In this document: positions 1-47,182 of the stretch, in pieces
Layout: each line of letters opens with the position of its first letter
Numbering within the stretch: the first letter of the stretch is position 1
Assembly (NCBI GenBank): GCA_028293725.1
Contig: JAQGOE010000366.1
Location: 1-47,182, forward strand
DNA: 47,182 nucleotides
From: Gammaproteobacteria bacterium
GTDB taxonomy: Bacteria; Pseudomonadota; Gammaproteobacteria; Steroidobacterales; Steroidobacteraceae
Direction: 5' to 3'
Made by a program: the position numbers and the translations under genes
Notes under the pieces: model-generated
The model's input: only the letters and a program-made list of their open reading frames with translations
Database searches by the model: none
What the model was told of the DNA's origin: nothing

Positions 1-2
1 TC

Positions 3-329
3 GAACTTGCACAGCAGAATCGCCGCGTCGCGGTGGAACTCGAACGCCTGATCGTCACGCTGCTGCTCGCCGGCCAGCCGCATCATAGCCAGTCGCGCGC
101 GAACGAATGCGCGTCCGTGCCGAAGTCTGTCCGGCGCGCGGAGGCGTTCATCGCGGAGCACGCGCTCGAACCATTGCACGTGTCCGATATCGCCGCAGCG
201 GCAGGCGTGGCCGATATCGCACTGAGTTGCGGCTTCGTCAATCTGGGCCGCTATGCGAGGGTGTATCGCGAGAAGTTCGGCGAGGCGCCTTCCGAGACGC
301 TGCGCAAGGCCAGCCCGCAGCGCGGCTAG
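3..329 (+). pseudogene. AraC-family regulator fragment, open at left edge, with internal deletion
   Basis: The reading frame is open at the left edge, so the N-terminal part lies outside the window. The visible part resembles the end of the sensor domain followed by the C-terminal AraC/XylS DNA-binding domain. The first helix-turn-helix begins normally (HVSDIAAAAGV), then jumps straight to the second one (ADIALSCGFVNLGRYARVYREKFG). About 40 to 50 residues expected in this family are missing, including the first recognition helix. The deletion is in frame. A 10-bp direct repeat, CCGATATCGC, occurs at 184-193 and 211-220 beside the junction. DNA binding should be lost, so I call it a pseudogene. 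The family assignment is secure; the missing segment is inferred from family knowledge. Confidence 0.75.
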
Positions 330-728
330 ACACACGCCCATGCCGCCCGATGCGGTGATGCCGGATTTGTACAGCGCCTGCCGTCAGTGGATATCGGGCA
401 ACTGCACGTTGCCCTAAAGTCGGTCTGTCGAATTGACCACACCATTGATCGAGCTTCACCGATGACAACGATGCGTATGCGCGTCATTCGCGTCGATACA
501 CTGATCGCCTGGAGCGCCATCGCGCATTTCGTCGCAGAGGGAATGCGGTTTGTCGGGATTTTCTGGAAAGCCATTTTTGTTGTGAGCCAGATTGTCGGAT
601 CGACAATTCTTTCATACTTCAAAAAACTCTCCCTACACCGACGGAAGAGTGTTCACTGCAAATGAACCATCCCCCTTTATCCAACATTGGCGCTGCCTTG
701 CCTTCGTCCACCTGAAACAGGAAAAAAC
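330..728. other. Intergenic stretch
   Basis: A short hydrophobic ORF starting near 462 runs to 665, but it has no clear ribosome binding site and I recognise no family. The last 40 bases are the leader of the oxidase gene. I see no operator of the type found further right. Confidence 0.5.
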
Positions 729-2114
729 ATGAACACTCCGATACTCAAGCGGCGCGACGGCGTTCCCGTCGTCAGGCCAATCATTGAAATGTTTAAGCAA
801 AAATTCCGCGGCCACGCGGTGCTGCCGGGCGAGTCGGATTACGATTCGGCTCGACAAATCTGGAATGCGAGCATCGACAAGCATCCCGGTCTGATCGCTC
901 GGTGCTCGGACGCGGACGATGTCGTTCGCGCCGTGCAGTTCGCGCGCGAGAACCAGATTCTCGTCTCGATCAGGGGCGGCGGCCATAATGTTGCCGGCCG
1001 GGCCCTCTGCGACGACGGCATCGTCATCGACCTGTCGGCGATGAACGGCGTCGCGGTCGATCCGAAGTCGCGCACGGTGCGCGTGCAGGCGGGGGCGCTG
1101 CTGTCAGACATCGATCGCGAGACGCATCTGCATGGCCTGGCGGTGCCGATGGGCATAGTTTCGAGGACGGGTATCGCGGGATTGACGCTGGGAGGCGGTG
1201 TCGGCTGGCTGGTGCGGAAATACGGGCTGACCATCGACAATCTGCTTGAATGCGAAGTCGTTATTGCCACGGGAGAGCTTGTTATCGCGAACAAGGAGAC
1301 GAACGCGGATCTGTTCTGGGGACTGCGCGGTGGCGGCGGCAATTTCGGCATCGTGACCTCGTTCCTTTTTAAGGCGCATCCGGTGTCTACCGTGCTGGGT
1401 GGCCTGGTGCTCTATCCGCGCGAACAGGCACGTGACGTACTGCGACAGTATCGTGCCTTCATGTCGTCGGCACCCGAGGAGTTGACGGCTTACGCCGGCC
1501 TGCTCTCGACACCCGACGGGATCCCGGCCGTCGGCATGCTTGTCTGCTATTGCGGCGAGCTGGCCGAGGGGGCGCGCGTCCTTGCGCCGCTGCGGACAAT
1601 CGGCGCGCCGATTGTCGATGCCGTTCAGCCAATGCCGTTTCCTGCCATGCAGAAGTTGCTCGATAAATCGTTCCTGGACGGAACCTGCAATTATTGGAAG
1701 TCAACTTTCCTCGCCGAGATGAGCGATGACGTGATCGACGTGATCGTCGAGCATGCCGACCGGATGCAATCGCCGCTCTCCTCGGTCGTGGTCGAGTTCT
1801 ACGCGGGTGCGGCAAGCCGGGTCGGCCAAGACGAGACGGCGTTCGCTCAGCGACGGGCGGAATACAGCGTCGGGATGATGGCGCAGTGGACGGATGCCAC
1901 CGAGAACGGCAAGCATATTGGCTGGACACGCGATATGGCGAAAGCGCTGGAGCCGCATTCAAGCGGCAGTCTGCTGAATTTTCTCAGCGAGAACAATCCG
2001 GATGACATTCACACGGCGTTCGGAAGCAATTACCTGCGTCTCGTCGATCTGAAGACGAAGTACGATCCGACGAACTTCTTCAGCCTCAATCAGAACGTGG
2101 CGCCGCGAGGCTGA
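729..2114 (+). CDS. FAD-linked oxidase, BBE/6-hydroxynicotine-oxidase type
   Basis: A protein of 461 residues with an N-terminal FAD_binding_4 domain (about 45-215) and a C-terminal berberine-bridge-enzyme motif (YDPTNFFSLNQNV). The GGGHN motif carries His86, the usual 8-alpha-histidyl FAD attachment site. The Cys used for a second FAD bond in bicovalent relatives is absent: the equivalent region reads MGIVSRTGIAGL. Attachment is therefore probably single, as in 6-hydroxy-D-nicotine oxidase. Such enzymes oxidise amines, alcohols or sugars with O2; the substrate is not readable. I chose the ATG at 729, with AGGA about 7 nt upstream, over an upstream GTG at 687. A hairpin terminator follows the stop. 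There is no palindromic operator here, so it is probably outside the regulon. Confidence 0.88.
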   Translation: MNTPILKRRDGVPVVRPIIEMFKQKFRGHAVLPGESDYDSARQIWNASIDKHPGLIARCSDADDVVRAVQFARENQILVSIRGGGHNVAGRALCDDGIVIDLSAMNGVAVDPKSRTVRVQAGALLSDIDRETHLHGLAVPMGIVSRTGIAGLTLGGGVGWLVRKYGLTIDNLLECEVVIATGELVIANKETNADLFWGLRGGGGNFGIVTSFLFKAHPVSTVLGGLVLYPREQARDVLRQYRAFMSSAPEELTAYAGLLSTPDGIPAVGMLVCYCGELAEGARVLAPLRTIGAPIVDAVQPMPFPAMQKLLDKSFLDGTCNYWKSTFLAEMSDDVIDVIVEHADRMQSPLSSVVVEFYAGAASRVGQDETAFAQRRAEYSVGMMAQWTDATENGKHIGWTRDMAKALEPHSSGSLLNFLSENNPDDIHTAFGSNYLRLVDLKTKYDPTNFFSLNQNVAPRG

Positions 2115-2126
2115 CCTTGGCTCTGC

Positions 2127-2155
2127 GGGGCCATGTGCAAGAAAAACATGGCCCC
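2127..2155 (+). terminator. Hairpin terminator after the FAD oxidase
   Basis: A perfect 10-bp stem, GGGGCCATGT / ACATGGCCCC, with a 9-nt loop lies 12 nt after the oxidase stop. There is no long T run. Confidence 0.6.
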
Positions 2156-2488
2156 TGCAAATGAAGGGCGACACCGCGTAGCTGACCACGTCGGGCGGGA
2201 ATCGATAGCCGCCACAGGAGATTGGGCGTGGTTCATACACAACCGGTTGCGGGTTTTGAGTGGATCGGAGAGACGAGCTGATCAGGAATGCAGATAAGCC
2301 ATGAATTGCGAGTGATGGCAAGATGCGCTGAGCGATGTGACGGCTTGATGTGCGAAGTAATGCGCGTGGCATTGGCGAGCGCGATGACGGCGCGTTGCGC
2401 CCAAGCGTCAGCCGCGAGCAAGGAGAGGTTTGATCAGTTTCGGCAGTAGTGCCGAAGATTGATCATGGTGTCCCTGGCGAATTACCGA
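2156..2488. other. Intergenic stretch with a nested palindrome
   Basis: No convincing gene. At 2431-2465 there is a nested inverted repeat: outer TGATCA arms and inner TTCGGCA / TGCCGAA arms around a GTAG loop. It lies just beyond the transposase remnant and may be the end of that element or a terminator. Confidence 0.4.
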
Positions 2489-2875
2489 TCAGGCGGCGAT
2501 CGGCGTGTGAAACAGGCCGGCGCAGTCGGATCGCCAGACGAAGTGACGCAGATCGGCGCGTCGGGGGACGCTCACACCGCCGCGCTCCGAGGGCGTTCGA
2601 CCGCCGAGAGCGGCGTGAACGCGCCGCTGATTGTAGTAGACCGCAAAGCGTTCCAGTTTGCGCAGTAGATCCAGACCACTCCAGAAAAACACCTGATCGA
2701 GATACTCGCGCCGCACAGTCCCGATGAGCCGCTCGATGAACGGGTGAGAGCGAGGTACGAACGGGACCGACTTGAGTTCCTCGATCTCCAGGATCCGCAG
2801 GTTCGCCCTCCAGCGATGGAACCGGAACAGCGGATCGTGATCGGTACTCTCGCGCCCTATTCGGGAAGATATTCG
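2489..2875 (-). pseudogene. Transposase/integrase C-terminal remnant (DDE type)
   Basis: The minus-strand frame encodes the end of an rve/DDE integrase domain. It contains TDHDPLFRFHRWRANLRIL, then HPFIERLIGTVRREYLD, with Asp and Glu exactly 35 residues apart (D35E), and a C-terminal YYNQRRVHAALGG. The first catalytic Asp and the N-terminal helix-turn-helix are missing. The ORF continues upstream into unrelated sequence up to 2974, so homology ends near 2875. This is a decayed insertion-sequence fragment next to other broken genes. The exact IS family (IS481-like or IS3-like) is not certain, and I saw no pair of terminal inverted repeats. Confidence 0.75.
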
Positions 2876-2903
2876 ATCTGCTCTTTCCCTCGAGCTGGCC
2901 CTA

Positions 2904-3099
2904 TTAAGATACAAGACCCCGTAACCAGACCCAGGACAAAGCCACCAACACCACGGAGCCAGTAGCTTCGACAACGAGGCCAGCCACGTCGGCGTACCCC
3001 GCGACCTTTAACGCCTCGCGCATGGATACCACCGCCCCCCATCGAAGTGGCGTGACCGATGCCGAGAATTCCCTGAATCAGAGCGTTGCGGTCAGTCAT
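2904..3099 (-). pseudogene. Small membrane protein, apparently frameshifted
   Basis: Minus strand, starting MTDRNALIQGILGIGHA at 3099 and, after a frame change near 3045, continuing as RWGAVVSMREALKVAGYADVAGLVVEATGSVVL to a stop at 2904. The joined product would have about 65 residues with one hydrophobic segment near the C-terminus. The downstream frame also has its own ATG at 3023. I do not recognise the family. It follows the broken reductase gene by about 30 bp and may have been its operon partner. The frameshift is inferred only from how protein-like the two frames look. Confidence 0.3.
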
Positions 3100-3130
3100 G
3101 TGGACGGTCAAACGACGGCTACGAGGGAAG

Positions 3131-4073
3131 CTATTCAACCGGTAACACCTTTTCCATGCGAGGCGGAGGTCCCTTGCGGGAGTCGTAACTCACAGTCGGT
3201 TCCCGAAGCGCCCCGAGCTCCTCGCCGAGGGTCGGATGGGTAACCATGACATCCATGAACTCCTCGAAGGTCGCCCCCAGCCCCACGGCGAGGGTGATCC
3301 CCTGGAGCATCTCGCCGGCCCCGTCCGCGAACAAATGGACCCCCACAATCCGCCGCGATTCGCCGTTGACAACGATCTTGACCAGGGTAGCGCGAGAACT
3401 CCCCGATGCGACATACGGCAACGTCCGGACACTGCTGCAGATCCCCATCGAATCCGCGCAGCACCGTATCGCCACGACAGACCACGGTCACATCGCTCCC
3501 GAGACCCTCGAACAACCCGGCGAACTCCATACCGATGTAGCCCGCACCCGCGACGACGACTCGAGCTGGAAACTTGGGCAAGTCGAAAACCTCGTTCGAG
3601 GTCACCCCCAACTCCAGCCCTTTCCAGGCAGGAAGCTCCGGTCTGGCCCCCGTCGCGACGAGGATGGTGCGCGCTCGAACAAGCGGCCCGTCACTCAGCA
3701 ATCTAACGGTGTGCGCGTCTTCGATCACGGCGCGCGATCTAACTATCTCGACACCGGCGGCGTGCTGTGACTGTGTGTAGAGCCCTTCCAAGCGGCTGAT
3801 GACGCGATTTTTGCCCGCTACGAGCGTCGGCCAGTCGAATTCCGAGGAAAAACCGGGCCAACCCAGCTCGGACGCTTCTGAAAAGAGATCGTTGAATCGG
3901 CTCGCATAAACGAGCAGCTTCTTCGGCACGCAGCCGCGGATGACACACGTCCCGCCGACCCGGAACTCCTCGGCGAGCAACACCCTCGCACCGTGCCTCG
4001 CGGCGATCCGGGCGGCTCGCACACCTCCTGAACCCGCTCCGATAACGACGAGATCGACATCGAATTCCGACAT
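3131..4073 (-). pseudogene. Glutathione-reductase-like flavoprotein, internally deleted and frameshifted
   Basis: The N-terminal two thirds read well from 4073: an FAD-binding motif (VIGAGSGGVRAARIAARHG), the redox-active disulfide GGTCVIRGCVPKK typical of glutathione reductase, and the NADPH-binding motif VAGAGYIGMEFAGLFE. After RGFDGDLQQ the frame turns to nonsense. The C-terminal dimerisation domain then appears in another frame (VGVHLFADGAGEMLQG, then VTHPTLGEELG) and ends at 3131. About 140 codons normally between them are missing from the span. The active-site HP motif survives (THPTLGEE), but no full enzyme can be made. It lies 39 bp after the oxidoreductase gene upstream and was probably in its operon. 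Confidence 0.8.
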
Positions 4074-4112
4074 GAGTGCTTTGGCCGGTAGCGTCGGTCG
4101 CCGGCCCCCCTC

Positions 4113-5039
4113 TCACCTGACGGCGAGGACAATCCTACCGCGCTTGCGGGGGCGCCCCCCAGCCAACATCTCGTGTGCCGCCCGAGCCTGCTCCAAGGGC
4201 AACACCTCGCCGACATTGGCGACGATCTGACCCGCGTCGAAGCGACTCGCAATCTGGTTGAGATAGGCCGTTGTGGTATTCACCAAAAATGAGTATCCGC
4301 GAACCTTGTAAGTCGCCAGCAGGCCTTCGTCCGGCGCACTCACCGCCGAAACCATCAGTCCATCCGGCTTCAGTACCGACAGCGCCACGCGCTGATTAAT
4401 CCCTCCCAAGGCATCGATTACCGCATCCACCTTCTCGAGGTACACGAGTGGAGCGTGGCGCGCGTCGATAACTTGCTCGGCGCCGAGCGCTTTGACCCGT
4501 TCGCCCTCGTCGGAGTTGATGACTCCAATCACGTCGGCGCCATGGCGATGCGCCAATTGCACGGCATATCCGCCGACATTGCCATCCGCCCCAAGGACCA
4601 GGACCCGATGACCGGACTTGATCTGCGCATGGTCGAACAGCATCTGCCACGCGGTCACCGCAACCACGGGCATCGAGGCTGCCTCGATAAATGACGCCCG
4701 AGCCGGCTTTCTCGCCACCATTTCCGCGACGGCGACGGCGTACTCAGCATAGCCATTCGTAAAACGACCATTGATGACGCCGAACACCTCATCGCCGGGC
4801 TTCAAGCCCGTGACGTGCGATCCGATCTCGACGACGACCCCGGAGACATCCGCTCCCAATGTCAGGGGTAAGCCCTGATCCACAGGCCCGCCGCCGGCAC
4901 GTATCCACGCATCCCACAGACCGACACCGGCGGCGTGCACTTCGATCAATACCTCGCCCGCTCCCGGAGCAGGGCGGGGTAGTTCCTCCACGACGATGGC
5001 CGTGGGCGGACCAAACTCATGAACACGTGCGGCCCTCAT
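4113..5039 (-). CDS. Zinc-independent NADP-dependent oxidoreductase (quinone oxidoreductase-like)
   Basis: 308 residues, medium-chain dehydrogenase/reductase superfamily, quinone-oxidoreductase branch. The N-terminal GroES-like domain (about 1-125) has PGAGEVLIEVHAAGVGLWDAWIRAG and lacks the catalytic zinc ligands. The Rossmann domain carries VLVLGADGNVGGYAVQLA, a variant of the AxGxVG nucleotide-binding motif. Such enzymes use NADPH to reduce quinones or alpha,beta-unsaturated carbonyls; the substrate is unknown. It is followed by the broken glutathione-reductase-like gene. No palindromic operator is visible upstream, only the strong hairpin at 5071-5107. Confidence 0.85.
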   Translation of the reverse strand: MRAARVHEFGPPTAIVVEELPRPAPGAGEVLIEVHAAGVGLWDAWIRAGGGPVDQGLPLTLGADVSGVVVEIGSHVTGLKPGDEVFGVINGRFTNGYAEYAVAVAEMVARKPARASFIEAASMPVVAVTAWQMLFDHAQIKSGHRVLVLGADGNVGGYAVQLAHRHGADVIGVINSDEGERVKALGAEQVIDARHAPLVYLEKVDAVIDALGGINQRVALSVLKPDGLMVSAVSAPDEGLLATYKVRGYSFLVNTTTAYLNQIASRFDAGQIVANVGEVLPLEQARAAHEMLAGGRPRKRGRIVLAVR

Positions 5040-5070
5040 AGCGGATCCCTATTATTCATTGCTGAAACCG

Positions 5071-5107
5071 CTCACCGGGGGTCTGACGACGTAAGACCCC
5101 CGGTGAG
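5071..5107 (-). terminator. Strong hairpin between bufA and the oxidoreductase
   Basis: A perfect 13-bp inverted repeat (CTCACCGGGGGTC / GACCCCCGGTGAG) with an 11-nt loop, 69 bp after the bufA stop and about 30 bp before the next start. No T run follows. It probably ends bufA transcription; attenuation of the next gene is possible. Confidence 0.6.
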
Positions 5108-5175
5108 GGCCCTCGCGTGGCGAGACTAGTTCCAGGAGAAACAGGTCCCTACTCCCACCACGCAAGCGCGAGGAG

Positions 5176-5460
5176 TTACTTACCCGGGCTCTCGCTGGCG
5201 CCCACGATCTTCGAACAGGCGCCGGACGGCAAATACACGAAGGACGCTTTGTCCCCGTTCTTCGTGGCGGTCGCCGTGCACGAATGCGTGCTCGCCGCAC
5301 AATCGTTCTTGCCGGCCTTCGCGATGCCATAGCATTTCTCGTAGCCCGAGGGCTGCGGGGTCGGCGTCGGCGCGGCCTGGGCGGCCGAAGACAGAGCCGC
5401 CGTCAGCGCCAAGGCTCCCAGAAGCGACTGGGCGGAACCGGCGGAATTTGAAGATTTCAT
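5176..5460 (-). CDS. bufA: Bufferin precursor peptide BufA (DUF2282)
   Basis: 94 residues: signal peptide at about 1-30 (ends SSAAQAA), a Pro/Thr linker, then the DUF2282 core with EKCYGIAKAGKNDCAA at the front. Four cysteines are at 43, 54, 61 and 82. Family knowledge: bufferins are RiPPs whose core cysteines are modified by the MNIO enzyme BufB with partner BufC, giving copper-binding peptides that act in the periplasm. Here no buf enzyme is adjacent; bufB, bufC and a DoxX gene lie 20 kb away at 25823-27889. The gene follows two hydrolase genes on the same strand but has its own operator site(s) and a -10 box (TAGAGT, 5495-5500). I chose the ATG at 5460, preceded by AGGAT, which leaves the signal peptide at the very N-terminus. 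Confidence 0.87.
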   Translation of the reverse strand: MKSSNSAGSAQSLLGALALTAALSSAAQAAPTPTPQPSGYEKCYGIAKAGKNDCAASTHSCTATATKNGDKASFVYLPSGACSKIVGASESPGK

Positions 5461-5492
5461 TGTTGAGATCCTGTTGATTAGTTGGAAGTTTA

Positions 5493-5508
5493 TAACTCTA
5501 ACGGGTGC
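5493..5508 (-). promoter_or_regulatory. Possible proximal operator copy at bufA
   Basis: Plus-strand reading TAACTC-TAAC-GGGTGC, a degenerate copy of the palindrome. Its centre is 30 bp (about three helical turns) from the stronger site at 5523. It overlaps the candidate -10 box, so it may be chance or a second, modulating site. Confidence 0.4.
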
Positions 5509-5522
5509 AACAACCGCGACGC

Positions 5523-5538
5523 TCACTCTATCGAGTGA
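5523..5538 (-). promoter_or_regulatory. Regulon operator upstream of bufA
   Basis: Perfect palindrome arms, TCACTC-TATC-GAGTGA, 63 bp upstream of the bufA start. On the minus strand a TAGAGT -10 box begins exactly 22 nt after it. Confidence 0.8.
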
Positions 5539-5569
5539 AGTCTCGAGGTCACCGCGAGGCTGGATAGGG

Positions 5570-6457
5570 CTATTTCTTCGCAACCATCTTGTCGTAGAAC
5601 GAATGCATGTGGTCCGAGATGTAATCGAGGTGATCTTCCACGGCGAAATGACCCGCCGCGAGTCGGTGTATCTCGGCCTTCGGCAAATCGGTTAGAAACG
5701 CTTCGCCGCCGGCAGCCGTGAAGAAAATGTCGTCCTGGCCCCAGAAAATGAGCGTCTTCGGCTGGCGGTCGCGCATGAACGCCTGCCATTTCGGATACAA
5801 GCCCACATTGGTCCGGTAGTCGTAAAACAGGTCGAGGTTCATACGCACCGAGTGCGGCCGCTGCATGAAGTAGAAGTCGGAGTCCCAATTGTCGGGGCTG
5901 ATCGCCTCCGGCTTCTTGGCACCCTGCATGTAAATGGCCTTGATCGTGTCGCGCGTCAGGAAGCCCTCCAGGGGCTTCTCCGTCTGCGGCGAGCGATTCT
6001 TCCACAGCGCCCCGCGCAAACCATCCCACACGGCCGTGAACCCTACTTCATACGCGTTGGAGTTCTGGACAATGAGCCATTCGAGTGCCTCGGGGTGCCG
6101 TCCCACGATGCGAAAACCAACCGGACCGCCGTAATCCTGGACGTATAGCCCGTACCGATCGAAGCCTTTCGCGGCGAGGAACTTCTCGTTGACCGCGGCG
6201 AGGTTGTCGAAGGTGTAGGCGTACTTGGCCGGATCGGGCGTGTCACTATTGCCGAAACCCGGATAATCCGGGGCGATGACATGGAAGCGATCCGACAGCG
6301 AGCGGATGAGATCGCGGTACTGGTGCGAGCTCGACGGAAAGCCGTGGAGCAACACTATTTTCGGCTTCCCGGGTGCCCCTGCCTCGCGGTAGGCAATCTT
6401 AAGGCCATCGATGTCGATGGAGCTGTAAGTCACTGGCGTCATGGCGCCGCTGGTCAT
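5570..6457 (-). CDS. Alpha/beta hydrolase, Asp-nucleophile (epoxide hydrolase/haloalkane dehalogenase-like)
   Basis: 295 residues from the ATG at 6457, which has AGGAGA 7 nt upstream; a longer TTG start at 6484 has no such site. The oxyanion-hole motif HGFPSS is at 39-44. The nucleophile elbow VQDYGGP places Asp108 where lipases have Ser. The catalytic His lies in GHFAVEDH near the C-terminus, and WGQDDIFF is typical for the acid strand. Asp-nucleophile members hydrolyse epoxides or carbon-halogen bonds; which applies here cannot be told. No export signal. It is 73 bp downstream of a paralogue on the same strand and is probably transcribed from the operator promoter at 7500. Related to the two other hydrolases in this window. 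Confidence 0.85.
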   Translation of the reverse strand: MTSGAMTPVTYSSIDIDGLKIAYREAGAPGKPKIVLLHGFPSSSHQYRDLIRSLSDRFHVIAPDYPGFGNSDTPDPAKYAYTFDNLAAVNEKFLAAKGFDRYGLYVQDYGGPVGFRIVGRHPEALEWLIVQNSNAYEVGFTAVWDGLRGALWKNRSPQTEKPLEGFLTRDTIKAIYMQGAKKPEAISPDNWDSDFYFMQRPHSVRMNLDLFYDYRTNVGLYPKWQAFMRDRQPKTLIFWGQDDIFFTAAGGEAFLTDLPKAEIHRLAAGHFAVEDHLDYISDHMHSFYDKMVAKK

Positions 6458-6530
6458 GTTCGGATCTCCTGGCGGAATAGGCAATTTATCGTTCTATCGA
6501 AACATCGAAGTGGGCTGTTCGCCGGCGTCC

Positions 6531-7436
6531 CTAGCGGACGCGTGCCGCCAGAAAACGCAGGATATGGTCTGCGATCGGGCCGGATTGTTCTTCCAGGGCG
6601 AAATGCCCCGTGTCGACAAAGTGAATTTCCGCATCCGGGACGTCACGCTTGAATGCCTCGGCGCCCGCGGGAATGAAGAACGGATCGTTCTTGCCCCATA
6701 CCGCCAGCACCGGCGGTTTCACCTTGCGCAAAGTCTCGTGCCACTTGGGGTAGCGCGCTACGTTGTTCTGGTAGTCATACACAAGCGCGAGTTGGATGTC
6801 CGCATTGCCAGGGCGATCCAACGTCATCTGATCGAACGTGTAGCTGTCGGGATTCAGAGCTTCCGGATCCTTGACGCCGACGGAGTATTGATACTTGGTG
6901 GACTCGAGTGTGAGCAACCCGCGCACCTTCTTCTCGGTGGTAGGATTGCGATCCTTCCAATACGGCTCCATGGTGTCCGCCCAGAAGCCGCCCAACCCTT
7001 CCGTATAGGCATTGCCATTCTGAGTGATGATGGCCTGGATGCGCTCGGAATGATTGAAGAACAAACGCATGCCCACCGGGGCACCGTAATCCTGGATATA
7101 GATCGAATATTTCGCGACGCCCACGGCCTGGAGAAACTTGTCCATGAGGTCCGCGATCGAATCGAAGCTGTACTTGAATTCAGTCGTCTTCGGCTGATCG
7201 CTGTAACCAAACCCGGGGTAATCGGGAGCGATCACGTGGTATTGCCCCGCCAGCTTCGGAATCAGATCCCGAAACATATGCGATGACGACGGGAATCCAT
7301 GCAACAGGACGACCGCGGGCTTACCCGGGTCGCCGGCTTCCCGATAAAAAATCCCGATGCCGTCGACTGTCTTGCGCCTGTAGCGGACCTGCGCGACTGC
7401 CGATTTGGAGTGATCCGCGCTGACAGGTGTAACCAT
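6531..7436 (-). CDS. Alpha/beta hydrolase, Asp-nucleophile, paralogue 2
   Basis: 301 residues. HGFPSSSHMFRDLIPKL forms the oxyanion region, IQDYGAPVG puts the nucleophile Asp at 116, WGKNDPFF precedes the acid region, and the catalytic His is in GHFALEEQ. It is cytoplasmic, with no signal peptide. It is much closer to the secreted hydrolase at 16707-17657 than to its neighbour at 5570: both share IQDYGAPVG, NPTTEKKV and SYTFDQMTLDRPGN. It heads a hydrolase pair transcribed leftwards from the operator at 7500. Start at 7436 with GGAG about 9 nt upstream. Substrate unknown; epoxide or organohalide detoxification is the family-level guess. Confidence 0.86.
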   Translation of the reverse strand: MVTPVSADHSKSAVAQVRYRRKTVDGIGIFYREAGDPGKPAVVLLHGFPSSSHMFRDLIPKLAGQYHVIAPDYPGFGYSDQPKTTEFKYSFDSIADLMDKFLQAVGVAKYSIYIQDYGAPVGMRLFFNHSERIQAIITQNGNAYTEGLGGFWADTMEPYWKDRNPTTEKKVRGLLTLESTKYQYSVGVKDPEALNPDSYTFDQMTLDRPGNADIQLALVYDYQNNVARYPKWHETLRKVKPPVLAVWGKNDPFFIPAGAEAFKRDVPDAEIHFVDTGHFALEEQSGPIADHILRFLAARVR

Positions 7437-7499
7437 TTTCCATTACTCCGCGACCGTTGAGTCATCGGGCGACATTCGCATCGCGGTTCTCCTAAAGCT

Positions 7500-7515
7500 T
7501 CACTCGATCGGGTGT
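7500..7515 (-). promoter_or_regulatory. Regulon operator upstream of the hydrolase pair
   Basis: TCACTC-GATC-GGGTGT, 64 bp upstream of the start at 7436. The -10 at the standard 22-nt gap is a weaker GAATGT. Confidence 0.7.
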
Positions 7516-7615
7516 TTTTAATCTGGTAGCTGACTCACCGGGAACACGTCTGGGTGGCCTCGACCCTGACGCAAAAAAAGGGTGTGAAGTTTACCCGACA
7601 CCCCCCGCGGCACGC

Positions 7616-7631
7616 CCACTCAATCGGGTGA
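7616..7631 (+). promoter_or_regulatory. Regulon operator upstream of the ferritin-like gene
   Basis: CCACTC-AATC-GGGTGA. A TAACCT -10 box begins at 7654, exactly 22 nt later; the gene starts at 7740. Confidence 0.72.
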
Positions 7632-7739
7632 ATATCTCTTACACGTGGGCGAGTAACCTTGACACTACCGCCATACTTCTCGACGTGCGACGGCGGCAGA
7701 CAAACGAACCAAACCATCATTGCCATGGAAGTGTCACAC

Positions 7740-8327
7740 ATGATCAAGTCTTCACGGCTGGTTACCATCTCGCGCCGGAATGCTCTATTCGCCGGCGGCG
7801 TAACGCTCTCCGGCGCAGCGGTCGCCCTGTTGGCCGGGCGCCCCGCGCTCGCCGCAAAGCACGCCGACGCACATTCGGCGCAGAAGGATGCGGGAGTTCT
7901 CAACACGGCGCTCGCCCTCGAGTACGAGGGGATCAACGCCTACACCCTGGGCGCGCAATCGAACCTGCTCGAAAAGCCCGTTCTAACCCTAGCCCTGAAG
8001 TTCCAGGCGGATCACAAAGCGCACCGCGATCGCCTCATCGCGGTATTGCAAACGCTGGGAGCCACGCCCGTGCAAGAGAAGTCGCTCGCCGAATACGCGA
8101 CCGAGCTCGAGGTCAACAAGCTGAAAACCCAGACCGACGTGCTGAATTTCGCGGCCGGCCTGGAACAAGGCGCCGTCAACGCCTATCTCGGCATCATTCC
8201 CTCCTTCACCGACCACGCTCTCGCGAAGCTCTCCGCGCAACTGGCTGCGGATGAGACCGTGCACTTCGCGATTCTCAGCCAGGCACTCGGCCGCCCGTTG
8301 CTGCCGCCGCTGAGCTTCGGCGTATGA
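7740..8327 (+). CDS. Tat-exported ferritin-like domain protein
   Basis: 195 residues. The N-terminus has a twin-arginine type signal (ISRRNALFAGG, then a hydrophobic stretch ending ALAA near 39), so export in folded form is likely. The mature part is helical with paired Glu/His positions (LALEYEGINAY, DHKAHRDRL, GLEQGAVNAYL, ADETVHFAIL), as in the ferritin-like diiron family related to DUF4439 and Ferritin_2. Its function is not established; metal binding or periplasmic redox protection is a guess. I chose the ATG at 7740, with GGAAG upstream, over the in-frame ATG at 7725. Its stop overlaps the start of the cytochrome c gene (ATGA), so the two are co-translated. Confidence 0.8.
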   Translation: MIKSSRLVTISRRNALFAGGVTLSGAAVALLAGRPALAAKHADAHSAQKDAGVLNTALALEYEGINAYTLGAQSNLLEKPVLTLALKFQADHKAHRDRLIAVLQTLGATPVQEKSLAEYATELEVNKLKTQTDVLNFAAGLEQGAVNAYLGIIPSFTDHALAKLSAQLAADETVHFAILSQALGRPLLPPLSFGV

Positions 8328-8710
8328 GACCGACGGTACGCTCCAAGGTTGGAACGTTCTGCATCCTGGCCGTGGCACTCGCCACGGCGCAAGGTGCCGA
8401 GCTCACGGGAGATGCTGTGAAAGGCAAAGCGCTGTATGAATCCCGATGCACGGCCTGTCATTCGCTCGACCACTCGCGGATAGGCCCGGCGCACCGGGGC
8501 GTGTTCGGCCGACATGTTGCCCAGGTCGCCGGGTTCGACTATTCGCCGGCACTGCGACACTCACATGTGGTGTGGAACGCGAAGTCGCTCGACCGCTGGC
8601 TCACCAATCCGGAAGCCTTCATCCCGGGTCAGAAGATGGGCTACACCGTCCCGGACGGGCAGGACCGGGCCGATATCATCGCCTTTCTGGCGAGTCCGGA
8701 CGCGAGGTGA
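8324..8710 (+). CDS. Small exported c-type cytochrome
   Basis: 128 residues with a signal peptide (about 1-24, ending AQGA), one heme-c motif CTACH at 42-46, and a likely axial Met105 in PGQKMGY. Length and fold features fit a class I cytochrome c of the c2/c550 type in the periplasm. It overlaps the ferritin-like gene by 4 nt. The pair suggests electron transfer to or from the ferritin-like protein; this is inference from linkage. It is transcribed from the operator promoter at 7616. Confidence 0.87.
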   Translation: MRPTVRSKVGTFCILAVALATAQGAELTGDAVKGKALYESRCTACHSLDHSRIGPAHRGVFGRHVAQVAGFDYSPALRHSHVVWNAKSLDRWLTNPEAFIPGQKMGYTVPDGQDRADIIAFLASPDAR

Positions 8711-8726
8711 CCCCAAACCCGTGCTA

Positions 8727-8742
8727 TCACTCACTTGAGTGT
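8727..8742 (+). promoter_or_regulatory. Regulon operator upstream of carbonic anhydrase
   Basis: TCACTC-ACTT-GAGTGT. TAGCGT begins at 8765, exactly 22 nt later; the start codon is at 8829. Confidence 0.78.
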
Positions 8743-8828
8743 TCCGGCCTGCGCCTGGCTTCGATAGCGTCGACGACGTGGTGTGTGTGGCCCGCTCGCA
8801 CACCCTTTTATCATTATGGAGGCCGAAC

Positions 8829-9335
8829 ATGAGTCTTATCGACAAGGCGCTGGAAGCGAATCGCAAGTACGCTAAAAGCTACGATCCCTCACACGGAAAG
8901 CGTCCGGCCCCAAAAGTCGCCGTTGTAACCTGCATGGATCCTCGGCTCTCTGACCTGCCCGCAATCCTGGGAATGCCGCACGCCGATCTCGATGTGATCC
9001 GAACCGGGGGGCCGGCGGTGACACAAGACGTTCTCGGTGAACTCGTTGTTTCGACGCACGTTCTCGGCAGCAAAGAAATATTGCTTCTCAACCACACCGG
9101 ATGTGGGTTCACAACATTCACCGACGCCGAATTGAACGCAAAGCTGAGCGCTGCGACGGGCGACTCATCCCCCGCGCCCATGCGCTTCTTCGCTTTCAAG
9201 GACGCCGAGCAGAACACCCGGGAGCAGATCGGCAAAGTCAGATCGCACCCCTGGATCGATAAAAACGTGCCCGTGCGCGGCTTCATTTTCGACATGGACA
9301 CGGGTTTGATGAAAGAAGTGCACCCCAACGCGTAG
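8829..9335 (+). CDS. Beta-class carbonic anhydrase
   Basis: 168 residues. The zinc site is clear: Cys35 with the Asp37/Arg39 dyad in CMDPRL, then His89 and Cys92 in NHTGCG. The protein interconverts CO2 and bicarbonate in the cytoplasm. It is short for a beta-CA but matches the compact subclass. A strong GGAGG lies 7 nt before the ATG at 8829; a longer GTG start at 8739 would overlap the operator and is rejected. It is followed after 24 bp by a broken PEP-mutase-family gene, probably once in the same transcript. Confidence 0.9.
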   Translation: MSLIDKALEANRKYAKSYDPSHGKRPAPKVAVVTCMDPRLSDLPAILGMPHADLDVIRTGGPAVTQDVLGELVVSTHVLGSKEILLLNHTGCGFTTFTDAELNAKLSAATGDSSPAPMRFFAFKDAEQNTREQIGKVRSHPWIDKNVPVRGFIFDMDTGLMKEVHPNA

Positions 9336-9359
9336 TTACATCCTCAAGCGGAGTGTCCC

Positions 9360-10185
9360 ATGAGCAAGACGAGCACAGTCCAAAAGCGCGCCGAATTCCT
9401 GGCCTTGCCCAGCAGGGGTGTTTCGTCCTGCCTAATCCCTGGGACGTTGGCAGCGCCCGCATGTTCCAGAAGCCGGGCTTCGTCGCCGCGACGACTACCA
9501 GCACCGGCTTCGCCTGGACCACCGGGCGAGCCGATTATGCGGTCACTCGGGAAGAGGTAATGCAGCACCTGACATCGATGTGCGCGGCGGTCGACATTCC
9601 CATCAATGCCGACTTCGAGTCCGGCTTCGCCTCGGAGCCGGAGGGAGTCGCCCGCAATGTCGGTCTGGCGCTCCAGACCGGGATCGCCGGTATCTCGATC
9701 GAGGACCGCCGCGTGGATGGCGTGGCCGGCCTCTACGACTCGAAGCTGGCTGCGGAGCGCGTGCAAGCTGCGCGCGCGAGCATCGAGGCATCGGGGGAAG
9801 ACGACGTCATCCTCGTGGCACGGACGGAGAGGCTGTTGAGTTCACCCGACGCGATCACCCAGGCAATCGATAGCCTCGTGATCTTCGCCGAAGCTGGTGC
9901 GGATTGCTTGTACGCCCCGGGCGTTCAGAAGAAGGAGGACATCGCCGCGATGGTTCGCGCGGTGGCGCCCTAACCCGTGAACGTCCTGGTGATGAACCCG
10001 GCAATGACAGTCGCGGAACTGTCCGGCCTCGGCGTGCGCCGTGTCAGTGTCGGTGGATCGCTGGCGCTCGTCGCATGGGCGCGACGCTCGCGGCTGCCGA
10101 ACGCATGAAAGGCGGGTCCTTCAAAGGTTCGGCTGCCGCGATGCCCGGCGCGCGCCTGAACGACACATTCCGCGGCTTCAACTAA
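9360..10185 (+). pseudogene. Isocitrate lyase/PEP mutase family protein, three disabling lesions
   Basis: The protein is recognisable from MSKTSTVQKRAEFLAL through NPWDVGSARMF, INADFESGF, IEDRRVDG and VGGSLA to RLNDTFRGFN, but in three pieces. A frame change near 9405 separates the first 16 residues from the core. An in-frame TAA at 9971-9973 stands where relatives usually have Lys (AP-stop-PVNVLVMNPAM). A one-base loss near 10073 shifts the last 35 residues. The family cleaves or rearranges C-C or C-P bonds of 2-oxo-acid substrates. With three lesions it is almost certainly dead. It lies just behind carbonic anhydrase. Confidence 0.82.
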
Positions 10186-10284
10186 GTGTGCCGGACGCCT
10201 TCGGACGTCCTTTAGGCGAAACGTGCACGATTAGCCCGCAGAAGTTATGGTTGCCACCGACGTTCCTTATAAATGAGGTGGCCG

Positions 10285-10910
10285 ATGCAAAGCCCACGCA
10301 GTGTACGCGCCGCCGAAAAGTTCGGTCGCATCCGCCTGTCCCGCACGTTTTCATGCGGGATTTTCTGTACAGCGAGATCGCGAACATCCATGCGATGCGC
10401 GACCTCCCGGACGACCCCGATCTCGCCGTCGCCGCAGGACGCGCCCTATGTGAGCACCTGTTAGAGCCGTTACAAGCCACTTTCGGCCGGCTCGCGATCC
10501 GCTCCGCCTACCGCGCTCCTCGAGTGAACGCACTGGGTAACGATCTCTACAGCAGTTGCGCGTCGAACGAGCACGACCGCGCCCGACATATCTGGGACCA
10601 ACGCAGCGCGGACGACGGCATGGGCGCAATGACCAGCATCGTGGTCCCCTGGCTGGTCGACCGACTCCCCCAGGGCGCGACCTGGGTCGCTATGGCCTGG
10701 TGGATCCATGACCACCTGCCCTACAGTGAGTTGCAATTCTTCCCGAAGCTCGCGGCCTTCAACATCGGTTGGCACGAAATGCCACGGCGGCGTATCACGA
10801 GTTTCGCGCCACCGCGGGGGCTGCTGATCCAGCCGGGTATGGCGAATCACACGGGGACTCATCGCGGGGAATATTCCGGGTTTCCACGGGGAGTGCGTCG
10901 AGGACGGTAG
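10285..10910 (+). pseudogene. Conserved hypothetical protein, frameshifted near its N-terminus
   Basis: The ATG at 10285 begins MQSPRSVRAAEKFGRIRLSRTF. A probable one-base deletion in a T run near 10349 then moves the rest (MRDFLYSEIANIHAM onward) into another frame. The remainder reads cleanly to 10910 and includes RSAYRAPRVN, CASNEHDRARHIWDQR and AWWIHDHLPYSELQFFPKLAAFNIGWHE. The run of conserved His/Asp/Asn recalls a peptidase-M15-like fold, but I know this only as a conserved hypothetical family. The downstream part could in principle start internally at 10353. Confidence 0.6.
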
Positions 10911-10916
10911 TCAAAT

Positions 10917-10932
10917 TCACTCTGGAGAGTGA
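10917..10932 (+). promoter_or_regulatory. Regulon operator upstream of the outer-membrane barrel remnant
   Basis: Fully symmetric over 18 bp when flanks are counted: TTCACTC-TGGA-GAGTGAA (10916-10933). TATAGT begins at 10956, 23 nt later. Confidence 0.78.
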
Positions 10933-11021
10933 ACACTCAACACATAGTCATGCGCTATAGTTAGCAACATCAATTCAGGCGACGAAACTCCTCACGGAGA
11001 AATTCGTCAAGAACGAGTCAT

Positions 11022-11063
11022 GTATGGTTGCCAAGGATGGCGACCGCCATGAGAGAGTTTGTG
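11022..11063 (+). repeat. Direct repeat copy 1
   Basis: 42 bp that match 11648-11689 at about 37 positions. On the minus strand both copies encode a MAVA(V/I)LG(D/N)HT ending followed by a stop, so this copy looks like a duplicated 3' end of the cyclodeaminase-like gene. Confidence 0.65.
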
Positions 11064-11156
11064 CGCCACCACCGCCTTCGCGTCCTGCGCGGCGACATGT
11101 ACGTGCCGCGAAAAAACAATCTACTTCCATCCGCCGATCGCCTTTAACTGCTACTC

Positions 11157-11542
11157 AGTTGCACCCGGGCTTCGCGGGACATGTCGCCAGTGGGGACAAC
11201 AATCTCGGACTGACCACAGTTGACTTCGACGGCGTTTGGATATCGCGCCGAATTTTAGGATCCTGGGATACCCGGTCGTTCCGTATGCCGCGGCGGGGTG
11301 TCGGATACGCGTGGGCTAACCTGGATCGTCCTATCCAGGGAACCGCCAATGGCGTGCCGGTGAGCGCCACCTACAGCAACGGCTACACGGCCAACGGCGG
11401 ACTCGGTGTCAAGTACTATCTCACCGACAATCTGTTCGTGGATTTTGACTCGCGCTATCGTTATCTCAGCAGGCTCGTGAGCAACGAGGGAGAGGGACTG
11501 AACACGATCGAGACGACGCTGGGCGTTGGCTGGCACTTCTAA
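11157..11542 (+). pseudogene. Outer-membrane beta-barrel protein remnant (OmpW-like)
   Basis: The C-terminal part looks like an OmpW/OMP_b-brl barrel: GVGYAWANLDRPI, NGYTANGGLGVKYYLTDNLFVDFDSRYRYL, ending TTLGVGWHF with the C-terminal Phe used for outer-membrane assembly. No signal peptide or N-terminal strands can be found. Upstream the frame runs into Arg/Pro-rich sequence with no barrel character, including the 42-bp repeat. The region between the operator promoter (10917) and this piece seems rearranged. I call it a remnant; a signal peptide hidden by frameshifts remains possible. Confidence 0.6.
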
Positions 11543-11565
11543 AGGCCAGCGTCGCGACCGACGCC

Positions 11566-11586
11566 CCTGGGGCTCATTCCCCCAGG
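11566..11586 (+). terminator. Hairpin after the barrel remnant
   Basis: A CCTGGGG / CCCCAGG stem around a 7-nt loop, 24 nt after the stop. No T run. Confidence 0.5.
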
Positions 11587-11640
11587 CGCAGGGTGGACAG
11601 GCTTTGAGCCTGGAACGCGGTCAGCGGTGAATCAGGGAAT

Positions 11641-12147
11641 TTATCGCGTATGGTCGCCAAGGACGGCGACCGCCATGTGTGAGTTTGCGGGCAGCTCGCT
11701 GTCATTGCGGGTCTCGATCGCTTCGAAGGCCGCGATGAAATCAATGGCCGCGCCCAGGTCCGCCGTGAGCGACGGAATGACAGCAGGCCGGTGAGTGGCG
11801 ATCAACTCCCGTAGGACGGAAGACAGGCACAACAGTTTGCGGGCATCCTGGCGCAGAGCCTCGGCAGCCGCGTTGTGCGCCCTCCAACGCAATAGTAGCC
11901 AATGAGCGCGCGTGATCGGCCGCCTCACGCAGTTCGGAGGCGCCGGTATGGCGGTAGCTAATCACGAAAGCCTTAGCCATACACCCCGCAGCCAGCGCCA
12001 GGGCGACCGCGCCCGCCGCGCCGGAGCCCGTGCGATTGCCGTCGAACCCAGCCGGTTGACGAAATCGGCTAGAGTTTTATCTGACAAGCTTTGATCTGAC
12101 CGGGTTTGACCAGACAGGCTTTGACTCGAAAGCGCGGAATTACTCAC
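11641..12147 (-). pseudogene. Cyclodeaminase/cyclohydrolase (FTCD C-terminal type), two frameshifts
   Basis: Three pieces in three minus-strand frames join into one protein: SDKTLADFVNRLGST (from a GTG at 12147), then GAVALALAAGCMAKAFVISYRHTGASELREAADHA, then HNAAAEALRQDARKLL through VIPSLTADLGAAIDFIAAFEAIETRN to the stop at 11641. The pattern matches the formiminotransferase-cyclodeaminase C-terminal family, a helical folate enzyme. Frame changes lie near 12030 and 11890. The GTG start overlaps the PPOX stop (GTGA), so it was the second gene of that operon. The 3' end carries the second copy of a 42-bp direct repeat. Confidence 0.65.
11648..11689 (+). repeat. Direct repeat copy 2
   Basis: Partner of the copy at 11022-11063. 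It lies at the 3' end of the cyclodeaminase-like pseudogene, and the two copies flank the barrel remnant. Confidence 0.65.
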
Positions 12148-12761
12148 GGGTCTTTCCGATTCCTGGCCGCGGCGAGTTGCGCTTCCAGGTCCGCGATACG
12201 CTGCCGCAGCGGTTCGACCGCCGTCTCGACCTGCGCTTGCGTGAAGCGAGGTGTGATGTGTTGCGGACAATTCCAATCGAAGGCCGCCACGTGAATCAAC
12301 ATCCCCCGCTCGACCTTGGCCTTATAATCCGGCACCCCCAACGATTTGAGTACCTCCGTGCGCTCGGTCCCGATGAGCTCCACATGTCCCAACAGCTTCA
12401 GGCGGGTACGGTGCGGATAATCCATGAAGAAGAGCGCAACCCGATCGTTCTTCATGAGGTTGCCGACTGAAACGTACTGGCGGTTGCCCCGAAAATCGGC
12501 AAACCCAAGCGTCTTGGAGTCTAACACTTTGACAAAGCCAGCAGGGCCGCCCCGGTGTTGGACGTAGGGCCAGTCGGTCTCGCTCACGGAGGCCATGTAG
12601 AAGCTGTCCCTTTCCGCGATGAAATCGGACTCGTCCGGCCCCAGCTCGTTGTTATGGTGCTCGCCGGCTTCCAGCAAGGCATACGCTTTGCGACTCCCCA
12701 GCTTCTCCTGCAACCCCTTCACAGTGGGCGTAAAAACAATCTCGCCGAACTCGTTACCCAT
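12144..12761 (-). CDS. Pyridoxamine 5'-phosphate oxidase-family flavoprotein
   Basis: 205 residues of the FMN-binding split-barrel PNPOx-like family (MSMEG/PPOX type). Features: FIAERDSFYMASVSETDWPYVQHRGGPAGFVKVLD, then FADFRGNRQYVSVGNL and DRVALFFMDYPHRTRLKLLGHVEL. The C-terminus is a charged coiled segment (LRQRIADLEAQLAAARNRK). The substrate is unknown; relatives reduce or bind flavins, F420 or heme and are often stress-linked. Start ATG at 12761 with AGGAGGGA upstream. Its stop overlaps the GTG of the broken cyclodeaminase gene. The operator at 12861 with GATAAT controls it. Confidence 0.85.
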   Translation of the reverse strand: MGNEFGEIVFTPTVKGLQEKLGSRKAYALLEAGEHHNNELGPDESDFIAERDSFYMASVSETDWPYVQHRGGPAGFVKVLDSKTLGFADFRGNRQYVSVGNLMKNDRVALFFMDYPHRTRLKLLGHVELIGTERTEVLKSLGVPDYKAKVERGMLIHVAAFDWNCPQHITPRFTQAQVETAVEPLRQRIADLEAQLAAARNRKDP

Positions 12762-12860
12762 AATCCGACTCCCTCCTGCGAGCGATGAGAGCACGTCCGG
12801 TCTTCTTCTGCCTCGGAAGCGCCCTCACCCGAATTATCGATCTCACCCCGCCAAGAATAT

Positions 12861-12876
12861 TCACTCGAATGGGTGA
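12861..12876 (-). promoter_or_regulatory. Regulon operator upstream of the PPOX gene
   Basis: TCACTC-GAAT-GGGTGA, between the kinase 1 stop and the PPOX start. On the minus strand GATAAT begins exactly 22 nt after it. Confidence 0.76.
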
Positions 12877-12886
12877 TGCGCTTCCA

Positions 12887-15800
12887 TCACAGATAGACGC
12901 CGCGCGCCGGCGCCGTCACTTTGACCGTCGTACCCGCGCCCTCGCGGCTGTCGACCGAAAAGACCGCATTGAGCAGTGCCGCACGCTCCTGCATACCCAC
13001 CAAGCCGAAGTGGTTCTCCTCGGCCGCCTCCAGGCCCCCCCGGAAACCCCGGCCGTTGTCGCTGATGGTCAATCGAAGCCAACGTCGGTGATAGTGCACG
13101 GTCGCGGTGATCGAGCTCGCACCGGAATGCTGGAAGGCATTGTTGATCGCCTCAATCCCAATGCCGGTCAATTGCTCCTGGGCTTCGGGAGTCAGGTATC
13201 TCGGTTGCCCTGCGACCCGAATCTCCAACTGCGGTTCAGAACGCCCGCCGTGGGCGTGGCCGGCCGCCGCGAGCGCTTCGGCGAGTTCGCCAGGTCGCGC
13301 ACTGGCATGGCGTACCTGGATGATCCGCTCGCGCGCCTCGATGACGATATTCACGGTCTGGGAGGCGACCGTCTCAATCTCGTTCTGTTGCCTCGGCGGT
13401 ATCTCTGGGTCGACCGCCCAGGTCTGCAAACGAAACATCAGCGCCTGTATGCCCTGCAACAGGGTGTCATGAAGATCGCGCGCAATGCGCTCCCGCTCGG
13501 CGCTTCGAGCCTCCATGCGCCCTCTCAAAGTCTCCTTGACGTGCCGGATACGCGCCAGGTATCCCAACCACACCGCTACGAGAAGGACCGCCACGCTCAA
13601 GAGTTTGAACGCCGGGGTCTGGTAGAATGCAGCCTGCACCATGAAGCGCAGCTCGGCGGCATTATCGCTCCAGGCGCCGCCTTCGTTGCGCGCTTTCACA
13701 TGGAACGTGTAACTGTTGGGCGGCAGATTGGTGTAGAACGCCTGCCGCCGGACACCGGCGTCGTTCCACGCCCGATCGAAGCCTTCCAACTTGTATTGAA
13801 ACTGCACTTTCCGCGGCGACGCGAAACTCGGCGCGGTGTAGTCGATCTGAAAGTCATGTGTCAGGGGCGGTGTCGTTGCGTCGCCCTGAATGGAGTAACC
13901 ACGGTGATCTGCCGTAAATGCCTCGACATATACGGGGGGCGCCGCGGGCACCCGGTTCGCGAGGCGTGGATCGATCATCTGCAGCGTGCTGTTGTTGGCG
14001 AACCAGAGCCTGCCATCGTGAGTCCGGGCGGCACCGGTGAATGGCGCCAGCGCCCCTTGCGCTCCATCGGCGGCATCCCAGGTTCTGACCTCGAGTCGTG
14101 CCGCCGGATCGCGCCACCACTTGAGCAGTTCCGGCGCTTCGATCCGAACCAGGCCACATTGCATGTAGAGCCACAGATTTCCGCTGGCATCGAGAATGCT
14201 GGCGAAGAGTTGCCTGCAAGGTAATCCGTTGCGGGTCGACATCACGGCGGTGCTTCCCGCTCTCCAGGCGAGTAATCCGAACCCCGTCGACGCCAGCACC
14301 GACCCATCGGGCTCCGTGATCAACTGTTTTATGCGCGAAGGCGGGCCCTGGTGCGCGGGGTGGAGGACCTCCAGTCTCTCATCCCGATAACGGGCCAGCT
14401 CCCCGGTCAGTAGACCCAGCCAAATGCCGCTGTCAGGATCGCTCGTAACCTTGCTGGACGCCGGCAGCCCTTTGACCTCGGAAGCGCTCCGAAGGGCAGG
14501 ATCGATCCGCAACACCCTGCGTTGGGGCGGCCCGAGAGCGACCGCCCAGAGTTGCCCCTGACGGTCCTGCGTCATCGACACGATCATGCCGACGCGACCC
14601 CCATCGTCCATGTGCACGGGCTCGAAATGGCCGTCCCGCAACGTATTGAGCGAGTCGCCGATGCCAACCCACATCCGCCCGGCGCCATCTTCGAACACGG
14701 TCGTAATCTGTTTCTCCGTGAGGGTCTGCGCGGCCGGCGCGAAAGTCGGAGCGCCTTCGCGCAACACGTAGAGCGTCTGCCAGCCCCCTACCCACAAAGA
14801 CCCATCGCGCGTGGTCAGAACCAAGTCGACCTCGGTCGAATAAAAATCCGGGCGCCGCGCGATACTGACGACCGGCCGGTCGCGAAAATGATCGATCCCC
14901 TTGTCGGTGACCGCCCAGACGGTCCCTTCGCCATCTTGAAACAGTCGACGCACACTGACCCCGGAAAGACCGTCCGCCGTGGAGAAGTGTTCGGCGCGAT
15001 CCCGGTACACCCGGTAGATGCCATTGTCGGAGGTCCCTACCCAGAGCGCATTATCCCGATCGACCAATAAGCTCAGTACATCCAACTTCGACCCGTCGAA
15101 ACCGGGCGCCGTGACCGGCGTCAGCGCTCCATTCTGGAACCGCTCCAGACCCAGCCCCGGGCCGTTTCTGGCCACGCCAACGAGGATCGCACCGTCCGAA
15201 TCCGCCGCGAGCGCGACAATTCCCTCGGCATTCGCGTTGGCCTCCAGGCCGTGAAGCGGATACGTCTCGAGCTGGCCTTGCCTCCACTCGAGCAAGGCGG
15301 TGCTGGTGCCGATCCAGACCTGGCCACTGTCCTCGGCGAGCACCGAGAACGTGGTCTGCGGCTGAATACCCGCTTCAGGGCCGAAGCAGATCGGTTTGTT
15401 GTATTCGACGTGGCAAAGCGGCTGTTGTGCCCGGCTGCCTGAATGCCACAGCCACAGCCCGTTTTGCCGGTCCGCGGAGATGTGATCGACGTCCGCTTCA
15501 TCCGCTTCGAGGAGGTTGGTGACACGGCCGTGCTCGAAGTGGCTCAAGCCTCGTTCTGTACCGACCCATAAGCTGCCATCCTGCGCCCCCAGTAGAGAAA
15601 AGATCTGGCGGCTGGGCAGCGGCTCGCTACCCGCCGCGGGCCACGGAAGAAACCGCACTCCGTCGAACCGGAGCAGGCCGTTGCCGGTTCCAACCCAAAT
15701 GAATCCGTCTTTTCCCTGCGCGATCGCGAACGGGCGAGCCGGTATGGTGCCGTCACTGAGCGTCCACGCCTCGTGGGCGTATTCACCGAGACTCCAATCG

Positions 15801-15916
15801 GGATTCAGAGCGTCCGCCGCGCCTGGAAACACGATGAACACGACCGCCGCAGGCCGGGTTAGGCCGGATAGCAAGAATCGGATCGTGCGCACAGCCGACC
15901 TGAAGTACGGTGCCAT
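12887..15916 (-). CDS. Two-component propeller sensor histidine kinase 1
   Basis: 1009 residues. Signal/anchor segment at about 12-36, then Reg_prop beta-propeller repeats (GFIWVGTGNGLLRFDGVRF, GSLWVGTERGLSHFE, NALWVGTSDNGIYRV, GRMWVGIGDSLNTL). These are followed by a Y_Y_Y domain (YKLEGFDRAWNDAG, then YTFHVKARNEGG), one membrane helix and a HisKA_3 dimerisation helix with the phospho-acceptor His in RIARDLHDTLLQG (about residue 810). The HATPase_c has N box EAINNAFQHSG, G1 DNGRGF and G2 GLVGM. It senses through a periplasmic propeller and should phosphorylate a NarL-type regulator, most simply that at 19517. No operator lies upstream, so it is probably not under its own regulon. Confidence 0.92.
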   Translation of the reverse strand: MAPYFRSAVRTIRFLLSGLTRPAAVVFIVFPGAADALNPDWSLGEYAHEAWTLSDGTIPARPFAIAQGKDGFIWVGTGNGLLRFDGVRFLPWPAAGSEPLPSRQIFSLLGAQDGSLWVGTERGLSHFEHGRVTNLLEADEADVDHISADRQNGLWLWHSGSRAQQPLCHVEYNKPICFGPEAGIQPQTTFSVLAEDSGQVWIGTSTALLEWRQGQLETYPLHGLEANANAEGIVALAADSDGAILVGVARNGPGLGLERFQNGALTPVTAPGFDGSKLDVLSLLVDRDNALWVGTSDNGIYRVYRDRAEHFSTADGLSGVSVRRLFQDGEGTVWAVTDKGIDHFRDRPVVSIARRPDFYSTEVDLVLTTRDGSLWVGGWQTLYVLREGAPTFAPAAQTLTEKQITTVFEDGAGRMWVGIGDSLNTLRDGHFEPVHMDDGGRVGMIVSMTQDRQGQLWAVALGPPQRRVLRIDPALRSASEVKGLPASSKVTSDPDSGIWLGLLTGELARYRDERLEVLHPAHQGPPSRIKQLITEPDGSVLASTGFGLLAWRAGSTAVMSTRNGLPCRQLFASILDASGNLWLYMQCGLVRIEAPELLKWWRDPAARLEVRTWDAADGAQGALAPFTGAARTHDGRLWFANNSTLQMIDPRLANRVPAAPPVYVEAFTADHRGYSIQGDATTPPLTHDFQIDYTAPSFASPRKVQFQYKLEGFDRAWNDAGVRRQAFYTNLPPNSYTFHVKARNEGGAWSDNAAELRFMVQAAFYQTPAFKLLSVAVLLVAVWLGYLARIRHVKETLRGRMEARSAERERIARDLHDTLLQGIQALMFRLQTWAVDPEIPPRQQNEIETVASQTVNIVIEARERIIQVRHASARPGELAEALAAAGHAHGGRSEPQLEIRVAGQPRYLTPEAQEQLTGIGIEAINNAFQHSGASSITATVHYHRRWLRLTISDNGRGFRGGLEAAEENHFGLVGMQERAALLNAVFSVDSREGAGTTVKVTAPARGVYL

Positions 15917-16174
15917 CGATAGTGATCTGGGGATTTACGATGTTACACATTACACCACGGACAACCCTGCATTCCCTATGCCGGGTGGCTCTATGCTGGT
16001 TGGCATCCGTGTCGGGGGCGCCCGCAAAGCCACAGCCGCCAGGGTCGGGATCCGCCCTCTACGGCCTTAGGCCAGGCGATCTGGCGCACCGATCAACAGT
16101 CGATCCGCGGCATTCTGCACGTCAAGCTTTGGAGGCAAGAACATGACCTTCTATCAACGCGTTACCGCGGTGTA
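15917..16174. other. Intergenic stretch upstream of kinase 1
   Basis: No recognisable gene. A 17-codon ORF at 16143-16196 (+) has a good GGAGG site but no homology I can name; it may be the stump of a lost gene. No copy of the operator. Confidence 0.4.
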
Positions 16175-16567
16175 TCAAGGTGTTTGTAAAGACTGACCCG
16201 ACAGCAGCGTGTTACGTTGCGCCTGCCCTCTCATGGTCCGGCGCCACGCGCCGGGCGACTGGCCGACCCAGCGCCGGAAGAGCCTGCAAAGCTGGGACTG
16301 ATCGTTCAACCCACAGCTCAGCGCGATCTCGGTCAGGGGAGCAGGGGTCATCAGCATGCCCTGCGCCATGGCGACACGCTGCTTTTGTACATACTGTTGC
16401 AGAGGCACCCCGAAGCGTCTATGAAATGCACGCGAAAAATGGCTCGGGCTGAGTCCCGCCACCCGTGCGAGCTGGTCAGTTCGGCACCTCTCGGAGAGGT
16501 GCTCATCGATATACGTAGATATACGTTGCGTCTTATACGGCGAGAGCGCGCCCACCACGCGCGGCAT
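16175..16567 (-). CDS. Short AraC-family regulator (DNA-binding domain only)
   Basis: 130 residues from the ATG at 16567, which has AGGAGA 5 nt upstream; the frame is open to 16678 but without a better start. It holds two complete helix-turn-helix motifs of the AraC/XylS family (TDQLARVAGLSPSHFSRAFHRRFG, then LTEIALSCGLNDQSQLCRLFRRWVGQSPGAWRR) and nothing else. Without a sensor domain it is probably regulated by its own level or by a partner. Unlike the AraC fragment at the left edge this copy is intact. Targets unknown; the neighbouring secreted hydrolase on the same strand is a candidate. Confidence 0.83.
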   Translation of the reverse strand: MPRVVGALSPYKTQRISTYIDEHLSERCRTDQLARVAGLSPSHFSRAFHRRFGVPLQQYVQKQRVAMAQGMLMTPAPLTEIALSCGLNDQSQLCRLFRRWVGQSPGAWRRTMRGQAQRNTLLSGQSLQTP

Positions 16568-16706
16568 CGATTCTCCTGGATACCGCGCGCCGCCAAGGCT
16601 TGCTCCGGCCTGCCGCCAGCAGGCCGGACTTCCGTGTCTCGTGCTCACTAAAGCCATCTTTAGCTCGTTACCTGTCATCTGTCATCAAGTCGTGACCGCG
16701 AAAATG

Positions 16707-17657
16707 TCAATGAACGTTCCTACCCAGAAAGGCGAGAATGTAGTTGGCAATCGCCGTCGACTGATCCTCTAGAGCGAAGTGACCCGTGTCGAGCAGATGG
16801 AGCTCAACGCTGGACGCGTCCTTCTTGAACGCCTCCGCGCCGGCGGGCAGGAAAATGGGATCGTTCTTGCCCCACACCGCCAGGACCGGCACCTTGCTGT
16901 CGTGTAACACCTTGTGCCACTGCGGATACTGCTTGACGTTGTTTTGATAGTCGTACATGAGCGCGAGTTGAATCTCACGGTTCCCCGGGCGATCGAGCGT
17001 CATCTGGTCGAACGTGTAGCTGTCGGGACTGACGAGCTCGGGGTGCGGAAACCCCTTCGAGTACTGGAACCTGGTCGTCTCGAGGGTGAACAGCGCCAGT
17101 ACCTTCTTCTCCGTCGTGGGATTCTTGTCCTTCCAGTACGGGATGATCGAGTCGGACCAGAAAGTGCTCAAGCCCTCATCGTAGGCATTACCGCTCTGCG
17201 AGACGATCGTCTGGATACGCTCCGGGTGCTTCAGGAGCAGCTTGAAGCCCACAGGAGCCCCGTAGTCCTGGATGTAGATGCTGTATTTCTTGACGCCGAT
17301 GCTATCGAGGAGGTGATCGATCAGCGTCGCTTCGGCGTCGAAGGTGTAACTGAACTTATCGAGCGAGGGCTGCTCGGTATAACCGTAACCGGGCATGTCG
17401 GCGGCGACAACGTGGTACTTGCCCGCGAGCTTGGGAATCAGGTCGCGGAACATGTGCGAGGAGGACGGAAAGCCATGGAGCAGCACCAGGGTGGGTCGCT
17501 GCGGCGAGCCGGCTTCGCGATAGAAGACGGAGATCCCGTCGACTGTTTGCGTTTTATAGCGAACCTCGGAAACCGGCGGTCCGCCGTCCTGGGCCAGTAC
17601 CGAGTTCGCGAGGAACAACAGTCCCAGGACCGTCGCCAATCTAACCATACGTCTCAT
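16707..17657 (-). CDS. Secreted alpha/beta hydrolase, Asp-nucleophile, paralogue 3
   Basis: 316 residues from the ATG at 17657. The N-terminus is a Sec signal peptide (about 1-22, RLATVLGLLFLANSVLAQ), so unlike the paralogues at 5570 and 6531 it acts outside the cytoplasm. HGFPSSSHMF (61-70) gives the oxyanion region, IQDYGAPVG the nucleophile Asp131, WGKNDPIF the acid region, and GHFALEDQ the catalytic His. It is very similar to paralogue 2 over the whole domain, so a duplication with gain or loss of export seems likely. Substrate unknown; epoxide hydrolase or dehalogenase by family. The degenerate operator at 17726 is 69 bp upstream. Confidence 0.86.
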   Translation of the reverse strand: MRRMVRLATVLGLLFLANSVLAQDGGPPVSEVRYKTQTVDGISVFYREAGSPQRPTLVLLHGFPSSSHMFRDLIPKLAGKYHVVAADMPGYGYTEQPSLDKFSYTFDAEATLIDHLLDSIGVKKYSIYIQDYGAPVGFKLLLKHPERIQTIVSQSGNAYDEGLSTFWSDSIIPYWKDKNPTTEKKVLALFTLETTRFQYSKGFPHPELVSPDSYTFDQMTLDRPGNREIQLALMYDYQNNVKQYPQWHKVLHDSKVPVLAVWGKNDPIFLPAGAEAFKKDASSVELHLLDTGHFALEDQSTAIANYILAFLGRNVH

Positions 17658-17725
17658 CTGCCTTATCTCCCATGAGCGTGCAATGCCCTGCCACCCCATC
17701 ATCAGGCGAAATTTCGAGCAATAAA

Positions 17726-17741
17726 ACACCCGTTGGAGTCT
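17726..17741 (-). promoter_or_regulatory. Regulon operator (degenerate) upstream of the secreted hydrolase
   Basis: ACACCC-GTTG-GAGTCT, 69 bp before the start at 17657. A GATGAT lies at the 22-nt gap. Confidence 0.55.
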
Positions 17742-17826
17742 TGCCGGGTCACCGGTGACACCCTTGCGCGGGTCACCCGCATCGGTGTAATAATTTGCCC
17801 GCCTGCTGTTGTGACGGAGTTGTCCG

Positions 17827-18219
17827 ATGAAAAGAGAAATCATTCGGGTTGAGCCGCTATCAACCTACCTGGAGAAGTGGAAGGCCCCGACTTCGGCGGT
17901 TACCCGCCATGGCGACACGCTCTATGTCTCGGGCTTCCCCCCGTTCGATCCGGCCACCGGTGAGGTTGTCGACGCGCCGCTCGAGCGTCAGACGGAGCTG
18001 GTCTTGGAACAAATGAAGCTGTGCCTGGAAACGGCGGGCTCGTCATTCGAAAACGTTTTGAAGTGCACTGTCTATTGCACGTCAGTCGATAAATTCGCGG
18101 CCGTGAATGCGATCTATGCCCGTTATTTCCCGAAGAACCCCCCCGCCCGGATGTTCGTGTGCGTAGTGGCGTGGCCCGGTCATTTTGACATCGAGATCGA
18201 TTGCGTCGCGGCGGTCTGA
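17827..18219 (+). CDS. RidA/YjgF/UK114-family deaminase
   Basis: 130 residues matching the RidA fold. It has the conserved Arg in PPARMFVCV and the Glu in IEIDCVAAV that bind and process imine substrates. RidA proteins hydrolyse reactive enamine/imine intermediates from PLP enzymes to 2-oxo acids plus ammonia, and some members act as chaperones after chlorination. It is cytoplasmic, divergent from the secreted hydrolase and upstream of DUF4331. A weak palindrome (TCACCC-GCAT-CGGTGT, 17773-17788) lies 39 bp before it, but no -10 is found at the usual gap; a TAATAAT follows immediately instead. Confidence 0.87.
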   Translation: MKREIIRVEPLSTYLEKWKAPTSAVTRHGDTLYVSGFPPFDPATGEVVDAPLERQTELVLEQMKLCLETAGSSFENVLKCTVYCTSVDKFAAVNAIYARYFPKNPPARMFVCVVAWPGHFDIEIDCVAAV

Positions 18220-18225
18220 GAAGAT

Positions 18226-18241
18226 TCACCCAGTTGAGTGA
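18226..18241 (+). promoter_or_regulatory. Regulon operator upstream of DUF4331 copy 1
   Basis: TCACCC-AGTT-GAGTGA with matching flanks. GAGGAT at 23 nt is the best -10 candidate; the start codon is at 18341. Confidence 0.7.
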
Positions 18242-18340
18242 ATCCTCCCCGCGCCGAGGTGATCGAGGATAACCCGACCGATGCTCGACTCAGGACGCGT
18301 GCGTTTGCCGAGTCGCCCTTCCATTGGCGGAGTTGTAGCT

Positions 18341-19414
18341 ATGTCCCATCACTTCGACACCCAGCGCGCGAAGAGCGACCCGAGCATGAACATATGCGAT
18401 ATGTACCTGTTCGAAGGGGCTCCGGGACACACGGTCATGGCCATGACCACGAATGCCGACGCCGGCATCTCGGCCCCCGACACGTTGCCGAGTGAAGCGC
18501 TTTACGCGTTCCGCTTCGATCTCGACCAGGACGGGCGCGAGGATGTCGTGTTCAAGTTCAAACTCGGCCAGCCGCGGCACGCGGACGCGGCAGAGCATGT
18601 CCACGTCCAAGCGTTCGAAGTACTGCGCGCAACGGGCCAGGACATCGGTGGCCATGGTGGCGAGGTGTTGCTCGCGGGTGAAACCGGGCGGCCGCACTCG
18701 CGCAGCGGGGTCCAGGCCTTCGTCGGTATCGCGCCGGAACTGTGGGCGGCGGATGCGGTGGCTTTTTTCGACTTCCTCACCGGACTCTACTCAAAAGACC
18801 GGTTCGCCGAGGAAGCCTTCTCACATCGGAAGAACTTCTTCAGGAATCGCAACGTCATGGCTCTCGTCCTGGAAGTGCCTAACAGCCTCATCGGCGGCGG
18901 CACCGTTCACGGCTGGGCTACAGCATCGCTCTACGGTCACGCGCCCGAAGTGCAGATCTGCCGTTGGGGACTGCCCCTGTTTACGCATTTGTACTTGTCC
19001 GATCCGAAGAATCCCGCGCTGGTAGAGACCTTCCACGCGACCTCCCCATGGCAAGACGTCGTCCATTTCTCCGACGCGGTAGCGACGTTCGCCGGGCACC
19101 TCAGCGAGCGCGCCGGCTCGAGCGCCGACCCCGCCGAGCACGGCCGGAAAGTCGCCGCGCAAGTGTGTCCCGTCATGCTTCCCTATGAGTTGGGCACCCG
19201 GGCGACCTTCAACCAGTACCGCTTCAACGGTCGCCCGCTGGACATCGATGCGTATGACGTGATGTTGACGCTGGGTGCAAACAAGGCCATCGCCGACGGC
19301 GTGTCACCCGACCGCGAGCGGATAATCAACAGCTTTCCCTACTACGGCGCGCCCTACAACAAAGCCGAGCAAGCCGGCCTCGAGCCCATCTCGACCGGAT
19401 TTCACGACCAATAG
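18341..19414 (+). CDS. DUF4331 family protein, copy 1
   Basis: 357 residues from the ATG at 18341, with GGAG 8 nt upstream; the longer frame from 18281 is not needed. It starts MSHHFDTQRAKSDPSMNICDMYLFEG, the typical DUF4331 opening, and continues NADAGISAPDTLPSEALYAFRFDLDQDG. No export signal is visible. The biochemical role of the family is unknown to me; some members occur in calcium- or surface-linked contexts. A clear paralogue lies at 45806-46885 with the same opening, a central HRENFF/HRKNFF, and near-identical VQICRWGLPL and MLPYELGT blocks. Both have a regulon operator upstream. Confidence 0.85.
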   Translation: MSHHFDTQRAKSDPSMNICDMYLFEGAPGHTVMAMTTNADAGISAPDTLPSEALYAFRFDLDQDGREDVVFKFKLGQPRHADAAEHVHVQAFEVLRATGQDIGGHGGEVLLAGETGRPHSRSGVQAFVGIAPELWAADAVAFFDFLTGLYSKDRFAEEAFSHRKNFFRNRNVMALVLEVPNSLIGGGTVHGWATASLYGHAPEVQICRWGLPLFTHLYLSDPKNPALVETFHATSPWQDVVHFSDAVATFAGHLSERAGSSADPAEHGRKVAAQVCPVMLPYELGTRATFNQYRFNGRPLDIDAYDVMLTLGANKAIADGVSPDRERIINSFPYYGAPYNKAEQAGLEPISTGFHDQ

Positions 19415-19516
19415 GACCTGCGCTCTGCCGCGGCCTGGGCGATCGCGGCGTGGACAACCGCGGCGCGGGGGACGTCGCAAGGCCGGTCCACCGCTGCACG
19501 GGGTGGCCGTGGGACG

Positions 19517-20149
19517 CTATTGATCGATAAAGCCGCGACTCACCGCAATGCTGACCGCGTGGGTCCGGTCGTCGGCTTGAAGCTTGGCCAGGATGTTCTT
19601 GATCCGCGTCTTGACCGTCTGCTCCGAGACATTCAGCTCCTCGCCGATGACGCGGTTCTTCTTCCCCGCCGCTATCAGGCGCAACACGCTCACCTCCCTG
19701 GCGCTCAACAGTTCGGTGCCCCGGTGAGTAGCCACATCCTGTGCAACGTCGGAGCCGAGGTACCTGCGCCCCCGTGCGACGTCGTAAAGGGCTCGAATGA
19801 TGTCATCTCGCCGCGCAGTCTTGAGCAGATACGAACTCGCCCCCAGGTTGAGCGCGCGTGACACCCGCGCGTCGCCCGCAAATGAGGTCAACACGACGAA
19901 CCGGGCATCGGCATATTCGCTGCACAAGGTTCCGATGACACGCAAGCCGTCAACCTTGGGCATCTGCAGGTCGATTAAGGCCACATCAGGTCGATGCTCA
20001 CGGAACTTCGTCAGACATTCGGCGCCATCGGCCGCTTCCGCCACGACCTCGATACCGCTCTCGGGCTGCAGCATGAAGCGCAACCCGTCCCGCATGAGCG
20101 GGTGGTCATCCGCGATCAGAACTCGAATCGGTTGCCCGGATAGGCTCAC
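19517..20149 (-). CDS. NarL/FixJ-family response regulator 1
   Basis: 210 residues. Receiver: Asp14/Asp15 acidic pair (ADDHP), phospho-acceptor Asp60 in ALIDLQMP, Thr88 and Lys110. The C-terminal LuxR-type HTH (about 148-205) reads LSAREVSVLRLIAAGKKNRVIGEELNVSEQTVKTRIKNILAKL. The recognition helix is almost identical to that of regulator 2 at 33244, so both may bind the same DNA. Its gene has a regulon operator exactly 60 bp upstream, which suggests autoregulation. Kinase 1 at 12887 lies nearby on the same strand and is the likely partner. Confidence 0.92.
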   Translation of the reverse strand: MSLSGQPIRVLIADDHPLMRDGLRFMLQPESGIEVVAEAADGAECLTKFREHRPDVALIDLQMPKVDGLRVIGTLCSEYADARFVVLTSFAGDARVSRALNLGASSYLLKTARRDDIIRALYDVARGRRYLGSDVAQDVATHRGTELLSAREVSVLRLIAAGKKNRVIGEELNVSEQTVKTRIKNILAKLQADDRTHAVSIAVSRGFIDQ

Positions 20150-20208
20150 GGCGCTCTCCTACTAGGCGAAGCTTCGCACCATTTACACCCCGCGGCGAGA
20201 CTGCGGCG

Positions 20209-20224
20209 CCACTCTAAAGAGTGA
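20209..20224 (-). promoter_or_regulatory. Regulon operator upstream of response regulator 1
   Basis: CCACTC-TAAA-GAGTGA, 60 bp before the start. On the minus strand TAAATG begins 23 nt after it. It implies autoregulation. Confidence 0.72.
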
Positions 20225-20271
20225 ACTCCCGGCCTTGCAGCGAACGGCCACGCCCGAGCTGTCCGAACGGA

Positions 20272-20287
20272 AGACCCGATCGAGTGT
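20272..20287 (+). promoter_or_regulatory. Degenerate operator upstream of the ABM operon
   Basis: AGACCC-GATC-GAGTGT: the right arm is good, the left arm poor. It lies 59 bp before the start at 20346 and 63 bp from the divergent site at 20209. Confidence 0.42.
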
Positions 20288-20345
20288 TTTCGACAGATTT
20301 CCTTCGTGCGATCTTCGGTAGCGCCCTCCCTCACGAGGTGACCCT

Positions 20346-21017
20346 ATGTTTTCGGTAATCTTCGAAGTTCGCCCGCGACCTGAGCAGTGGGACGCTTACC
20401 TCGGCAACGCCAAGATGCTGCGTCCCGACCTCGAGAAGATCGACGGCTTCGTCGACAACATCCGCTACCGCAGTCTGACGCGTGAAGGTTGGATTCTGTC
20501 ACTGTCGAACTGGCGCGACGAGAAGGCCCTCGTTCGCTGGCGGACGCTAGCGAAACATCACGAGGTCCAGGAGCGGGGACGCTTCGAGATTCTCGCGGAC
20601 TATCATCTGCGCGTCGGTCAGCTCACCGCGGATACGCGGCTGCCTCCGGGCTGCGCACTCGTCGAACAACGGCTCGACGAAACCCAGACGGGCACGACCA
20701 ACACGGTCACGATGATCGACGCCAAACGTCCTCCGGGGGACGACGCACAACTCACCCGGACCGATCTGCCGGACTGGCTGGGCCTGGATCCCAACGCCAA
20801 AGGGCTCGGCAGTTGGGATCTCTACGATGCCGTCCTGACCCCCGGGGACTTCATCCTCCTCATGTCGTGGCACGACCATCGGGCCGCCGAGGAGTTCGAG
20901 AAGCGGGCGAAAGTGCCGCAGAACGCACGCGTACGCCGCGTGCGAGTCGTGCGCGACTACGGAATGTTCGATCGACGCGAGGCTCCTCAGTATTACCGCG
21001 ATGTCCAGCCCCGATAA
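20346..21017 (+). CDS. Antibiotic biosynthesis monooxygenase-type protein (two ABM domains)
   Basis: 223 residues, a tandem of two dimeric alpha/beta-barrel ABM-like domains. The first (about 1-100) starts MFSVIFEVRPRPEQWDAYL and holds RWRTLAKHHEVQERGR; the second (about 105-215) includes WDLYDAVLTPGDFILLMSWHDHRAAEEFEKRAK. The fold carries small oxygenases, heme-degrading enzymes and stress proteins; no cofactor residues are decisive here. It is first in a tight operon: its stop overlaps the MFS start by 17 nt, followed by AlkA and GST genes. A strong GAGG precedes the start. Confidence 0.78.
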   Translation: MFSVIFEVRPRPEQWDAYLGNAKMLRPDLEKIDGFVDNIRYRSLTREGWILSLSNWRDEKALVRWRTLAKHHEVQERGRFEILADYHLRVGQLTADTRLPPGCALVEQRLDETQTGTTNTVTMIDAKRPPGDDAQLTRTDLPDWLGLDPNAKGLGSWDLYDAVLTPGDFILLMSWHDHRAAEEFEKRAKVPQNARVRRVRVVRDYGMFDRREAPQYYRDVQPR

Positions 21018-22620
21018 CTTGATCGCGATCGGTGCGCCCGACTCCGCCGCGGCGAAATCGAGGGCGAAATCGCGGATCCTGGTGGTCGCTTCGCTAGTCT
21101 CCTCGCTCATCATGTTGGACTCCAACATCCTCGCGGTGTCGTTGCCCTCGATCGCGCGCTCGCTTGGGGCGAGCTTCACTGACATCGAGTGGGTAGTCAG
21201 TTCTTATATACTGACGTATGCGTCCCTGCTGTTGGCCGCGGGGAGCTATGCGGATCTGCACGGCCGTCGCAAGACAATGGTGGCCGGACTCGTTATCTTC
21301 GCCCTTGCCTCCCTGGCATGTGGATTGGCCGGCAACGTCTTGCTGTTAAACGTGTCGCGTGCCGGACAGGGGGTGGGTGGCGCCCTGTTACTCACGTCAT
21401 CCCTTGCCATCATCGGCCACGAATTCTCAGGAGCGGAGCGGGCGCGGGCCTTCGCCTTCTGGGGAGCAAGCCTCGGCGTCGCGCTCGCGGTGGGCCCGAT
21501 ACTGGGAGGCGCGATCGCGCACTTCCTGGGATGGCGTTGGATCTTCCTCATCAATCTGCCGCTGTGCGTAGTCCTGACAGTGGCAGCGTTCCAGACAACA
21601 CCTGAGTCGATCGATCCGCGGGCGCAAAAGCTGGATTTTCGAGGCATCGCCACTTTCAGCGCCGGCCTCGCCCTGCTCATCTGGGCGCTCATCGATGGGA
21701 ACGAGCTGGGTTGGGGAGACGGTCCGATCCTGCTGCGGCTCGGTGCGGCGGGCTTGCTATTCGCGCTATTCCTGCGGGAGGAGTATCACCAGGCACGCCC
21801 CATGGTCGATCTAGGGCTGTTCCGACGCCCCACTTTCGTAGGCGCCGTCGCCGCCATGATCGGTTACGGCGCCAGTGCGCAGGTCATGATCTTCTTTTTG
21901 CCACTGTACCTGCAAAACGCCTACGGTTTCCAACCGCTGGTGGCGGGTCTGGCGATGATCCCGTTCGCCTTCCCGATGGTATTGGCACCGCGCATCTTCG
22001 CGGGCCTCGGGGTCCGATTCTCGGGCCGCGCGATCCTCACGGTGGGATTGATTGTTACCCTCGTCGGGAATCTCTCGTTCTGGGCCGCCGCACGCACGCA
22101 TCTGTCCTACGCGATGTTCCTCCTCCCGATGTTGGTAGCGGGTTGCGGGGCCGGACTTCTCAACGGCGAAACGGTCAAGGTACTGGGCGGTGCCGTTCCA
22201 CCTGAACGGGCCGGAATGGCCGGAGGCCTGGCTGGCACGACCCGCTTCGTGGGGATCCTCGTCAGTATCGCCGGACTGGGAGCGGTGCTATCCAGTATGA
22301 GTTACCACACGTTTGTCAGAGCCGCCGTGGCCATCGGGATACCCCCAGAGGCCGCTCGGGTCGCAGCCCGCCAGGCAGCCTCCGGTAACCTCGCGGAAAT
22401 CCTAGCTACTTTTCCAGACAGCATCCGCCCGAAGCTGCAGGCCCTCGCGCAGATCTCATTCGCGCAAGGATTCGCGGCCGCGGCGTTGGTCGCAGCGGGA
22501 GTTGCCGCGGTCGCCGGCGCTCTGACTTTCATGTTGGTCCGCCGGGCGGACACTCTGCCGTTGGAAGCTCCCCACGCGCCGCCCCGATGCTTCGCGATCG
22601 ATTGCAGGCATCCCCTTTGA
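21001..22620 (+). CDS. MFS drug:proton antiporter, DHA2 (14-TM) type
   Basis: 539 residues. An N-terminal tail is followed by about 14 membrane helices. The first ones contain LDSNILAVSLPSIARSLGAS and the typical motif-A stretch GSYADLHGRRKTMVAG. Motif C is seen as WGASLGVALAVGPILGGAIAHFLGWRWIFLINLP. This is the QacA/EmrB-like exporter branch in the inner membrane; substrate unknown. The start overlaps the end of the ABM gene, so translation is probably coupled. The next gene, an AlkA-type glycosylase, begins 23 nt after its stop. Transport together with DNA repair and GST in one operon suggests defence against a toxic electrophile. Confidence 0.9.
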   Translation: MSSPDNLIAIGAPDSAAAKSRAKSRILVVASLVSSLIMLDSNILAVSLPSIARSLGASFTDIEWVVSSYILTYASLLLAAGSYADLHGRRKTMVAGLVIFALASLACGLAGNVLLLNVSRAGQGVGGALLLTSSLAIIGHEFSGAERARAFAFWGASLGVALAVGPILGGAIAHFLGWRWIFLINLPLCVVLTVAAFQTTPESIDPRAQKLDFRGIATFSAGLALLIWALIDGNELGWGDGPILLRLGAAGLLFALFLREEYHQARPMVDLGLFRRPTFVGAVAAMIGYGASAQVMIFFLPLYLQNAYGFQPLVAGLAMIPFAFPMVLAPRIFAGLGVRFSGRAILTVGLIVTLVGNLSFWAAARTHLSYAMFLLPMLVAGCGAGLLNGETVKVLGGAVPPERAGMAGGLAGTTRFVGILVSIAGLGAVLSSMSYHTFVRAAVAIGIPPEAARVAARQAASGNLAEILATFPDSIRPKLQALAQISFAQGFAAAALVAAGVAAVAGALTFMLVRRADTLPLEAPHAPPRCFAIDCRHPL

Positions 22621-22643
22621 GCGGCGCACGGCTGGTGTGATTC

Positions 22644-23321
22644 ATGAGACGCGCAAGCCGTCCGAAGCGACCAGGGAGCTTTCAAATCGAAGCCGCCTTA
22701 TCCGCGGCGGATCCGCCATTGGGCCGGATTATCAATGCCGTCGTGGAGCGAGGCGGCCAACAGCGTCCACAGCACTCGAAGGCGACCCCGTTCGAAGCCC
22801 TGGTCCGCGCCGTCGTCTATCAACGCATGGCGACAGGCGCCGCAGCCACGATATACCAGAAACTCAAGGCTACCGGTTCGGGAGTCCTCACGCCGGCGAA
22901 AGTGCAATCGCTGTCCACCACCAGGCTCCGCTCCGTCGGGCTGTCCGCAAGCAAGGCTACCTACGTCCGCAACCTCGCGGAATGGTTCATCACGCACGCT
23001 ACCCAAGCCCGCGAGCTGGTCACGCTTCCGGACGAGGCGGTGATAACAACATTGAGCGGTATCTCGGGCGTTGGCTTGTGGACCATCAACGTATTTCTCA
23101 TCTTCAGCCTGCAGCGTCCCAATGTCATGCCGGCAACGGACCTCGGCCTGCGGCGTGGCGTCCAACTCATGTGTGGCCTGAAGGGGCCGCCTACACCCGA
23201 ATTCGTGCAGCAGCGCGCGCAGCTTTGGCAACCCTATCGAAGCATCGCCTGCGTGTACCTGTGGACTGCGATTCGTCTGAAATTAAAACCACAAGACCTG
23301 GGCCAGGAGTTTACCGCATGA
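22644..23321 (+). CDS. AlkA-type DNA-3-methyladenine glycosylase (HhH-GPD)
   Basis: 225 residues with the HhH-GPD superfamily signature: LSGISGVGLWTINVFLIFSLQRPNVMPATDLGLRRG. It contains the helix-hairpin-helix (GISGVGLWTI) and the catalytic Asp (PATDLGLRRG). It has no iron-sulfur cluster cysteines, which fits AlkA rather than EndoIII/MutY. Members remove alkylated purines, and AlkA also acts on hypoxanthine. It is third in the ABM-MFS-AlkA-GST operon; its stop overlaps the GST start as ATGA. It lacks the N-terminal Ada-like extension of long AlkA forms. It is one of three DNA glycosylases in the window. Confidence 0.87.
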   Translation: MRRASRPKRPGSFQIEAALSAADPPLGRIINAVVERGGQQRPQHSKATPFEALVRAVVYQRMATGAAATIYQKLKATGSGVLTPAKVQSLSTTRLRSVGLSASKATYVRNLAEWFITHATQARELVTLPDEAVITTLSGISGVGLWTINVFLIFSLQRPNVMPATDLGLRRGVQLMCGLKGPPTPEFVQQRAQLWQPYRSIACVYLWTAIRLKLKPQDLGQEFTA

Positions 23322-23944
23322 TTACCGTTCACCATCTCAACGAATCCCGCTCACAACGCATCCTCTGGCTCCTCGAGGAGTTGGGGGTCGCCTATGAAAT
23401 AAAATGGTACTGGCGCGACTCTCAGACCCGCCTGGCGCCGCCGGAGCTGAAAGACATTCATCCATTGGGAAAATCGCCGGTCATTACGGATGAAGGTCGG
23501 GTCGTCGCCGAATCGGGCGCGATTGTCGATTACATCATCCGGCACTACGGCGCCGGCGAGCTCCAGCCGCCCACCTCGACGCCGGAGTACGACGACTATG
23601 TGCAGTGGATGCACTACGCCGAAGGGTCGGCGATGTTACCCCTCTTGCTCAAGATAAACGTGGGCCACCTGGGGGAGGCCGCACAGCCGATCATGCCGCG
23701 AATCGAGGCCGAAATCGTCAATCACCTGGGCTACATCGACACGACGCTCCGGGGCTGTGATTATCTGCTCGGCACGCAACTGACGGGCGCGGACGTGCAG
23801 TTGAGTTTCGTGGGTGAGCTGGCGGCAGCGCGCTTCGACTGTAGTGCCTATTCGAACATGATCGCCTGGGTGAAACGCTTCCAGGGGCGACCGGCCTACC
23901 AGGCGGCCCTCGAGCGTGGCGGTCCGTACGCGTTCGCCTTGTAG
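23318..23944 (+). CDS. Glutathione S-transferase family protein
   Basis: 208 residues. The thioredoxin-fold N-terminal domain (1-80) starts MITVHHLNESRSQRILWLLEELGVAYEIKWYWRD and contains the glutathione-binding cis-Pro and ESGAIVDYI segment. An all-helical C-terminal domain follows. Asn8/Ser10 are likely at the active site, since no N-terminal Tyr is suitably placed. It conjugates or reduces electrophiles with glutathione in the cytoplasm. It is last in the operon and starts within the AlkA stop codon (ATGA). Confidence 0.88.
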   Translation: MITVHHLNESRSQRILWLLEELGVAYEIKWYWRDSQTRLAPPELKDIHPLGKSPVITDEGRVVAESGAIVDYIIRHYGAGELQPPTSTPEYDDYVQWMHYAEGSAMLPLLLKINVGHLGEAAQPIMPRIEAEIVNHLGYIDTTLRGCDYLLGTQLTGADVQLSFVGELAAARFDCSAYSNMIAWVKRFQGRPAYQAALERGGPYAFAL

Positions 23945-23951
23945 CATCGAT

Positions 23952-23967
23952 TCACTCTTTCGAGCGA
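23952..23967 (+). promoter_or_regulatory. Regulon operator upstream of receiver A
   Basis: TCACTC-TTTC-GAGCGA, 61 bp before the start at 24028. TGATAC lies 23 nt later. The right arm also pairs into a CGAGCGA / TCGCTCG hairpin (23961-23980) that may end the GST transcript. Confidence 0.68.
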
Positions 23968-24027
23968 CGAGCTTCGCTCGACTCGCCGGATGATACAGCG
24001 TGGAAGTCTCGGTCAGGGAGCGCTACC

Positions 24028-24408
24028 GTGCCCGGCAAAATCAGGGTCATGATCGTGGCGGACCATCCGATCATGCTGGACGGTCTGCGGATGACGTTTG
24101 TCGCGCAAAAGGACATGGAGATCGTGTGCGAGGCTACCGATACGACACAGGTCCTGCGCGACTTTGAATTCTGTCGCCCGGATGTCACGATCATCGACCT
24201 GCAACGCCCCGCCGGAGAAGGTTGGCGCGCCGTAAGAACGCTGCGCGAGAGATTCCCGGGCTGTGCCATGGTCGTGCTCACGACGTATCCGGGCGAGGCG
24301 GCGCGTGCGGGCAACAGTACCGCCGCTACCCTCGAGGTTTCCAAGACAGCATCCGGCGTCGAGATCATCGTGGCCGCTCGCAGAGCCGCCCAGTCGCAAC
24401 AACTATAG
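24028..24408 (+). CDS. Stand-alone receiver-domain protein A
   Basis: 126 residues from a GTG at 24028, all receiver domain with no output domain. It is homologous to the NarL regulators here: VMIVADHPIMLDGLRM, PDVTIIDLQRP with phospho-acceptor Asp57, VVLTTYPGEA with Thr85, and Lys106. The acidic pair used for Mg2+ is reduced: Ala11-Asp12 where the full regulators have Asp-Asp. The frame ends right after the receiver with no HTH sequence in other frames, so it is probably a real single-domain protein. It may take phosphate from, or compete for, the propeller kinases. Close paralogue at 32702. Confidence 0.8.
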   Translation: MPGKIRVMIVADHPIMLDGLRMTFVAQKDMEIVCEATDTTQVLRDFEFCRPDVTIIDLQRPAGEGWRAVRTLRERFPGCAMVVLTTYPGEAARAGNSTAATLEVSKTASGVEIIVAARRAAQSQQL

Positions 24409-24502
24409 CCCAAGCGAACTCGAGCTCCGCGGTACTTCTGCCACGCAACCTCGAGTCACCCGGAGCCGCGGGAAACACCTATTTAACACGCGCGGCATGA
24501 AA

Positions 24503-24518
24503 TCACTCTCAAGAGTGA
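24503..24518 (+). promoter_or_regulatory. Regulon operator upstream of the lactonase-like propeller
   Basis: Perfect arms: TCACTC-TCAA-GAGTGA. TAGGTT begins at 24541, exactly 22 nt later; the start codon is at 24582. Confidence 0.82.
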
Positions 24519-24581
24519 TTCTACGCGCAAGCCTCACGGTTAGGTTGTGGCTTCTCACAAACCAACACGGGAGAGCAACGC

Positions 24582-25706
24582 ATGCTGGACTCAGCGAAAC
24601 GATATCTCAGCCTGACTGTCGTCACGGCTTTGGCGGTGACCGCGGCGCACGCGAACCAGGGTTCCGAACACGCCGTATTCGTCATGACGAATGACGCCGA
24701 CAGCAACGAAATCTATTCGTACGCCCAGAATCCGCAAGGACGCCTGGAGAACGAGCGCATCTATCCAACCGCGGGACGCGGGAGCGGTGGCACCGTAGAT
24801 CCGCTGGCAACCCAGGGTTCCCTGAGCCTCAGCTCCGACGGAAACTGGCTCCTCGCAAGCAATGCCGGCAGTGGCACGGTGAGCGCATTCCTGGTGAGTG
24901 GCTCACAGCTCTATCTGACCGACCAGGTCACCAGTGGTGGCGCCGAGCCAAACTCGATCGCCCAAAAGGGCCAACTCGTTTATGTCCTCAATGCGGCCGG
25001 CGCGAGCAGCGTCGTCGGCTTCTGGTTCGATTCAGGGCGCCTGCGCAGAATTCCCGACAGCATCCGCTACTTGAGCGGCACCGCTGTAGGCCCCGGCTCG
25101 GTGGCATTCAGCCCCGAAGGCAAGTGGCTCGCCGTGACTGAAAAGGCCACGCCCAGCATTGATATTTTCAGCGTCCAACCCGATGGCACCCTGTCACAGG
25201 CCACGATCAACAAGAACGTCGGCCCGGGCACCTTCAGTGCGACTTTCTCGCCGACCGGCACCTTGGTCGTGGCAGAGACGGGCGTGGCCGGCGCCACGAA
25301 CGGTTCGGCGATCTCCACTTACGTGATCCAACCGGACAGCACCCTGAAAGCGGTGTCCGCCAGCGTACCCACCCTCGCGGCCGCCACGTGTTGGGATGTC
25401 GTGCTCGATGGTGGTAAGTTCACCTACACCTCGAATGCCGGCACCTCCAACCTATCCGGATTCTCGCTCGGCGCCAATGGAGGACTGACGTCGCTGTCAG
25501 GAACCCTCGCCGCAAGCAACCCGACAGGGTCGACCAACATCGACATCGCTGCAAGCGCGGACAGCCAGTATGTCTACACCCTGAATACAGCGACTGGCAC
25601 GATCGGCGTCTTCGCCGTGAATGCCTCGAATGGTCAACTGACCAATCTCGGGGTGTCCGGCCATCTCCCGGCGAAGTCAGGCGCGAACGGTATGGTCGCC
25701 CACTGA
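24582..25706 (+). CDS. Exported lactonase-family beta-propeller protein
   Basis: 374 residues with an N-terminal signal peptide (about 1-24, VVTALAVTAAHA). It is then a seven-bladed propeller of the lactonase (6-phosphogluconolactonase-like) family. Repeats of the type LSLSSDGNWLLASNAGSGTVSAFLV and VAFSPEGKWLAVTEKATPSIDIFSV recur through the protein. The family includes YbhE-type lactonases, but many exported members have unknown function. No catalytic residue is decisive. It is monocistronic, ended by a GC hairpin with a short T run at 25735-25767. Confidence 0.83.
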   Translation: MLDSAKRYLSLTVVTALAVTAAHANQGSEHAVFVMTNDADSNEIYSYAQNPQGRLENERIYPTAGRGSGGTVDPLATQGSLSLSSDGNWLLASNAGSGTVSAFLVSGSQLYLTDQVTSGGAEPNSIAQKGQLVYVLNAAGASSVVGFWFDSGRLRRIPDSIRYLSGTAVGPGSVAFSPEGKWLAVTEKATPSIDIFSVQPDGTLSQATINKNVGPGTFSATFSPTGTLVVAETGVAGATNGSAISTYVIQPDSTLKAVSASVPTLAAATCWDVVLDGGKFTYTSNAGTSNLSGFSLGANGGLTSLSGTLAASNPTGSTNIDIAASADSQYVYTLNTATGTIGVFAVNASNGQLTNLGVSGHLPAKSGANGMVAH

Positions 25707-25734
25707 CGATAAGGGCCGTTGCGCTCCTCAACCT

Positions 25735-25767
25735 GGCCGCCTTTGCGCAAATGGACGGCGGCCGGTT
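25735..25767 (+). terminator. Terminator after the lactonase-like gene
   Basis: Stem GGCCGCC / GGCGGCC followed by GGTTTT, directly ahead of the bufB operator. Confidence 0.6.
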
Positions 25768-25783
25768 TTCACTCGTTGGAGTG
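25768..25783 (+). promoter_or_regulatory. Regulon operator upstream of bufBC and DoxX
   Basis: Perfect arms: TCACTC-GTTG-GAGTGA with symmetrical flanks, 40 bp before the bufB start. TTAAGC at the 22-nt gap is the -10 candidate, which would leave a very short leader. Confidence 0.78.
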
Positions 25784-25822
25784 AATCCTTCGTCAGGGGC
25801 GCCCCTTAAGCTCCATGGGTAA

Positions 25823-26704
25823 ATGGGACGCGAAATCACACCGTTTTGCGCCGATGCGGGGATAGGGCTGCGTCTGCCGCACCACCGCTTAGTCATCGAG
25901 CAGCAACCGCTCGTGCGCTGGTTCGAGATCCACGCGGAAAACTACATGACCCACGGTGTGGCAGCGACGGAGCTCGAGCAGGTCTCGCGCGATTACCCGC
26001 TATCGATCCATGCCGTAGGCCTCTCGCTGGGCTCGATCGGTGGCCCCGACGCGAAACACCTCGCGCGGCTACGTGAGCTGGTAGCGCGGTATGAGCCTTG
26101 TCTCGTTTCCGATCACTTGTCGTGGAGCGCTGTGGATGGGGTTCATTTTCCCGACCTGTTGCCGCTGCCTTATACCGAGGAGTCGCTCGACGTGTTCGCC
26201 ATAGGCGTCGACCGGGCACAGTCGGCCTTGAGGCGCGAGATCCTCATCGAAAACCCATCGAAATATCTTCCGCTCACGCACACCATGTCGGAAGCGGACT
26301 TCCTGGCCGAAATCGTGCGCCGAACCGGTTGCGGTGTCCTCCTCGACATCAACAACATCTACGTGAGCGCCCGCAACGACGGACGCGATCCCAACTCCGA
26401 ACTACTCGACTACCTCGCAAAGATCCCGCCCGAGCGCATCGGTGAATTGCACCTGGCGGGACATGCCGTCGTCACCCGGCCCGAGGGCCGCGAACAGCGC
26501 ATCGATGACCATGGGTCCCACGTTTGCGGGGATGTCTGGAAGCTGTTTCGCGTCGCCGTCGAAACTCTTGGAGCGCGGCCCACGCTGATCGAATGGGATA
26601 CGCGCCTGCCCTCCTTGGAAGTCTTGGCGGCCGAAGCAGATCTTGCCCAGTGGATTCTGGAGGTGTCGGCAACCTCGGAGAGTCGGCGTGTCGTCACTCG
26701 TTGA
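25823..26704 (+). CDS. bufB: MNIO-family RiPP-modifying enzyme BufB (DUF692)
   Basis: 293 residues, DUF692 (multinuclear non-heme iron-dependent oxidase, TIM barrel). It contains GIGLRLPH, FEIHAENYM with metal-ligand candidates His37, Glu39 and Asn40, SIHAVGLSLGS, VSDHLSWSAVDG, LIENPSKY, GVLLDINNIYV, GELHLAGHA, IDDHGSHV and LIEWDTRLPSLE. All are typical of the family. Family knowledge: MNIOs modify cysteines of bufferin precursors using iron and O2. The partner bufC overlaps its end by 17 nt. No precursor gene is adjacent; the DUF2282 precursor lies at 5176-5460. Start ATG at 25823. Confidence 0.92.
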   Translation: MGREITPFCADAGIGLRLPHHRLVIEQQPLVRWFEIHAENYMTHGVAATELEQVSRDYPLSIHAVGLSLGSIGGPDAKHLARLRELVARYEPCLVSDHLSWSAVDGVHFPDLLPLPYTEESLDVFAIGVDRAQSALRREILIENPSKYLPLTHTMSEADFLAEIVRRTGCGVLLDINNIYVSARNDGRDPNSELLDYLAKIPPERIGELHLAGHAVVTRPEGREQRIDDHGSHVCGDVWKLFRVAVETLGARPTLIEWDTRLPSLEVLAAEADLAQWILEVSATSESRRVVTR

Positions 26705-27395
26705 ATTCCAACGCCAGATGGCTACGACCCTCTTGCAAGAGGCATCCACAGAAGGCATGGAAGTTCACCGCGCGACGGTACTGAATGCCCTCGTGAACGC
26801 CTTACGACTCACCTTCCCCACGATTGTCGAGCTCACGGGACGGGAGTTCTTCGACCAGGTGGCTGCGGAGTATGCGAGACAAAATCCGCCCGATAGCGCC
26901 GTCTTATATGCTTACGGTGACGGTTTCGCCCGCCACCTGCGTTTGAATGACGGCGCGCGGACCCTGCCGTATCTATGGGACTCGGCACGCTACGATTTGT
27001 GGATAGATCGGGCCGCGCACCAGGCACCCGACTGGTGGACCGTGGCCATAGCGATCGACGCGGAACTGGAAATATACCTGATGAGCTCACTGACCTGCCT
27101 CCGCGTTGATTATCCTGTAAACCTGATTCGAGACGCCCTCGATGCCGGGCGCCCGGAGGAGCTGTCCGAGCTGGATATGAGCCCGCAAGCGCGTTATTTC
27201 GCGATCTGGCGCGGCCCCAACGGGGCGGCTGTCAAACAACTCAACGCCGCACCCGCCGGATTTCTTGCGAGCATTCTAAGGGGACTCGACCACAGAACGG
27301 CCCTCCAACATGCCGTATCGCAAGGGCGGCGGGATGAGGTGCTCATGGCAATTTACGACCAGGTAGTGAGCGCTCCCTTCGCACGGATGACTTAG
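26688..27395 (+). CDS. bufC: BufC-type partner protein (DUF2063)
   Basis: 235 residues from the GTG at 26688 (GGAG just upstream), overlapping the bufB stop by 17 nt; the longer frame from 26643 lacks a good start. The N-terminal DUF2063 domain has SSLVEFQRQMATTLLQ and ALRLTFPTIVELTGREFFDQVAAEYARQNPPDSAVLYAYGDGFARHL. It is the usual partner of DUF692 enzymes and is thought to deliver the precursor peptide. The C-terminal half (from about residue 95) is less conserved. With bufB and the DoxX gene it forms a compact operon. Confidence 0.87.
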   Translation: MSSLVEFQRQMATTLLQEASTEGMEVHRATVLNALVNALRLTFPTIVELTGREFFDQVAAEYARQNPPDSAVLYAYGDGFARHLRLNDGARTLPYLWDSARYDLWIDRAAHQAPDWWTVAIAIDAELEIYLMSSLTCLRVDYPVNLIRDALDAGRPEELSELDMSPQARYFAIWRGPNGAAVKQLNAAPAGFLASILRGLDHRTALQHAVSQGRRDEVLMAIYDQVVSAPFARMT

Positions 27396-27424
27396 CGGCA
27401 GTAACCTCCCAGGACGAATCCCGA

Positions 27425-27889
27425 ATGAACACCCGCATGAATCCCGCCCTCAATCGCGCGTCCGCTCCATCCAACGACTCCGTGCCGCGCAGGATCGTCC
27501 AGAAACTCGATGCGATTCCGTATAGCCTCATCGCCCTGATCGCGCGTGCAGCGACCTTCAGTGTTTTTTTCCGCTCGGGCGCTTTAAAACTGTCAGATTG
27601 GAATTCGACCCTGATGTTATTCCGGAACGAATACCACGTTCCCCTTTTGCCACCGGACATCGCCGCGTATCTCGCGGCGGGACTGGAGCTCGGTGCCTCG
27701 ACCCTCGTCCTCGTCGGCCTGCTCGCTCGCGTGAGCGTCGCCGCCCTGTTAGGGATGACAGCGGTGATCGAGATCTTCGTGTATCCGATGGCCTGGCCCG
27801 ACCATATCCAGTGGCTCGCGTTCATGTTCATCCTCCTGGCACGAGGCCCGGGCAAGATATCGATCGACGCCCTGCTGTTTCGCGACTAG
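27425..27889 (+). CDS. DoxX-family membrane protein
   Basis: 154 residues. A short cytoplasmic N-terminus is followed by about four membrane helices with the DoxX signature (ARAATFSVFFRSGALKLSDW, RGPGKISIDALLF at the end). DoxX-like proteins commonly accompany bufBC in buf operons; their role, perhaps quinone-linked membrane redox support, is not settled. It starts 29 nt after bufC. Its stop overlaps the stop of the convergent MFS gene by 4 nt. Confidence 0.86.
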   Translation: MNTRMNPALNRASAPSNDSVPRRIVQKLDAIPYSLIALIARAATFSVFFRSGALKLSDWNSTLMLFRNEYHVPLLPPDIAAYLAAGLELGASTLVLVGLLARVSVAALLGMTAVIEIFVYPMAWPDHIQWLAFMFILLARGPGKISIDALLFRD

Positions 27890-29322
27890 GCGCTGGACCT
27901 GGCCGTGAGGCGGGGTGCGCACTCGATCAGGATCACACTGATCGCCGCGAGCAGACATACGACGGCTCCCGTCACCATGACGGTGGAAAAGGCTGTGAAG
28001 AGGTGTTCGCCCCGCCTGATAAGCACCGTACCCAACAACGCCGTCGTAATGACGGCGCCCAGCCGGGTGGCCGTGCTGTTGATACCCGAGGCGGTGGCCG
28101 TGTGCGGCCCATCGACGGACGTCAAAACCAACGTCGTCAGCGGCGTAACAGCACTGCTCATGCCCACGGATAACAACAGGACCGCGGGAAAGACATCGCT
28201 CCAGTAATCCGATTGTGTCCCGATCCGCGTGGCCAGCAGGAATCCGCAAGCGCTGATCAGCGCGCCCGCGCCCAGCGGAACCCGCGGTCCCACCCGGGCC
28301 ACGACCCGGGCCATCAACGGTGACACGACGGTGAAAACGATCTGCAAAGGCACGAATATTGCGCCCGCCGCGGCGCCCGAATAACCCGCTGCCTTCAGCA
28401 GTACGAACGGAATCAGGATCAGGAATGCGTTGAGCGCCCCATACAGCAACAAGCTGAACAAGGTGATGCCGGTCAGCGTTCGCGAGCTGAACAAAGACAG
28501 CGGCACCATAGCGCGTTCGCCTAACTGCCGCTGGACCCACACGAACACGCCCAGGACAACCACGGCCAACGCGCCGGTCGCGAGGGCCTCAACCTGTCGC
28601 TCGGCCGAGGCGGTCATTGTCGTTAATGACCATGTCAGTGCGCCGAGCGCCACCGCCACGAGCACCCCGCCAACCAGATCCAACGGGCGGCCCGCATCTT
28701 CCCGGTCCACCGGGACATACCGGTACGCCAATACAACAGACAGCGCGGCCACCGGCACGGTCAGTAGAAACACGGCGCGCCAATGACCCATATCGATCAA
28801 AAACCCTCCGACCACGGGACCGATCGCGCTGGCGATCGCCGCTGTCGCGGACCATAAACCCACCGCGCGCGCCTCATTCTCCCCGGAAAACATCTGCCCC
28901 AGGATCGCCAGGCTATTGGGTACCAGCAACGCGGCGCCGAGGCCTTGCAGTAAGCGCATCGCAATCAGCACCGCGATGGTGGGCGCCAGGCTCGCGCCCG
29001 CGGATGCCAGGCCAAATATCGCCGACCCGAGGATCAACGCCCGCCGACGCCCGAAGCGATCACCCCACGCCCCTCCGAGGAGCGACAACGCGGTCAGCGG
29101 CAGCAAGTAGGCATTGATCACCCACTGCGACTGACTTCCCTGGAGCGCCAGAGCTCTGCCAATGGCCGACAATCCGATCGCCACGACTGCCCCATCGATG
29201 TAGACGAGGCTGCCCGCGGCCATGGCAGCGGCGAGCGCCAACGTCGGATGTTTTGGAGTCGCTGAAAACGCCGTCGCACGCGCCAGCGCGGCATCACAAG
29301 AGATCTGGGCAGAGTTCACCAT
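27886..29322 (-). CDS. MFS transporter, DHA2/EmrB-QacA type
   Basis: 478 residues, about 14 predicted membrane helices. It shows GAVVAIGLSAIGRALALQGSQSQWVINAYLLPLTALSLLGGAWGDRFGRRRALILG (helix 1-3 with motif A) and VGLWSATAAIASAIGPVVGGFLIDMGHWRAVFLL (motif C). It exports small toxic molecules in exchange for protons; substrate unknown. It is convergent with the DoxX gene. The possible operator at 29360 is 38 bp upstream, with GATTAT 22 nt after it, so the leader would be almost absent. Confidence 0.88.
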   Translation of the reverse strand: MVNSAQISCDAALARATAFSATPKHPTLALAAAMAAGSLVYIDGAVVAIGLSAIGRALALQGSQSQWVINAYLLPLTALSLLGGAWGDRFGRRRALILGSAIFGLASAGASLAPTIAVLIAMRLLQGLGAALLVPNSLAILGQMFSGENEARAVGLWSATAAIASAIGPVVGGFLIDMGHWRAVFLLTVPVAALSVVLAYRYVPVDREDAGRPLDLVGGVLVAVALGALTWSLTTMTASAERQVEALATGALAVVVLGVFVWVQRQLGERAMVPLSLFSSRTLTGITLFSLLLYGALNAFLILIPFVLLKAAGYSGAAAGAIFVPLQIVFTVVSPLMARVVARVGPRVPLGAGALISACGFLLATRIGTQSDYWSDVFPAVLLLSVGMSSAVTPLTTLVLTSVDGPHTATASGINSTATRLGAVITTALLGTVLIRRGEHLFTAFSTVMVTGAVVCLLAAISVILIECAPRLTARSSA

Positions 29323-29359
29323 ATGACACGAATAATCAGCCCGCGCGCGGCTCGATTAA

Positions 29360-29375
29360 ACACTCGACTGAGTCT
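29360..29375 (-). promoter_or_regulatory. Degenerate operator upstream of the MFS gene
   Basis: ACACTC-GACT-GAGTCT. On the minus strand GATTAT begins exactly 22 nt after it. Confidence 0.58.
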
Positions 29376-29419
29376 TGTATAGCCAGCCGGCGAGCCGTCC
29401 CAGCACCGCCCGTCGAGAA

Positions 29420-29435
29420 TCACTCTTTGGAGTCT
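29420..29435 (+). promoter_or_regulatory. Regulon operator upstream of cytochrome P460
   Basis: TCACTC-TTTG-GAGTCT, 92 bp before the start at 29528. The -10 at the usual gap is weak (TGAGAG). It lies 60 bp from the divergent MFS site. Confidence 0.62.
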
Positions 29436-29527
29436 TCCCCCGCTCGCCCTCTTCGATTGAGAGTCCATCGCGCTCGGGTTCGGCACCCTTGTTGGAGACC
29501 GGGCTTTATTTCACGAGGGAATTGAAC

Positions 29528-30100
29528 ATGAGAATGAAAATCGCGGTGACCCTGACACTGGCAGCAGCCATGACGGTTGGGGCGCTCTACCTGAATCCCA
29601 CGGCGCAGGCTGCCGGCCCGATGGCCAGTAAAGTCGTCGATAGCCAAGGCAACCTGCGTGTGCCGCAGAACTATCGCCACGAATACGAATTCCTCGGAAG
29701 TTGGGCCGTCGCCGCGGATGCGGGTGTGTCGGGCTCGAAAGACATCCACCAGGTCTACGCCTCGCCCGGAGCCATCGCCGCGTTCCATAAAGCAGGGCGC
29801 TTTCCCGATGGCACGGTACTGGTGAAAGAGGTGTTTGACACCGCCACCGGCTCGATGACGACGGGGACTGTCAGCCACGTGCAGACTCTCAAAGGTTGGT
29901 TCGTCATGGTCAAGGATGGCCAGGACACGCACGCCGGCAATCCGTTGTGGGGTAACGGGTGGGGATGGTCGTGGTTCGACGCGGACAAGCCCACTAAGAC
30001 CACCTCAACAGACTTCAAGAAGGACTGCCTCGGCTGTCACGTGCCGGCGAAAGACACGGACTGGATCTACACGCAGGGATACCCAGTCCTGAAGCAATAA
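29528..30100 (+). CDS. Cytochrome P460 family protein
   Basis: 190 residues with a signal peptide (about 1-28, ending TAQA). The body matches the cytochrome P460 fold (PQNYRHEYEFLGSWAVAAD, DIHQVYASPGAIAAFHKAGRFPDGTVLVKEVF, GWGWSWFDADKP). A C-terminal heme-c motif CLGCH is at 167-171. P460 cytochromes oxidise hydroxylamine and NO in the periplasm, helped by a Lys-heme cross-link; whether this copy forms one cannot be seen. Start ATG at 29528 with GAGGGA upstream; the longer frame from 29375 would cross the operator. Ended by a strong hairpin. Confidence 0.88.
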   Translation: MRMKIAVTLTLAAAMTVGALYLNPTAQAAGPMASKVVDSQGNLRVPQNYRHEYEFLGSWAVAADAGVSGSKDIHQVYASPGAIAAFHKAGRFPDGTVLVKEVFDTATGSMTTGTVSHVQTLKGWFVMVKDGQDTHAGNPLWGNGWGWSWFDADKPTKTTSTDFKKDCLGCHVPAKDTDWIYTQGYPVLKQ

Positions 30101-30107
30101 TGCGCGT

Positions 30108-30138
30108 CCCCCGCGGCTAGCTCACGAAGCCGCGGGGG
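30108..30138. terminator. Bidirectional terminator between P460 and the SDR
   Basis: A perfect 11-bp stem, CCCCCGCGGCT / AGCCGCGGGGG, with a 9-nt loop between two convergent genes. Confidence 0.75.
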
Positions 30139-30146
30139 TCGAGGGC

Positions 30147-30755
30147 TTACGTCATGCGATACACGCGTCCGGTCTGCACGCCCTCTATGCTTCGTACATA
30201 GGCGAGCGAGACGCGACGTCCCGGGACTGGTTCGATTCCAGGGAAAAACGGTCCGAAGCTCGACATGGATTCCTCCAGCACCGAAGGACTCACAGCGTTG
30301 ATACGGATTCCGCGAGCCAGCTCGACCGCCGCGCCGCGCACAAACCCTTCGAGTGCCGCGTTGACGGTCGACGCGTTGGCACCGAAGCGGATGGGTTCGT
30401 CGGAGACCGTGCCGGCGGTCAAGGTGATGGAGCCGCCGTCGTTGAGGAAGTGTTGGCCGACGAGCGCGAGCGCCACCTGGCCCAGCAATTTACTGTTCAA
30501 GCCGATCCGGAATTGTTCAGTGGTCATCTCCGCGAGAGGCCCGAAGTGCAGGTCCCCCGTGACCGAGACGATTGCATCGACCTTACCGACCTTGTCGAAC
30601 AGTGCCGTGATACTGGCACTGTGGGTGATGTCGACCTGGTAGTCGCCGCGAGTGCGCCCGACGGGAATGACCTCGTGCCGCCCCGCTATTTGCTGCACTA
30701 AGGCCCGCCCCACGGTGCCGGTAGCGCCCACGATTAGAATTCGCTTGCTCACCAT
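30147..30755 (-). CDS. Short-chain dehydrogenase/reductase (atypical)
   Basis: 202 residues. It has an N-terminal NAD(P)-binding motif VGATGTVGRALVQQIA and SDR elements (AIVSVTGDLHFGPLAEM, RINAVSPSVLEES). The usual YxxxK catalytic pair is replaced: the segment after TLTAGTVSDEP reads RFGANASTVNAALEGFVRG. This is known in a subgroup of short SDRs of unclear activity. It faces away from the MOSC gene, and both share one operator at 30824; on this strand AACAAT lies at the 22-nt gap. Cytoplasmic; role unknown. Confidence 0.83.
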   Translation of the reverse strand: MVSKRILIVGATGTVGRALVQQIAGRHEVIPVGRTRGDYQVDITHSASITALFDKVGKVDAIVSVTGDLHFGPLAEMTTEQFRIGLNSKLLGQVALALVGQHFLNDGGSITLTAGTVSDEPIRFGANASTVNAALEGFVRGAAVELARGIRINAVSPSVLEESMSSFGPFFPGIEPVPGRRVSLAYVRSIEGVQTGRVYRMT

Positions 30756-30823
30756 TCACTCCTCAATCTATCTGCCGCGTCCCGCGCGGCTCTTGATTGT
30801 TTCCGGCGGACCCGCGGGACTCA

Positions 30824-30839
30824 TCACTCGATCGGGTGA
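30824..30839. promoter_or_regulatory. Shared regulon operator between SDR and MOSC fusion
   Basis: TCACTC-GATC-GGGTGA. A -10 candidate lies exactly 22 nt away on both sides: TACAAT (30862-30867, plus) and AACAAT (30796-30801, minus). Confidence 0.78.
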
Positions 30840-30874
30840 AATCAGCTGCCGGCCCCGCTTATACAATCTGACGA

Positions 30875-32641
30875 ATGAATGGATCGGCAATCGTCGGATC
30901 TCTTATTTCCGTCAACGTAGGACAACCACGCGAGATCCACTGGCGCGGCAAGACCTATCGCACGTCCATCTGGAAAACGCCGGTGCCGGGAAGGGTGAAG
31001 GTCAGCCGCTTAAACGTTGCGGGCGACGGCCAGGCCGATCTCGTGGGTCACGGTGGCGAGCAGCGCGCCGTGTTCGTCTACCAGATGGATTCGTATCGAC
31101 ACTGGGCGACGTTCCTGAACAGGGACGATCTGGCGCCCGGACAGTTCGGGGAAAATTTCACTGTCGAAGGGCTGTGCGATGCAGAGGTCTGCATCGGCGA
31201 TCGGTTTTCGATCGGCACCGCCGTTTTCGAGGTGTCCGCCCCGCGCGTGACCTGTTTCAAAGTGGGCATCCGCATGGACCGCCCCGACATGCCCGCCCTG
31301 CTCGTGTCACATCGTCGGCCGGGCTTCTATTTTCGGGTCATCGACGAGGGGGAAGTGGGCGCCGGGGACGCAATCCACCAACTCTCTGCGGGACCACAAC
31401 ACATGAGCGTCGTGGAAATCGACGCGCTGTTATATTCTTCCCACCATCCTGCCGAGGCGTTGCGCAGAGCGGCCGTCATCCCGGCACTCAGCCCCGGCTG
31501 GCAGACCTCGATCAAAGCGCTCCTCGAAGCGAGCGAACGAGGCCACCAGAACGGGAATGCAGGACTCTCGCCGCTGGCTCCCTCAACCCTGGCCTGGTCG
31601 GGCGTAAGAGAGCTGGTCGTCACGGCGACCGAGCAGGCCAGCGAGGAAGTCAGATGGTTCGAGTTGACTTCGCGCGATTCCGCGGCCCTCCCCGGCGCCA
31701 CTCCTGGACAATATCTCTCACTGCGAGTGAAGCCGACGGAGCCGGATTTACCGGTTGTCAGGAACTATTCGTTGTGCGGCCCACCCGCCGCGGGCCGTTA
31801 TCGAATCGCCGTTAAGAAGGAGGCGCTTGGCTCCGCAAGCACCTACTTGCATGAACGCGTGAAGCAAGGCGACGTCCTCGAAGTGTTAGCCCCTCGCGGT
31901 GAGTTCACACTGAAGCCGGGCGATGGACCCCTGGTGTTACTGAGTGCCGGAATCGGCGTCACACCGGTGTTAGCGATGCTCCACGCCAGCGCCGGATCTG
32001 CACGACCGCTGTGGTGGATACACGCCGCCCGTGATCGCGATCATCATCCCTTCAAAGACGAGATCGCCGGATTGCTGCGCAAAACGCCCCAGTCTGTGCG
32101 CCGGGTCATCTACAGCCAGCCGCGCGCTTGCGACCTGCCAGGGACGGATTATGACCTCGGCGGCCACCTGGATCTGCAGATGTTGCGCTCGTTGGATTTG
32201 CCGCTCACGGCGGATTTCTACATATGCGGCCCCGAGGCCTTCATCACGGCGCTGCGCTCGAGTCTGACGAGTCTCGGCGTCGCGGTGAGCCGGATCCACT
32301 TCGAGTTGTTCGGGCCGGGCGTGAAGCAAACATCCGCGGGGCAGCGGATTAAACCGCATCTCCCTGCTGGGGCGCCGCAGACCAGCGGACCCACGGTGAC
32401 TTTCGCGCGCAGCGGACTCACGGTCCGCTGGGGCTCCCAGTACGCGAACCTGCTCGAATTGACCGAGGCCTGTGAAGTGCCCGCCCGTTGGTCATGTCGT
32501 AGCGGCATTTGTCATAACTGCGAATCGCCCCTGCTGGAGGGCGCGGTGGATTACAGCACCATCCCGCTCGACCCGCCGGGCAGCGGAACTGTCCTCATTT
32601 GTTGTTCCGTCCCTAAAGGAGACATCGTCCTCGACCTCTAG
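30875..32641 (+). CDS. MOSC domain - flavin reductase - [2Fe-2S] ferredoxin fusion
   Basis: 588 residues. Domain order: MOSC (about 1-155, with VGHGGEQRAVFVYQMDSYRHW and the likely Mo-ligand Cys in APRVTCFKVGIRM), a 3-alpha domain (about 165-215), an FNR-type FAD domain (about 245-340, RNYSLCGPP), an NAD-binding domain (SAGIGVTPVLAML, YICGPEAF) and a C-terminal plant-type [2Fe-2S] ferredoxin (CRSGICHNC plus a final Cys near ICCS). The set is a self-contained molybdenum-cofactor reductase with its own electron supply from NAD(P)H. YiiM/YcbX relatives reduce N-hydroxylated compounds, including base analogues. Its -10 box ends only 7 nt before the ATG, so the transcript may be almost leaderless. 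Confidence 0.9.
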   Translation: MNGSAIVGSLISVNVGQPREIHWRGKTYRTSIWKTPVPGRVKVSRLNVAGDGQADLVGHGGEQRAVFVYQMDSYRHWATFLNRDDLAPGQFGENFTVEGLCDAEVCIGDRFSIGTAVFEVSAPRVTCFKVGIRMDRPDMPALLVSHRRPGFYFRVIDEGEVGAGDAIHQLSAGPQHMSVVEIDALLYSSHHPAEALRRAAVIPALSPGWQTSIKALLEASERGHQNGNAGLSPLAPSTLAWSGVRELVVTATEQASEEVRWFELTSRDSAALPGATPGQYLSLRVKPTEPDLPVVRNYSLCGPPAAGRYRIAVKKEALGSASTYLHERVKQGDVLEVLAPRGEFTLKPGDGPLVLLSAGIGVTPVLAMLHASAGSARPLWWIHAARDRDHHPFKDEIAGLLRKTPQSVRRVIYSQPRACDLPGTDYDLGGHLDLQMLRSLDLPLTADFYICGPEAFITALRSSLTSLGVAVSRIHFELFGPGVKQTSAGQRIKPHLPAGAPQTSGPTVTFARSGLTVRWGSQYANLLELTEACEVPARWSCRSGICHNCESPLLEGAVDYSTIPLDPPGSGTVLICCSVPKGDIVLDL

Positions 32642-32652
32642 GGGTGCCAGAT

Positions 32653-32668
32653 TCACTCGGACGAGTGT
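32653..32668 (+). promoter_or_regulatory. Regulon operator upstream of receiver B
   Basis: TCACTC-GGAC-GAGTGT. TATACC begins at 32691, exactly 22 nt later. Confidence 0.77.
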
Positions 32669-32701
32669 TCCACCTCTTGATCTGCGTGCGTATACCCTTG
32701 A

Positions 32702-33160
32702 ATGCAGGGGGTTTGCATTTCATTTACAGTGAATAAAGACGATCAGCCCAAGATCAAAGTCATGATTGCCAACGATCACCCGATCATGCGTGTCGGGCTG
32801 CGGATGGCTGTCCGACGCGAACGAGACATGGAAGTCGTGGGCGAGACGCGGGGCGCCCGTGACAGCATCGAGCAGTTCCAGCGGGTTCTCCCCGATGTCC
32901 TTCTGCTGGATCTCGATTCGCCCGACCAGAGCGGCCCCGATACCGTGGAGGCGATTCATCGTGCCTATCCAAACCTTCCCCTGCTCGTGCTGAGTTCCTA
33001 TCCGATCGACGCGAATGAGCTGCTGCGCCAGCCGAGCCCGGGGCCGGGGCCGGGGCCGGTGATGTTCATATTAAAGTCATCTTCCGGTGAGGAAATCATC
33101 GCAGCCCTGCGCACGGTGGTCGTCGATTTCTGCCAGCGGGAAAGCGCCTCCCGGCTCTAG
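32702..33160 (+). CDS. Stand-alone receiver-domain protein B
   Basis: 152 residues if begun at 32702. The promoter position suggests transcription starts near 32703, so the in-frame GTG at 32729 or ATG at 32762 may be the true start; none has a good ribosome site. It is receiver domain only, like protein A: IANDHPIMRVGLRM (Asn24-Asp25, the first acidic residue replaced), Asp70 in LLLDLDSP, Ser98, Lys125. Between beta-4 and beta-5 is a PSPGPGPGP insert encoded by a GGGGCC tandem repeat (33037-33060). It lies directly ahead of regulator 2 and may titrate phosphate in that pathway. Confidence 0.8.
   Translation: MQGVCISFTVNKDDQPKIKVMIANDHPIMRVGLRMAVRRERDMEVVGETRGARDSIEQFQRVLPDVLLLDLDSPDQSGPDTVEAIHRAYPNLPLLVLSSYPIDANELLRQPSPGPGPGPVMFILKSSSGEEIIAALRTVVVDFCQRESASRL
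33037..33060 (+). repeat. Hexanucleotide GGGGCC-type tandem repeat in receiver B
   Basis: About three in-frame copies of a CCGGGG-type unit, giving Pro-Gly repeats. Unit changes would keep the frame. Confidence 0.7.
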
Positions 33161-33174
33161 CGCGGACCTGGAAT

Positions 33175-33192
33175 GGCTGGACCTTTCCAGCC
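33175..33192. terminator. Small hairpin between receiver B and regulator 2
   Basis: GGCTGGA / TCCAGCC with a 4-nt loop, 15 nt after the receiver B stop. It may end or attenuate the transcript. No operator copy is present ahead of regulator 2. Confidence 0.45.
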
Positions 33193-33243
33193 ACCGATAG
33201 CATTATTGGCTTTCGATATTCCGACGGCCATCGAGGTGAAGTC

Positions 33244-33876
33244 ATGAGCGTGCCTGACACGGCGCTGCGAGTCTTGATCGCGGACGATCACCCGGCCATG
33301 CGTGACGGACTCGCTCGAGCCATCGCTCAAGAGTCCAACATGACGGTCGTCGGCATGGTTGCCGACGGCGTCGCGGCCGTCACCCAGTTCAGCGCTTTGC
33401 GTCCGGATGTCGTTCTCATGGATCTGCAAATGCCTCGCAGAAATGGTCTGCAGGCGATCGCGGAGATCCGCGCCATCTGCGCGGACGCTTGCCTCGTCGT
33501 CCTCACGAGCTTCGCCGGCGATGCCAGAGTCAGCCGCGCACTCGAACTCGGGGCCGCATCCTACATTCTGAAAACCTCCCGGACCGAAACCATCGTTGCG
33601 ACCATACGCAGCGCCTGTAATGGCCGCACTGTCCTGGGACCCGATGTCTCGCACGATCTCGAACAACATCGCGGCATGGAGCCGCTGAGTCCGCGCGAAG
33701 TGAGTGTGCTGCGACTGGTGGCAGCCGGCAGGCACAATCGCAGCATCGGCGAAGGGTTGAATATCTCGGAGCAAACGGTCAAAAGCCGTATCAAGAACAT
33801 TCTTGCCAAACTCAACGCCCACGATCGATCCCACGCCGTCGTCCTGGCTATGAAGCGCGGCTTCCTGGATCCCTGA
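33244..33876 (+). CDS. NarL/FixJ-family response regulator 2
   Basis: 210 residues, collinear with regulator 1: Asp14/Asp15, phospho-acceptor Asp60 (VLMDLQMP), Thr88, Lys110, and a LuxR-type HTH with LSPREVSVLRLVAAG and SEQTVKSRIKNILAKL. The recognition helix differs from regulator 1 by a single Thr/Ser change, so the two probably share target sites. It lacks an operator of its own, unlike regulator 1. Kinase 2 is encoded convergently, and the two 3' ends overlap by 29 bp. It follows receiver B by 83 bp and may share its transcript if the small hairpin is read through. Confidence 0.92.
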   Translation: MSVPDTALRVLIADDHPAMRDGLARAIAQESNMTVVGMVADGVAAVTQFSALRPDVVLMDLQMPRRNGLQAIAEIRAICADACLVVLTSFAGDARVSRALELGAASYILKTSRTETIVATIRSACNGRTVLGPDVSHDLEQHRGMEPLSPREVSVLRLVAAGRHNRSIGEGLNISEQTVKSRIKNILAKLNAHDRSHAVVLAMKRGFLDP

Positions 33877-36800
33877 AACGGGTCCGCCTGGACCGCTGCC
33901 ACCAACGAACGATGAGGTCGGACCAACCGGTCCGCGCCACGTCCGCAAATGCGATGGCGGCGGGTACGTGAACCGAAACCTTGGCGCCGGTCGTCCCGTT
34001 GGGCCCCAAGGTAAAGGTAGCGCCCAACTGCTGGGCCCGCTCTTGCATCCCGAGAATGCCGTAGTGGCCGACCGAGCGATCCGCCCGCAACGGGGTTGGC
34101 GTGATCCCGCAGCCATCGTCGGCGACGGCTAGAATTATCGAGTTTGGATGGTATTCGACCGTCACTAGAACGCGTCGACACTTCGCGTGTTGGATGGCGT
34201 TGCGCACCGCCTCCCGGGCAATGTCGACGAGCTGTTGATACGCATCGTTCGTGATCGGATGCGGTATTCCCCGGGTGACGATCTCCACAGCCGGGTTCTC
34301 GTTGGCAGGCCGGTCATTGGCTATACGCTGCAACGTGGCGATGAGATCTGAATCCTTACTGTCGCCGCTGCGTAGCGCGACGATCCGATCTCTTGCCTCG
34401 ACCACGATCTCGCGTGCCTGCTCGGACACTTCGCGGATCTCGGCGCGCAGCTCGCCTGGCAAGGCGCGATCGTTTGCCCAGATGTTGGTGCGCAAGACCA
34501 AGGACTGTACCCCTTGCAACAGCGTGTCGTGCAGGTCGCGTGCGATGCGCTCCCGCTCGTACGTCCGGGCTGCGATGTGTTGGCGAATGCGCGCCTTGAT
34601 CTGCTCGGTGCGCACGATAACGGCGAGCACCAACAACAGGGTCGCCAGCAGCGCCACCATCGAGCGAAACCAGACAGTCTGGTAAAACGCGGCCGCCACC
34701 CGGAACGTGAGCACCGCCGTGTCGCTCCAGTGCCCGGCACCGTTTTCGGCCAGCAGTTCGAACCGGTGCTCCCCGGGGGAGAGATTCGTGTAGTAGGTCT
34801 GTCTGCGCATCCCTGCCTCCTGCCATGCGCTGTCGACACCGGTCAAGCGGTAACGAAAGTTGACTCGCTCGGGATCTCGTAAAACCAGCGCCGTGTAGTC
34901 GATTCGCAGGTTGCGCGGCAGCTCGGCATCGACCCGGTGCGCCCGTGGCACGTAGGTCACGTCATCGCCGGTGACGGTCTCGATCGACACCAGGGTCGAG
35001 GCACCCTGTTGAATTCTTTGTCGTGGATCGATCCACCATACCCCGTTCTGACGGCTGAACCAGAGCCGCCCATCCGCGCCTTTGAGGGCAGTGGGGAATG
35101 GCCGTATCACGACCGCGGCGCTCCCTAACCCATCGCGCCAATCGAACAGCTCGAAAGGCACCTCGTGCGGCTTGGCTGACAAGGCGATGTTGACACTGTC
35201 TTTTGAGAGACGGTAAATCCCGCGCGCGCCGTTGATCCACAGCTCACCGTCGTCCGTCTCGATAATCGCCCCTCCGAAGGCGAACCGCTCGCCGCCCTGA
35301 CCCCTGACCGCCACGAAGTGTTCACCCACCAGAGTGGCGAAACTCTGGTCGCCAGCCACCCAGACGTGGCGGCCGTGGACCGTGACGCCCAGGACATTGC
35401 CGACATGCAAACCGTCCGCCTCGCCATACGAGACCACCCGGGTCCCCTCGCGCACGACGACGCGATTGTTAGAATAGGTAATCCACAGCCGGCCACCCTC
35501 ATCGGCGAGCAGCCGCGTCGCGGGGCCCTCTGGCATCCCGGTCTGCGGCCCTTGTGCCTGCCACTCACCGTGCTCGCGTCGATAGAGCCCTCGAGTAGCG
35601 ATCGATACCCAGATATCTCCATCGGGCTCCACGGCGATGGCCTGATACAACGAGGTCGTCATGCCGTTGAGCGAGGCGGCCGCAGCGGGTGGGGGCGCGA
35701 TTTTCAGAGTCTCGCCGTGGAAATGGCGCACGATGCCGTCCATGCCCGCAGTCCACCATGCGCCATCGCGCGTCGTAGTCGCCGCCGTGACTCCAACGCC
35801 CGCTGTGGGCTCCGCCCGAATCGAGCGACCCACACGCATGCTCGAGCCCGTGAAGCTGCCAACGAGTAGCTCGCCCTCCTGTTCGCCAATCAGAAAGGGC
35901 AGGTAGATGGTGTCAGAAAGGTTCAACCGGTGCAGCAGCGCCACGCTGAACCGATCCAAACCTCCCATGGTGCCGACCCAGACATTCCCTTCGCGATCCT
36001 CCAGCACCGATTCGACTTCACCCGACAAGCCGTCCTCGACGGTAAACAACTCCTCGGTTGCCTGCGAATTCGGTGCGGGGGACCACCGCACCCGGGCGAG
36101 CGCGCCCGGGGCGGAATGCCACCAAGCGCCGCCAGAGTCCACCATCGATTGCGACGGTTCATACTCCAGATCGCCCGTCCCCCCGGCCGGCGACCACGTG
36201 GAATCGACCGGCGTTGCGAAGCGCTGCGCCAAGGCCTGGGATCGAGCTATCGGCAAAAACTGTCCGGACGTATTGTCGCGCGCGAAAGCGGACGTCGGCG
36301 TAAGCACTTCCAGCCGTGACGCGCAGACAGCGAGTGAGAGCGCTCGCTCTTCGCTGTAGCCGGACGACGAGTCGATCTTCTGCCAGCGCTTGCCATCGAA
36401 TCGAGCCAGGCCGCCAACGGTGGCGACCCAGAGCGCCCCGTCAGAGGTTCGGAGGAATTGATGGACGGCGCCAGCGGGAATGCTGCCCGGGGGGAAATGG
36501 GTGAGCTCACCTTGACGGAGGCGACTCACCCCGCCGAACAAATAACCGATCCACAGGTCCCCGTTGAGGTCCGCGTACAGTGCCCAGATCGAGGCATTCG
36601 GCAGTCGTTCGCCCAAAGTAGAATCGAACCGGACTCCGTCGAACCGATAGAGTCCTGTTTCGGTGCCGACCCAGAGGAAACCGTCCGGGGTCTGCGCCAG
36701 GGCCCTGACGCTGTTAGGGGCGCCGTCCTTGGCCCGGAAGGCGGTATGGCGTAACTCGGACAGTCCGAACTGTCTTTCGAGCATGTACATCGAAGCGTCG

Positions 36801-36880
36801 CCCGGCCGTGACGCTCCGCCTGTCGCCGGCAACGAGAATACAGTCAGCGTGCAAAACAGAATGTAGCAACGCGTCAACAC
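33848..36880 (-). CDS. Two-component propeller sensor histidine kinase 2
   Basis: 1010 residues with the same architecture as kinase 1. It has a signal peptide (about 1-24), Reg_prop repeats (GFLWVGTETGLYRFDGVRF, GDLWIGYLFGGVSRL, GNVWVGTMGGLDRF), a Y_Y_Y domain (YRLTGVDSAWQEAG), one membrane helix, HisKA_3 with RIARDLHDTLLQG (His near 783), and HATPase_c with N box EAVRNAIQHAK, G1 DDGCGI and G2 GILGM. The tail after the ATPase is long and Arg-rich because the stop lies inside the convergent regulator 2 gene. Regulator 2 is the natural partner. The propellers of the two kinases differ widely, so the signals probably differ. Confidence 0.92.
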   Translation of the reverse strand: MLTRCYILFCTLTVFSLPATGGASRPGDASMYMLERQFGLSELRHTAFRAKDGAPNSVRALAQTPDGFLWVGTETGLYRFDGVRFDSTLGERLPNASIWALYADLNGDLWIGYLFGGVSRLRQGELTHFPPGSIPAGAVHQFLRTSDGALWVATVGGLARFDGKRWQKIDSSSGYSEERALSLAVCASRLEVLTPTSAFARDNTSGQFLPIARSQALAQRFATPVDSTWSPAGGTGDLEYEPSQSMVDSGGAWWHSAPGALARVRWSPAPNSQATEELFTVEDGLSGEVESVLEDREGNVWVGTMGGLDRFSVALLHRLNLSDTIYLPFLIGEQEGELLVGSFTGSSMRVGRSIRAEPTAGVGVTAATTTRDGAWWTAGMDGIVRHFHGETLKIAPPPAAAASLNGMTTSLYQAIAVEPDGDIWVSIATRGLYRREHGEWQAQGPQTGMPEGPATRLLADEGGRLWITYSNNRVVVREGTRVVSYGEADGLHVGNVLGVTVHGRHVWVAGDQSFATLVGEHFVAVRGQGGERFAFGGAIIETDDGELWINGARGIYRLSKDSVNIALSAKPHEVPFELFDWRDGLGSAAVVIRPFPTALKGADGRLWFSRQNGVWWIDPRQRIQQGASTLVSIETVTGDDVTYVPRAHRVDAELPRNLRIDYTALVLRDPERVNFRYRLTGVDSAWQEAGMRRQTYYTNLSPGEHRFELLAENGAGHWSDTAVLTFRVAAAFYQTVWFRSMVALLATLLLVLAVIVRTEQIKARIRQHIAARTYERERIARDLHDTLLQGVQSLVLRTNIWANDRALPGELRAEIREVSEQAREIVVEARDRIVALRSGDSKDSDLIATLQRIANDRPANENPAVEIVTRGIPHPITNDAYQQLVDIAREAVRNAIQHAKCRRVLVTVEYHPNSIILAVADDGCGITPTPLRADRSVGHYGILGMQERAQQLGATFTLGPNGTTGAKVSVHVPAAIAFADVARTGWSDLIVRWWQRSRRTRFRDPGSRAS

Positions 36881-36903
36881 CTAAGGACACTGTAGTTCCT
36901 TAG
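36881..36903. promoter_or_regulatory. Inverted repeat directly upstream of kinase 2
   Basis: CTAAGGA-N9-TCCTTAG, starting one base before the kinase 2 ATG. It contains a T-N11-A type core as in LysR boxes, and a LysR gene is next door. Too close for a normal leader; a repressor or LysR site is possible. Confidence 0.4.
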
Positions 36904-36961
36904 ACTGGGTCGAAGAAGCGCCAAAACGGCAAACCAGCCTCTCAAAATCCGAGAGACTTCG

Positions 36962-37876
36962 TCACTCGCCGCCACCAACCTCGAGCAACGATTTGCGGAT
37001 ACGCGGAGTAGCGAACTCGATGAAGCGGCGCATCTTGAGGGGCAAGCGGCCCTTCTTGGAATGCAACATATGCACCGGAATGGCGACCGGCTCGTACTCC
37101 GCCAGGATGATTTGTAACTTGCCTTCCCGTACCGCCGGCGCGGCCTGATAGGAAATGACATTCGTAATTCCGACACCGGCGATCGCGGCTGCAACGGCAG
37201 CCTCGCCACTATTGACATACAACCGACACATGGGACTGATCACCCGCCTCGCGCCTCCATTCGAGGCGAACAACCATGACACGCCCGAATGAATCCCGGT
37301 GAAGGTGATGCACACATGCCGCACAAGCTCCTCGGGCGTTTGTGGCACTCCATGGGTCGCGAAATAGGCGGGGCTACCACAAACGACCCGGCGAACCGAG
37401 CCCACCCGGGTGGCGATCTGACTGTTATCCGCCAGTTCGCCGATCCGCACCGCCATGTCGATCTGGTCCTCCACCAGGCTCAAGTTACGGTCCGTCAAGG
37501 TCATGCGAACCTTGATCTCGGCGAACGCCGCGAGAAACTCGCACACGACCGGCAAGATGTGCAGTCGACCGAATACGACCGGCGCGGTGACGGTAAGCTC
37601 CCCGCGCGGAACGCTGTACTCGCCAGAGGCGCGAGACTCCGCCTCCTGAACCTCCCTTAGGATCTGTCGACAGGCCTCGACGTAGGCGACACCCGCATCG
37701 GTCATAACGAGTTTTCGCCCCGACCTGACGAGGAGCCGGGTTTTCAGGTGTTCTTCCAGCTCAGCCACCTTGCGGCTGATGGTCGGTAAGGACACACCCA
37801 GCTTACGGCCGGCGGCCGAAAAGCTGCCTTCCTCCGCCGAGGACACCAACAGGGCCATGGCCTCTAAGCGATCCAT
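36962..37876 (-). CDS. LysR-family transcriptional regulator
   Basis: 304 residues. The N-terminal winged HTH (about 1-60) reads MDRLEAMALLVSSAEEGSFSAAGRKLGVSLPTISRKVAELEEHL. The rest is a LysR substrate-binding domain (about 90-295, VMTDAG through MRRFIEFATPRI). It resembles the DsdC/CrgA-like clade often next to oxidoreductase or efflux genes. It lies on the same strand as kinase 2, 81 bp upstream of it. The broken TrxR-like gene precedes it. Effector unknown. Confidence 0.9.
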   Translation of the reverse strand: MDRLEAMALLVSSAEEGSFSAAGRKLGVSLPTISRKVAELEEHLKTRLLVRSGRKLVMTDAGVAYVEACRQILREVQEAESRASGEYSVPRGELTVTAPVVFGRLHILPVVCEFLAAFAEIKVRMTLTDRNLSLVEDQIDMAVRIGELADNSQIATRVGSVRRVVCGSPAYFATHGVPQTPEELVRHVCITFTGIHSGVSWLFASNGGARRVISPMCRLYVNSGEAAVAAAIAGVGITNVISYQAAPAVREGKLQIILAEYEPVAIPVHMLHSKKGRLPLKMRRFIEFATPRIRKSLLEVGGGE

Positions 37877-37903
37877 GGCGCCTCATCGAGGCGACCCTCG
37901 TTC

Positions 37904-38692
37904 AGGCCCCGGCAGAAGCAGCCTGTACCGCCGCCTCGAGCGCCAGGACCCGGTGGACTTGTTGAATACATGCGGACCCTTCTCCGACAGCCGAGGCAAC
38001 TCTCTTGATGCTACCACTGCGCGCATCCCCGACTGCGAATATGCCCGGTAAACTGGTTCGTGGAACCCCAGGCTCGGCGGCCTCGATGTGGCGCGGTCGT
38101 CCTTGCCCGCGGACGTCACGGCACCTGTGAGTACGAACCCTTCGGCATCCAAGTCAACGCAACCCCCGAGCCACTGGGTATTGGGTACCGCACCGGTCAT
38201 CAAGAACAGGTGGCCTATTTCGCGCGTCTCCAGTTTGCCGCCAGGGCCCGTTTTCCACACAACCCGGGACAGACGCTCGCTTCCCTCGAGCGCCACGATT
38301 TCGGTGCGTCGGTGCAGGGTAATATTCGGTGTCTCGGCAATCCGACCGATGAGATAATTAGACATGCTGTCGGCCAGGCCGTCACCTCGGACGAGAATAT
38401 GAACGTGCCGGGCGGTGTTGGCTAGAAAGACAGCCGCGTGGCCGGCGGAATTCCCACCGCCAACAATAGCCACCTCCACCGAGTCACAGTGGCGCGCCTC
38501 GGTGGCCGTCGCCGCGTAATAGATGTCCCGGTCCTGATATCGATCGCAATCCGGGTGCGGCAGCTTGCGATAGCTCGCCCCGGTCGCGATCAGAATGCAA
38601 CGTGTCTTGAGCAGCGTGCCGTTCGAGACTTGCACGGTGTAAGGCCGACGCGTGCAATGCAGCCCAACCACTCCTTGTGCTGTGCGGAGCAT
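37904..38692 (-). pseudogene. Thioredoxin-reductase-like flavoprotein, N-terminally truncated and frameshifted
   Basis: It begins MLRTAQGVVGLHCTRRPYTVQVSNG at 38692, already inside the protein: the N-terminal FAD-binding motif is missing. The middle holds IATGASYRKLP and the NADPH motif VAIVGGGNSAGHAAVFLA, then MTGAVPNTQWL. Near 38090 the frame shifts: the expected LPGIFAVGDARSGSIKRVASAVGEGS tail is encoded in another frame and ends at about 37904. The redox CxxC site is not found. The family is the TrxR-like reductase often fused to cNMP domains. A perfect regulon operator sits 5 bp ahead of the first ATG, where a normal leader cannot fit. Confidence 0.8.
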
Positions 38693-38696
38693 GGCT

Positions 38697-38712
38697 TCAC
38701 TCAACCGAGTGA
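38697..38712 (-). promoter_or_regulatory. Regulon operator beside the truncated reductase
   Basis: Perfect arms, TCACTC-AACC-GAGTGA, with symmetrical flanks, in the short gap between the NodT-type gene and the truncated reductase. No -10 box at the usual gap; GGAGTG stands there. Confidence 0.68.
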
Positions 38713-38738
38713 AAATCGCACCCCGCGAGTGTCTGGCA

Positions 38739-40181
38739 TTACCGTTGGGCGGCAGTCGAGGCGTTCCGCCAGCCCCCGCCGAGCGCCTTGAACACACTGA
38801 CCTGGTCGAGAACCAGGTCGGCATCCGAGCCCGCCACGGCGGCGTCCGTCGCGATGAGCTGCTGCTCCGTGGTGAGCAGGTCGATATCGCTGATGGCACC
38901 GGCAATGAACTGCTGATGAGCGATCTCGAAGGCCCGCTGCGCACGCTGCTGCGCCCTGGAGAGCGCCTGGCGATGGTCGAGTTCGGAGCGGTAGGTCGCG
39001 AGCGCCTGCTCTGCCTCCTTGAGGGCTTGCAGGACGACGCCGTCGAACTTGGCGAGCGCGGCGGCAGCCCCGGCCTCGGCCTGCCGGATGCGGGCCCGCG
39101 GAATCGCCTGGTTAGGAAATGTCCAGCTCAGCGCCGGCCCCACGCCCCAGGCGATGCCTTTGTTGTTCGCGAAGTTATTGAACTCGGTGTTGACACCGCC
39201 AATGAGGCCCTGAAGTTGAATCCGCGGATACAGATCCGCCGTCGTCACGCCGATCCGCGCGGTAGCGGCGGCAAGCCGGCGCTCCGCCTCGCGAACGTCG
39301 GGTCGACGTCGCAACAAAGTTGTGCCGTCGCCAATCGGGATGAGGTCAGCCAGTCGTGGGGGTAGTACGCAACTGGTCACTTCGGTGGGCGCTTTCGACG
39401 GTGGCCGTCCCAACATCGCCGCGAGCTCGAACAGCGCGTCCTGGCGCTGCCCCTCCAACGGCGGGATGCTGGCGCCGACTTGCTCGACGAGCTCCTGCGC
39501 GCGCACAACGTCGAACTCGGACCCTGCCCCGGCCTCGTTGCGATTTGTCGTGATGTTAGCTTCGCGAGTCACGACGTCGAGCGAGTGATGCGCAACAGTC
39601 AGCTCTTCGCCCAAGGCACACACTTGCGCGTAGGCGCGCGCAGTCTCAGCGGCGACGACGATCTTCACGGCATCGCGGGTCGCCCGGACCGCCTCGTCGT
39701 CGGCCCGCGCAGCCTCGATCGAGCGTTTCACCCGACCGAAGAGATCGACCTCGTAACCCACTCCGAGAAGGCCTTTGTAGAGCTCGACGTTCTTCGGATC
39801 CTTTCCGTCGATCTCCAGGATCTCGTCACTCTGCGCATCACGCCCGTAAAGCGCACTTGCCTCCCCCTGGGTCTGTGGCCAGCGCTGGGACTTCACCGCC
39901 GACAGGACTGCGCGAGAGGCCATGAGATTGGCGGCCGCCATGCGTAAGTCGGTGTTGGCGGCGAAGGCTTCCTGCAATAGCCCGTTCAACTGCTCATCAT
40001 GATAGAGCCGCCACCAGTCATCGGGCGGCTCCGCGACCGTTTCGGCCGCCGCGCTCGTGGACACCAGCGGCGCCTCCGCGCCCTCGACCGGCTTCGCGGT
40101 GTGGTAATCCGGACCGACGGCGCACCCGCTCAACACTGCTAGCAGGGTTACCGCGGCCGCGCTGCTGAACTGGCGCTTCAT
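38739..40181 (-). CDS. Outer-membrane efflux lipoprotein (NodT/OprM type)
   Basis: 480 residues from the ATG at 40181. A lipoprotein signal MKRQFSSAAAVTLLAVLSGCAVGPDY places the lipidated Cys at 20. Two OEP repeats follow, with RPDVREAERRLAAATARIGVTTADLYPRIQLQG and YRSELDHRQALSRAQQRAQRAFEIAHQQFIAGAISDIDLLTTEQQL, typical of TolC-like trimeric channels. It is the last gene of the HlyD-EmrB-NodT operon; its start overlaps the MFS stop (ATGA). It connects the inner-membrane pump to the exterior. The longer frame to 40307 is not needed. Confidence 0.92.
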   Translation of the reverse strand: MKRQFSSAAAVTLLAVLSGCAVGPDYHTAKPVEGAEAPLVSTSAAAETVAEPPDDWWRLYHDEQLNGLLQEAFAANTDLRMAAANLMASRAVLSAVKSQRWPQTQGEASALYGRDAQSDEILEIDGKDPKNVELYKGLLGVGYEVDLFGRVKRSIEAARADDEAVRATRDAVKIVVAAETARAYAQVCALGEELTVAHHSLDVVTREANITTNRNEAGAGSEFDVVRAQELVEQVGASIPPLEGQRQDALFELAAMLGRPPSKAPTEVTSCVLPPRLADLIPIGDGTTLLRRRPDVREAERRLAAATARIGVTTADLYPRIQLQGLIGGVNTEFNNFANNKGIAWGVGPALSWTFPNQAIPRARIRQAEAGAAAALAKFDGVVLQALKEAEQALATYRSELDHRQALSRAQQRAQRAFEIAHQQFIAGAISDIDLLTTEQQLIATDAAVAGSDADLVLDQVSVFKALGGGWRNASTAAQR

Positions 40182-41839
40182 GGTGCCGAGCCCTCCTTCC
40201 GGCGAGCGAAGAACGGGATATGGCCGGCAGGATGCGGTGGTGCCGCCCGGCGCGTGACGAGGACGATCAACACGAAGGCGGTGGCCGCGGCGATGACCAC
40301 GAAGCAATCGACGATCGCCTGCATGATCGACTGGCTGTGCACGACGCTGTGAAGAACCGCCGCTCCGCGAGTAAAAGCGTCGGCGGTGTCACCGGCTGGC
40401 GCGGTCGCATCGGCATAACCCTGCACACGATTTATGACATCGGCATCGCCGATCTGCAGATGTTGGCCGATGAGGTTGGAGGCGATCTGACTCCGCTTGC
40501 GCACGAAGGTTACCGTGAACGCTGTGCCGATCTCACCACCCATGAGGCGTACGACCTGGATGGCGGCGGCAAAGGTCAGTGCAGCCTGCGGACGCAGATG
40601 TAACACGGCGAAGAACAGGATTCCCGACAGCGCGAGACTCTGCCCGATCGCCTGCAGGAGCTGCGAGGGGATGAACTGATCGGAACCCCACTCGGGGGTG
40701 AGCGTATGCGCCACCATCAAGCAGGCGGCACAGATGAGAATGAAACCGACGGAGGCGACCAGGCGCGGGTCCACGCGTCTCAAGATAAATCCCGCCATCA
40801 GGCACAAAACAAGCTGCGGGAGGCCGATCCAGAGCAACGTCTGGCCAACCTCGATGGGCCGAAAGCCACGCACCACCTCCAGGAATTCCGGGACCACGAT
40901 AGCCCCGGACAACACCGTGAAGCGCATGAAGGAAACGAGCAGCAGGAGTCGGGGGAGTGGCGCTTCCATCACCGACTTCAGGTTCACGCCCGGCGCGGGG
41001 GTGTATTCCTCGTGAATCAAGAAGCCCACAATCAGGATCGCGCCGGAAATAAAGAGTGCCCACACCAGGGGCGAGTTCTGCCAATCGAGGCGATTCCCCT
41101 GGTCGAGAGCGGCGTAAATGAGCGCAAGGCCGATGCCACCGGAGGCGAACCCGAAGTAGTCGGGCTTCGGGCGTTGCGGGTTCGGCGCATCCGGCTTGGT
41201 GCCGAGCGCCATGCAGACCGCCATACCGATCGCGAGCGGCACGTCCTGCCAGTAGATCCAACGCCACGACTCGTTATCGACGTACCAGCCTTCGAAGGAA
41301 GCGGAGACGTTGAGCGACACTTCGAGATTCAGCGCATAGAGCGCGATCCCGTACGCCCAGTATTTCGGCGGCATATTCCGCAGTACGAACGTCAAGGTCA
41401 GCGGAACGAAGAACCCGGTCGCCAGCCCGCCCATGAACTGCAACCCGATCAGCATCGGCAGGTTCACGGAGAAGGGTTCGAGAAAGGCAATCACCGCGAA
41501 CGCCAGCGCCGCCTCGATCAACACCTTGCGAGCACCGTACGCGTGCCCCAACCAGATCGCGAGGGGACACACCAGCATTTGCGCCATCGTCTGCGCCGTC
41601 GTAATCCACGCACCCTCGTCGAACCCCGCGTGCACCGCGCCGCGGATATCCATGAGCCCGATGCTCGAAAGCCGCGTGTTCAGCGTTGAGAGGAAGGTCC
41701 CGAGCAGAACAGCAAACAATGCAAGCCACGGAATCTTAGGGGCCGGGGTGAGTGCCGCGGGAGCGGCCACCGTGGGAGCCGTCGCTCCCGCGGCCGCCTG
41801 ATTCTGCGCCGCGCGCAACTCCTCCGGCTGCTCGCTCAT
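40178..41839 (-). CDS. EmrB-type MFS efflux pump (DHA2)
   Basis: 553 residues, about 14 membrane helices after an Ala/Pro-rich N-terminus. Typical parts are LLGTFLSTLNTRLSSIGLMDIRGAVHAGFDEGAWITTAQTMAQMLVCPLAIWLGHAYGARKVL and MGGLATGFFVPLTLTFVLRNMPPKYWAYGIAL. It is the proton-driven pump of a tripartite system with HlyD (upstream) and NodT (downstream), both joined by ATGA overlaps. The usual Asp in the DxR motif of helix 1 appears as NTRLSS, as in some EmrB relatives for aromatic acids. Substrate unknown. Confidence 0.91.
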   Translation of the reverse strand: MSEQPEELRAAQNQAAAGATAPTVAAPAALTPAPKIPWLALFAVLLGTFLSTLNTRLSSIGLMDIRGAVHAGFDEGAWITTAQTMAQMLVCPLAIWLGHAYGARKVLIEAALAFAVIAFLEPFSVNLPMLIGLQFMGGLATGFFVPLTLTFVLRNMPPKYWAYGIALYALNLEVSLNVSASFEGWYVDNESWRWIYWQDVPLAIGMAVCMALGTKPDAPNPQRPKPDYFGFASGGIGLALIYAALDQGNRLDWQNSPLVWALFISGAILIVGFLIHEEYTPAPGVNLKSVMEAPLPRLLLLVSFMRFTVLSGAIVVPEFLEVVRGFRPIEVGQTLLWIGLPQLVLCLMAGFILRRVDPRLVASVGFILICAACLMVAHTLTPEWGSDQFIPSQLLQAIGQSLALSGILFFAVLHLRPQAALTFAAAIQVVRLMGGEIGTAFTVTFVRKRSQIASNLIGQHLQIGDADVINRVQGYADATAPAGDTADAFTRGAAVLHSVVHSQSIMQAIVDCFVVIAAATAFVLIVLVTRRAAPPHPAGHIPFFARRKEGSAP

Positions 41840-42915
41840 CGACCGCCGTCCCCATGCGTCGCGATGGTCGTGACAACTGACATCCCCGGTCGCAGCCGAT
41901 CCCCGAGCCCGTCGGGGTCATCGATCAGGATCTTCACCGCGATCCGCTGCACGATCTTCGTGAAGTTCCCCGTTGCATTGTCGGGCGGCAACAAACTGAA
42001 CTCCGCCCCGGACCCGGGTGCCCACGACTGCACGTGTCCCTTCAGCGTACGTCCGGGAAATGTGTCGACGCGGATCTCCGCCTTCTGACCCACGAGCAGA
42101 TGAGTGAGCTGGGTCTCTTTGTAGTTCGCGATGACCCAGACGTTCGGTAACGGCGTGAGAGAGGTAACTTGCCCGCCAACGGGTACAAACTGTCCCGGCT
42201 TCACCTGCCGTTGGCCAATGACGCCGTCCTGGGGTGCGACGATGCTCGTGTACCCAAGATTGATCTTGGCGAATTCGAGGTTCGCCTTCTGCGCCAGGAG
42301 GTTGGCCTCCGCCTGCGTCTGTTGCGCACCCAGGACATCCAACTGCCGGGCCGCGGCCCGCTCCTGGGCCCGGTTCTGCTCCAGTTGCGCCGCCAGCTGC
42401 GCCTTCATGGTTTGCAACTTCTCGGTCGCTTCGGTCGACGACGATCCGGTCTCCAGGAGGCGGTGCTGTCGGCCAAGGTCGCGCTCGTTCTGCTCGACGT
42501 TAGCCATTGTCGCGGCGGTCGTTGCCTTGGCCGCCTGTACGTTGGCTGCCTGCAACGCGCGTTGCGCCTTCAGCGCCTCGATCGTGGCGCCGGCGGCCTG
42601 CACGCTCGCAACGAGTTGATCCACCGTGGCCTTGTAATCGTCGTCGACGAGTTGTACGAGAACCTGACCCGCTTTGACCCGCTCGTAGTCCTCCACGGGC
42701 ATCGAGCGCACGTACCCCGAAACTTTCGCCGCAACCCGCGTCATATCGGCCTGCAGATAGGCATCGTCGGTGGTCTGCTCGCTGGCATTCGCTTCCCACC
42801 GGTTCCAACGGGTCGCGATCAGGATCAACAATGCCAGCGCGATCAGAAACACCACCACGCGCCACACCCAATCCGGCGGCGCATGCCAGCGGGAAGTCGA
42901 ATTCTCCGCCACCAT
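41836..42915 (-). CDS. HlyD/EmrA-type membrane fusion protein
   Basis: 359 residues. One N-terminal membrane helix (VWRVVVFLIALALLILIAT), then a biotinyl-lipoyl-like segment VAAKVSGYVRSMPVEDYERVKAGQVLVQLVDDDY. A long coiled-coil hairpin (about 85-190) rich in Ala/Gln follows, then the barrel domain LGYTSIVAPQDGVIGQRQVKPGQFV. It is the periplasmic adaptor of the efflux system and the first gene of the operon. The operator at 43008 is 93 bp upstream, with GAGAGT at the 22-nt gap. Confidence 0.91.
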   Translation of the reverse strand: MVAENSTSRWHAPPDWVWRVVVFLIALALLILIATRWNRWEANASEQTTDDAYLQADMTRVAAKVSGYVRSMPVEDYERVKAGQVLVQLVDDDYKATVDQLVASVQAAGATIEALKAQRALQAANVQAAKATTAATMANVEQNERDLGRQHRLLETGSSSTEATEKLQTMKAQLAAQLEQNRAQERAAARQLDVLGAQQTQAEANLLAQKANLEFAKINLGYTSIVAPQDGVIGQRQVKPGQFVPVGGQVTSLTPLPNVWVIANYKETQLTHLLVGQKAEIRVDTFPGRTLKGHVQSWAPGSGAEFSLLPPDNATGNFTKIVQRIAVKILIDDPDGLGDRLRPGMSVVTTIATHGDGGR

Positions 42916-43007
42916 TTACTGTACTGCCCCGATATTCACGGCCAACCCCTTCCTCAGGAACGGATGAAAAACGGGGCTGACTCTCGCATCGGAGTTTCGC
43001 TAAATAT

Positions 43008-43023
43008 TCACTCAATCGGGTGC
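43008..43023 (-). promoter_or_regulatory. Regulon operator upstream of the efflux operon
   Basis: TCACTC-AATC-GGGTGC; first of three copies in the divergent region between the efflux operon and PhzF. Confidence 0.68.
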
Positions 43024-43072
43024 ATTTATCCGCCGACACCGGTGGCTTTGAAACCGGCGCCGCATGGAACAT

Positions 43073-43088
43073 TCACTCAATCGAGTGA
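43073..43088. promoter_or_regulatory. Regulon operator, middle copy of the divergent region
   Basis: Perfect arms with flanks: TTCACTC-AATC-GAGTGAA (43072-43089). 83 bp before the PhzF start; no -10 box at the usual gap on the plus strand. Confidence 0.75.
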
Positions 43089-43121
43089 AGACGTTCGCAC
43101 CGGGTTCTGTGCGGCCAAACA

Positions 43122-43137
43122 ACACCCGAACGGGTGA
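43122..43137 (+). promoter_or_regulatory. Degenerate operator proximal to PhzF
   Basis: ACACCC-GAAC-GGGTGA, 34 bp before the start at 43172 and 49 bp from the middle copy. Confidence 0.52.
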
Positions 43138-43171
43138 TGCGGTGCCAGGCGGCGTATGCAAAAGTCCTGAC

Positions 43172-44062
43172 ATGCGAATATTTCAAGTCGATGCATTCAC
43201 ATCCCGCCGCTTCAGCGGGAACCCTGCCACGGTCGTGCTCGATGCCGCTGCCCGAAGCGATGAGGAGTATGCGAAAATCGCGCGCGAGTTCGCGCATGCG
43301 GAAACCGCGTTTGTGCTGCCGCCCGTCGGCGATGATCACGACGTCGGCGTTCGATTCTTCAACTCGCGCAAAGAGGCCACTTTTGTCGGCCACGCGACGC
43401 TCGCGGTTCATCACGTACTGCTCACGCTCGGTATGCGTGACTACGGTGAATATCGGCAAAAGAGCCGGCAAGGCGTCATGACAGTCAGGGCTGAGCGGGA
43501 CGCCGACCGACCCTTATTTGAATTTCGCCAGACCGCGGCCGATCTCGATGCGTCGCTCGGGCTCGAAGCGAAGTTACGGGTCGCGCACGCACTCGGACTA
43601 TCGGACGAGTTGCTACACAAGACACTGCCCACGGTCGTTGCGCGCAAAGGAAGCACACGACTGCTGTTGCCTTTAACCAGTGCAACAGGCTTACGCTTCA
43701 TAAAGCCTGATTTTGCAGCACTCGTCGAACTCGGCACCGAGCTCGGCATCGAAGGCTTCTTTCCATTCATCGTGGAACACGATGGGCAAGAAGTTCGAAC
43801 CCGGTCCCGCATGTTCTGTCCCGCGTTGGGCATCCCCGAGGACCCCGTCAGCGGTAATGCGCACGCCATGTTGGCCACCTATTTATGGCGCCTGACCGAG
43901 TTGCGCCCCTTCGTAACCCAATTTACAGGGAGCCAGGGCGAGTATGTGAACCGCGCCGGAACCGTAAACGTGCGGCTGGAAATAAGAGACGGCGAGCTTA
44001 TCGCCGCCCATATCGGCGGTCATGCAGTCACCGTCACCGAAGGCAGACTGGCCGAGAATTAG
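43172..44062 (+). CDS. PhzF-family isomerase/epimerase
   Basis: 296 residues from MRIFQVDAFTSRRFSGNPATVVL at 43172, the typical PhzF start; the longer frame from 43064 crosses two operators. The catalytic Glu44 is in FAHAETAFVLP. GHATLA and EDPVSGNAHAMLATYL are the two signature glycine regions of the diaminopimelate-epimerase fold. Homologues isomerise small acids; true PhzF works in phenazine synthesis, but no phenazine genes are here, so the substrate is unknown. The next gene, a DNA glycosylase, starts 84 nt later on the same strand and may be co-transcribed. Confidence 0.88.
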   Translation: MRIFQVDAFTSRRFSGNPATVVLDAAARSDEEYAKIAREFAHAETAFVLPPVGDDHDVGVRFFNSRKEATFVGHATLAVHHVLLTLGMRDYGEYRQKSRQGVMTVRAERDADRPLFEFRQTAADLDASLGLEAKLRVAHALGLSDELLHKTLPTVVARKGSTRLLLPLTSATGLRFIKPDFAALVELGTELGIEGFFPFIVEHDGQEVRTRSRMFCPALGIPEDPVSGNAHAMLATYLWRLTELRPFVTQFTGSQGEYVNRAGTVNVRLEIRDGELIAAHIGGHAVTVTEGRLAEN

Positions 44063-44146
44063 CCCCAGTGAAGCCCCTCGTCCGGGTTACCGACCGTCCG
44101 TAAACGTGCGCTGCCACCTCACGGCGGCAGGGCCGACAGCGTATCG

Positions 44147-44719
44147 ATGCGCGAGCTGTCGCATATCACGATGCGCTGCGCAAGCTTCAAGGTCCCCACA
44201 ACTACCAACGTGCTGTCTTTCGGGTTCCCGCCGATCGCATCGCCCCAGGCCCGGGTCCTCATCCTGGGAACCCTGCCTGGACGACTCTCCATCGATCTCG
44301 GCGAGTATTACGCCAACCCCCTGAACGCGTTCTGGAGGATCATGGCAACTGGAATTCCCGATCTGCGGGCGGACTACGCGAGCCGCGTAGCGATGCTCAG
44401 CGAGCACGGCATCGCCGTATGGGACGTCCTTGCCGCCGCAACCCGCTCCGGCAGCCTGGACTCAGCGATCGCAAACGACGCCACCCCCAACAACTTTCGC
44501 GCGTTCTTTCAAACTCACCCGGGCGTGCGCCTGGTCTGCTTCAACGGCGTGACGGCTGCCGATCTCTACGAGAAACACGTGGTGCGTACGCTTACCGAGG
44601 CCCAGCGCGCAATTGCCAAGCGCACCTTGCCGTCGACGAGTAGCGCCCATGCAAGGTTGACGCTGCCACAGAAGGCGGAGCAGTGGTCGATCCTCTGGAC
44701 GACCCCGGTCGACCCGTGA
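44147..44719 (+). CDS. DNA-deoxyinosine (hypoxanthine) glycosylase-like protein, UDG superfamily
   Basis: 190 residues. It shows SFGFPPIASPQARVLILGTLPGRLS, where relatives have GSMPG or GSLPG, then EYYANPLNAFWRIM and VWDVLAAATRSGSLDSAI, and a C-terminal LPSTSSAHA. These place it with the DNA-deoxyinosine glycosylase (HDG) branch of the uracil-DNA glycosylase superfamily, which removes hypoxanthine produced by adenine deamination. The start is uncertain (44147 or 44171). No own operator; it may be read from PhzF. Convergent with the second UDG-like gene. Confidence 0.8.
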   Translation: MRELSHITMRCASFKVPTTTNVLSFGFPPIASPQARVLILGTLPGRLSIDLGEYYANPLNAFWRIMATGIPDLRADYASRVAMLSEHGIAVWDVLAAATRSGSLDSAIANDATPNNFRAFFQTHPGVRLVCFNGVTAADLYEKHVVRTLTEAQRAIAKRTLPSTSSAHARLTLPQKAEQWSILWTTPVDP

Positions 44720-44778
44720 TTCGCCTTCGAGACGATCGGTCGAGCTACCAACGAACCGAAGCCCGGCGTCGACCGCGG

Positions 44779-45399
44779 TCAGACAAGCTCGGCCACATCC
44801 GCTCGCAAAATCGGCACCAACTCGCGCTCAAACCACGGATTGCGCTTCAACCAACCCGTGTTGCGCCATGAAGGGTGCGGTAAGGGCAGCCTCTTGGGCC
44901 CTTCCCCAGTCTCATAAACCTCACGCCAACGCCGCACCGTCCCCGTCACACCCTCGGCGGTCTGTTTCGAACCCAAGTGCCAACGCTGCGCATACTGTCC
45001 GATCAGGATGAGCAACTGCAGGTTAGGCAATTGCTCAAAGAGCCGGTTGCGCCACAACTCCGCACACTCCTTGCGAGGCGGCAAATCCCCTCCCTGTGCG
45101 TCATTTCCGGGAAAACAAAATCCCATCCCGATGATCGCAATCTTGCGACTGTCATAGAACGTCGCGTCATCGAGCCCCATCCAACTCTTTAACCGCACTC
45201 CCGACGGATCTGTGTAGGGCCGCCCCGACGCATGCACTCTCGCTCCGGGCGCTTGGCTGGCGATACAGATGTGCGCCGACCGTGACACCTGCAATACCGG
45301 CCGCGGCTCGTGCGGTAAAGCAGCCCCGTAACGAGGCTCATCCCTGCACACTCTGCAGGCGCGGATCGCGCTCAAAAGCTGGTCTAACTTCAAAGTCAT
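44779..45399 (-). CDS. Uracil-DNA glycosylase family protein
   Basis: 206 residues from the ATG at 45399 (MTLKLDQLLSAIRACRVC), the usual start for this family; the frame runs open to 45522. Motifs: SQAPGARVHASGRPYTDPSG in place of the GQAPG motif, GMGFCFPG, and LPLPHPSWRNTGWLKRN near the C-terminus. A Cys pair (CRVC) occurs near the start, but the four-Cys iron-sulfur set of family 4 is not evident. It presumably removes uracil or related deaminated bases. The degenerate operator at 45554 lies 155 bp upstream. Convergent with the hypoxanthine glycosylase gene. Confidence 0.8.
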   Translation of the reverse strand: MTLKLDQLLSAIRACRVCRDEPRYGAALPHEPRPVLQVSRSAHICIASQAPGARVHASGRPYTDPSGVRLKSWMGLDDATFYDSRKIAIIGMGFCFPGNDAQGGDLPPRKECAELWRNRLFEQLPNLQLLILIGQYAQRWHLGSKQTAEGVTGTVRRWREVYETGEGPKRLPLPHPSWRNTGWLKRNPWFERELVPILRADVAELV

Positions 45400-45553
45400 C
45401 GCAACACATCCCGACCGATGAGCCGCACAGACCGCGGCATCCCAGTTGCGATTATATCCTCCCATCGGCCAAGTCCGGGCGATGCGTACTCGAATCCCTC
45501 GAGCAGCCAAAGCCCACCCCATGGCGCAGCGCCTGCTTTCCGCTCGCCAGGAT

Positions 45554-45569
45554 TCACCCTTTCGAGTCT
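45554..45569 (-). promoter_or_regulatory. Degenerate operator upstream of the UDG-family gene
   Basis: TCACCC-TTTC-GAGTCT. No -10 box at the usual gap. Confidence 0.48.
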
Positions 45570-45678
45570 TCCTTAACGGTGCTCAACCACGCAGCATCCC
45601 AACGCCTGTAGCGGCTTCACCGGCGCCGAGCACGGCGAACGTAACCGACCGTCCTTGCATGGCGCGGCAGTACATTAC

Positions 45679-45694
45679 ACAATCTATCGAGTGA
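45679..45694 (+). promoter_or_regulatory. Regulon operator upstream of DUF4331 copy 2
   Basis: ACAATC-TATC-GAGTGA: the right arm is perfect, the left weak. TAAAAT begins at 45718, 23 nt later; the start codon is at 45806. Confidence 0.62.
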
Positions 45695-45805
45695 AGCCAA
45701 TGCTGCGAGCGCGGCTTTAAAATCCCATCGCGGGTTGGTATGCGTGTCGCGCCTGGCTTCCAGTATCTTTCGACGGTTGTTCGAAAATTCGCAGGAAATC
45801 GGCAC

Positions 45806-46885
45806 ATGTCACATCATTTCGATAGCAAGATCGCCCGTGAAGACCCCAGTTTGAATCTCTGCGATTTCTATTTATTCGAGGGGGGGCCGGCAAAGACCGT
45901 CATGATCATGACGGTCAATCCCGATGCCGGTCTTTCAGCCAGCGATATTTTTCACCGCGAGGGTCTGTACGCCTTCCGGTACGATCTCAATGGCGATGCA
46001 CACGAGGAGCTCGCGTTCAAGATTCGCTTCGAGCCGGCGAAGCACCAACACGGTGACGAGCATGTTCACGTGCAGCGGTTTGAGGTGCGTGAAATGCATG
46101 GCGCGGAAGCTGTGAGAGGATTCTCGGGCAAGGTGCTCATCGACGGCGAAACCGGGGCCATCCACTCGAAGGATGGGGTTCGTATCTACGCGGGGCTGGC
46201 TCCCGAACTCTTCGCCGGCGATTCGTTCGCCCTGCACGGGTTCATGGCTGCCTTTTATAAAGAACACCGCTACGACGGCGATGTCTTCAGGCACCGCGAG
46301 AATTTCTTCGCACGCCGCAATGTGACGGCGATCGTTCTGGAAGTGCCGACTGAGATGATCGGGCGCGGTCGGGTCCATGCGTGGGCGACCGTTTCGCTGT
46401 TCGGCCACGCTCCGGAAAAGCAGATGTCGCGTTGGGGGTTGCCGCTGGTAACCCATCTCTTTTTGAATGATCCGGATAACCAGGAGAGCAAGGAGACATT
46501 CAACACCTCCTCGCCGTCCGAGGATATCGTCAATTTCTCAAAGCGGATTGGAGACTTCGCGGCGACAATGAGCGGGTATACCGGTTCCGTGGTCAATCCC
46601 GCGGAATATGGCGAGCAGGTCGCGCAGCGTCTATGTCCGACAATGCTGCCGTACGAGTTGGGAACACCCGCAGCATTCGATCTCGCGGGCTTCAACGGAC
46701 GTCCGCTAGGGGATGACGCCATGGATGTCATGTTGACACTGGCTTCCAACAAGCCACTCGCCGACGGTGTGGCCCCGGACCGGTCGCGAACGAGCGCCGA
46801 GTTTCCATACTACGCCAAGCCTTACACGCGGGACGAACAGGCGGGTGTCATTCCTGTCCTCCGGGCGCCGAAGACAAAAAAATGA
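45806..46885 (+). CDS. DUF4331 family protein, copy 2
   Basis: 359 residues from MSHHFDSKIAREDPSLNLCDFYLFEG at 45806 (AGGAAA upstream); the frame is open from 45740. It is a full-length paralogue of the protein at 18341: shared NPDAGLSASDIFHREGLYAFRYDLNGD, RGRVHAWATVSLFGHAPEKQMSRWGLPL, MLPYELGTPAAFDLAGFNGRPL and ADGVAPDRSRTSAEFPYYAKPY. No signal peptide. Function unknown. That two copies 27 kb apart keep a regulon operator points to a central role in the response. Confidence 0.85.
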   Translation: MSHHFDSKIAREDPSLNLCDFYLFEGGPAKTVMIMTVNPDAGLSASDIFHREGLYAFRYDLNGDAHEELAFKIRFEPAKHQHGDEHVHVQRFEVREMHGAEAVRGFSGKVLIDGETGAIHSKDGVRIYAGLAPELFAGDSFALHGFMAAFYKEHRYDGDVFRHRENFFARRNVTAIVLEVPTEMIGRGRVHAWATVSLFGHAPEKQMSRWGLPLVTHLFLNDPDNQESKETFNTSSPSEDIVNFSKRIGDFAATMSGYTGSVVNPAEYGEQVAQRLCPTMLPYELGTPAAFDLAGFNGRPLGDDAMDVMLTLASNKPLADGVAPDRSRTSAEFPYYAKPYTRDEQAGVIPVLRAPKTKK

Positions 46886-46908
46886 CAATCCGATAACGCG
46901 CAAGTTCA

Positions 46909-47182
46909 ATGCCGCCCGAGCAAGCGGGCCTTGAGTCGCGTACGAATCGGCTCGTCCCAAAAGGCGTAGGCCGCCCAGGCAACCAGCAACAGGAACGGTA
47001 CGAGTATTACGACCCGCTCGCCAACCAAAACTCTGACACTGCCATTTTGCAGCGTGACCTCGAGGGTCTGTGGCGCAATGAAGCGTGCCTCTCCGAGAAT
47101 CAGCTCCGTCCCACTTGCCTCGTATCGCTCGCGATGAGTGGCAATCAGGCCATCGACCATCGCTCGCTTGTGCTGGCGCACG
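46909..47182 (-). pseudogene. Chimeric ORF: flavin-disulfide reductase piece joined to acyltransferase C-terminus
   Basis: The minus-strand frame is open at the right edge. The first part (DGLIATHRERYEASGTELILGEARFI through VRVLVGERVVI) matches the region just before the ATGxxP motif of mercuric/glutathione-reductase-like flavoproteins. Directly after GERVVI it changes to LVPFLLLVAWAAYAFWDEPIRTRLKARLLGR, a typical C-terminal end of an acyltransferase-3 (OafA-like) membrane protein. No known family joins these pieces. It looks like the product of a deletion or recombination between two genes; it stays in frame by chance. The upstream part lies outside the window. Confidence 0.6.

What the first reader, a model, noticed from the sequence alone, without database searches (positions are those of the whole stretch)
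5493..45694. A window-wide regulon marked by one palindromic operator
About two dozen copies of TTCACTC-N4-GAGTGAA (core 16 bp) occur from 5.5 to 45.7 kb. They lie in front of bufA, the hydrolases, ferritin-like/cytochrome c, carbonic anhydrase, PPOX, both DUF4331 genes, regulator 1, both receivers, lactonase, bufBC, MFS, P460, SDR/MOSC, the efflux operon, PhzF and the UDG gene. Nearly all are in gene-start regions, none clearly inside an intact gene. Such density suggests a single response unit. I know of no described regulon with this make-up.
Basis: partly seen in the sequence, partly recalled or inferred. Interest (0 to 1): 0.95.

Follow-up and report, generated by a model that had tools for sequence, protein, structure and literature searches.

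The report
One-operator detoxification island, self-regulated
A 40-kb stretch of DNA from an unidentified bacterium repeats one palindromic signal about two dozen times, usually at the same fixed distance before a promoter-like element of a predicted detoxification, metal-buffering or efflux gene, and two switch proteins encoded in the same stretch likely bind it to turn the whole block on together.

Summary
TTCACTC-N4-GAGTGAA-like palindromes occur 19 times at <=3 mismatches (1.47 expected). A matrix finds 26 sites from 5.5 to 45.7 kb: 23 solid, 3 doubtful.

New evidence on what they are. (1) A -10-like hexamer lies 21 (+-1) nt past the palindrome on the gene side: clear in 16, weaker in 4, absent in 4 of 24 site-gene pairs (0 of 2000 nulls). 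The palindrome is thus centred near -42, an activator position. (2) Homologues of the window's NarL-type regulator RR1 carry the same palindrome and spacing before their own gene. (3) A matrix built only from those genomes ranks the window's sites 1-12, and 21 of the top 22.

Model: RR1 and its paralogue RR2, served by two propeller-sensor kinases, likely activate about 20 promoters, including their own and those of two stand-alone receivers. In relatives the element is found almost only at the regulator's own promoter. In a sample of 369 genomes of the class none has more than 3 strict matches; the window has 8 in 47 kb. Binding, signal and genome-wide spread are untested; no genome is held for this window.

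The parts
5522..5539 (-). operator of bufA; predicted -10 TAGAGT at 5495-5500
5492..5509 (-). doubtful site; overlaps the predicted -10 of 5522
5176..5460 (-). bufA, DUF2282 bufferin precursor with four Cys
7499..7516 (-). operator of the abh2-abh1 hydrolase genes; weak -10
7615..7632 (+). operator of ferritin-like + cytochrome c; -10 TAACCT 7654-7659; a stronger -10-like hexamer on the abh2 side (7588-7593)
8726..8743 (+). operator of carbonic anhydrase-PEP-mutase-like genes; -10 8765-8770; likely start ATG 8829
10916..10933 (+). operator of a beta-barrel protein gene; -10 TATAGT 10956-10961
12860..12877 (-). operator of the PNPOx-like gene; -10 GATAAT 12833-12838
12887..15916 (-). HK1: Reg_prop + Y_Y_Y + HisKA_3 + HATPase sensor kinase; no operator directly in front
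17725..17742 (-). operator between abh3 (-) and RidA (+); -10 GATGAT 17698-17703 towards abh3 only
18225..18242 (+). operator of DUF4331a; weak -10
19517..20149 (-). RR1: NarL/FixJ-type response regulator (Response_reg + GerE)
20208..20225 (-). operator of RR1, centre 67 nt from its start; -10 TAAATG 20180-20185
20271..20288 (+). operator of ABM-MFS-GST, centre 67 nt from the ABM start; -10 GATCTT 20310-20315; also upstream of RR1, without a -10 facing it
23951..23968 (+). operator of REC1; -10 GATGAT 23989-23994
24028..24408 (+). REC1: stand-alone receiver, no output domain
24502..24519 (+). operator of the lactonase-like propeller gene; -10 24541-24546
25768..25785 (+). operator of bufB-bufC-DoxX; -10 TAAGCT 25807-25812
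29359..29376 (-). operator of MFS2; -10 GATTAT 29332-29337
29419..29436 (+). operator of cytochrome P460; weak -10; likely start ATG 29528 or 29534
30823..30840 (.). bidirectional operator of SDR (-) and MOSC (+); -10 AACAAT 30796-30801 and TACAAT 30862-30867
30862..30879 (+). doubtful site; its first six bases are the predicted -10 of 30823
32652..32669 (+). operator of REC2-RR2; -10 TATACC 32691-32696
32702..33160 (+). REC2: stand-alone receiver
33244..33876 (+). RR2: second NarL/FixJ-type regulator, 59% identical to RR1
33848..36880 (-). HK2: second propeller sensor kinase, convergent with RR2; no operator directly in front
35321..35338 (.). doubtful site inside HK2, no -10 on either side
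38696..38713 (-). perfect palindrome 3 nt from ATG 38692 of a 5'-shortened Pyr_redox gene; no -10; perhaps a relic
43007..43024 (-). operator of HlyD-MFS-OEP efflux genes; weak -10 GAGAGT 42980-42985
43072..43089 (+). perfect palindrome upstream of PhzF, no -10 at the standard distance
43121..43138 (+). operator of PhzF-UDG1; -10 AAAAGT 43160-43165; likely start ATG 43172
45553..45570 (.). site between UDG2 (-) and DUF4331b (+); no -10 towards UDG2, weak one towards DUF4331b
45678..45695 (+). operator of DUF4331b; -10 TAAAAT 45718-45723

Best explanation
The palindromes are the likely binding sites of the island's own NarL-type response regulators RR1 and RR2, which would activate about 20 promoters by sitting 21 nt upstream of the -10 hexamer, where a -35 element would normally be. 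Shown by sequence: the sites, their spacing to a -10-like hexamer on the gene side in most cases, and the same element in front of the regulator's own gene in relatives. Inferred: the two Reg_prop sensor kinases (HK1, HK2) sense an unknown signal outside the cytoplasm and phosphorylate RR1/RR2; the dimer binds the 7-N4-7 inverted repeat centred near -42 and recruits RNA polymerase. RR1 and the REC2-RR2 pair are targets themselves, so the switch would amplify itself, while the two induced receivers without output domain (REC1, REC2) would compete for kinase phosphate and damp it. Output, by family names only: copper-buffering bufferin (BufA, BufB/C, DoxX), redox and detoxification enzymes, a tripartite efflux set and two further MFS transporters, and uracil-DNA-glycosylase-like proteins.
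For: Sites far above chance. Spacing: over 24 site-gene pairs the -10 score peaks in the 5-nt windows that hold offsets 21 and 22, mean 2.58 against 0.08 for the null, 0 of 2000 circular-shift nulls reach it. Single pairs: on the gene side 16 of 24 have a -10 score that at most 5.1% of window positions reach, 20 of 24 at 12%; on the opposite side of the 20 sites used in one direction, 1 of 20 at 5% (7615, which faces abh2) and 3 of 20 at 12%. Relatives: 40 of 46 upstream regions of RR1 homologues (52-59% identical) hold AYYC-N4-GRGB, against 8.1% of 2300 random stretches of the same loci; 36 with the fuller motif have their best -10 (GATAGT 13, CATAGT 9), chosen among offsets 20-23, at 21 nt in 28, 22 in 4, 23 in 4. 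A matrix from those 36 promoters alone ranks window sites 1-12 and 21 of the top 22; 20 hits above 10 bits against 1.54 (max 5) in 200 shuffles and 4.2 per 47 kb in the relatives' own loci. RR1 and RR2 fall in one supported clade of 17 (95/91) and share 47 of 65 residues in the DNA-binding domain. A Reg_prop kinase lies upstream on the other strand within 750 nt in 21 of 46 homologue loci. REC2: 41 of 45 relatives, the query counted, are short receivers without GerE. D60 and K110 are kept in REC1 and REC2.
Against: No binding, expression or mapped start site. Four of 24 tested pairs have no -10 at the distance: RidA, PyrRedox, UDG2 and PhzF from site 43072 (43121 may serve it). Four of the 26 sites rank low with the relatives' matrix (20208 rank 29, 30862 rank 32, 10916 rank 37, 35321 not in the top 45), among them RR1's own. 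The relatives' motif was written down after the window's matrix had pointed to those sites, so one search is free of window letters but not of the choice of motif. Six of 46 homologues lack the core motif (L107, L119, L120, L136, L139, L146); the composite element is at 38 of 46 (the model partly trained on them) and at 0 of the 4 more distant loci L007-L010. Relatives' half-site is mainly ACCC, the window's ACTC, with a helix change D/E to Q, so specificity has shifted. In ComA, a NarL-type regulator with the same N4 spacing, an inverted repeat in the class II position works poorly (PMC4797271, passages). The first acidic residue of the receiver pocket is A in REC1 and N in REC2, so phosphorylation of these is uncertain.
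Confidence: 0.8

Rival explanations
1. The palindrome is a repressor operator (LysR, AraC or an unseen repressor encoded elsewhere) that keeps the island silent until a ligand appears.
For: Two-fold symmetry; LysR-type (36962-37876) and AraC-type (16175-16678) genes lie in the island; an AraC-type gene is near the regulator in several relatives.
Against: A fixed 21-nt distance to the -10 is expected for activation, not needed for repression. In relatives the element is in front of the response regulator gene. The LysR and AraC genes have no site directly in front, though both may be read from upstream operators.
Confidence: 0.08
2. The element is the promoter of an alternative sigma factor: the palindrome would be its -35 region.
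For: Fixed distance to a -10-like hexamer.
Against: The 18-bp symmetry and its use in both directions at one site (30823) fit a dimer; no sigma factor among the window proteins scanned, apart from weak cross-matches of the RR1/RR2 helix-turn-helix to Sigma70_r4; the hexamers were found with a vegetative -10 matrix.
Confidence: 0.04
3. The element is real and RR-bound but is used over the whole genome, and the window is no special island.
For: No genome is held, so it cannot be excluded.
Against: No site in 1-5.4 kb of the window; in 12 relatives' genomes a strict form of the element, modelled on the regulator's promoter, occurs 0-2 times each.
Confidence: 0.2
4. Only one of the regulators binds; the other regulator and the receivers are decaying copies.
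For: REC1 and REC2 lack an output domain; the first acidic residue is changed.
Against: REC2-like short receivers are a conserved family in the protein database (41 of 45); RR2 has both domains and is in the same clade as RR1.
Confidence: 0.2

Closest known systems
ComP-ComA regulon of Bacillus subtilis (ComA box, inverted repeat of TTGCGG with a 4-nt spacer; PMC4797271, passages seen)
   Same: NarL/FixJ-type regulator; inverted repeat with a 4-nt spacer; several targets
   Different: ComA's inverted repeat acts from a class I position and a direct repeat from class II; here the inverted repeat itself is at the class II position. Other half-site sequence, other sensor, contiguous island.
DosR/DevR regulon of mycobacteria (recalled, not from a call; one search found no paper)
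   Same: Two kinases on one NarL-type regulator, a palindrome near -35, clustered stress genes (all recalled)
   Different: Sequence, sensors and gene set; the closest solved chains to RR1 are VraR, with DevR further down.
Reg_prop/Y_Y_Y kinase - NarL regulator pairs of Dyella, Rhodanobacter and relatives (loci L001-L006, L107-L146)
   Same: Same regulator family, same kinase architecture, same operator-21 nt--10 element
   Different: There almost only the regulator's own promoter carries it; half-site mainly ACCC instead of ACTC.
Bufferin gene clusters (PMC12452194, passages seen)
   Same: DUF2282 precursor with four Cys, MNIO enzyme, DUF2063 partner, DoxX
   Different: Precursor and enzymes lie 20 kb apart here and share a likely response-regulator operator; the passages name sigma factor/NrsF genes in Buf1 clusters, and the paper's main text has 0 occurrences of 'response regulator' and of 'histidine kinase'.

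Membership tests
NarL/FixJ response regulators (RR1, RR2) | Receiver domain followed by a GerE/LuxR-type HTH | tested here: met
   Pfam Response_reg and GerE in both
NarL/FixJ response regulators (RR1, RR2) | Phospho-acceptor Asp, acidic pair and Lys | tested here: met
   RR1 D14, D15, D60, K110 invariant in alignment A2; RR2 sequence shows ADDHP, MDLQMP, ILKT
NarL/FixJ response regulators (RR1, RR2) | Phosphorylation-dependent dimer binding to an inverted repeat | not testable with these tools
   needs protein
Class II activator-dependent promoter | Activator site overlapping the -35 at a fixed distance from the -10 | tested here: met
   21 +-1 nt spacing in 20 of 24 pairs at the 12% level and in 36 relatives' promoters; position relative to the start site is inferred
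Class II activator-dependent promoter | Activation shown in vivo | not tested
   no experiment
Reg_prop/Y_Y_Y sensor kinases (HK1, HK2) | Propeller repeats, Y_Y_Y, HisKA_3, HATPase_c | tested here: met
Bufferin (Buf1) cluster | DUF2282 precursor, MNIO, DUF2063, DoxX | tested here: met
Bufferin (Buf1) cluster | Sigma factor/NrsF genes, found in Buf1 clusters (not said to be in all, so not defining) | tested here: not met
   no such family in the window proteins scanned
Single regulon | One operator across many promoters | tested here: met
Single regulon | Sites confined to the island in its genome | not testable with these tools
   no genome held

The most novel reading that the evidence does not exclude
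A regulator that in its relatives mainly runs its own promoter has captured a whole 40-kb neighbourhood: 24 of 40 genes from bufA to DUF4331b have its operator directly in front and 15 more follow within 84 nt on the same strand. Two propeller kinases, two regulators and two induced receiver-only proteins make one self-amplifying, self-damping switch that brings copper-buffering bufferin, efflux, redox detoxification and DNA-repair-like genes under two-component control: the first regulon that my searches know of for this kinase-regulator family.
Probability: 0.5. Interest if true: 0.72.

Novelty: new variant of a known kind. Interest (0 to 1): 0.62.

Why it matters
It ties an operator and a promoter format to a large two-component family (Reg_prop kinase + NarL regulator) from sequence alone, with a prediction testable in a laboratory strain. 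It suggests how a self-regulating switch can take over a contiguous gene island, and gives a shared expression signal to families of unclear role (DUF4331, ferritin-like, P460, propeller lactonase), so that they can be studied as one response. It would also be a response-regulator-controlled bufferin system.

Tried and rejected
Rejected: a link to known plasmids (megablast of 18000-30800 and 10000-33200 against the plasmid collection: no match). Rejected: the ORF 5052-5330 as bufA (no family); the real one is 5176-5460. Rejected: 5492, 30862 and 35321 as independent operators. Rejected likewise: that the kinases, AraC- and LysR-type genes are outside the regulon; they lack a site of their own, but three of the four follow closely on the same strand.

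Led nowhere: the window's own consensus in six relatives' genomes (1, 5, 9, 0, 9, 0 matches against 4, 5, 3, 1, 12, 1 for the control, i.e. background). This fits one ACCC-type site per genome but does not prove it. Of 12 strict-form matches in 12 genomes, 9 are at a promoter of an RR1 homologue; the other three (L147, L150, L153) were read; I saw no clear -10 at 21 nt and did not follow them. That strict form copies the regulator's promoter, so it would miss other kinds of target. REC2 relatives in 233 genomes of the Dyella family: only full regulators by frame length.

Literature: searches listed no paper on this motif or on a regulon of this kinase-regulator family, and none that holds the word DUF4331 (0 papers). 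The lists are capped: one search listed 20 of 520, 20 of 33, 12 of 70,339, 10 of 13. Only open-licence papers are held. Of PMC5192318 I saw the abstract and section list; of PMC4797271 and PMC12452194 passages; all others as search listing only.

Not done: a genome-wide count for the window's organism; a look at the contigs that carry the closest homologues (0 scans of metagenome contigs allowed, none asked for).
Full report
What is there. The palindrome TTCACTC-N4-GAGTGAA is found 19 times at up to 3 mismatches, where 100 shuffles of the window give 1.47 on average and 4 at most. An iterated 24-column matrix settles on 26 sites between 5492 and 45695. Four are perfect. The three lowest-scoring are doubtful: 5492 and 30862 overlap predicted -10 elements of the next operator, and 35321 lies inside HK2 with no -10 on either side. 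I therefore count 23. By my gene table, made with the sites in view, 19 of all 26 are fully intergenic although only 9.8% of 18-mers are; six of the other seven lie at or in the 5' part of ORFs listed from their first possible start. A rescan finds none in 1-5.4 kb or beyond 45.7 kb.

What the genes are. Pfam names: bufA (DUF2282), three related alpha/beta hydrolases, ferritin-like + cytochrome c, carbonic anhydrase, a PEP-mutase-like enzyme, a beta-barrel protein, a PNPOx-like protein, RidA, two DUF4331 proteins, an ABM protein, MFS transporters, a GST, a lactonase-like propeller, MbnB/TglH/ChrH + DUF2063 + DoxX (bufB, bufC, DoxX), cytochrome P460, an SDR, a MOSC-FAD-NAD-Fer2 fusion, an HlyD-MFS-OEP efflux set, PhzF and two UDG-superfamily proteins. 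Regulators: two kinases with Reg_prop, Y_Y_Y, HisKA_3 and HATPase (12887-15916, 33848-36880, both -); two NarL-type regulators, RR1 (19517-20149, -) and RR2 (33244-33876, +); two receivers without output domain, REC1 (24028-24408) and REC2 (32702-33160); an AraC-type and a LysR-type gene. I missed RR2 in my first gene list and found it by tblastn.

How the sites lie. I tested 24 site-gene pairs (22 sites, two of them in both directions) with a plain E. coli-like -10 matrix, recalled and not trained on this window. The score peaks in the 5-nt windows that begin at 18-21 nt past the 18-mer, mean 2.58 against 0.08 for circular shifts, 0 of 2000 reaching it. The best offset within 18-22 is 21 in 15 pairs, 22 in 5, 20 in 1, lower in 3. 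Pair by pair 16 of 24 gene-side hexamers are in the best 5.1% of the window and 20 of 24 in the best 12%; the four failures are RidA, PyrRedox, UDG2 and PhzF from 43072 (site 43121 has a hexamer at 3.8%). On the opposite side, for the 20 sites used in one direction, 1 of 20 is in the best 5%, and that one (7615) faces abh2; 3 of 20 are in the best 12%. If the hexamer is at -12 to -7, the palindrome spans -51 to -34, centre about -42. That is the class II activator position; a repressor would not need it. At 20208/20271, between RR1 and ABM, the two sites are mirror images: each is centred 67 nt from one start codon and has its -10 on that side. Site 30823 has a -10 on both sides, for SDR and MOSC. 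The start sites are predicted, not mapped; for MOSC and PhzF the prediction falls on or next to the start codon (starts, offsets).

Who binds. RR1's closest database homologues, 86-99% identical, come from jgi, ena and lgn sources with no organism named. The nearest in the genomes searched are about 58% identical at most (398 genomes of the order; one search names Dyella, Rhodanobacter and Frateuria). A Reg_prop kinase lies upstream on the other strand within 750 nt in 21 of 46 such loci (for a first look). Upstream of the regulator gene I found the palindrome: the window's matrix put it first or second in the locus in 10 of 16 rows (9 of 14 distinct places). I then fetched 40 more regions. 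Of 46 upstream regions, 40 hold AYYC-N4-GRGB, against 8.1% of random stretches; a few of the 40 hold it at another place than the rest (L138 for one). The misses are L107, L119, L120, L136, L139 and L146. In 36 with the fuller motif a -10, mostly GATAGT or CATAGT, follows at 21 nt (28), 22 (4) or 23 (4), towards the regulator gene. The sites mostly begin 100-126 nt before the regulator gene; RR1's begin 76 nt (20208) and 139 nt (20271) before it, so the place is alike, not the same. With the composite model, partly trained on these loci, the element is at 38 of 46 regulator promoters and at 0 of the 4 distant loci L007-L010; only 5 hits lie elsewhere in about 1 Mb, 13 more are the same operators read on the other strand, and one shuffle per locus gave 1 hit in all.

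The cross-genome test. A matrix built from those 36 promoters, none from the window, was run on the window. Its 12 best hits, and 21 of its best 22, are sites of the finding; the intruder is 7011, inside abh2. Above 10 bits it finds 20, against 1.54 (max 5) in 200 shuffles and 4.2 per 47 kb in the relatives' own loci. 5492 ranks 24, 20208 29, 30862 32, 10916 37, and 35321 is not in the top 45. The test uses no window letters, but I wrote down the relatives' motif after the window's matrix had pointed me to it, so it is not blind. Still, the palindrome in the window and the one in front of the homologues behave as one element, and the regulator is the likely binder.

RR1 and RR2. RR1, RR2 and 15 database sequences form one supported clade of 17 (95/91) inside the family; 16 of the 17 carry SEQTVK at the start of the recognition helix, one AEQTVK, where the homologues in genomes mostly have SEDTVK. 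The window's half-site is mostly ACTC where relatives mainly have ACCC; a joint shift of helix and half-site is possible but not proven (L003, L125, L141, L143 and L145 have ACTC with D or E). The 65-residue DNA-binding domains of RR1 and RR2 share 47 residues.

REC1 and REC2. Both keep the phospho-acceptor Asp and the Lys; the first acidic residue is A or N. Of 45 relatives of REC2 (query included), 41 are short receivers without GerE, 4 are full regulators, so REC2 is a conserved kind, not a fresh ruin. Such relatives were not seen in 233 genomes of the Dyella family: all listed matches lie in open frames of 183 aa or more. That the receivers damp the switch is inference.

How special it is. 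In 12 relatives' genomes a strict form of the element occurs 0-2 times each, 12 times in all, 9 of these at a promoter of an RR1 homologue; three of the 12 genomes have none although their regulator promoters hold a variant. In 369 sampled genomes of the class WTCACYC-N4-GRGTGAW occurs at most 3 times per genome, 85 of 369 having any; the window has 8 in 47 kb. Of the 40 genes from bufA to DUF4331b, 24 have one of the 23 sites directly in front, 15 follow another gene on the same strand within 84 nt, and one, HK1, follows AraC at 258 nt. Operons are presumed. RidA, PyrRedox and UDG2 have a site without a -10, so LysR and HK2, which follow PyrRedox, may or may not be targets.

Limits. Nothing is known of binding or of the signal. 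ComA, with the same N4 spacing, works poorly as an inverted repeat in the class II position (PMC4797271, passages); this argues for care.

Noticed in passing
window 37883-38692: Pyr_redox gene matches its family only from profile position 84 on; the FAD-binding start is missing and the perfect palindrome 38696 lies 3 nt before its ATG, with no -10.
   Followed up: partly
window 30875-32641: 588-aa fusion of MOSC (YiiM-like) with FAD, NAD and 2Fe-2S domains.
   Followed up: no
window 2489-2974: Fragment matching an integrase core (rve_3) just outside the operator-bearing stretch; a possible trace of a mobile element.
   Followed up: no
window 5570-7436, 16707-17612, 18281-19414, 45740-46885: Paralogues inside the island have operators in front: hydrolases abh2/abh3 about 62-64% identical, DUF4331a/b 54%.
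   Followed up: partly
L009 and L010, about 130 nt before the regulator gene: Novosphingobium homologues (43%) have CACCC-N4-GGGG-type palindromes at a like distance, so the operator may be older than this family; no composite hit there.
   Followed up: no
L132, 6918 nt before the regulator gene: A second composite element, TTCACTCTTTCGGGTAAT with CATGCT 21 nt on: a possible second target in a relative.
   Followed up: no
window 10041-10910: 289-aa ORF without any Pfam match, last gene of the presumed carbonic anhydrase operon.
   Followed up: no
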